From a virus: a DNA stretch of 26,202 nt. The notes below the pieces were generated by a model that saw only the letters and a list, made by a program, of their open reading frames with translations, had not been told where the DNA came from and did no database searches. Position numbers and translations under genes: made by a program. Location of the stretch: the IMG/VR virus record IMGVR_UViG_3300011114_000702, positions 1 through 26,202 of that record; one strand, written 5' to 3'. This document shows positions 1 to 26,202 of the stretch, piece by piece (the stretch's first letter is position 1; every line of letters starts with the position of its first letter).

Positions 1-201
1 GGTAAGAACAGATTTATGATAAATCCTTACATGGTATATTCAAGTAATCCTAGAAAGTTTGCAAGAGCATCAAGACACGCTGAGTATTTAGATATTATAA
101 AACACACATCGGCGGATAAACTAGCAGGGGAATTAACAGAACACTGTAACGAAATAGAAAGAGTATTTAAAGAATATACAAAGAAATATGGAAATTGGTA
201 A
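1..201 (+). CDS. unknown protein, left end possibly cut by the window
   Basis: The frame is open from base 1, so this may be the C-terminal end of a longer gene; the first in-frame ATG is at 16 and would give a 61-residue basic protein. I recognise no family. The visible part is helical and charged (HAEYLDII, ELTEHCNEIERVFKEYTKKY), without a signal peptide or membrane segment. It carries one of the CGGCGGAT sites (110), read as Ser-Ala-Asp. The stop at 199-201 is followed after one base by the start of the methyltransferase gene, so the two are probably cotranscribed. Whether the true start lies left of the window cannot be seen. Confidence 0.55.
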   Translation, partial: GKNRFMINPYMVYSSNPRKFARASRHAEYLDIIKHTSADKLAGELTEHCNEIERVFKEYTKKYGNW

Positions 202-202
202 G

Positions 203-847
203 ATGAGAGTATTAGTAGCTTGTGAAGAAAGTGGAACGGTAAGGGATGCTTTTATAAGAATGGGCCACTATGCTATTAGTTGTGATTTAAAAGATACTAG
301 AGTTCCAGGACCTCATTATAAAGGCTCTGTATTTGATATAATTAATGATGATTTTGATATAATGATAGGCCATCCGCCCTGTACTTTTTTAACAGTAACA
401 GGTAATAAGTGGATGAAGGATGAATATAAAGATAGGTTTCCAACTCGAAAACAAGATAGAGAAGATGCGGTTGAGTTCTTTATGAAGCTGGCTAATGCTC
501 CAATACCTAGAATATGTTTAGAGAATCCCGTGGGTATAATGAGTACAAGGTGGAGAAAAGCGGACCAATTAATACATCCTTATTTTTTTGGAGACGAGGC
601 TATGAAAGCAACTTGTTTATGGTTAAAAAACCTACCTAAATTAGTGCATCAAAAAGAGCCTGATTTGTTTTCCGGAGAGACTACACACGTATCTAAAGGC
701 GAACAAGTAGTTTTTAAGAGTGGTAAAAAAATGGCTAAATGGTATGTTGAAGCAGCCAAATTAAACTCACATGATAGGTCCGAAGTAAGAAGTGTAACGT
801 TCCGGGGTATAGCAAATGCAATGGCCTACCAATGGGGTAATTTATAA
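203..847 (+). CDS. phage-type DNA (cytosine-5) methyltransferase
   Basis: Predicted to methylate cytosine at C5 in phage DNA using S-adenosylmethionine. From the ATG at 203 (214 aa) the N-terminus MRVLVACEES matches the compact phage C5-methyltransferases; an upstream ATG at 188 would overlap the previous gene and add five residues, so 203 is preferred. The SAM-binding N-terminal loop (residues 4-11) is followed by an acidic strand end (CDL, 27-29), the catalytic P-P-C (58-60, Cys60 nucleophile) in GHPPCTFLT, and E-N-P (107-109), the motif IV equivalent. The family is shorter than bacterial C5 enzymes and has a reduced target-recognition region. A role in protecting phage DNA from restriction is inferred; the target site is unknown. 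It sits four bases before the next gene. Confidence 0.85.
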   Translation: MRVLVACEESGTVRDAFIRMGHYAISCDLKDTRVPGPHYKGSVFDIINDDFDIMIGHPPCTFLTVTGNKWMKDEYKDRFPTRKQDREDAVEFFMKLANAPIPRICLENPVGIMSTRWRKADQLIHPYFFGDEAMKATCLWLKNLPKLVHQKEPDLFSGETTHVSKGEQVVFKSGKKMAKWYVEAAKLNSHDRSEVRSVTFRGIANAMAYQWGNL

Positions 848-850
848 GGT

Positions 851-1189
851 ATGGAAGAGATAAAGCGTAAATCTAAAGTAATAACCTTAAAAGGAGAGGA
901 TGCTTTTATAAGACTCCTGGCAGCTCAATTTGGCACGACGGCGGATATGGAAATAAACCTTATCAAAGTCCTTATTAAATTTGACCTCTTTAATCCGTTC
1001 AATCTTGACAAGTATATAAGACGAAGGATACAGAAAGAGATGGATGTCCCTTACACAACATTAGGAACAGCTATAACCCGACTAATAAAGTCAGGTATAA
1101 TAGCAATGAATGGAAAGAATGTTTATGTTAATGTAGCATTCAGGGGACTAGATGAGATAGATTCAATAGTGTTTAAGAAAGCATTATAG
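851..1189 (+). CDS. small winged-helix-like DNA-binding protein
   Basis: A 112-residue basic protein. The middle and C-terminal half look like a winged helix-turn-helix: a helix ending RRRIQKEMDVP, a TTLGTAITRLIKSGII recognition-helix-like segment (about residues 69-84), then a short beta wing (GKNVYVNVAF, about 89-98). This arrangement resembles the DNA-binding domains of phage replication or transcription regulators, but no specific family is recognised. It starts three bases after the methyltransferase stop, so both are likely on one transcript. It converges with the leftward gene at 1203; only 13 bases separate the stop codons and I see no strong hairpin between them. A CGGCGGAT site lies at 939 (read as Thr-Ala-Asp). 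Confidence 0.6.
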   Translation: MEEIKRKSKVITLKGEDAFIRLLAAQFGTTADMEINLIKVLIKFDLFNPFNLDKYIRRRIQKEMDVPYTTLGTAITRLIKSGIIAMNGKNVYVNVAFRGLDEIDSIVFKKAL

Positions 1190-1202
1190 TTCCTTTTATA
1201 AA

Positions 1203-1460
1203 TTAATCTCTAGCAAGCCCTGAGTTACGCTCCTCGTATCGTTGCTCCCAATAGTCAAATGAAGTATCTTCGTAATGTTTTTGGCACTTCCAATTAATAT
1301 TTTCGAGTTCGGCGGATGGTATCAACTCACTAATCTCAAGACTTCCATTCTTAATAGAGTTTATTCTAATAGTAACTTCACCTTCTTCCTTGAAGTATAA
1401 GAAGTCTACATCAATATTGATTATAGCTCCATCAATAGTTATTTCAGTGTTGTATATCAT
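1203..1460 (-). CDS. hypothetical protein, last gene of the leftward block
   Basis: An 85-residue acidic protein of unknown function. The first half is beta-rich with alternating hydrophobic residues (IYNTEITIDGAIINIDVDFLY; EVTIRINSI), and the second half is rich in Trp, Tyr, Glu and Arg (WKCQKHYEDTSFDYWEQRYEE). No signal peptide or membrane segment. The ATG overlaps the TGA of the upstream 33-residue membrane peptide (ATGA overlap at 1457-1460), which implies translational coupling. It is the final gene of the leftward run and converges with the winged-helix gene. A CGGCGGAT hexamer lies at 1310 on the plus strand, that is on the strand opposite to the message. Confidence 0.65.
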   Translation of the reverse strand: MIYNTEITIDGAIINIDVDFLYFKEEGEVTIRINSIKNGSLEISELIPSAELENINWKCQKHYEDTSFDYWEQRYEERNSGLARD

Positions 1461-1558
1461 GGCTTCTTATTTTTATTTGAGTTTTCATAAATTCCACCTA
1501 AAATTATAATGATTATAATTTGAAAAAAAGTGCTTACCCAGTAATATGCGTGTTCCAT
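1457..1558 (-). CDS. 33-residue membrane peptide
   Basis: A very short open frame from the ATG at 1556-1558 to TGA at 1457-1459. The peptide has a short N-terminus with aromatic residues, one strongly hydrophobic stretch (VSTFFQIIIIIILGGIY, about residues 8-24) that would span a membrane, and a polar basic tail (ENSNKNKKP). The stop overlaps the start of the next gene by an ATGA, which supports real translation. Small single-span phage peptides often alter host membrane proteins or block superinfection, but nothing here identifies such a role. The leader upstream (1559-1595) follows the hairpin element at 1596-1667. Confidence 0.5.
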   Translation of the reverse strand: MEHAYYWVSTFFQIIIIIILGGIYENSNKNKKP

Positions 1559-1595
1559 AACTATATATTTTAATTGATTAGTAAAGTTAAATAAA

Positions 1596-1667
1596 AAGCC
1601 GCCTTATGTATTTTAGAAACCCTAAAACTATTAACCCCTTAATAGTAAAAATATCACTCGGCGGCTT
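1596..1667 (-). terminator. branched hairpin element, terminator-like on the minus strand
   Basis: An outer 8-bp stem pairs AAGCCGCC (1596-1603) with GGCGGCTT (1660-1667). Inside it lie two further hairpins: TTTTAG/CTAAAA (1611-1616 with 1622-1627, loop AAACC) and ACTATTAA/TTAATAGT (1627-1634 with 1639-1646, loop CCCC). Read on the minus strand, the outer stem is followed by TTTTTATTT, as in an intrinsic terminator. The plus-strand reading lacks a T tract. The complex internal structure is more than a terminator needs. It lies between the leftward gene ending at 1845 and the one starting at 1558. Confidence 0.5.
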
Positions 1668-1844
1668 AATATTGATTTAGTTTGATTTTAACGAGATTAA
1701 ATGCCTTTATAGTGTATTGTATTAGATTTATTGTAAAGTGCTGTGAGAATTGAAATTTGATAAGTAGAATTTGATTTTAATATCAAGTTGTTAGTTTGTA
1801 TTATACTTCCTGCTGAAAATTATCATTTATAATTCAAAGTTGAG
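1668..1844. other. noncoding gap in the leftward block
   Basis: No convincing reading frame in either strand. The segment holds a leftward promoter-like motif (1798-1810), the dyad repeat at 1831-1847, a weak TTGAT/ATCAA hairpin near 1772-1785 and two copies of TTTGATTTTAA (near 1680 and 1772). Together with the hairpin element at 1596-1667 it could be a leftward untranslated RNA of about 200 bases. Confidence 0.4.
1798..1810 (-). promoter_or_regulatory. leftward GGAAGTATAAT promoter-like motif
   Basis: Minus-strand reading GGAAGTATAATAC, matching the GGAAYTATAAT motif found before several leftward genes. Here no coding frame follows within 200 bases; the next structured element is the hairpin at 1596-1667. 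Confidence 0.35.
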
Positions 1845-1847
1845 TTA
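1831..1847. repeat. dyad repeat copy 1 (AACTCAACTTTGAGTTA family)
   Basis: AATTCAAAGTTGAGTTA, the reverse complement of the family consensus with one changed arm base. It overlaps the stop codon of the leftward gene at 1845. Confidence 0.7.
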
Positions 1848-2138
1848 TTTTAGTAGTTTTTTAACATCTTTAAATAATTCTTCTGATATAAATTTATGTG
1901 TTTTGTCTTGTGCATCGAACCTAAATTCTATTGATTCTTTGTATATTCTGTTTAAAATATCTTTCATTTCGGGCGCTTTTGATATTAACTCGGCGTTGGC
2001 AGTTGCCATATCTTCTCCGTATCTTGAGTCTATTGAACAAAGGTTACTACCTTCATCATCCCAAACTTGTGCCATTGTACAGTGTCCTATTTGTCCTCTC
2101 ATTGGACTAAAACTCCATGGTCCTTTACTATGTTTCAT
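1845..2138 (-). CDS. GPW-motif phage hypothetical protein
   Basis: A 97-residue protein that matches, by memory, a widespread family of small phage and mobile-element proteins beginning M-K-H-(T/S)-x-G-P-W and ending in an A-N-A-x-L-I-x-x-A-P-E-(M/L) helix. Here these appear as MKHSKGPW at the N-terminus and ATANAELISKAPEM around residues 45-58, followed by a helical tail with charged residues. The family's function is not known to me. The start is fixed by the conserved N-terminus. It begins two bases after the stop of the upstream leftward gene, so both lie on one transcript. The plus-strand frame over the same bases is a shadow. Confidence 0.75.
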   Translation of the reverse strand: MKHSKGPWSFSPMRGQIGHCTMAQVWDDEGSNLCSIDSRYGEDMATANAELISKAPEMKDILNRIYKESIEFRFDAQDKTHKFISEELFKDVKKLLK

Positions 2139-2140
2139 AT

Positions 2141-2362
2141 CTATATTGTTTTTACGTTAATTACTGGGCAAAGTTTCTTTATTTGATTAAAATTTTTAAG
2201 GCAGTCGGCGGCTGTTTTAGAGTAGAATAAGCGATATGCTAGTTCCTGATTAATATTATACATCCGTTCATAATTTGGTTTTTTAAAGCCTATTGTTATC
2301 ACTTCATTACTATACTTCATATAAGCTATAACATTGTTGTATGGTAGTATTGTGTGTATCAT
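2141..2362 (-). CDS. small protein, possible KTSC domain
   Basis: A 73-residue protein. The pattern of an N-terminal strand with Y-x-x-x-x-x-x-I-x-F (AYMKYSNEVITIGF), then Y-x-x-Y-x-I (YERMYNINQ), a helix, and a late S-x-x-x-x-(6)-F-N-x-I (SKTAADCLKNFNQI) resembles KTSC domains, which are small phage and bacterial proteins sometimes linked to RNA binding. The match is by eye and weak. It abuts both neighbours with two-base gaps. A CGGCGG hexamer on the plus strand (2206) underlies Ala-Ala-Asp. Confidence 0.6.
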   Translation of the reverse strand: MIHTILPYNNVIAYMKYSNEVITIGFKKPNYERMYNINQELAYRLFYSKTAADCLKNFNQIKKLCPVINVKTI

Positions 2363-2364
2363 TT

Positions 2365-2595
2365 TTAGTAGTAATCGTTAAAATATTCAACATTAATTAT
2401 CATAGGGCTTTCGCTTTTTTCAAACAATTCTATCTTTAAATTTTCGTTTTTTCCAGCAAACATATCGCTGTATCTTTCGATTACTGTATTTAAAGCGTCT
2501 TTCTCACATTTTGCTATGACTATAACACTTTTGATAACAGATGTTGGGAACATACAGTCTACTTTTTCGGTTGTGAATACTTTATATACATTCAT
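2365..2595 (-). CDS. hypothetical protein
   Basis: A 76-residue protein with an alpha/beta look: strand (VYKVFTT), strand (SVIKSVIVIAK), helix (CEKDALNTVIERYSDMF), strand (LKIELFEK). No family recognised. It has the AAGCCATG start context also seen at 3425, 3664 and 1460. Its leader contains the motif GGAATTATAATATAAA ending about 25 bases before the ATG, so it may begin its own transcript. Ends two bases before the next leftward gene. Confidence 0.65.
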   Translation of the reverse strand: MNVYKVFTTEKVDCMFPTSVIKSVIVIAKCEKDALNTVIERYSDMFAGKNENLKIELFEKSESPMIINVEYFNDYY

Positions 2596-2614
2596 GGCTT
2601 ATAGTTTTAGGTGA

Positions 2615-2630
2615 TTTATATTATAATTCC
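2615..2630 (-). promoter_or_regulatory. leftward GGAATTATAAT motif before the 2595 gene
   Basis: Minus-strand GGAATTATAATATAAA. TATAAT ends about 25 bases before the ATG at 2595, the same spacing as at 2926 and 3245. Proposed as a promoter -10 region; no clear -35 box accompanies it. Confidence 0.4.
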
Positions 2631-2635
2631 TTTTA

Positions 2636-2926
2636 TTAATTAAAGTTAAATTTCATTTCAATTTTCATCCGCGCGGTGTCGATTAAACTTCTGTTAAAAC
2701 CATTATCTGGTCCTATTGCTTCATCTAACCAATTAATATGGTTATATTTCTCACTAGCTTGACTAATTAACTGTATACGTTGTCTATACAGTATCATAAT
2801 CTTATTAGCTTTTTCACTTGGCGTGGCTTTACTCAATTTCACGTCTTTAATATCATTACTAACACATTTAATAAGTTGTTTAAATGCTTCGATATTAGCT
2901 TGGTCTCCTTTAGTTAATGGCTTCAT
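2636..2926 (-). CDS. hypothetical helical protein
   Basis: A 96-residue basic, mostly helical protein with no recognised family. Hydrophobic residues recur at helical spacing (ANIEAFKQLIKCVSNDI; ANKIMILYRQRIQLISQ), which suggests a small helical bundle or coiled coil. No membrane segment. The leader carries both leftward motifs: GGAACTATAAT (2949-2964 on the minus strand) and an AACCC run 16 bases before the ATG. A GCGCGG-rich stretch near its end encodes Thr-Ala-Arg-Met. Confidence 0.65.
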   Translation of the reverse strand: MKPLTKGDQANIEAFKQLIKCVSNDIKDVKLSKATPSEKANKIMILYRQRIQLISQASEKYNHINWLDEAIGPDNGFNRSLIDTARMKIEMKFNFN

Positions 2927-2948
2927 AGTTGTATGTATTAAGGGTTAA

Positions 2949-2964
2949 ATTATATTATAGTTCC
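2949..2964 (-). promoter_or_regulatory. leftward GGAACTATAAT motif before the 2926 gene
   Basis: Minus-strand GGAACTATAATATAAT, overlapping the TAG stop of the upstream gene (2964-2966) and 24 bases before the ATG at 2926. The AACCCTTAAT element follows it directly. Confidence 0.45.
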
Positions 2965-3245
2965 TATTTGTGTTTAGTGTGGTAATTTTCTGTGTGTGCA
3001 TATCCTAAATAACATCCATGGCAGTTTGCACTATAGTCTTTACCTAAATACACTGGTGACAAGTCTTCTTTATCTGCTATAAATATCACTTCGTTTACTT
3101 CATCTCCTGTCGACATAGATTTGTATGTATCTACTCTGCTATAACTTGAGCTTCTTACTTTATCAATCACTGTAAATTTAACTGGAGTAAATGTTCCGTA
3201 GTTTGTATGCTGAACTTTTGGGTTTATTATCTTAATATCTTTCAT
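2964..3245 (-). CDS. hypothetical protein with Cys/His-rich tail
   Basis: A 93-residue protein of unknown function. The N-terminal two thirds are beta-rich (KIINPKV, TFTPVKFTVIDKV, NEVIFIADKED). The C-terminus has a Cys-His-Gly-Cys pair followed by His residues (AHTENYHTKHK), which could bind a metal, though the set is not a standard zinc finger. Its TAG stop lies inside the GGAACTATAAT motif of the next gene's leader. Its own leader has GGAACTATAAT at 3265-3280 and AACCC 17 bases before the ATG. Confidence 0.65.
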   Translation of the reverse strand: MKDIKIINPKVQHTNYGTFTPVKFTVIDKVRSSSYSRVDTYKSMSTGDEVNEVIFIADKEDLSPVYLGKDYSANCHGCYLGYAHTENYHTKHK

Positions 3246-3264
3246 GGGGTTAAATTTTATAGGG

Positions 3265-3280
3265 TTTATATTATAGTTCC
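3265..3280 (-). promoter_or_regulatory. leftward GGAACTATAAT motif before the 3245 gene
   Basis: Minus-strand GGAACTATAATATAAA, 24 bases before the ATG at 3245, immediately after the stop codon of the 46-residue gene upstream. Confidence 0.45.
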
Positions 3281-3284
3281 TTTA

Positions 3285-3425
3285 TTAAATTGGATTAGAT
3301 GATAGCATTACAAACTGTCCGTATTTATCTATCATTTGTTGTTCAAAATGTGTCAAGTCTTGCGTATCTGTGTAAATTTCTGTTATTGGTCCGCGCGGTG
3401 TCAATAGTTTTATTTCGTATTTCAT
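3285..3425 (-). CDS. 46-residue hypothetical protein
   Basis: A short frame from the ATG at 3423-3425 to TAA at 3285-3287. The peptide begins MKYEIKLLTPRGPITEIYTD and continues with a helix containing FEQQMIDKYG. No family recognised. Support for translation comes from the AAGCCATG start context shared with three neighbours, the GTAACCTTT/TATAAA promoter-like module 19 bases upstream (3445-3474), and the repeated leader motif directly after its stop. It fills a gap that would otherwise be empty in a tightly packed block. Confidence 0.6.
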   Translation of the reverse strand: MKYEIKLLTPRGPITEIYTDTQDLTHFEQQMIDKYGQFVMLSSNPI

Positions 3426-3444
3426 GGCTTTAAAGTTTAAAATA

Positions 3445-3474
3445 TTTATACTAATTTACTTATACAAAGGTTAC
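3445..3474 (-). promoter_or_regulatory. leftward GTAACCTTT-N15-TATAAA promoter-like module
   Basis: Minus-strand GTAACCTTTG at 3474-3465 and TATAAA at 3450-3445, with the same offset as the rightward copies at 6163 and 6375. Placed 19 bases before the ATG at 3425. Confidence 0.5.
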
Positions 3475-3475
3475 A

Positions 3476-3664
3476 TTATAGCTCCATTTGTAATTTAACG
3501 TGTCCTATTCTTGTACTTATACGTCCGCTATCTTTCCAAAAAATTAGCGTTTTCTCTCCAAACATATTAACGTGTTTATATAATACTTTTGGTGTTTCTT
3601 TAACTTCTGCATTACTGCAAGTTGCTAAAAATTCTCTGCGGTTGTTTAATTGTCTAGTATTCAT
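3476..3664 (-). CDS. hypothetical protein
   Basis: A 62-residue basic protein, function unknown. It has a helical N-terminus rich in Arg and Asn, then two probable strands (PKVLYKHVNMFGEKTLIFWK and RIGHVKLQ). No membrane segment. The start has the AAGCCATG context, and AACCCCTTAATAA lies with its last C 17 bases before the A of the ATG. The stop codon is embedded in a GGAGCTATAATG sequence that runs directly into the promoter-like module of the next gene. Confidence 0.6.
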   Translation of the reverse strand: MNTRQLNNRREFLATCSNAEVKETPKVLYKHVNMFGEKTLIFWKDSGRISTRIGHVKLQMEL

Positions 3665-3717
3665 GGCTTCTAATTATTAAGGGGTTAAAATTATTATTTA
3701 TCAATCGGCGGGCGTTA

Positions 3718-3915
3718 TTAAATAATCTGTTTAATAGTCTGTTCTATCTGTTCAGTTGTCTCAAACTCTCCACTGTTCATTTCTCCATATATTTCTATAA
3801 AGGCGGTTATAACTTTATCTTGTTTAATGTAGTACCCAATATACTCACCGTTAAGTAATATATCTGTATGGGCTTTTGTATCTTCTGTTTCTGTATGGTT
3901 TATATAGCTTATCAT
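3718..3915 (-). CDS. hypothetical acidic protein
   Basis: A 65-residue acidic protein. A beta-hairpin-like segment (DILLNGEYIGYYIKQDKVITAF) is followed by an acidic helical tail ending in EQIEQTIKQII. No known family. The leader holds GGAATTATAA and dyad repeat copy 2 (3940-3956), about 25-40 bases before the start. The segment between its stop and the next gene contains a CGGCGG hexamer (3706) that is not in any frame. Confidence 0.6.
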   Translation of the reverse strand: MISYINHTETEDTKAHTDILLNGEYIGYYIKQDKVITAFIEIYGEMNSGEFETTEQIEQTIKQII

Positions 3916-3939
3916 AATTTCTAATATTTAATAGTTTTT

Positions 3940-3956
3940 AACTCAACTTTGCGTTA
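3940..3956. repeat. dyad repeat copy 2
   Basis: AACTCAACTTTGCGTTA, with one changed base in the right arm. It lies between two leftward genes, next to a GGAATTATAA motif (3953-3963, minus strand). Confidence 0.65.
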
Positions 3957-3972
3957 TAATTCCTTTTATTAA

Positions 3973-4230
3973 TTATACTGCTAGTCTTTTAAATGTTTGG
4001 TTTGTTAGTTTCTCTTTTTTAATATGTCTATATAATATCTTTGCTTGGTTAAAATAGTTCTTTGCTCCTCCTCTGCAACCTAACATTAAGTGTTGAAAAA
4101 ACCATTGTTCACCAACTTTATATTTAAGCGCGAAGCCTTCAAAGTTTATATTTTTAACATATACAATAAAATTAAATTTGTTAACTTCTACTTGTATAGT
4201 TCCGTTTTTGTTTACTATTACTTTATGCAT
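3973..4230 (-). CDS. hypothetical basic protein
   Basis: An 85-residue basic protein, function unknown. The first part is beta-rich (KVIVNKNGTIQVEVNKFNFIVYVKNI), followed by a GEQWFFQHLMLGCRGG segment and a Lys/Arg-rich helix (NYFNQAKILYRHIKKEKL). The Gly-Gly and basic helix could contact nucleic acid, but this is a guess. The stop is followed by AATAAAAGGAATTATAA, the leftward repeat motif. Confidence 0.6.
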   Translation of the reverse strand: MHKVIVNKNGTIQVEVNKFNFIVYVKNINFEGFALKYKVGEQWFFQHLMLGCRGGAKNYFNQAKILYRHIKKEKLTNQTFKRLAV

Positions 4231-4307
4231 GGTTTCTATTTGTTTAATTAGTTAATAAATTAAAAATCGTTTTTGCGGTTCGGCGGCTATATCTATTTAT
4301 ACTATTA

Positions 4308-4553
4308 TTATATATCTTCACATAATACTTCTAACTCTTCTAAACTCTCTATAGGTTCATTAACACTAAAGCAGTCTACGTCTTCTATCTCTTCTATATT
4401 AGTATCTTCATCTATATCATCATGTGTTAAGTTTACCGTTGTTCCTCCCTCTGCTACATACCACCTACTACCGTCTCTATTCTCTACTACATATACGGCT
4501 GTATCTCTTAGGCTTATTACTCCGCTCTGTGTTGTTATCTCTCTATTCTTCAT
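4308..4553 (-). CDS. hypothetical acidic protein
   Basis: An 81-residue, strongly acidic protein. A beta-rich start (SGVISLRDTAVYVVENRDGSRWYVAEGG is written here only as positions 10-37) is followed by a tail with Asp/Glu in most positions (HDDIDEDTNIEEIEDVD and ESLEELEVLCEDI). Small acidic phage proteins can mimic DNA, but no specific family is seen. The 136-base leader up to the next gene (4554-4689) has a GGAGGTATAAG sequence near 4662-4672 on the minus strand and a copy of AGTCGTTTGTTGTCG that recurs at 5790. Confidence 0.6.
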   Translation of the reverse strand: MKNREITTQSGVISLRDTAVYVVENRDGSRWYVAEGGTTVNLTHDDIDEDTNIEEIEDVDCFSVNEPIESLEELEVLCEDI

Positions 4554-4689
4554 ATCTTTAAGTTTAAATTGTTATTTACCTCTTTTATTTAACTCTTATT
4601 CTCTTGTAGTCGTTTGTTGTCGGCTATTATATAAACCTTTAATGTACGGTATTATATAATTCTTATACCTCCAACATATTAATACTTAA

Positions 4690-4938
4690 TTAGTTACGGT
4701 TTTTAATTCTCTCTAGTTGGTGGTTTATTTCAGCGTATAAATTGCTTATTAAGTCGCTTAAAACGTCGTTTAGTTGGTATAAATCTAGGTCGTATAAGTC
4801 GTTAAAAGCCTGGTTTAAGTCTATGTTAGGCTGTGTAATAGTATAATTATCTAATATACAGGCTATTGCGTCTAATTTAGCTCTTTTCTCGTCCGCCATC
4901 ATGCGGTTTAATTTGGTAGTTATTTGTGGGTTTTTCAT
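4690..4938 (-). CDS. hypothetical helical protein
   Basis: An 82-residue acidic, helical protein of unknown function. A longer frame back to 5013 exists, but the ATG at 4936-4938 is preferred: it is preceded by AACCCCTTTAAAAT with the last C exactly 17 bases upstream, as at other leftward starts, and the extra 25 residues look non-coding. The body has regular hydrophobic spacing (AKLDAIACILDNY; LNQAFNDLYDLDLYQLNDVLSDLISNLY), suggesting a helical bundle. Confidence 0.65.
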   Translation of the reverse strand: MKNPQITTKLNRMMADEKRAKLDAIACILDNYTITQPNIDLNQAFNDLYDLDLYQLNDVLSDLISNLYAEINHQLERIKNRN

Positions 4939-5017
4939 AATCTTAAATTTTAAAGGGGTTAAAAATGTTAAAAGTCTGTAAACATTGGTATTCGCTCGGT
5001 GGACAAAACGCATTTTA

Positions 5018-5395
5018 CTAGCTTAATTCTTCTAATAATTCGGCTTTTAGTTCCTCGTTTAAATCTTCATCCCAATTGTTTTGGATTACATTTAAGTTAT
5101 TTAAAACTTCCTCACCTAAAATATATGTGTACATATTACAAACGTGTTCCGCTTCGCTAAAATCTGTATTAACAGTTCCAAAGTTATTTAATTCATAATC
5201 TTTGATAGTTTCAATAGCGTTAAAAATTCCGCCATTTTAATTTAACCATTTTTCAGCATCGTATCGGCCAATGATAAAATAATCTGTATTAAATACTTCG
5301 TTATGTATTTCGTTTACTGGTTTATCATTTAATCTATTATCATTAATAGCGTCAATAATAAGGCTTTTTAATTCTTGTTGAGTTTGGTAGTTCAT
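5018..5395 (-). pseudogene. conserved small protein split by an in-frame TAA
   Basis: From the ATG at 5393-5395 a frame runs 52 codons to TAA (5237-5239), and the same frame then continues open for 72 codons to TAG (5018-5020). The two halves read as one protein: NTDYFIIGRYDAEKWL before the stop, then GGIFNAIETIKDYELNNFG, TDFSEAEHVCNMYTYILGEE and an acidic tail after it. This order resembles, from memory, a small-protein family common in Bacteroidota plasmids and phages (YxIGxYxAxxxL, FxAIxxxxxYExxNFGE, TDxSxxExVxNMxxYIxGEE). The second half has no early ATG. It may be a nonsense mutation, a sequencing error or stop-codon readthrough. The leader has AACCCCTTAATAA 17 bases before the ATG. Confidence 0.65.
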
Positions 5396-5434
5396 AATTT
5401 CTATTTATTAAGGGGTTTATAATGTTTGCTTATT

Positions 5435-5442
5435 CAAATATA
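5435..5442 (-). promoter_or_regulatory. leftward TAnnTTTG (-7) box
   Basis: Minus-strand TATATTTG, the Bacteroidota -7 consensus, about 40 bases before the first leftward gene (5395). No clear TTTG -33 box is found at the usual distance. It is the likely start of leftward transcription. Confidence 0.4.
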
Positions 5443-5497
5443 TAAACTCTTTAGGCTTATTATTAAATATTGGGTTGAACGGTTAAACAAATTTGTT

Positions 5498-5779
5498 AGT
5501 GGTAAATTACCTTTATGAGTGGTATAATTGGAGCTTAAAAAACGTGTTAAATTTTACCCTATTTACTTAACCTTTATCCTATGGCTAAAATCGTATCATT
5601 TGAATAAAACCATGCCAAACTCACATAAATTTAAACTATTACATAAGCGGATATAATCCAAGATAAGCGGTAATGGCTCAAATAGGTAATTGTTGTCGGT
5701 TAATCATGTGCCAAACTTCACGTAAATATGTTAAATTATAAACTATTACACGAGTGGTTATATAGCTTGATGAGTGGTA
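5498..5779 (+). repeat. three pairs of 20-base-spaced AGYGGW repeats
   Basis: AGTGGTA at 5498 and 5518, AGCGGAT at 5646 and AGCGGTA at 5666, AGTGGTT at 5753 and AGTGGTA at 5773. Within each pair the start-to-start spacing is exactly 20 bases, or about two helical turns, so a protein could bind both on one face. Most are preceded by TRA or similar (TGAGTGG, TAAGCGG, CGAGTGG). The arrangement is like iterons or operator half-sites. Confidence 0.6.
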
Positions 5780-5811
5780 ATAGGCAAATAGTCGTTTGTT
5801 GTCGTTTATTC
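5611..5811 (+). repeat. two degenerate ~100-base direct repeats
   Basis: Unit A (5611-5704) and unit B (5705-5811) are adjacent and share, in order, CATG-CCAAAC-TCAC-TAAAT, TTAAA, AAACTATTACA, a pair of AGYGGW repeats, GGTAATRG, CAAATAG and a TTGTTGTCG end. In unit B CTATTAC can pair with GTAATAG across the AGYGGW pair; in unit A the same stem keeps pairing through a G-T change. AGTCGTTTGTTGTCG also occurs at about 4607. Confidence 0.55.
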
Positions 5812-5812
5812 T

Positions 5813-5829
5813 GACTCAACTTTGAGTTA
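5813..5829. repeat. dyad repeat copy 3
   Basis: GACTCAACTTTGAGTTA, directly after direct-repeat unit B in the control region. Confidence 0.65.
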
Positions 5830-6162
5830 TAAACGTGTATTGTTTAGCTATCTGGTTTTGGACCGTCGGCGGATTAGTAAAATGATTATGCAAGGCGGCG
5901 GACGTATCAAAGTATTAATTTACTATAACGACTATAACAAATAATTATCATAGTTCACTAGCATAACATAAATAATTTACCATGTATCAATCTTAATTTA
6001 TCCATATATAAAAATCCTAATCTCAACAATCCATTTATTAACCCTATAAAATTATAGCCCCCCTATACGTCACTTGATTTCTGTTTGTGAATTTGAACCT
6101 ATATAGTACCATAGAAATAATTTTAAAAATAAATTTTTTTTGATGATTTTTTAATCAATAAC

Positions 6163-6192
6163 GTAACCTTTTATAAATAGCTTGCGTATAAG
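6163..6192 (+). promoter_or_regulatory. rightward GTAACCTTTT-N14-TATAAG promoter-like module
   Basis: GTAACCTTTT at 6163-6172 and GTATAAG with TATAAG at 6187-6192. It lies 15 bases before the ATG at 6208 and just right of the A/T block, and is probably the first rightward promoter. Confidence 0.5.
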
Positions 6193-6207
6193 GTGTAAAA
6201 TGGTATT

Positions 6208-6372
6208 ATGAGAATAACGGCGAGTAAGGGGTTTCTGAGACAAGTAAAGAAGGCGAGGGGAGGAAAGGTATTGATGTGGGATTGGATAGGTGAGAGATGG
6301 ATTGTAGGGGATAGAGATAAGGTAAAGAGGTTTAGTAAGTGGACAGTAGTAATAAAAGATTTTAGTAAATAG
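6208..6372 (+). CDS. 54-residue basic protein, G-rich gene
   Basis: A short frame from ATG 6208 to TAG 6370-6372, function unknown. The peptide is very basic and Trp-rich (ITASKGFLRQVKKARGGK, then MWDWIGERWIVGDRDKVKRFSKW), which fits a small nucleic-acid binding or host-modifying protein. The coding strand is strikingly rich in G and purines (runs such as GGCGAGGGGAGGAAAGG), unlike neighbouring A/T-rich genes, so recent acquisition is possible. Promoter-like modules sit just before it (6163-6192) and just after it (6375-6404), which supports it as the first rightward gene. Confidence 0.6.
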   Translation: MRITASKGFLRQVKKARGGKVLMWDWIGERWIVGDRDKVKRFSKWTVVIKDFSK

Positions 6373-6374
6373 TT

Positions 6375-6404
6375 GTAACCTTTTAAAAGGATAATAAGTA
6401 TAAG
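6375..6404 (+). promoter_or_regulatory. rightward GTAACCTTTT-N14-TATAAG promoter-like module
   Basis: GTAACCTTTT at 6375-6384 and TATAAG at 6399-6404, the same spacing as at 6163. TATAAG ends five bases before the ATG at 6410, so transcription would begin at or very near the start codon. Confidence 0.5.
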
Positions 6405-6409
6405 TGTGT

Positions 6410-6658
6410 ATGGAAGATAATAAAGGTGCCGCCGAAGTGGTGGATAGGAAAGAAGGATTTTATTGGGTTAAATTTAATGGTGTTGATATGGTTGCATATT
6501 ATAAAAGAGTTAATGAATGGTATATGATAAATGCCGCGTATTCGTTTAGAGAACATGATTTTAGTGAAATAGATGAAAGACAGATTAAACGTAATTGTGA
6601 TTGTGGAAGAGAATTAAACGTTCAGTATTATTGTAATATTTGTGATAATGATGAATAA
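6410..6658 (+). CDS. hypothetical protein with C-terminal zinc-ribbon-like cysteines
   Basis: An 82-residue acidic protein. An upstream GTG at 6404 overlaps the proposed promoter box, so the ATG at 6410 is chosen. The N-terminal part is aromatic-rich (GFYWVKFNGVDMVAYYKRVNEWYMI). Near the end four cysteines occur as C-x-C at 63 and 65 and C-x-x-C at 75 and 78, a zinc-ribbon-like knuckle pair. No family is recognised and no enzymatic motif is seen. It may be read from a leaderless mRNA. The next gene overlaps its end by about ten bases. Confidence 0.65.
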   Translation: MEDNKGAAEVVDRKEGFYWVKFNGVDMVAYYKRVNEWYMINAAYSFREHDFSEIDERQIKRNCDCGRELNVQYYCNICDNDE

Positions 6659-6839
6659 GTTAACCTTACTAGAAGATATAATGCCACACGAGATAGTGTT
6701 ATATTACTTTCCAACGGCGGATGATGAAGATATAAATTGGATATTATGGAATCAAACTACGTTTCCATTTGAGACTATAAAAGGAATGAATGATGATATT
6801 TATGAATGGTATTTAAAAAGTAACTCAACTTTGAGTTAA
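6648..6839 (+). CDS. hypothetical small acidic protein
   Basis: A 63-residue protein rich in Trp, Tyr and acidic residues (IVLYYFPTADDEDINWILWNQ; DDIYEWYLK). Function unknown. Two adjacent ATGs (6648, 6651) are both possible starts within the end of the previous gene; a GTG at 6642 is less likely. Its last five codons and stop are formed by the dyad repeat copy at 6822-6838, so the C-terminus NSTLS is supplied by that DNA element. This suggests that the repeat marks a gene border that may have been shuffled. Confidence 0.6.
   Translation: MMNKLTLLEDIMPHEIVLYYFPTADDEDINWILWNQTTFPFETIKGMNDDIYEWYLKSNSTLS
6822..6838. repeat. dyad repeat copy 4, perfect
   Basis: AACTCAACTTTGAGTTA: perfect 7-base arms AACTCAA/TTGAGTT around CT. 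It overlaps the last codons and stop of the gene ending at 6839. Confidence 0.75.
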
Positions 6840-6852
6840 AAAAATAATAATT

Positions 6853-7095
6853 ATGGAACATAAGTGGGAGGTTAGTTATATATTATGTGATGATAGATGT
6901 AGTTTAAATACATTATCTTATATTCCATTACCTGCATTTGGAGAAGGAGAAGGTAGATTTAATTCTGAACAGCGCGCGGATGTGGTTAAGTTTATAGGTA
7001 ATTATACAGTTCCTAAGTTTAATGAAAAATTTGAAGGTTGGGAAGAATTTAGAGATAAATTAAATGAAGAAATATCTAACTTATTTAAAAAGTAA
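6853..7095 (+). CDS. hypothetical protein
   Basis: An 80-residue protein of unknown function. It starts with a strand (KWEVSYILCD) and ends with a helix (EFRDKLNEEISNLFKK). The middle has Gly/Glu-rich GEGEGRF and NYTVPKFNEKFEGW. No membrane segment. The start is preceded by an A-rich leader (AAAAAATAATAATT), typical of translation signals in Bacteroidota. It follows dyad repeat copy 4 by about 14 bases and is five bases before the next gene. Confidence 0.65.
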   Translation: MEHKWEVSYILCDDRCSLNTLSYIPLPAFGEGEGRFNSEQRADVVKFIGNYTVPKFNEKFEGWEEFRDKLNEEISNLFKK

Positions 7096-7100
7096 AAATT

Positions 7101-7532
7101 ATGGAAAAAGAGAAATATTACACGCCAACAATAGAGGAATTTCATGTAGGATTTGAGTATGAAGAGGCTTTAGGAGATAAATTCAACTTTGTAAAAACTG
7201 TTTACGGAAACGATAGGGATGTTCCTTTATTAGATAGTGATGAGTCTTTATTACTATCGGTAGAAGCTGAGTTGAATGTAAATCTTATTAGAGTAAAGTA
7301 TCTTGATAGAGAGGATATAGAAAGTTTATTTAAAGATTACTATTGCTTTAAGTTTGTTAATGATACTGATTTTGAGTTTATTATTAGCGGAGTGTTATAT
7401 TATGGACTTTTTACTAAACACGATAGTATGATTTCATTTTACGAAGACGGATGGGAATCTTGTGTATTTAGAGGTGCTATTAAAAATAAATCAGAGCTTA
7501 ATAAGTTGATGAAACAATTAGGTATTAAATAA
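7101..7532 (+). CDS. hypothetical protein
   Basis: A 143-residue acidic protein, family not recognised. It shows alternating strands and helices: TPTIEEFHVGFEYEEA near the N-terminus, LLLSVEAELNVNLIRVKYL in the middle, then DFEFIISGVLYYGLFT and a final helical KSELNKLMKQLG. The Glu-rich N-terminus with EFHVGFEYE resembles short proteins often found in Bacteroidota phages and mobile elements, but that is only an impression. It is in an operon-like run with five-base and eighteen-base spacing to its neighbours. Confidence 0.65.
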   Translation: MEKEKYYTPTIEEFHVGFEYEEALGDKFNFVKTVYGNDRDVPLLDSDESLLLSVEAELNVNLIRVKYLDREDIESLFKDYYCFKFVNDTDFEFIISGVLYYGLFTKHDSMISFYEDGWESCVFRGAIKNKSELNKLMKQLGIK

Positions 7533-7550
7533 AAAAGTAATTAATTTAGC

Positions 7551-7892
7551 ATGGTGTCAACTAATAAGATAAAGCCTTACGCAATATACGATAGTGTATA
7601 TGATTTACAGTATATGGAACTGTATAGTGGTAGTGAAAGAGACCCTGTTGTGGATGCTTCATTATACGCCGCCGACAACTTAGCATTTGATTGTTCAGGT
7701 AATAAACTTCCTTTTAGCATACAAGTAGGATTAAACGCTCAGTACTTAGATAGAAGTAAATACTTGCTTGAGGACTTGGATAAGAGAGTAGTAAGATGTA
7801 GCCAACGTGTAACTGTAACTATTATCGTGTTTAATAATATGGATGATTACTTATGGTATGAAAACGGAGAGAAAACATGGATAGATTTATGA
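7551..7892 (+). CDS. hypothetical protein
   Basis: A 113-residue protein, function unknown. It is rich in Tyr and Asp (KPYAIYDSVYDLQYMELYSG), with a later basic strand pair (KRVVRCSQRVTVTIIVFNN) and an acidic aromatic C-terminus (DDYLWYENGEKTWIDL). The ATG is immediately preceded by TTAATTTAGC. A CCGCCG hexamer at 7669 encodes Ala-Ala-Asp. The end overlaps the next small frame by 16 bases, which suggests coupled translation. Confidence 0.6.
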   Translation: MVSTNKIKPYAIYDSVYDLQYMELYSGSERDPVVDASLYAADNLAFDCSGNKLPFSIQVGLNAQYLDRSKYLLEDLDKRVVRCSQRVTVTIIVFNNMDDYLWYENGEKTWIDL

Positions 7893-7999
7893 GCCAAACA
7901 TATAGTTATAGTACTTATAGAAATTACTTTATGAATAGTACAGGACACTTATTTATGAATGAAGAAGGAGATTTATTAATTTATTATAGATATAATTAA
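7877..7999 (+). CDS. 40-residue hypothetical peptide
   Basis: A short frame from ATG 7877 to TAA 7997-7999. The peptide is very rich in Tyr, Met, Ser and Asn (SQTYSYSTYRNYFMNSTG, then MNEEGDLLIYYRYN). No family is seen. It overlaps the preceding gene by 16 bases and is followed five bases later by another short frame, which fits a packed early operon. Evidence is positional only; a different start at the internal Met-Ser (7889) is possible. Confidence 0.45.
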   Translation: MDRFMSQTYSYSTYRNYFMNSTGHLFMNEEGDLLIYYRYN

Positions 8000-8004
8000 A
8001 AAAA

Positions 8005-8112
8005 ATGACACTTTACCAATATTATAATACGAAAACGGGAGGATTAGATGTTTACGATAAGTTAGTTTATAGAGATTATTTAATATTAAAAAACATATCT
8101 AATGGCAAGTAA
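8005..8112 (+). CDS. 35-residue hypothetical peptide
   Basis: A short frame from ATG 8005 to TAA 8110-8112, preceded by an A-rich leader (TTAAAAAAA). The peptide is Tyr- and Lys-rich (MTLYQYYNTKTGGLDVYDK, then LVYRDYLILKNISNGK). Function unknown. It overlaps the next gene start (8102) by eleven bases. It fills the only remaining gap of this operon; support is moderate and rests on packing and start context. Confidence 0.45.
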   Translation: MTLYQYYNTKTGGLDVYDKLVYRDYLILKNISNGK

Positions 8113-8326
8113 TTCAGAATACGAACAAAGAATAAGTTTTAAAAAAGACAAGTTATTTAAAATAGTTATGTTTGATACAAGTAATGGGGAAGAATTAAAT
8201 GCACAGAATGTGTTGAATAAATTAATAATAGAAAACAACTTAAAAGAAAAGTTTAGGAAATCTTTTATGGATTCAGTTATATCTGGAGAAGAAAGAATAT
8301 ATATAGAAAATTTAAAAACCAAATAA
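8102..8326 (+). CDS. hypothetical protein
   Basis: A 74-residue charged protein of unknown function: strand-forming FKKDKLFKIVMFDTSNG, then helical EELNAQNVLNKLIIENNLKEKFRKSFMD, ending in a basic ENLKTK. It could be an oligomerising or nucleic-acid-associated small protein, but no motif decides this. It lies four bases before the 262-residue gene and was chosen over two minus-strand frames that cover the same bases. Confidence 0.6.
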   Translation: MASNSEYEQRISFKKDKLFKIVMFDTSNGEELNAQNVLNKLIIENNLKEKFRKSFMDSVISGEERIYIENLKTK

Positions 8327-8330
8327 ATAT

Positions 8331-9119
8331 ATGAAAAGAACAATTAGTAAAATCACTGTTAATGCAGGAGGTTTAAAAGGATTAATCCTAGAAGGTCGCG
8401 AAGATGTGGCTAAAAACAACAAGATTACCGAAGACGGTTTCAAACTAACGAAAAAACACCCAATTTCGAGAGACTTAGAAGATAAACTTAAAGAGTTTCG
8501 CTTTTTTGCTTTACACATCTGCGGATTAATTACAGATAGTACTAAGAAAGATGAGAAGTTTATGTTACTAGAAGGAAGCGATGTACTTTCTTTAGAATTT
8601 GAACAAGGAGTTACGGGTTATTTTAAAATTAAGGTGGCGAGCAGAGTATTTGATACTAAGACTATTACTTTAACTACTCCTAAAGTGGATTCTAGTGATG
8701 ATTATGAGTGGTTTGATGAAGTAACTAAGATTATTGAATCTTTATTAGTAGAAGTGGAGCAGTACGAGAAAGGATTGAAGCAAATCAGTGATGAAGACTT
8801 AATGATAAGTTATATCCGTCATGGTAAAGATAAGAGTATGGACTTAGACAAGTTAAATGAGATGTCGGCGGAAGAGAAAGCGGATTACTGTCAATCTATC
8901 CTTGAGAAACTAGGATGCTTAGTTATTCGTCCTGATGAAGTATATGAAGAAGGAGAAGCTGAAGAGGTGTCTTTAGAAACTAATGCAGAACCATTAATGT
9001 TAGAGATGGACCCAATGAGTGATGAATCTCAAGGGGTTTGGGAAGCTACTATGCCACAAGAGGACGATGTAGAGCCTTTAGAATTAAAAATAGCAGAACC
9101 AATTAAAGTTAAAAAATAA
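8331..9119 (+). CDS. 262-aa protein paired with the nuclease, acidic tail
   Basis: Not assigned to a family. The N-terminus (KRTISKITVNAGGLKGLILEG) and the middle (VLSLEFEQGVTGYFKIKVASRV, TKTITLTTPKV) are beta-rich, followed by a helical part (residues about 125-180). The last ~60 residues are strongly acidic (EGEAEEVSLE, MDPMSDESQ, QEDDVEPLEL) and end in basic IKVKK. A beta-rich core with an acidic tail directly before a RecB-like nuclease (three-base gap) recalls phage recombination or single-strand-binding partners, but this is inference from position. CGGCGGAA at 8866 encodes Ser-Ala-Glu. Confidence 0.65.
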   Translation: MKRTISKITVNAGGLKGLILEGREDVAKNNKITEDGFKLTKKHPISRDLEDKLKEFRFFALHICGLITDSTKKDEKFMLLEGSDVLSLEFEQGVTGYFKIKVASRVFDTKTITLTTPKVDSSDDYEWFDEVTKIIESLLVEVEQYEKGLKQISDEDLMISYIRHGKDKSMDLDKLNEMSAEEKADYCQSILEKLGCLVIRPDEVYEEGEAEEVSLETNAEPLMLEMDPMSDESQGVWEATMPQEDDVEPLELKIAEPIKVKK

Positions 9120-9121
9120 AT

Positions 9122-9958
9122 ATGATTCATAATCTATTTCCAAATGAGGTGTATTTAGAACCTATAGAACACAAGTATTTTGATTCTGAAGGTAATCAAT
9201 ACATCTCATTTTCGGCATTATATGGTAAACTTGTAAAGAAGTTTGATGCAGTAGGTATCAGTAAGCTAGTAAGTAAACACGGAGATAAGTCGGCGGATGA
9301 AGTAAGACAAGGGTGGGAACAAACGGCTACTAATGGAACTCGTATAGATAAGGCACTGGAGTTATATGCTCAAATGGCTTTTATATTACCTTCGGACGAT
9401 GATTTAAAAGAGCTTGTTCCACACGTATTATCTAAATACAAGTTTTATAATAAAACATTTGAACAAGGCGTACCGTATTCTAAGAAATACAGAGTGGCAG
9501 GCAGTTGGGACAAGTTAAGCCTAACTTCTAACAGAAAGGATAGCAAGTTTCATTTATCTGACTTTAAATGCTTCGAGAAAGGATACGATTCGCTATTTAC
9601 TGTTAGCGGCCAACCTTGGTTAAATCCTCCTTTTAATCACTTGCCTAATACGAAATTTACGAAAATAAGTTTTCAGCTATCTTTCTACGCTCACTTATTC
9701 GAGGAATTGACGGGACGAGGATGTGAAAGATTATTTATTGATTTAATTACTCCTGTATTTGATAAGGACCATAGATTAGTAAGCTATAAGAACGAGGTTA
9801 TTAACACTATGTATCTAAAGAATGATGTAAAGATATTCTTAGAAACATTCCAAGAAGACATAAAGGATATGTTAGATAACACGATAACGGTAGAATATCA
9901 AGATGTAAAAGAACATCCTTCGGTTAACTCAATCATAGATGACGAAGAAATATTTTAA
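9122..9958 (+). CDS. PD-(D/E)XK (RecB/Cas4-like) nuclease
   Basis: Predicted metal-dependent DNA nuclease of the RecB-like PD-(D/E)XK superfamily, 278 residues. Visible motifs in order: N-G-T-R-I-D-x-x-L-E (residues 71-80, the usual GTxxHxxLE with His replaced by Asp), G-S-W-D-K-L (127-132, motif II Asp130), S-D-F-K-C (146-150, the D-x-K motif), and Q-L-S-F-Y (185-189, the QxxxY helix). Phage enzymes of this class process ends for recombination or replication. The Asp in place of motif-I His is a common variation but may change metal binding. It follows the 262-aa gene with a three-base gap. A CGGCGGAT site lies at 9291. Confidence 0.75.
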   Translation: MIHNLFPNEVYLEPIEHKYFDSEGNQYISFSALYGKLVKKFDAVGISKLVSKHGDKSADEVRQGWEQTATNGTRIDKALELYAQMAFILPSDDDLKELVPHVLSKYKFYNKTFEQGVPYSKKYRVAGSWDKLSLTSNRKDSKFHLSDFKCFEKGYDSLFTVSGQPWLNPPFNHLPNTKFTKISFQLSFYAHLFEELTGRGCERLFIDLITPVFDKDHRLVSYKNEVINTMYLKNDVKIFLETFQEDIKDMLDNTITVEYQDVKEHPSVNSIIDDEEIF

Positions 9959-9962
9959 AAAA

Positions 9963-9979
9963 TAACTCAAACTTGAATT
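9963..9979. repeat. dyad repeat copy 5, diverged
   Basis: AACTCAAACTTGAATTA, lying between the nuclease stop and the next ATG. The left arm is intact and the right arm has changes. Confidence 0.5.
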
Positions 9980-9986
9980 AAAAACA

Positions 9987-10172
9987 ATGAAATTTCTAGC
10001 AACCTTAGTTTTAATTTTCGGTATCGGCGGATGTATAGTAGTAGCAGTTGTAGCTAATGAAGAGAAAAAGACTCTTATAAAAGACTACAATAAACAGTTC
10101 CAAGACACTCCTTTATATTACAAGAGATACATGAATACAAGTGTGATTTATAAATCAAAACACAAACATTAA
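9987..10172 (+). CDS. small lipoprotein or membrane protein
   Basis: A 61-residue protein with an N-terminal hydrophobic segment (FLATLVLIFGIGGCIVVAVVA, residues 3-22 roughly). I-G-G-C with Cys16 resembles a lipobox, so it may be a lipoprotein; alternatively the hydrophobic stretch continues past the Cys and acts as a single membrane span. The rest is basic and Tyr/Lys-rich, ending in KSKHKH. Function unknown; such proteins in phages may exclude superinfecting phage or act as an outer spanin, but it is far from the lysis genes. The last gene before the terminator at 10190. The Gly-Gly-Cys codons are formed by a CGGCGGATG site (10025). Confidence 0.6.
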   Translation: MKFLATLVLIFGIGGCIVVAVVANEEKKTLIKDYNKQFQDTPLYYKRYMNTSVIYKSKHKH

Positions 10173-10189
10173 TAAAAATTTACTAATTT

Positions 10190-10224
10190 AGCGAAGCGTA
10201 CGAGATGTATAGCTTCGCTTTTTT
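10190..10224 (+). terminator. intrinsic terminator after the early rightward block
   Basis: AGCGAAGC (10190-10197) pairs with GCTTCGCT (10212-10219) across a 14-base loop, followed by six T. It separates the small-gene block from the packaging genes. Confidence 0.85.
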
Positions 10225-10242
10225 GCGTAAAAACAATTTATT

Positions 10243-10788
10243 ATGAGTTATTTATTCTATATCGACCAAAAGAATAATAAGGTACTACACCCAGATGTAG
10301 TAAAACTTTCACCAGAGCTATCCTTATTAAGTAGTGAAGAAGTATTATTTATCATACTTGCCTACGATTACAATTCAATTTACAGACAGTTTCCTGAGAA
10401 ACAAAGAGTTTCTAAAGCTATATTCCATGTATGGAATGACAATATGCCTAATCTTTTAAACGAAGATAAGCGACCACATAGAATAAAGAGTGCAATAGAA
10501 GCATACAAAGGATTACAGTACAATAGAAATATTGAGTTAATTGAGATGTATAATCGCAAGATTGACGAGTTATTAAGATTGCTTGAGGCGGAAACCTCTA
10601 CTACGGGAATTAAAAATAACATGGATAGCATTGATAAATTTAGAAAGGCTATTCGCTCTATTGAATTAGAAGTAGTAGAAGAAAAGTTAATGGACGGAGA
10701 ATTGAAAGGTAATATAAAACTAAGTTTTCTTGAAAAATTACAAGGGAATAATAAGATGTATAAAGCTGTAACCGCTAAAAGAGATTAA
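10243..10788 (+). CDS. putative small terminase subunit or pre-terminase protein
   Basis: A 181-residue, largely helical protein directly before the large terminase (two-base gap). The N-terminus reads YLFYIDQKNNKVLHPDVVKLSPEL, and later parts contain helices with charged faces (ELIEMYNRKIDELLRLLEAE; IDKFRKAIRSIELEVVEEKLM). I do not recognise a definite helix-turn-helix, so the small-terminase call rests on position, size and the helical coiled-coil-like region typical of oligomerising small terminases. Small terminases bind the packaging site and stimulate the large subunit. Starts after the terminator at 10190, so it probably opens the late operon. Confidence 0.55.
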   Translation: MSYLFYIDQKNNKVLHPDVVKLSPELSLLSSEEVLFIILAYDYNSIYRQFPEKQRVSKAIFHVWNDNMPNLLNEDKRPHRIKSAIEAYKGLQYNRNIELIEMYNRKIDELLRLLEAETSTTGIKNNMDSIDKFRKAIRSIELEVVEEKLMDGELKGNIKLSFLEKLQGNNKMYKAVTAKRD

Positions 10789-10790
10789 TC

Positions 10791-12824
10791 ATGGAGTTTA
10801 AGGGAAAAATGTCACATGAGTTGCCTATTCCACAGCCACCATACATCAAAGGAAAAGGTTTTTGTCCAAATCCTGTAGTCGTAGATGGAATACCTGAATA
10901 CGCAGATAGTTCAACTAATCCAAGATGCGTAGGAACTCCTGAATATGAACAGTATTGGATGGAGCAATTATATAGATGTATTAATGGTTATCAAACAGGC
11001 GGAATATTTATACCAGGCAGATTCTATTATTACATGAATTTTAACTCAATGGCTACGGTAACAGGTATAATTACTCCTGATTATTGTGATATGCACTTGC
11101 AGTTAGCTTACCTAGTAGATTTCTGTAAAGAGAATAATCTAAATTTAGTATTGCCAAAGAAACGTAGAGCGGGTGTATCAGAGTTTTTTCAGAAAGCCGT
11201 TGTCGATTATGGATATAGATTCATACCTGCTTATCATGCAGGTGTAGCGGCGGGAAAAAAGACTTATGCTGATGATTTTATTAAGAAACTTAAAATATCA
11301 GAGTCTTTATTGGTTCCTGAGTTTAAACTTAATCAATTAACTAAAAACGAGGAAGAGATTACATCAGGATACGAAGTTACGGAAAACGGAAAGCCTGTAG
11401 AGAAAGGAATAAAGACTGAGATTTATATAAGAACGGCGCATAACAATCCTAATATACTAAAAGGAACATACTTAAATGATGTTATTTGTGAAGAGGCGGG
11501 TGAGTTCGAGAACTTTAAAGAGTTTTACTCAGCTACAAAAGATGCTTTAACAGACGGTGGAGTACAAGTAGGTGTTATGTATATATTCGGAACAGGAGGA
11601 AATATTAATAAAGGCTCTAAAGATTTTAAATTTGTAGTAGAGAATCTTAAAGATTTTAATGCTGTAATGTTTGTATTAACAGGAGAAAGATTTAAAAAAC
11701 CCTACTACGGAGGAGCGACAATGAAGGGAAGAGTGATAGGGATAACGCCTAACTTATCTAAGATTTATAAACCATATCAATTAGTAGGATGTGAGGACAC
11801 GGAAGCTGCAAAAGAAAGTATATTAAAAGAACGAGAAGAGCTTAAAAAGGGGGAGCTTAAACTTTACTTAGAACACTTACAGAACAATCCGCTTAATCAG
11901 GCAGAGATATTTAGAAAGATGTTTAGTAACAACTTTGATATTCAAAAGTTAAATAGCCAACAAGATGCAATAGCTAGTAATAGGTCAAAGTATTCTAAAT
12001 GGAAGTTAGAATGGGTGTTAAAAGAAGATGGGACAAGGCAAGACCCATTAAAAGTAAGAGCTGTTGCGGCTAAAGATACAGATAATGAGTCTGAATGTGT
12101 ATTGATACTAGACGGATACCATCCAGCTAAAAACTACCAAGGATTATATAAAGGTGGGGTTGATGGATACGACCAAGACCAAGGTGTATCAAAATCTTTA
12201 GGAGCAATGTGTGTGATAACATCTATTAATAACTTTGGAATACCTAGATATGTGCCAGTGGCCACTATATGTACTAGGCCTAAAAAGAAAGAAATGTTTT
12301 TTGAAATGTGTTTAAAGCTATCAGTTTATTACAATTTAGTAGGAGATACATTAATAGATAAAGCAGGGGGTTCGGGATTAGTAAATACATATAAAGATTA
12401 CGGATGTACTAAATACTTAGCGCCAAGACCACAGAAATTTGAGAGTGATAATAGTAAGCAAGCAAACGAGTTTTGTGTTTCATTAAATATTTATAGCCGT
12501 CCAATGATGGTAAGTTTAATGCAATCTGCTATTGATTATGATGTAGAAAATATTTGGTTTCCTGATTTAATAGACCAATTAGGTAACTTTGATGAAGTGG
12601 AAATAGGAAGTGATAATGACTTAGCTGATGCTTATGGTATTGCTTTAATGCAAGCTGCAAGTAATAATGTTGCTCCAAGAGATAATTCTCAAACATCAAA
12701 AGAAAACCCTTTCTCATTTGGCGGATGGGCTTTTGATAAAAATGGAGAGCATATTCCTATTGATGAAGAAAATAATCAATATTTTGGCACCGAAAAGGAT
12801 TTTGATGGTTTTGGTTTACAATAA
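10791..12824 (+). CDS. terL: terminase large subunit (packaging ATPase and nuclease)
   Basis: Drives DNA into the prohead and cuts it. The 677-residue length fits crAss-like and related terminases. ATPase: a non-classical Walker A PKKRRAGVS (residues 122-130, the R-R-x-G-x-S type) and Walker B with catalytic acid in LNDVICEEAGEF (228-239, Glu234/235). Next comes LNNPLNQAEIF-like linker sequence (about 363-374). Nuclease: RNase H-like strand with Asp458 (GGVDGYDQDQG), a LIDKAGGSG segment near 522 and a late acidic D-N-D-L-A-D-A (about 617-624). These acids would bind the two metals. The next gene is the portal, and a candidate late promoter overlaps its 3-prime end (12810-12844). Start ATG gives the two-base gap to the previous gene. 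Confidence 0.9.
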   Translation: MEFKGKMSHELPIPQPPYIKGKGFCPNPVVVDGIPEYADSSTNPRCVGTPEYEQYWMEQLYRCINGYQTGGIFIPGRFYYYMNFNSMATVTGIITPDYCDMHLQLAYLVDFCKENNLNLVLPKKRRAGVSEFFQKAVVDYGYRFIPAYHAGVAAGKKTYADDFIKKLKISESLLVPEFKLNQLTKNEEEITSGYEVTENGKPVEKGIKTEIYIRTAHNNPNILKGTYLNDVICEEAGEFENFKEFYSATKDALTDGGVQVGVMYIFGTGGNINKGSKDFKFVVENLKDFNAVMFVLTGERFKKPYYGGATMKGRVIGITPNLSKIYKPYQLVGCEDTEAAKESILKEREELKKGELKLYLEHLQNNPLNQAEIFRKMFSNNFDIQKLNSQQDAIASNRSKYSKWKLEWVLKEDGTRQDPLKVRAVAAKDTDNESECVLILDGYHPAKNYQGLYKGGVDGYDQDQGVSKSLGAMCVITSINNFGIPRYVPVATICTRPKKKEMFFEMCLKLSVYYNLVGDTLIDKAGGSGLVNTYKDYGCTKYLAPRPQKFESDNSKQANEFCVSLNIYSRPMMVSLMQSAIDYDVENIWFPDLIDQLGNFDEVEIGSDNDLADAYGIALMQAASNNVAPRDNSQTSKENPFSFGGWAFDKNGEHIPIDEENNQYFGTEKDFDGFGLQ

Positions 12825-12844
12825 AAGAATTTTACCTATTTTTG
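12810..12844 (+). promoter_or_regulatory. candidate late promoter (TTTG-N23-TATTTTTG)
   Basis: TTTG at 12810-12813 and TATTTTTG at 12837-12844, matching the Bacteroidota -33 TTTG and -7 TAnnTTTG boxes with 23 bases between. It lies 17 bases before the portal ATG. Confidence 0.5.
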
Positions 12845-12861
12845 AATAAAATAATTCAAGA

Positions 12862-15087
12862 ATGGCAAGCCAAGCACAGTTTCCACAACAAACGATTTTA
12901 CAATCAAAGAAAACGCCTGAGTGGTGTTCTTTGCATTTAGATTATGCTCAAAATACATGGGTAGCTAGTAATCAATTAAGAGATAAGATGGATAGAGATT
13001 ATCTATCTTATAATGGAGTAAAGGTTCCTGAGAGTATAAATACACTTACTAAAACATTTGGAAAAGCTAATAAGGCCAAGTATGTAGCTTATAGAGCGCA
13101 CGCACCAAAGATTCAATTAATGGTAGGTGAATTTTTAACTCAACCATTGGCAGCAACCGTAGAAACAACTAACAGAGAAGCTAAATCTGAAAAGATGGCT
13201 AAGATGGATTTGATGTTTGGCGCAATGATAGCTAAGAAAGAATTAACTCATTTAAAAGATAAAGTAGGAGTTGATGTAATGGAAGGCGCTCCTATTCCAG
13301 ATAGTGAAGAAGACCCATTATGGAATAAAATAAGTTCTAAAGATAAGGAAGAAATTATCATGCAGATAGTCTTAAACGATAAGATTATAGAAGATGATAT
13401 AAAAATCAAGTTTTCGGAAGATGTACTTAATACAGCTATTACAGCAATGTGTTATGGTAAAGTAGAAAGAAACGAAGAAGGTGATACTCACTATATATCA
13501 GTTGACCCAAGAAACGCGATATTCGAGGAAATAAAAGGAGATACATTCTTAGAAAAGAGTCCGCTTATGGGGTCTTGTATTTATATGTCAACGCATGATG
13601 TATTAAGAAAGTTTGAATTAACGGAAAAACAAGTAAGTTTAGTAAATAGTATTGCTCAGAATCCGACAGATTATTTAAGAAGAAGCAACCAAGGAGTTAA
13701 AATGGTTGGCGGAAACTTAGTTATTCAAGTAATGCACATTGAATGGAAGTCGGTTATTCCTACATATTTCAAGAGATTAAAGAAGACGGCTACTCAATTA
13801 GCTTTAGATAGCAGTGAGCCTTATATTTATATTGAAATGAATACTGAGGACTACGAGAATAATAAAGCGTGGCATGATAAACAAGTAGCTAAAGGTGCTT
13901 ATGAAATTATCGCTAAGTGGGCGGAAGATTTATGGGAAGCAACGCGTATAGGCGGAGTACAAGAATTAGATGTTAATAGACGTAGAGCAATGTTCCAAAT
14001 GAGAAAGGTAGATGACCCAACTCGTATATTTGGAGGTTCTTATGTAGGTTTTCTTTGTCAAACAGTAGATGGTAAACGCATATCTTTAATGAATGAATTA
14101 GAGAATTTATCTAATGTATTTGATATTGTAATGTATAAGATATTACAAGACATTAATAAGTACAGCGGTAAGTCTTTAGGATTCAATAAGGCGGCGCTAA
14201 GTTCAAACTCTTCTGTTAAAGAAGTAATGTATAATTTAATCAATGATGGTTTTATTACTTATGACACTTCAGCAACAGGTAACGCGCATGGAAGAGATGT
14301 GAGTTTAAACAATATAATTCAAACAGAAGACATAGGATTAAGTGATACGTTTCCTTCATTAATAGCTTTTAAGAATGACTTATTAGCTATGATGGATAGA
14401 ATGACAGGTATAAATGAAAACAGAGAAGGTCAAATATCAGCTAGTGCGACTGTTTCTAACACTAATGAGGCTATTACAGCATCTAGGACAATAACAGCAC
14501 CATTCTTTTATGGATTACACTTATACATGAGTAAAGTGCTTAATAAGTTGGTGGAGTCTGAAAAGATAACATTAGCTTTTTATAAGATAGAAAAAGGAGA
14601 ACAAATATTAGGTACAGAAAAGTTCAAGTGGTTACAAGTAACTCAAGAAGTAGGATACAAAGATTACGGTGTTCATATCCAAGACGGAAGTAAATACTCT
14701 CAAGTTAATCAGTTTATGAAAGGATTAATGGAAGCTTCTTTAAATGCTAAAGAAATTACTCAGGCAGATGCTTTAAACTTTATGTTAGCAGAAACATTCG
14801 CAGAGAAGAAAGCTATCTTAGAAAACGCTGAGTTAAAAGTAAAAGAGTTATTACAAGGTCAACAACAAGCTCAAATGCAAGGTCAACAACAAATGCAACA
14901 AGCTCAACTTGAACAACAATTACAATTAGCTAGAGAGGACAGAGAGGATAGACAATTAAACGAGAAAGATAATATTATTTTGCAGGGAGAAGTTGATATA
15001 AAAGTTCAGGCGGCTGCCGCAGGTAATAAAATTGTTGAACAAGACCATAAATCTTCACTAGAAAATCTAAACAATACAAATATTTAA
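12862..15087 (+). CDS. portal protein
   Basis: Forms the twelve-subunit ring at the capsid vertex through which DNA passes. At 741 residues it has the size expected of crAss-like and related podovirus portals and follows terL directly. It has the usual portal pattern of an alpha/beta wing (about 180-340, including a YKIEKGEQ-type strand region later on), a helical stem region (about residues 400-500) and a helical, Gln-rich C-terminus (QGQQQ..QMQGQQQMQQ around 664-690) that would form the barrel or crown. No sequence motif is diagnostic; the call relies on length, gene order (terL, portal, scaffold, capsid) and the Gln-rich tail. Start ATG is preceded by the A-rich AATAATTCAAG leader. Confidence 0.8.
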   Translation: MASQAQFPQQTILQSKKTPEWCSLHLDYAQNTWVASNQLRDKMDRDYLSYNGVKVPESINTLTKTFGKANKAKYVAYRAHAPKIQLMVGEFLTQPLAATVETTNREAKSEKMAKMDLMFGAMIAKKELTHLKDKVGVDVMEGAPIPDSEEDPLWNKISSKDKEEIIMQIVLNDKIIEDDIKIKFSEDVLNTAITAMCYGKVERNEEGDTHYISVDPRNAIFEEIKGDTFLEKSPLMGSCIYMSTHDVLRKFELTEKQVSLVNSIAQNPTDYLRRSNQGVKMVGGNLVIQVMHIEWKSVIPTYFKRLKKTATQLALDSSEPYIYIEMNTEDYENNKAWHDKQVAKGAYEIIAKWAEDLWEATRIGGVQELDVNRRRAMFQMRKVDDPTRIFGGSYVGFLCQTVDGKRISLMNELENLSNVFDIVMYKILQDINKYSGKSLGFNKAALSSNSSVKEVMYNLINDGFITYDTSATGNAHGRDVSLNNIIQTEDIGLSDTFPSLIAFKNDLLAMMDRMTGINENREGQISASATVSNTNEAITASRTITAPFFYGLHLYMSKVLNKLVESEKITLAFYKIEKGEQILGTEKFKWLQVTQEVGYKDYGVHIQDGSKYSQVNQFMKGLMEASLNAKEITQADALNFMLAETFAEKKAILENAELKVKELLQGQQQAQMQGQQQMQQAQLEQQLQLAREDREDRQLNEKDNIILQGEVDIKVQAAAAGNKIVEQDHKSSLENLNNTNI

Positions 15088-15095
15088 TATATTTG
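15088..15095 (+). promoter_or_regulatory. TATATTTG (-7) box before the scaffold gene
   Basis: Matches TAnnTTTG and sits 17 bases before the ATG at 15113, overlapping the end of the portal gene. No clear -33 TTTG is found. Confidence 0.4.
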
Positions 15096-15112
15096 ACTAA
15101 AAATACAACAAA

Positions 15113-16252
15113 ATGGAAAATACGGAAACAATAGTTGCAGGAAATACCGAGCGAGAGGCTGTGGTTGCAACTCCTCCAAAAGCCGATTTGAGTAAATTAG
15201 CTTCAGAACCAGGTTTACAAATTGATTTTGGACAACCTAAACAAGAAGAAACTAAGCCAATCGTAGAGGAGAAGAAAGAAGAAACAAATCCTGAAGGAGA
15301 ATTAACAGTAGAAAGCCAAGAGTCTGAAAAGAAAGAAGGGGAAGAAACTGTATTAGAAATTAAACCTGAAGAAGAAACTGTATTAAAATTAGAAGACGAA
15401 ACTGTATCAGCGGAAGCTGAAGAAGGAAGTTGGATAGCTTATGCTAAATCAGAAGGATTAGATATTACAGAAGATACGCCTGAAGCTTATATTGCAGCTA
15501 AAGTAGAACCTTTACAAAAGCAATTAGCAGAAGTAGAAAATAAAAGAATTGAAGATTTACTACATGATGTAGACCCTGAGTTAAGAATGGAGATTGAACT
15601 TAATAAATCAGGTTTATCTTTACAAGACATAAAAGCACCATTAGAGAATATCGCAAGATATAAATCTATGAGTGATGTAGAATTGTATAGAGAAGATTTG
15701 ACATTAAGATATTCGGCGGCTACTCAAGAGTGGATTGATGCAGAGGTAGAAAAAGCAGTTGAAAACGGACAAGCGGCGCATGATGCAGTAAGATTAAGAT
15801 TAGATTTAGACAATATGGAAGCTCAAATCAAACAAGAGAGAGCTGAAATTGTAGAAAAATATAAAGTAAGTAATACTAAATACTTAGAGGAATCAAGAAG
15901 CAAGGAAATAGAATCCGTAACAAAAGCTCTGAATGAAGTTCCGAGTTTTATGGGTGCTGTTATTGCTCCAGAATCTAAGCAGGTTATGGCTCGTAAATTT
16001 AGTGAGGGTAAGTACGACTCCTTACGAAACGACCCAGCCTTTATTAGTAATGCTATACTTTTCCATGAGTTAGGAGCAAAAGCCTATGAAGCAGCTATCG
16101 CTAAGAGCGAAGCTAAAGGTAAACTATCCGTGACGAAACATCTAAGTAATGTGCCTCCTGTGGAGAACTTAGGTGGAGGAAAAAGCACAACGGTACAAGA
16201 ACAATTAACAGGATTACAGAAATTAAGAAACGAACCAGGATTGAAAACTTAA
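15113..16252 (+). CDS. scaffolding protein
   Basis: Guides capsid assembly and is normally lost from the mature head. A 379-residue acidic protein between portal and capsid. The N-terminal ~100 residues are disordered and Glu-rich, with a micro-repeat of Glu-Glu-Thr-Val-Leu (three copies, GAAGAAACTGTATTA repeated exactly twice near 15339 and 15370). The middle is helical with coiled-coil spacing (EPLQKQLAEVENKRIEDLL; DLDNMEAQIKQERAEIVEKY). The C-terminus is basic and Gly/Ser-rich (LGGGKSTTVQEQL), as expected for the capsid-binding end of scaffolds. No protease motif is evident. Short sequence EPGL occurs near both ends. Confidence 0.8.
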   Translation: MENTETIVAGNTEREAVVATPPKADLSKLASEPGLQIDFGQPKQEETKPIVEEKKEETNPEGELTVESQESEKKEGEETVLEIKPEEETVLKLEDETVSAEAEEGSWIAYAKSEGLDITEDTPEAYIAAKVEPLQKQLAEVENKRIEDLLHDVDPELRMEIELNKSGLSLQDIKAPLENIARYKSMSDVELYREDLTLRYSAATQEWIDAEVEKAVENGQAAHDAVRLRLDLDNMEAQIKQERAEIVEKYKVSNTKYLEESRSKEIESVTKALNEVPSFMGAVIAPESKQVMARKFSEGKYDSLRNDPAFISNAILFHELGAKAYEAAIAKSEAKGKLSVTKHLSNVPPVENLGGGKSTTVQEQLTGLQKLRNEPGLKT

Positions 16253-16288
16253 AATTTAAAAACAACCTAAAAACTAAAAAATAAAATT

Positions 16289-17770
16289 ATGCCAGGATTA
16301 AACCCAGGTCAGACTCGTATCGTAGCGGGTACCTTTACTGACGAATGTACAACAGAATTAGATTTGATGAAAAATCAAAACCTATTCCCAGAAGTTAAAC
16401 GTATGATGTATCAAGTTGATATGCGTCAATTATCTACGTTATTAACATCAGGAGCAGTAGGACCTTACGGTATTAACATTACCGCAGATGAGAAATTCGG
16501 TAAAGCTCCAGAAGGAACTGCAATCGGAAGTTCTAACTTACAGTTCTCAGTAATGGGACGTTTAGATAGACCATCTACAATTTTACAACAAGTAGGAGCA
16601 TCAGGGTCAGATGGTTCTTTTCAGTTATTAATCAAAGATAAGTATATCTACAAAGGACATAACGTATTGTTCGGTAATGCAGGTCGTTACCAAGCTTTAG
16701 TAATGTCTGAGCCAGTTAAAACGGCAGGTGGTTACTTATATAACTTCCAACATAAGCAAGGTGAAGTATTCGTTTATGCTACTCATGCAGCTCCAGCAGC
16801 TAATGGTACAGCAACGTGTATGGCAGTGTCTACTAACTACGGTGAAGGTTCAAACAGAAGTTACTCTCGTACTATGTCTCCTGACCGTTTTATTGTAGAT
16901 ATGACTATCCAACGTAAAACAGTTTCTATCACAGGTTCAGCAGCTAATGACATTACATGGTATGAATACATGGGTCAAGACGGAATGACTAAAGGATGGA
17001 AATACGAAGCAGTGCGTCAAGCAGAGGCTTTATTCGCAGGTGAGAACGAGTTTGAAAAAATCTTCGGTATTTCATCTATGAAAAACCCTGATGGAACACG
17101 TAGAGCAGTATCTCCTTACCAAGATTTAGATGGAGAAGGTGTAATTACAGCAGGTGATGGTTTAGAAGAGCAAATCGCAGGTGGTAATGTATTAATTGGT
17201 TCAGGAGTAAACGGTAACGCTACTGCTGATGACTTTGTTGATATGATTAAATTGTTAGTTAAGAAATCTAACCAAGAGAATACTAAAGTAAATTTAGTGT
17301 TTATGACAGGTACAGATGGATTCTTTAACTTCCAAGAGCAAGCTGCTGTAATCTCTAGTTCATTAAACGGTCAAATTTTCCAATCAGAAAATGGTGGTGC
17401 TGCTAATGTAACTGCTGGTTATACATTTACTAAAATCGTTTACGGTGGAAGTACATTAACAGTAGTAGTTCATCCTTTATTTGATGACAACATGAAGTTC
17501 CCTGCAACAGGTCAAGATGGTAAATACATCATGTCAGGTACTTATATGGGTGGTAACTTAGAAGGTTCTCGTGGTCCTAACATGGAAATTATACCTAAAG
17601 GCGCGCATGGAGGTAATCGTTCTGATGTTCGTGCTGATTTAAAAGGTATGACAGGAGTAGGTTCAGGAACAGCTATTACTCAAAAAGATGCTGATACATT
17701 TGCAATGTTAAAAGAAGACTTATTAGTTATCTATAACACTCAAAATTGGGGTATTATCCGTAAGGCTTAA
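16289..17770 (+). CDS. major capsid protein
   Basis: The most abundant head protein, 493 residues, expected HK97 fold. Placement directly after the scaffold gene, size and very biased codon use (CGT for Arg, TTC, AAC, GGT) mark it as highly expressed. The N-arm begins PGLNPGQTRIV, and a similar 12-residue motif occurs in the 530-aa virion protein. A long spine-helix-like region is seen with EYMGQDGMTKGWKYEAVRQAEA (split at about residues 228-248), and the end reads LLVIYNTQNWGIIRKA, typical of a capsid A-domain close. The 36-base leader is almost pure A/T with A-rich tracts. A bidirectional terminator follows at 17789. By memory it is close to crAss-like capsid proteins. Confidence 0.88.
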   Translation: MPGLNPGQTRIVAGTFTDECTTELDLMKNQNLFPEVKRMMYQVDMRQLSTLLTSGAVGPYGINITADEKFGKAPEGTAIGSSNLQFSVMGRLDRPSTILQQVGASGSDGSFQLLIKDKYIYKGHNVLFGNAGRYQALVMSEPVKTAGGYLYNFQHKQGEVFVYATHAAPAANGTATCMAVSTNYGEGSNRSYSRTMSPDRFIVDMTIQRKTVSITGSAANDITWYEYMGQDGMTKGWKYEAVRQAEALFAGENEFEKIFGISSMKNPDGTRRAVSPYQDLDGEGVITAGDGLEEQIAGGNVLIGSGVNGNATADDFVDMIKLLVKKSNQENTKVNLVFMTGTDGFFNFQEQAAVISSSLNGQIFQSENGGAANVTAGYTFTKIVYGGSTLTVVVHPLFDDNMKFPATGQDGKYIMSGTYMGGNLEGSRGPNMEIIPKGAHGGNRSDVRADLKGMTGVGSGTAITQKDADTFAMLKEDLLVIYNTQNWGIIRKA

Positions 17771-17788
17771 TCCTTAAATTAAAATAAT

Positions 17789-17823
17789 AAAAACCCCTAG
17801 CGTTAATTTGTTAGGGGTTTTTT
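17789..17823. terminator. bidirectional terminator after the capsid gene
   Basis: AAAAACCCCTA (17789-17799) pairs with TAGGGGTTTTT (17812-17822); T runs occur on both strands, so it can stop rightward capsid and leftward moron transcripts. The stop codon of the leftward gene lies in the right arm. Confidence 0.9.
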
Positions 17824-18004
17824 AGTTTAACACCTTTTTTAAAGTAGCAACACTATTGATAATTTCATACTCTACAATAACCGTATCATCTCCATAATCT
17901 TTGGCTGATTTTTTAGCTTCATTTAATGTGCTACAAACTTCATAACAGATTGCTATATCTTCATTTGTTCTGTATCTTCCGTCATATAAAAAATATCTTC
18001 TCAT
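17822..18004 (-). CDS. leftward moron-like hypothetical protein
   Basis: A 60-residue protein read against the structural genes. It begins RRYFLYDGRYRTNEDIAICYE and continues with a helix (TLNEAKKSAKDYGDD) and a strand (TVIVEYEIIN), a compact alpha/beta look. It resembles, by memory, small proteins of Bacteroidota genomes and mobile elements with the CYEVCxTLxEAKxxAKDYGDDTVIVEYE pattern; function unknown. It has its own promoter-like module (18023-18051) and ends in the bidirectional terminator, so it is an independent unit. Such lone genes in late operons are usually morons that benefit the host or phage. Confidence 0.65.
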   Translation of the reverse strand: MRRYFLYDGRYRTNEDIAICYEVCSTLNEAKKSAKDYGDDTVIVEYEIINSVATLKKVLN

Positions 18005-18022
18005 AATTTATTAGTTTTAATA

Positions 18023-18051
18023 GTTAAACGTAGATAATTTAAAAAGGTTAC
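18023..18051 (-). promoter_or_regulatory. leftward GTAACCTTTTT-N12-TTTAAC module of the moron gene
   Basis: Minus-strand GTAACCTTTTT from 18051 and TTTAAC at 18028-18023, one base closer than in the other three copies; TACGTTTA also fits the TAnnTTTG box. It lies about 18 bases before the ATG at 18004. Confidence 0.45.
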
Positions 18052-18057
18052 ATTTTT

Positions 18058-18074
18058 AACGCAACTTTGAGTTA
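18058..18074. repeat. dyad repeat copy 6
   Basis: AACGCAACTTTGAGTTA, in the divergent gap between the leftward moron gene and the rightward 362-aa gene. Confidence 0.65.
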
Positions 18075-18080
18075 TTTTTA

Positions 18081-18088
18081 TATATTTG
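18081..18088 (+). promoter_or_regulatory. TATATTTG (-7) box before the 362-aa gene
   Basis: Matches TAnnTTTG, 23 bases before the ATG at 18112, directly right of dyad copy 6. Confidence 0.45.
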
Positions 18089-18111
18089 TCTTAAATTTAA
18101 AACATAATAAT

Positions 18112-19200
18112 ATGAACTCAACTCAAATGAATAGCGAGATGCTAATCGAGGGAACTCATTACGAAATCGTAAAAGACGGAACGGGCTACGGCTACAAGTA
18201 CGCAATCTTGGACCATGAAATGTGGGTGCCAAAAGAAGGAATAGTAGAAATACGAAGACTTAAAAACAATTTAACACTAGCAGGAACTCCTAAAAACGAT
18301 GATGAAGTAATTATCAAGCGTTACATGGATAGACCTACGGGGTTATTAATTGGTTTACACACAGGAGTAAACGATAGAACAAAGACTATTAACCATAACT
18401 ATGTAAAGTTAGAAGGTAGTATGATGTTTGATTTATCTATTCCTGCGGACAGACGTTTATATATTATTGCGATGAGAAGTCCAATGGTAGAGGGAAGCCC
18501 TAATCAATCAGGTAAACCAGTTTATAAATTGTACGATAAACAAATTATCGCATCTAAAAACATTGATAAACGTAAGTTAAGACAAAAAACAGAGACTATT
18601 ATTGAATCTCTTAAACACGACCAACTAGAAGAAATGGCTAGAAATATCGGTGTTAATGTAGAGGCTAATCGTAATCCAAGTATGTTATTAGAAGAAGTTT
18701 ATAGAATTTCAGAAAATGACCCACGCAAATTCATAGAGATTTTTGAGAATCCTAATCGTGAATACATTACAATATTCCACAGAGCAAGAGCTAAGAATAT
18801 TATCACTTTAGACTTTGCTTCAAATACATTTATGTACGGAGGAATTGTATTAGGTCATAGCCAAGATGCTGCCATTAACTTCTTAACAGAAAGCCAAGGT
18901 ATTGCATCTGCTATGAAGATTCAATGTGATGATGTGGATAAAGGAACTAGGCAATCAATGTCTTTTGTTAAATCAGAAGAGAATGAATTGGATAAGTTAA
19001 GAGCTGAATTAGCTGCTTTAAAAGCAAAACAAACTGATAAACCGACGGATATTAATCCTATTAAGGAAGAAAATACACCTTCTTTAGAAGAATTAAAAGC
19101 AAGAGCAAAAGAACTAGGTATTAAAGGATTTGCACTACCTCACATGACAGAAGCTAAATTAGTAACTGCCATAGAAGAAGCAGAGAGTAAACTAGCATAA
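18112..19200 (+). CDS. virion-associated protein with C-terminal HeH/SAP-like domain
   Basis: A 362-residue protein. The frame is open back to 18067, but the first 15 residues there overlap the promoter box; the ATG at 18112 has an AT-rich leader and is preferred. The N-terminal region (residues 1-120) is beta-rich with Gly (EGTHYEIVKDGTGYGYKYAI). The last 39 residues, SLEELKARAKELGIKGF through KLVTAIEEAE, form a helix-extended-helix (HeH/LEM) or SAP-like DNA-binding motif, common at the C-terminus of phage head genes next to the capsid gene. A head-completion or DNA-organising role is inferred. A linker rich in Lys and Thr precedes it. Confidence 0.7.
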   Translation: MNSTQMNSEMLIEGTHYEIVKDGTGYGYKYAILDHEMWVPKEGIVEIRRLKNNLTLAGTPKNDDEVIIKRYMDRPTGLLIGLHTGVNDRTKTINHNYVKLEGSMMFDLSIPADRRLYIIAMRSPMVEGSPNQSGKPVYKLYDKQIIASKNIDKRKLRQKTETIIESLKHDQLEEMARNIGVNVEANRNPSMLLEEVYRISENDPRKFIEIFENPNREYITIFHRARAKNIITLDFASNTFMYGGIVLGHSQDAAINFLTESQGIASAMKIQCDDVDKGTRQSMSFVKSEENELDKLRAELAALKAKQTDKPTDINPIKEENTPSLEELKARAKELGIKGFALPHMTEAKLVTAIEEAESKLA

Positions 19201-19224
19201 CTACCACTAAACACAAAACGAAAG

Positions 19225-19252
19225 AGGGCGAGATAAAACTTGCCCTTTTTTT
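19225..19252 (+). terminator. intrinsic terminator after the 362-aa gene
   Basis: AGGGCGAG (19225-19232) pairs with CTTGCCCT (19239-19246, one G-T pair) over a six-base loop, followed by seven T. Confidence 0.88.
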
Positions 19253-19279
19253 ATTTACTTTTATTAAAAATTTAACACA

Positions 19280-20089
19280 ATGAATGCTATACAAATAGGT
19301 TACGCAATAGACTTTTATACAAATCTTACACACGCGTCAAGATTTTATAACATAGAAAAGAATAAAGCTATGAATGATGCTATTATGAAAAAAATAGATA
19401 GCATTACAGATACAATCAATTCTAATCAATTAACAGGTATAGATAGACTTCAAAAGTACAGAGATGAGTTATACACCTTACTTAAAACGAGTTCAACAGC
19501 GCCGACAAACATAGGCGCTTATAATATAGATGTTTATATTAATCACGTAAACTATCCAACAGACTATCAAACATTCGCAGCGTTAACACTTACGATTAGT
19601 GGAAATACTACTTACGGAAGAGAAACTACTTACAACAAGCGTGGGCCATTATTAGAATGCTCATTTAGAAAACCTACTAATAAGAAGCCTTATTTCTTAG
19701 AAGATTCAACAGGATTACTTATTTACAAAGGAGATTCTACTACTATTTCATCATGCAAACTAGACTATATTAAACAGCCCGCAACTTTCAATATGGGAGA
19801 TGAGAGCCAATATATTAACGCAGGAGTAGGAGTAGTAACTATTGGAGCTTCATATATAGCTACTGAGTTAAGTGTTCAAAATGGTGTTACTTATCAAATA
19901 GGGACTCAGTTCACGGCAGCGGTTACAACAACATTGACAAGCGGTCAAGTAATACTAGCATCTAATACAACTACTACTGATATGCCTGAGAAATGTCAAG
20001 ATGAATTAGCTAAGAGTGCTGCAAGTATATTATTAGGAGTAACAAGTGCTTTTGAAAATTCGGCTTTTGCAGAAAAAGAAACTAAGTAA
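19280..20089 (+). CDS. putative neck or head-tail connector protein
   Basis: A 269-residue protein. The N-terminal ~70 residues are helical (AIDFYTNLTHASRFY; KAMNDAIMKKIDSITDTI), followed by beta-rich sequence (DVYINHVNYPTDYQTFAALTLT) and a region with a charged CSFRKPTNKKPYFL segment, then Thr-rich beta sequence and a helical C-terminus. In crAss-like and other Bacteroidota phages proteins with a helical start and a basic R-x-P-x-N-K-x-P segment act as neck or ring proteins, but the match is from memory. It is preceded by the terminator at 19225, so it has its own promoter or reads through. Function is inferred. Confidence 0.55.
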   Translation: MNAIQIGYAIDFYTNLTHASRFYNIEKNKAMNDAIMKKIDSITDTINSNQLTGIDRLQKYRDELYTLLKTSSTAPTNIGAYNIDVYINHVNYPTDYQTFAALTLTISGNTTYGRETTYNKRGPLLECSFRKPTNKKPYFLEDSTGLLIYKGDSTTISSCKLDYIKQPATFNMGDESQYINAGVGVVTIGASYIATELSVQNGVTYQIGTQFTAAVTTTLTSGQVILASNTTTTDMPEKCQDELAKSAASILLGVTSAFENSAFAEKETK

Positions 20090-20149
20090 AATTGTATTGA
20101 AATAATATTTACATTTACATCATTATAAACCAATAAAAAAATAAAAAAA

Positions 20150-21742
20150 ATGTCACAACAAACAAAATCGGTACTGTTTAAAACGTCTGCGGGTTCAGAT
20201 GTACAGTACGTGGGAGGAGAAATTAAAATCCCAGGATTAAACCCCATTAAGCAATCTCGTATTGTAAATTTCTCACAAATGAATTATCGTGCCGAAGTAT
20301 CTCAAGTAGTTACAATAGGTGCAACGGCTTACACGCCAACAGCTTCAACTCGTTACATCGTATGTATCGGAGACATTAATCGTAGAGATAAAGGATTAAC
20401 TGAATTACCATTTCAGTATTCTTATACTACGCCTGCCGACATCACTACTTTAGGAGCGACTGCTGCTTTACAACGTGAAGCGATTAGTTTACAATTAGTA
20501 GCTAAAATCAATGCAGTATCTAATAATTGGGTTGTAGCTGCTACTTTAGCACTAGGTAACGGTTTTACTATTACTGATGATGCTGGATATTATCCTGCTC
20601 CATCTCAAGGTATGACTAACCGTGAAGGTGCTAGTACAGTATTCTTGAAAACTGATGATGATGGTCGCGGATTCGCAATCACTAACTTAGCTACAACTAC
20701 CGCTGCTATTTATGCAAATGGTGTAGGTGCTGCTTTAGCTGCTTATGCCCCTGTATTTGACTTAGTTTATACTAGCTTAATTTCAGGTTTCGTAGATGGC
20801 CCTAAAGCTTCTGATGGAACTTCTGCCATAAGTGGTCAAAAATACAACTTGTTCTCTATTTCTTACTTAGATGATAGCGTGTCTATCCCAAGTGTAGGAC
20901 ATGGTATTACAGGTATTTTGGCTAGAACAGTTAATGTATGGGTAGATAATGGTGCTGGTACAGCTACTACTAACTTAGCGGGTTATATTGCTTTCTCTCG
21001 TCAAATACACAGAGGTTTATACAAGCAATTTGCTAACGACCCTTGCGCTCAAATTGACTTCATGGATAATGTTATTTTATTCCAAGGTCCTGCTGGAGCT
21101 ATTCCTGCAACTACAGGAGAAACTAAAATGGTATCTGATGCTAAATGGGTGTATAATAACATTGGTACTCAAACTATCACTGTTCCAACTCCAGGTAATA
21201 CAGGTTTAATTTTAGACCAAGATTTAACTACAACAGAAGGTGCAGAATACACTCCATCTTTATTAACAAATGCTCCTCAAGAGTTTACTGTTGGTAAATC
21301 AGATTTCTCAGTATTTGCTCGTTTAGTGGCTGCTGATTGGACTGATATGGCTTGGTTAGTTGGTTTCCGTAAGAAAGCTGCTCATACTGCTGACTTTAAC
21401 GACTACACTGACTTAGGTGCTGTTGGTACATTAGCTGCTAATGGAGATTTAGTTACTACTCAAGGTATTTTAAATAATGCTGCAACTGTATCTACTTCAA
21501 CTGCGATTGCTCCAACTGATGCTGCTTATTTAACGGTAGAGGTTCTTGTAGCTACAAGCGGATTAGTTACTTGTAAATTAAATGATGTTACTTACCCAGT
21601 TTATTCTGTTGGTACAACTGCTTTAATTTTCGATGCAGGTGATGTTATGATTCCATTTTTACGTGCCGTGAATATCGGTGGCGGTGACCCTGATTTCGTG
21701 TTAAATGAAATTGCTGCGGTTCCTGCAATTTGGAAATACTAA
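20150..21742 (+). CDS. 530-aa highly expressed virion protein (decoration, tail or fibre-type)
   Basis: A beta-rich, Thr/Ala/Gly-rich structural protein of unknown exact role. The N-terminus holds VGGEIKIPGLNPIKQSRIV, whose PGLNPxxxxRIV equals the start of the major capsid protein. The central part (residues about 90-330) has alternating strands and helices and the C-terminal ~170 residues look like a beta-sandwich with LVGFRKKAAHTADFND and a FDAGDVMIPFLRA strand. CGT for Arg and GCT for Ala are preferred, as in the capsid gene, so expression is probably high. It may be a tail tube or sheath-like protein, a head decoration or a second capsid protein; a terminator follows it (21763). Confidence 0.6.
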   Translation: MSQQTKSVLFKTSAGSDVQYVGGEIKIPGLNPIKQSRIVNFSQMNYRAEVSQVVTIGATAYTPTASTRYIVCIGDINRRDKGLTELPFQYSYTTPADITTLGATAALQREAISLQLVAKINAVSNNWVVAATLALGNGFTITDDAGYYPAPSQGMTNREGASTVFLKTDDDGRGFAITNLATTTAAIYANGVGAALAAYAPVFDLVYTSLISGFVDGPKASDGTSAISGQKYNLFSISYLDDSVSIPSVGHGITGILARTVNVWVDNGAGTATTNLAGYIAFSRQIHRGLYKQFANDPCAQIDFMDNVILFQGPAGAIPATTGETKMVSDAKWVYNNIGTQTITVPTPGNTGLILDQDLTTTEGAEYTPSLLTNAPQEFTVGKSDFSVFARLVAADWTDMAWLVGFRKKAAHTADFNDYTDLGAVGTLAANGDLVTTQGILNNAATVSTSTAIAPTDAAYLTVEVLVATSGLVTCKLNDVTYPVYSVGTTALIFDAGDVMIPFLRAVNIGGGDPDFVLNEIAAVPAIWKY

Positions 21743-21762
21743 TTTTTAAATTAATTACAATT

Positions 21763-21797
21763 AAAAAGGCTTGGCGTAAAAAACTAAGCCTTTTTTT
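21763..21797 (+). terminator. intrinsic terminator after the 530-aa gene
   Basis: AAAAAGGCTT (21763-21772) pairs with AAGCCTTTTT (21786-21795), followed by a seven-T run. Confidence 0.9.
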
Positions 21798-21800
21798 ATT

Positions 21801-21808
21801 TATTTTTG
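21801..21808 (+). promoter_or_regulatory. TATTTTTG (-7) box before the fibre operon
   Basis: Matches TAnnTTTG, 20 bases before the ATG at 21829 and just after the terminator. No -33 TTTG is clear. Confidence 0.4.
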
Positions 21809-21828
21809 ATACATAAAAATTTAATAAA

Positions 21829-22191
21829 ATGGAAAGAGGAATAGTAAAATCAATAGGAGTTACTAATGCTAGATTGGCGGATGGAATATGCCTAGGAACT
21901 AAAGAATTAACCTTATCTGATACGGCTCAATCTTTATCTTTTACTTCAATAATTACGGCGGACGTTAAATCTGTTTGTATTAAAGTTAAGAAAGCGGGAA
22001 GTCCAACGGATACTACTCATTTATTAAGATATACAATGGTATCTACCGATACTCCAACTACTTCACATGGTATGTGGATGGGAGATGGAGATTATTTTGA
22101 GATTACAAATAACACTAACATACAAGCATTAAAAGTTATTGCGGCAGAGGCTACAATAGCAAGTATATTAACAATAGAATATTACGGATAA
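21829..22191 (+). CDS. small virion or fibre-associated protein
   Basis: A 120-residue beta-rich protein (KELTLSDTAQSLSFTSII; VKSVCIKVKKAGSPTDT; LKVIAAEATIASILTIEYYG) with no helix-rich part, consistent with a small beta-sandwich like those in phage head-decoration or fibre-base proteins. No family named. It begins the fibre/lysis operon after the terminator and -7 box. Its TAA overlaps the ATG of the next gene (TAATG), so the two are translated together. Two CGGCGG-like sites occur here (21956; a near-match at 21876). Confidence 0.6.
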   Translation: MERGIVKSIGVTNARLADGICLGTKELTLSDTAQSLSFTSIITADVKSVCIKVKKAGSPTDTTHLLRYTMVSTDTPTTSHGMWMGDGDYFEITNNTNIQALKVIAAEATIASILTIEYYG

Positions 22192-22910
22192 TGACAAATT
22201 TTAGTAAAAAGAGAAGTATATCTCAGAAATCAGGAAGTGGAATTTATGGGGTTAAAGGAGCTGATATAGCATCTGCAACAACGACTAATTTAGCAGCTTC
22301 AGGTGGAGATTATAACCATATAACAGGAACAACTACTATTACTAGTTTAGGTACTGCTACGTCAGGATTTGAGAAGACATTAGTATTTGACGGAGCTTTA
22401 ATATTAACAAATAGTGCGAATATTATTTTGCCAGGAAATGTAAGTATTACTACGGCGGCAGGAGATACGGCTATATTTAGGAGTGAGGGTTTCGGAGTTT
22501 GGAGGTGTATATCTTATATGAGATATGACGAAACTTATACAAATTATACGCCCTCGTATACAGGGTTTAGCGTGTCTCCGACTATAACATCGGGAGACGC
22601 TAGGTGGAAAATGTTAACAAAAAATACTTGTCATGTAATAATTTGGGCAACTACATCGGGAACCTCAAACGCTACAACTATGACGGTTACATTACCGTTT
22701 ACGGCTGCTTGGACTGGTGGGGCTGGTTTTGGGTTACAACAATCTGTTATGGGAATATTAAATAGTGGCGCTCAAATAAACGGTTCTGTTAGAACTAGAG
22801 TTAGCAGCTCTAATATATTAGATTGTTATAACGGCGTTGTTGGCACGGCTTTTACGGCTAGTGGTGCTAAGGGAGTATTTTTAAATTTCATTTATCAAAT
22901 TGAGATATAA
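22191..22910 (+). CDS. tail fibre or spike protein
   Basis: A 239-residue protein with the fibre-like repeat pattern GADIASATTTNLAASGGDY, then TGTTTITSLGTA, then LTNSANIILPG and TTAAGDTAIFRSEGFGVWR, which is a domain common in phage tail fibres (a beta-helical or triple-stranded segment). The C-terminal half (residues about 125-239) is a Ser/Thr/Gly-rich beta-sandwich, as in receptor-binding tips. Length is short, so it may attach to a larger fibre or act as a short head/tail fibre. It probably recognises host surface glycans. Translationally coupled to both neighbours by TAATG overlaps. Confidence 0.75.
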   Translation: MTNFSKKRSISQKSGSGIYGVKGADIASATTTNLAASGGDYNHITGTTTITSLGTATSGFEKTLVFDGALILTNSANIILPGNVSITTAAGDTAIFRSEGFGVWRCISYMRYDETYTNYTPSYTGFSVSPTITSGDARWKMLTKNTCHVIIWATTSGTSNATTMTVTLPFTAAWTGGAGFGLQQSVMGILNSGAQINGSVRTRVSSSNILDCYNGVVGTAFTASGAKGVFLNFIYQIEI

Positions 22911-23539
22911 TGTCAATGGCAGTAGGTACACCATATATAAAAAAGTTATTTATGAATGGTAATTCTTTAATGGCTAGTGATGCTAATCATACAATTACTA
23001 CGGCTAGATATATACCATTTACTATTTACGCTAATCTTTTAGCATTAAATTATAAAGTGGCTTTATTTGATTACTCAAAAGGTGGGCAGCAACAAACTGA
23101 AATAAATACTATTATGTCTACCCAAATAAATTCTAGTGTTTGCGGAGCGAATGATATAGTTTTAATATGGGAAGGAACTAATGATTTAGGTCTTAATCCT
23201 GCTAAAACAGGCGCCCAAGCATTTGCTGATTTGCAAACTTATGTAAATTATGTAACTCAATTTACATCTAAGATAATTGTATGTACTATAATATCAAGAG
23301 ACGCCGTAGGAGATGCGGCCGACTTAATGACTAGGATAAGCGATTATAATACACTTGTAAGGGCTACTTATACGGGAAATAATCTATGTGATTTAGCTGC
23401 TAATGCTAATTTTGACACAAGAGCTGACGCTAGTATATCGCCTCCTTATGATACAGATAAATTACATTTATTTCAGGCCGGTTGTAATATTGTAATTGGA
23501 TTAATGCAACCTAAAATAGAGTATCTTTTAAATAATTAA
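22910..23539 (+). CDS. SGNH/GDSL-type hydrolase, fibre-associated esterase
   Basis: A 209-residue protein with the SGNH fold signature: G-N-S-L (17-20, Ser19 nucleophile; usual GDSL has Asp where this has Asn18), a Gly block near K-G-G (57-59), G-T-N-D (89-92, oxyanion Asn91) and D-K-L-H (183-186, His186 and Asp183 of the triad). Phage proteins of this type remove acetyl or other ester groups from host surface polysaccharide. Location directly after the fibre gene with overlapping start supports a role at adsorption. A second ATG at 22916 could be the start. No signal peptide. Confidence 0.8.
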   Translation: MSMAVGTPYIKKLFMNGNSLMASDANHTITTARYIPFTIYANLLALNYKVALFDYSKGGQQQTEINTIMSTQINSSVCGANDIVLIWEGTNDLGLNPAKTGAQAFADLQTYVNYVTQFTSKIIVCTIISRDAVGDAADLMTRISDYNTLVRATYTGNNLCDLAANANFDTRADASISPPYDTDKLHLFQAGCNIVIGLMQPKIEYLLNN

Positions 23540-23542
23540 TTT

Positions 23543-23944
23543 ATGGCACTAGTAGATTTAGATAAGACGAGTTTTAAGTTTAAAGATGTAATATGGTTAA
23601 TTTCAGGAGCTTTGATAGTTGCTGGAGGAATATGGAGATTTGAATCTCGTATGAATAAAACTGACGATAATATTGAAGCGTTAGAACTTAAAATAATGTA
23701 TAAGTATGAGTTAGAGATTATTAAGATTAATAATAGAATTGACTTGATAGAAGCTAAGAAATACGCTCAAAGAAAGTTTTTTAAAGCAGATACATTAAGT
23801 TTAAATGATAATAGTTTAGTTCAGAATACGAGAACTAACAACGGCAAGGAGGAGAAAGAGAAGTATCCGCAAGTTTGTTTAATTATGCCTGCGAGAATAG
23901 AATGCCAAAGAAAGAAGTTTAATATTAAAAAATTAGTAGCATGA
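23543..23944 (+). CDS. membrane protein with coiled coil, first gene of lysis cassette
   Basis: A 133-residue protein with one N-terminal membrane span (VIWLISGALIVAGGIW, about residues 16-31), then a coiled-coil-like helix (DDNIEALELKIMYKYELEIIKINNRIDLIEAKK) and a basic Lys-rich C-terminus. Neighbouring genes are the amidase and holin. It may be an inner-membrane spanin component, a second holin or an antiholin; phage proteins with one span followed by a coiled coil occur in all three. It overlaps the amidase start by four bases (ATGA type), which suggests coupled translation. Confidence 0.6.
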   Translation: MALVDLDKTSFKFKDVIWLISGALIVAGGIWRFESRMNKTDDNIEALELKIMYKYELEIIKINNRIDLIEAKKYAQRKFFKADTLSLNDNSLVQNTRTNNGKEEKEKYPQVCLIMPARIECQRKKFNIKKLVA

Positions 23945-24570
23945 GTTCAAAATACACATATATCCTAGACCCAGGACACGGAGGGATGGTTAATAAAAAG
24001 TATGTAACACCAGGAAAACGCTCTCCAAAGTTTGACGATGGTTCTGTTTTATACGAAGGTGTAAATAATAGAGAGATTGTTAAGAAATTAATGATTGCTA
24101 TGGAGGCAGAAGATATCAAATGTATTGATATAGTGGCTTCAGAACAAGATGTGTCACTTCCTATACGCGTAGATAGAGCTAATAATTTAAGTAAAACTAA
24201 ACCATGTATTTACATCTCTATTCACTCAGATGCTAACGGTGATGGAAGTGTTTGGGATAAAGCAAGTGGATTAAGTGTTTATACATCAGTAGGACAAACT
24301 AAAAGTGATGAGTTTGCTCAGTTAGTAATTGATGAGTTGAAAGATAATTTTAAAGATGCTGTTAAGTGGAGAACTGACAGTACAGATAAGGATGAGGATA
24401 AAGAAGAAAACTTTTATGTATTAAAGAATACTAATTGTCCAGCTATTTTATGCGAATTAGGATTCCATACTAATAAAGAAGAGGCTACTAAGATGTTAAC
24501 CGCCGATTGGAAAAATAAAGTGGTGCTATCTATAATTTATGCTATAAAGAAATTTGAACTTAAAAACTAA
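23941..24570 (+). CDS. endolysin, N-acetylmuramoyl-L-alanine amidase (Amidase_3)
   Basis: Cleaves the bond between muramic acid and L-alanine in peptidoglycan at the end of infection. 209 residues, single Amidase_3 domain. Zinc ligands and catalytic Glu are all in place: D-P-G-H-G-G with His13, Glu39 in YEGVNNRE, His95 in ISIHSDA and Glu172 in CELGF. The length equals that of a domain without extra wall-binding modules. No signal peptide, so release through the holin is expected. Stands between the membrane protein gene and the holin gene, five bases before the latter. Confidence 0.92.
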   Translation: MSSKYTYILDPGHGGMVNKKYVTPGKRSPKFDDGSVLYEGVNNREIVKKLMIAMEAEDIKCIDIVASEQDVSLPIRVDRANNLSKTKPCIYISIHSDANGDGSVWDKASGLSVYTSVGQTKSDEFAQLVIDELKDNFKDAVKWRTDSTDKDEDKEENFYVLKNTNCPAILCELGFHTNKEEATKMLTADWKNKVVLSIIYAIKKFELKN

Positions 24571-24575
24571 ATATT

Positions 24576-24833
24576 ATGAAATACATTACATTCAAAAACA
24601 TCTACAATAGATTAGTAGCAGAAGGACCTACTTTCTTTAATAAACTAAGAAAAATCATGTTAGCTTGTGCTGCTTTAGGAGCTGCTTTAGTAACGGCTAG
24701 AAGTCAATATGCTACACAGTTAGCTTTTATTCCTGAGTCGATTGATGGTTACTTAATAGCTATTGGATTAGCAGGTACATTTGTAGCGTCATTAACGGTG
24801 AGTAATCCTGATAGTAATCCAAAAGTAAACTAA
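24576..24833 (+). CDS. holin candidate
   Basis: An 85-residue protein with two hydrophobic spans: KIMLACAALGAALVTA (about 27-42) and GYLIAIGLAGTFVASLTV (about 58-75), a basic N-terminus and a short polar C-terminus (NPDSNPKVN). Two-span class II-like holins have this form. It would form lesions in the inner membrane that let the amidase reach the wall. It follows the endolysin directly and its stop overlaps the spanin-candidate start (TAATG). Confidence rests on topology and position. Confidence 0.75.
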   Translation: MKYITFKNIYNRLVAEGPTFFNKLRKIMLACAALGAALVTARSQYATQLAFIPESIDGYLIAIGLAGTFVASLTVSNPDSNPKVN

Positions 24834-25468
24834 TGGAAGTTTCAGTAATAAAACACTCATTAATCACAATAGGTAAAGGAATAGTAATGCTACTTGCTTT
24901 AGCATTTATATTCACGAGGTTCGGCGGATGCGATAATAATATAACGGTAGAAAAACACGATAATTCTATCTATTTTGCTAAGATGAAAGCGGATAGCATT
25001 AAGTCATTAGCAAATGATATTAAAATTAAAGTATTAGAAGCTAAATTAGCTATTAAAGAACGCACGGAGGATAGTTTAGTTACATTGGCTTACAACACTC
25101 AAAAGAAGGCAGATAAATCAGCTAAAACAGTAAGAGATTTAATTAAGAAAGGTGTATGTGATACAGTAGAAGTATTAATAGCTTTAAATGACTGTGATAG
25201 TGTAAAACAAGCAGATAATAGAGTATTAGCATCTAAAGATTCTACTAATCAAGTATTAAGAGAAGAAAACACTACTTTAAAAGAAGATAATGTATTACAG
25301 AAAGGAATGGTTGATGCCGCACGAATCATATTAAAAAATCAAGCAGAAGACTATAAAACTCTTGAGAAAGAATCTAAGAAAGCATTAAGAAAACAAAAGA
25401 TTAAAACAATAGGCGCTATTATAGTTGCATCAATTACAGAAGTTTTAACTATATTTGCTTTGAAATAA
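24833..25468 (+). CDS. candidate one-piece (unimolecular) spanin
   Basis: A 211-residue protein with the layout of a unimolecular spanin. An N-terminal hydrophobic segment (IVMLLALAFIF, about 17-27) is followed by R-F-G-G-C with Cys33 as a lipobox-like lipidation site, which would anchor it in the outer membrane. A long charged coiled-coil-rich middle (DSIKSLANDIKIKVLEAKLAIKE; REENTTLKEDN) spans the periplasm, and a C-terminal hydrophobic segment (TIGAIIVASITEVLTIFAL, about 191-209) could sit in the inner membrane. Such proteins fuse the two membranes to finish lysis of Gram-negative cells. If Cys33 is not lipidated it would instead be a two-span inner membrane protein. Confidence 0.6.
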   Translation: MEVSVIKHSLITIGKGIVMLLALAFIFTRFGGCDNNITVEKHDNSIYFAKMKADSIKSLANDIKIKVLEAKLAIKERTEDSLVTLAYNTQKKADKSAKTVRDLIKKGVCDTVEVLIALNDCDSVKQADNRVLASKDSTNQVLREENTTLKEDNVLQKGMVDAARIILKNQAEDYKTLEKESKKALRKQKIKTIGAIIVASITEVLTIFALK

Positions 25469-25503
25469 AATATAGGGTCTCAATCTTGAATTTAATTACA
25501 ACT

Positions 25504-25530
25504 AGCCTTGCAGAAATGTGAGGCTTTTTT
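25504..25530 (+). terminator. intrinsic terminator closing the lysis operon
   Basis: AGCCT (25504-25508) pairs with AGGCT (25521-25525), with an inner extension closed by a GAAA tetraloop (25513-25516), followed by six T. Confidence 0.88.
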
Positions 25531-25547
25531 AATTCAAAGTTGAGTTA
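25531..25547. repeat. dyad repeat copy 7
   Basis: AATTCAAAGTTGAGTTA, same form as copy 1 at 1831. It sits right after the terminator and about 49 bases before the next gene. Confidence 0.65.
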
Positions 25548-25595
25548 AAAACCATTAATTATTTTCGTTACATTTGGAGTATAAATAAGTAGAAT

Positions 25596-26202
25596 ATGAC
25601 AACTAAAAAACAGATTATAGACGATGTTCTTATTTTATTAGAAAGATTTTCTCGCTCGGATGACAGCCGTGTAGATGAGACATGGGTTGGATATAAGATA
25701 GAGCAAACAAGAGTTTCAGAAATACTTAAAGAATACAATATAACAGGTGTTATTGACCAAAATTGGTTAATGGACTTCGGTATATATACATTAACTAAAG
25801 TAAATATTTCGGATGACCCAAATGTAGATTTTTGTTCATGCGACATTATGAAGGCTGAAATACCTGAAATAATCAATTTAACAGCATTAGGAGACGGTAA
25901 TTTAGATTTAGGATTAAAGGTTATATCTGCTTGTGGTAAAACTTCTTATACAGCATATCCATTAGAGATGTGGAAACAAATACCTCCTGAACACGTAAGA
26001 GCAATGTTTCATTACTATCAAAGATTCGGAACTACTATTTATGTTAATAAACTTGTTCAAAACCTAAGATTTTTCGGGATACCTGCTACTACTGAAGGAT
26101 TAATGATTAAGAAAACACTACCTGTTATTAGTGGTGGAATTAAGAGTGGGTACTCATATACAGTAAAAGGAACAACAGGATTAGTAGTTTACGATGGAGT
26201 TA
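25596..26202 (+). CDS. neck/ring-like structural protein, right end cut by the window
   Basis: A frame from the ATG at 25596 that is still open at the window end (at least 202 residues). The N-terminus is helical (KKQIIDDVLILLERF; DETWVGYKIEQTRVSEILKEYN), followed by DQNWLMDFGIYTL and a beta-rich part (KAEIPEIINLTALG; YPLEMWKQIPPEHV). This is the layout of neck or ring/adaptor proteins of crAss-like phages as I remember them (an N-terminal helical hairpin, then P-E-I-I-x-L). The leader has GTTACATTTGGAGTATAAATAAG, which resembles the leftward motifs. The rest of the tail genes would follow beyond the window. Confidence 0.65.
   Translation, partial: MTTKKQIIDDVLILLERFSRSDDSRVDETWVGYKIEQTRVSEILKEYNITGVIDQNWLMDFGIYTLTKVNISDDPNVDFCSCDIMKAEIPEIINLTALGDGNLDLGLKVISACGKTSYTAYPLEMWKQIPPEHVRAMFHYYQRFGTTIYVNKLVQNLRFFGIPATTEGLMIKKTLPVISGGIKSGYSYTVKGTTGLVVYDGV

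Follow-up and report, generated by a model that had tools for sequence, protein, structure and literature searches.

CGGCGG is a real and unusual DNA-level motif in a group of uncultured tailed phages, in which it is up to about twenty times commoner than proteins and codon usage predict. We read it as a selected, directional DNA site of one phage clade that most likely is a Chi-like signal, a view that we hold with moderate confidence. A role in recombination tied to replication is favoured because of the combination of excess, sequence specificity, restriction to a clade, conservation with turnover, polarity and placement along the genome. As for its class, CGGCGG is most likely a candidate Chi-like site, and we do not class it as a Chi site.

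The window, i.e., the whole stretch of 26,202 nucleotides that was analysed (32.8% G+C), is a fragment of an uncultured tailed phage from a virus record. Its terminase, portal and major head protein are distantly related to those of crAss-like, Bacteroides and Flavobacterium phages; an amidase, a DNA methyltransferase and an exonuclease of PHROG 298 are encoded as well. The hosts of this CGGCGG-rich family are probably found in the Bacteroidota.

Over-representation of CGGCGG in the window

The original prediction had listed 17 copies on the plus strand and three of the inverse site, CCGCCG (6429, 7669 and 24500). All of them are present, and one further plus copy (11248) had been missed, giving a true count of 18 to 3. 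The sites and the genes used as landmarks are the following, with the relatives in which a site is kept.

1–10790: early block preceding the terminase and rich in the motif; it spans 41% of the window and holds 15 of the 21 sites
110–115, plus: CGGCGG in plus ORF 16–201; kept in L006
939–944, plus: CGGCGG in plus ORF 851–1189; kept in L004, L006
1310–1315, plus: CGGCGG within leftward ORF 1203–1460, on its non-coding strand
1659–1664, plus: CGGCGG, intergenic among leftward genes; kept in L004, L006, L010, L012
2206–2211, plus: CGGCGG within leftward ORF 2141–2362, on its non-coding strand; kept in L004, L006
3706–3711, plus: CGGCGG, intergenic among leftward genes; kept in L010
4281–4286, plus: CGGCGG, intergenic among leftward genes; kept in L012
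5867–5872, plus: CGGCGG, noncoding; kept in L004
5896–5901, plus: CGGCGG, noncoding; kept in L006, L008, L010, L012
6429–6434, minus: inverse site (CCGCCG on plus), the sole minus site kept in six genomes
6715–6720, plus: CGGCGG in plus ORF 6642–6839; kept in L004, L023
7669–7674, minus: inverse site (CCGCCG on plus)
8331–9119, plus: conserved partner gene of the exonuclease
8866–8871, plus: CGGCGG in plus ORF 8331–9119; kept in six relatives
9122–9958, plus: exonuclease of PHROG 298 that may serve phage recombination
9291–9296, plus: CGGCGG in the exonuclease gene; kept in L023
10025–10030, plus: CGGCGG in plus ORF 9987–10172; kept in L001, L004, L023
10791–12824, plus: terminase large subunit, the gene by which relatives were found
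11248–11253, plus: CGGCGG in the terminase gene
15714–15719, plus: CGGCGG in plus ORF 15113–16252
21956–21961, plus: CGGCGG in plus ORF 21829–22191
22453–22458, plus: CGGCGG in plus ORF 22191–22910
24500–24505, minus: inverse site (CCGCCG on plus)
24922–24927, plus: CGGCGG in plus ORF 24833–25468

A comparison with Markov models, which had been proposed as a check, gave strand-specific expectations of 0.64, 0.65 and 1.93 copies for orders 0, 1 and 2, with Poisson P values for the 18 observed of about 1e-19, 1e-19 and 1e-11, and at all three orders CGGCGG ranks first among all 6-mers of the window for over-representation. Orders 3 and 4 expect 7.3 and 14 copies, in models that contain the motif itself. 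For CCGCCG the expectation was 0.30, against the three observed. The extended form CGGCGGAT occurs eight times on the plus strand, exactly as had been reported, and ATCCGCCG is absent; the preference for T or A before the motif is likewise borne out (T in 12 copies, A in four, G in two).

That coding does not account for the excess had also been claimed, and it holds. In a synonymous-codon shuffle, which preserves the proteins and the codon usage, nine sense copies were observed in the window where 1.0 was expected, and two antisense copies where 0.2 was expected; the 7.1 kb outside ORFs of at least 100 amino acids contain nine CGGCGG and one CCGCCG. The sites at 1659, 3706, 4281, 5867 and 5896 do fall in intergenic DNA, and those at 1310 and 2206 lie inside leftward ORFs, as described before. 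Codon usage was rejected as the cause, the synonymous shuffle leaving the excess in place. It could still be argued that the codon usage of the host lineage, or a codon-pair context such as Gly-Gly (xxC GGC GGx), yields the hexamer, since CGGCGG is a top hexamer in several Bacteroidota genomes, mainly in that one codon phase, and the phage sites in ORFs are mostly on the sense strand. However, the phage sites are mainly in phase 1 (18 of 24 in the relative G007) and not in phase 2, the plus polarity persists through leftward genes, and the excess, far from being confined to sense phase 2, extends to antisense and noncoding DNA, which contradicts codon context as the sole cause. We regard this explanation as very improbable. 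A promoter motif was rejected as well: the sites occur inside genes, in several reading frames, they remain plus-oriented even close to leftward genes, and their flanks are almost uninformative beyond three bases.

Enrichment and turnover among related phages

Relatives of the window were drawn from IMG/VR by means of the terminase large subunit. Among these, G007 (73.8 kb) and G008 (76.3 kb) were taken as complete because their ends are near-identical, over about 180 and about 100 bases, respectively. The sense copies far exceed the codon-shuffle expectation in G007 (24 vs. 1.2), G008 (20 vs. 1.6) and a third relative, G014 (21 vs. 1.7), and antisense and noncoding copies are also in excess in the relatives. 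In a screen across all 6-mers CGGCGG reached z = 22 in G007; in four isolate phages (FpV4, phi14:2, cr55_1 and DAC15) no 6-mer exceeds a z of about 10, and CGGCGG has 0–1 copies in 88–100 kb. The permuted control GGCCGC is found 0–2 times per relative. When pooled, the oriented counts were 123 vs. 18 for CGGCGG and 64 vs. 12 for TGGCGG, ratios that are inflated, since homologous sites were left unmerged and the motif itself had served to fit the arm orientation. TGGCGG is the only strong one-base variant, the others being in weaker excess. The flanks of CGGCGG show a preference for T before and AT after, with almost no information beyond three bases.

On the terminase tree the enrichment is confined to a single supported clade. 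It has 11 rows, two of them short fragments with few sites. The sister clade (eight rows, several of them also short fragments) has 0.04–0.4 sites per kb. There CGGCAG and CGGGTA are moderately enriched, and both were considered as a substitute polar word; CGGGTA mostly tracks the coding strand, the other word is mixed, and we make no claim for either. Within the enriched clade, sites turn over and yet show conservation. Five close relatives keep 40–67% of the window sites aligned to them, a rate two to three times that of other GC-rich 6-mers (15–22%), and of 88 distinct CGGCGG sites 47 are present in one genome only.

An enrichment that tracks a phage clade, together with a pattern seen in no sampled bacterial genome, would suit a reader encoded by the phage itself, i.e., a recombination, packaging or genome-organising factor unrelated to any host Chi system, as would the exonuclease and its partner, both conserved and encoded close to the dense block. 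However, this pair occurs in the motif-poor sister clade too, and no candidate protein was recognised, so that we consider a phage-encoded reader somewhat unlikely. A structure predicted for the partner (mean pLDDT 65) had uncharacterised phage proteins as its only matches. Carrying its own exonuclease, the phage may not depend on host recombination, a point that counts against the Chi-like reading.

Polarity and density along the genome

Over whole genomes the plus and minus sites number 23:13 in G007, 24:8 in G008 and 20:13 in G014. The bias to one strand noticed in the original prediction is thus a property of the window; genome-wide the arrangement is by arms. In the complete relatives plus sites run along one arm, and minus sites dominate the leftward arm. 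The plus arm takes in about 10 kb just to the right of the switch in polarity, a region with many small leftward genes. With homologous sites merged across 11 records, the forward arm has 31 plus and six minus sites, the leftward arm four and 11, and the early block of mixed and leftward genes 20 and four (P = 0.0015). As these 20 plus sites lie among leftward or mixed genes, the direction of transcription is no explanation there. The forward genes near the presumed terminus (region C) gave seven plus and five minus sites; a minus polarity seen here in single genomes was dropped, the region being mixed once homologous sites were merged.

The switch in polarity, near 52 kb of G007, is clear, and the boundary on the terminus side is fuzzy. 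With two breakpoints, 33 of the 36 sites of G007 could be fitted, better than in all 300 permutations of the labels; in G008 the fit (29 of 32) merely ties the permutation maximum. At nine coding sites of G008 the coding strand and the arm are in conflict, and eight of them follow the arm, which was fitted to the same sites. A general G-rich composition was rejected as the cause, other G-rich 6-mers having no arm contrast and remaining plus (25:12) in the forward genes of G007 before the terminus. We infer from the polarity that the switch corresponds to the replication origin; a repeat search near it gave no clear origin repeats.

Positions 1 to 10790 of the window are homologous to about 54–65.6 kb of G007, just to the right of the switch, the putative origin itself lying outside the window. 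From the switch to the terminase, sites are about three times as dense as elsewhere in coding DNA, and the contrast is greater in noncoding DNA. This interval contains 15 of the 36 sites of G007 in 18% of the genome (P = 0.0009) and 13 of the 32 of G008 in 16% (P = 0.001), the “origin” in this test being placed by the polarity switch itself. In lambdoid phages Chi is concentrated between the origin and the packaging site (Bobay et al., 2013, PMC3784561), and CGGCGG clusters similarly between the replication region and the terminase/packaging region in both complete relatives, if the putative origin is accepted.

Two other explanations bear on this arrangement. CGGCGG might serve phage replication itself, e.g., in lagging-strand priming or as a primosome or helicase-loading signal. 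In each arm the motif would fall on what is putatively the template of the lagging strand, its density peaks close to the putative origin, and the phage encodes its own DnaB-type helicase. However, outside the early block the sites are often 2–10 kb apart, too sparse for a needed priming site, known primase recognition signals are trinucleotides, and a scan of a few G007 proteins revealed no primase; we consider a replication signal quite unlikely. An asymmetric Type III restriction/modification site with its inverse copies purged would also give an asymmetric hexamer with a strong orientation bias, and has a precedent in phage T7, in which all 36 EcoP15I sites (CAGCAG) have the same orientation (PMC3874151). 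CGGCGG shares with them the asymmetry and the nearly uniform orientation in a phage, but its two orientations coexist arm by arm and its excess, more than orientation alone, is the main feature. Purging accounts for the loss of inverse sites and not for an excess, and G007 has opposed, head-to-head pairs (61986 plus/62084 minus and 33542 plus/34932 minus) that would be cut. A Type III site is therefore hardly credible. Modification is in fact the weak part of what had been proposed for the motif, restriction selecting against sites and not for them; the status of CGGCGG as a polar DNA-level motif stands, and among recombination, packaging and replication, recombination tied to replication fits best.

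The Chi-like reading and its host

If CGGCGG is a Chi-like signal, a helicase-nuclease of the RecBCD/AddAB type, probably that of the host, would enter where the phage DNA has a broken fork or a free end and read the word in one orientation, whereupon degradation would stop and recombination start. Many copies may thus protect the phage DNA and channel its repair or concatemer formation. Chi sites allow other phages to withstand the end-directed nuclease of their host or to turn it to their advantage. In this scheme the host genome would be expected to carry the same motif. One feature of Chi is seen in these phages, an over-representation beyond composition and codon usage. An orientation that follows replication may be a second: the polarity is by arms and independent of transcription in the early block (20:4), but the origin is putative and the terminus side fuzzy. 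Chi of E. coli is oriented with the leading strand, which is not a universal property of Chi sites. Like that sequence, GCTGGTGG, in lambdoid phages, CGGCGG is a short, asymmetric, G-rich word in excess in phage DNA (PMC3784561), and phages without recombinases strongly over-represent Chi (PMC3784561). Unlike it, CGGCGG is a hexamer found in phages of a crAss-related lineage and known here from sequence alone, and its excess over the codon shuffle is about 20-fold, as against roughly two-fold for Chi in E. coli (PMC3784561). Other tabulated Chi sequences, AGCGG in B. subtilis, GAAGCGG in S. aureus and GCTGGCGC in P. syringae, are also G-rich, five to eight bases long and share a GCGG or GGCG core with CGGCGG, although none is identical to it (PMC5959072). 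For Chi, no skew is reported in P. syringae and only an insignificant one in S. aureus and B. subtilis (PMC5959072). In CGGCGG, by contrast, polarity is a main feature.

A narrower proposal, which we put forward only tentatively, is that CGGCGG is the Chi-type signal of the host lineage, probably in the Bacteroidota, carried by these phages at about twenty times the expected number, arranged by replication arm and densest from the origin to the packaging region. A phage-like pattern was absent from the more than 50 Bacteroidota genomes sampled; most samples were of 20 kb, and therefore a Chi at a density like that of E. coli could go undetected. One sampled genome (G240) has some antisense and noncoding excess of CGGCGG besides. 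Selecting Bacteroidota genomes by their TCGGCGGAT counts was discarded, the reversed control TAGGCGGCT holding a stop codon. A search for the host through prophage relatives gave one distant terminase in a Bacteroidetes MAG and nothing else.

The Chi sequences tabulated in one paper are from Proteobacteria and Firmicutes only (PMC5959072), and we found none for Bacteroidota in the literature searched. CGGCGG is a direct candidate word to test against the AddAB/RecBCD of Bacteroidota. The CGGCGG-rich clade could also help to identify the host and to mark the direction in which crAss-related phages replicate, and a strand-aware, codon-shuffled screen of this kind could be used on other viral contigs to look for Chi-like words with no host culture.

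A second over-represented word and an inverse site

Besides CGGCGG, another word, GCGCGG/CCGCGC, was in excess in the two relatives taken as complete, G007 and G008 (12–16 copies vs. ca. 1.4 expected), where it lay on both strands and showed no clear polarity. It frequently took the form TGCGCGGAT. Window positions of the word:

2669–2676, GCGCGG/CCGCGC word
3391–3398, GCGCGG/CCGCGC word
6974–6979, GCGCGG/CCGCGC word

One of the inverse sites within the plus-dense early block (CCGCCG on the plus strand, window 6429–6434) was retained in six genomes, running counter to the trend.

Phage genes in the window and in G007

Window 8331–9119, gene adjoining the exonuclease
G007 45736–48360 (L030:5736–8360), minus strand, phage helicase gene

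The first is conserved across motif-rich and motif-poor relatives alike, and the fold predicted for its product resembles uncharacterised phage proteins, e.g., one from Flavobacterium phage FCV-1. The N-terminal half of the helicase gene matched intein (Hint) and LAGLIDADG homing-endonuclease families.

The motif in Bacteroidota genomes

TCGGCGG is strongly avoided in three Bacteroidota genomes (G065, G162 and G202), with no copies in ca. 4.2 Mb each vs. 240–460 of the reversed control. In three others (G140, G086 and G240; stretches L069–L088, L145, L147 and L162–L181), CGGCGG ranked first or second among hexamers against a synonymous shuffle. Nearly every copy was in phase 2 (xxC GGC GGx, Gly-Gly); the excess in these genomes is mainly a codon-pair effect.
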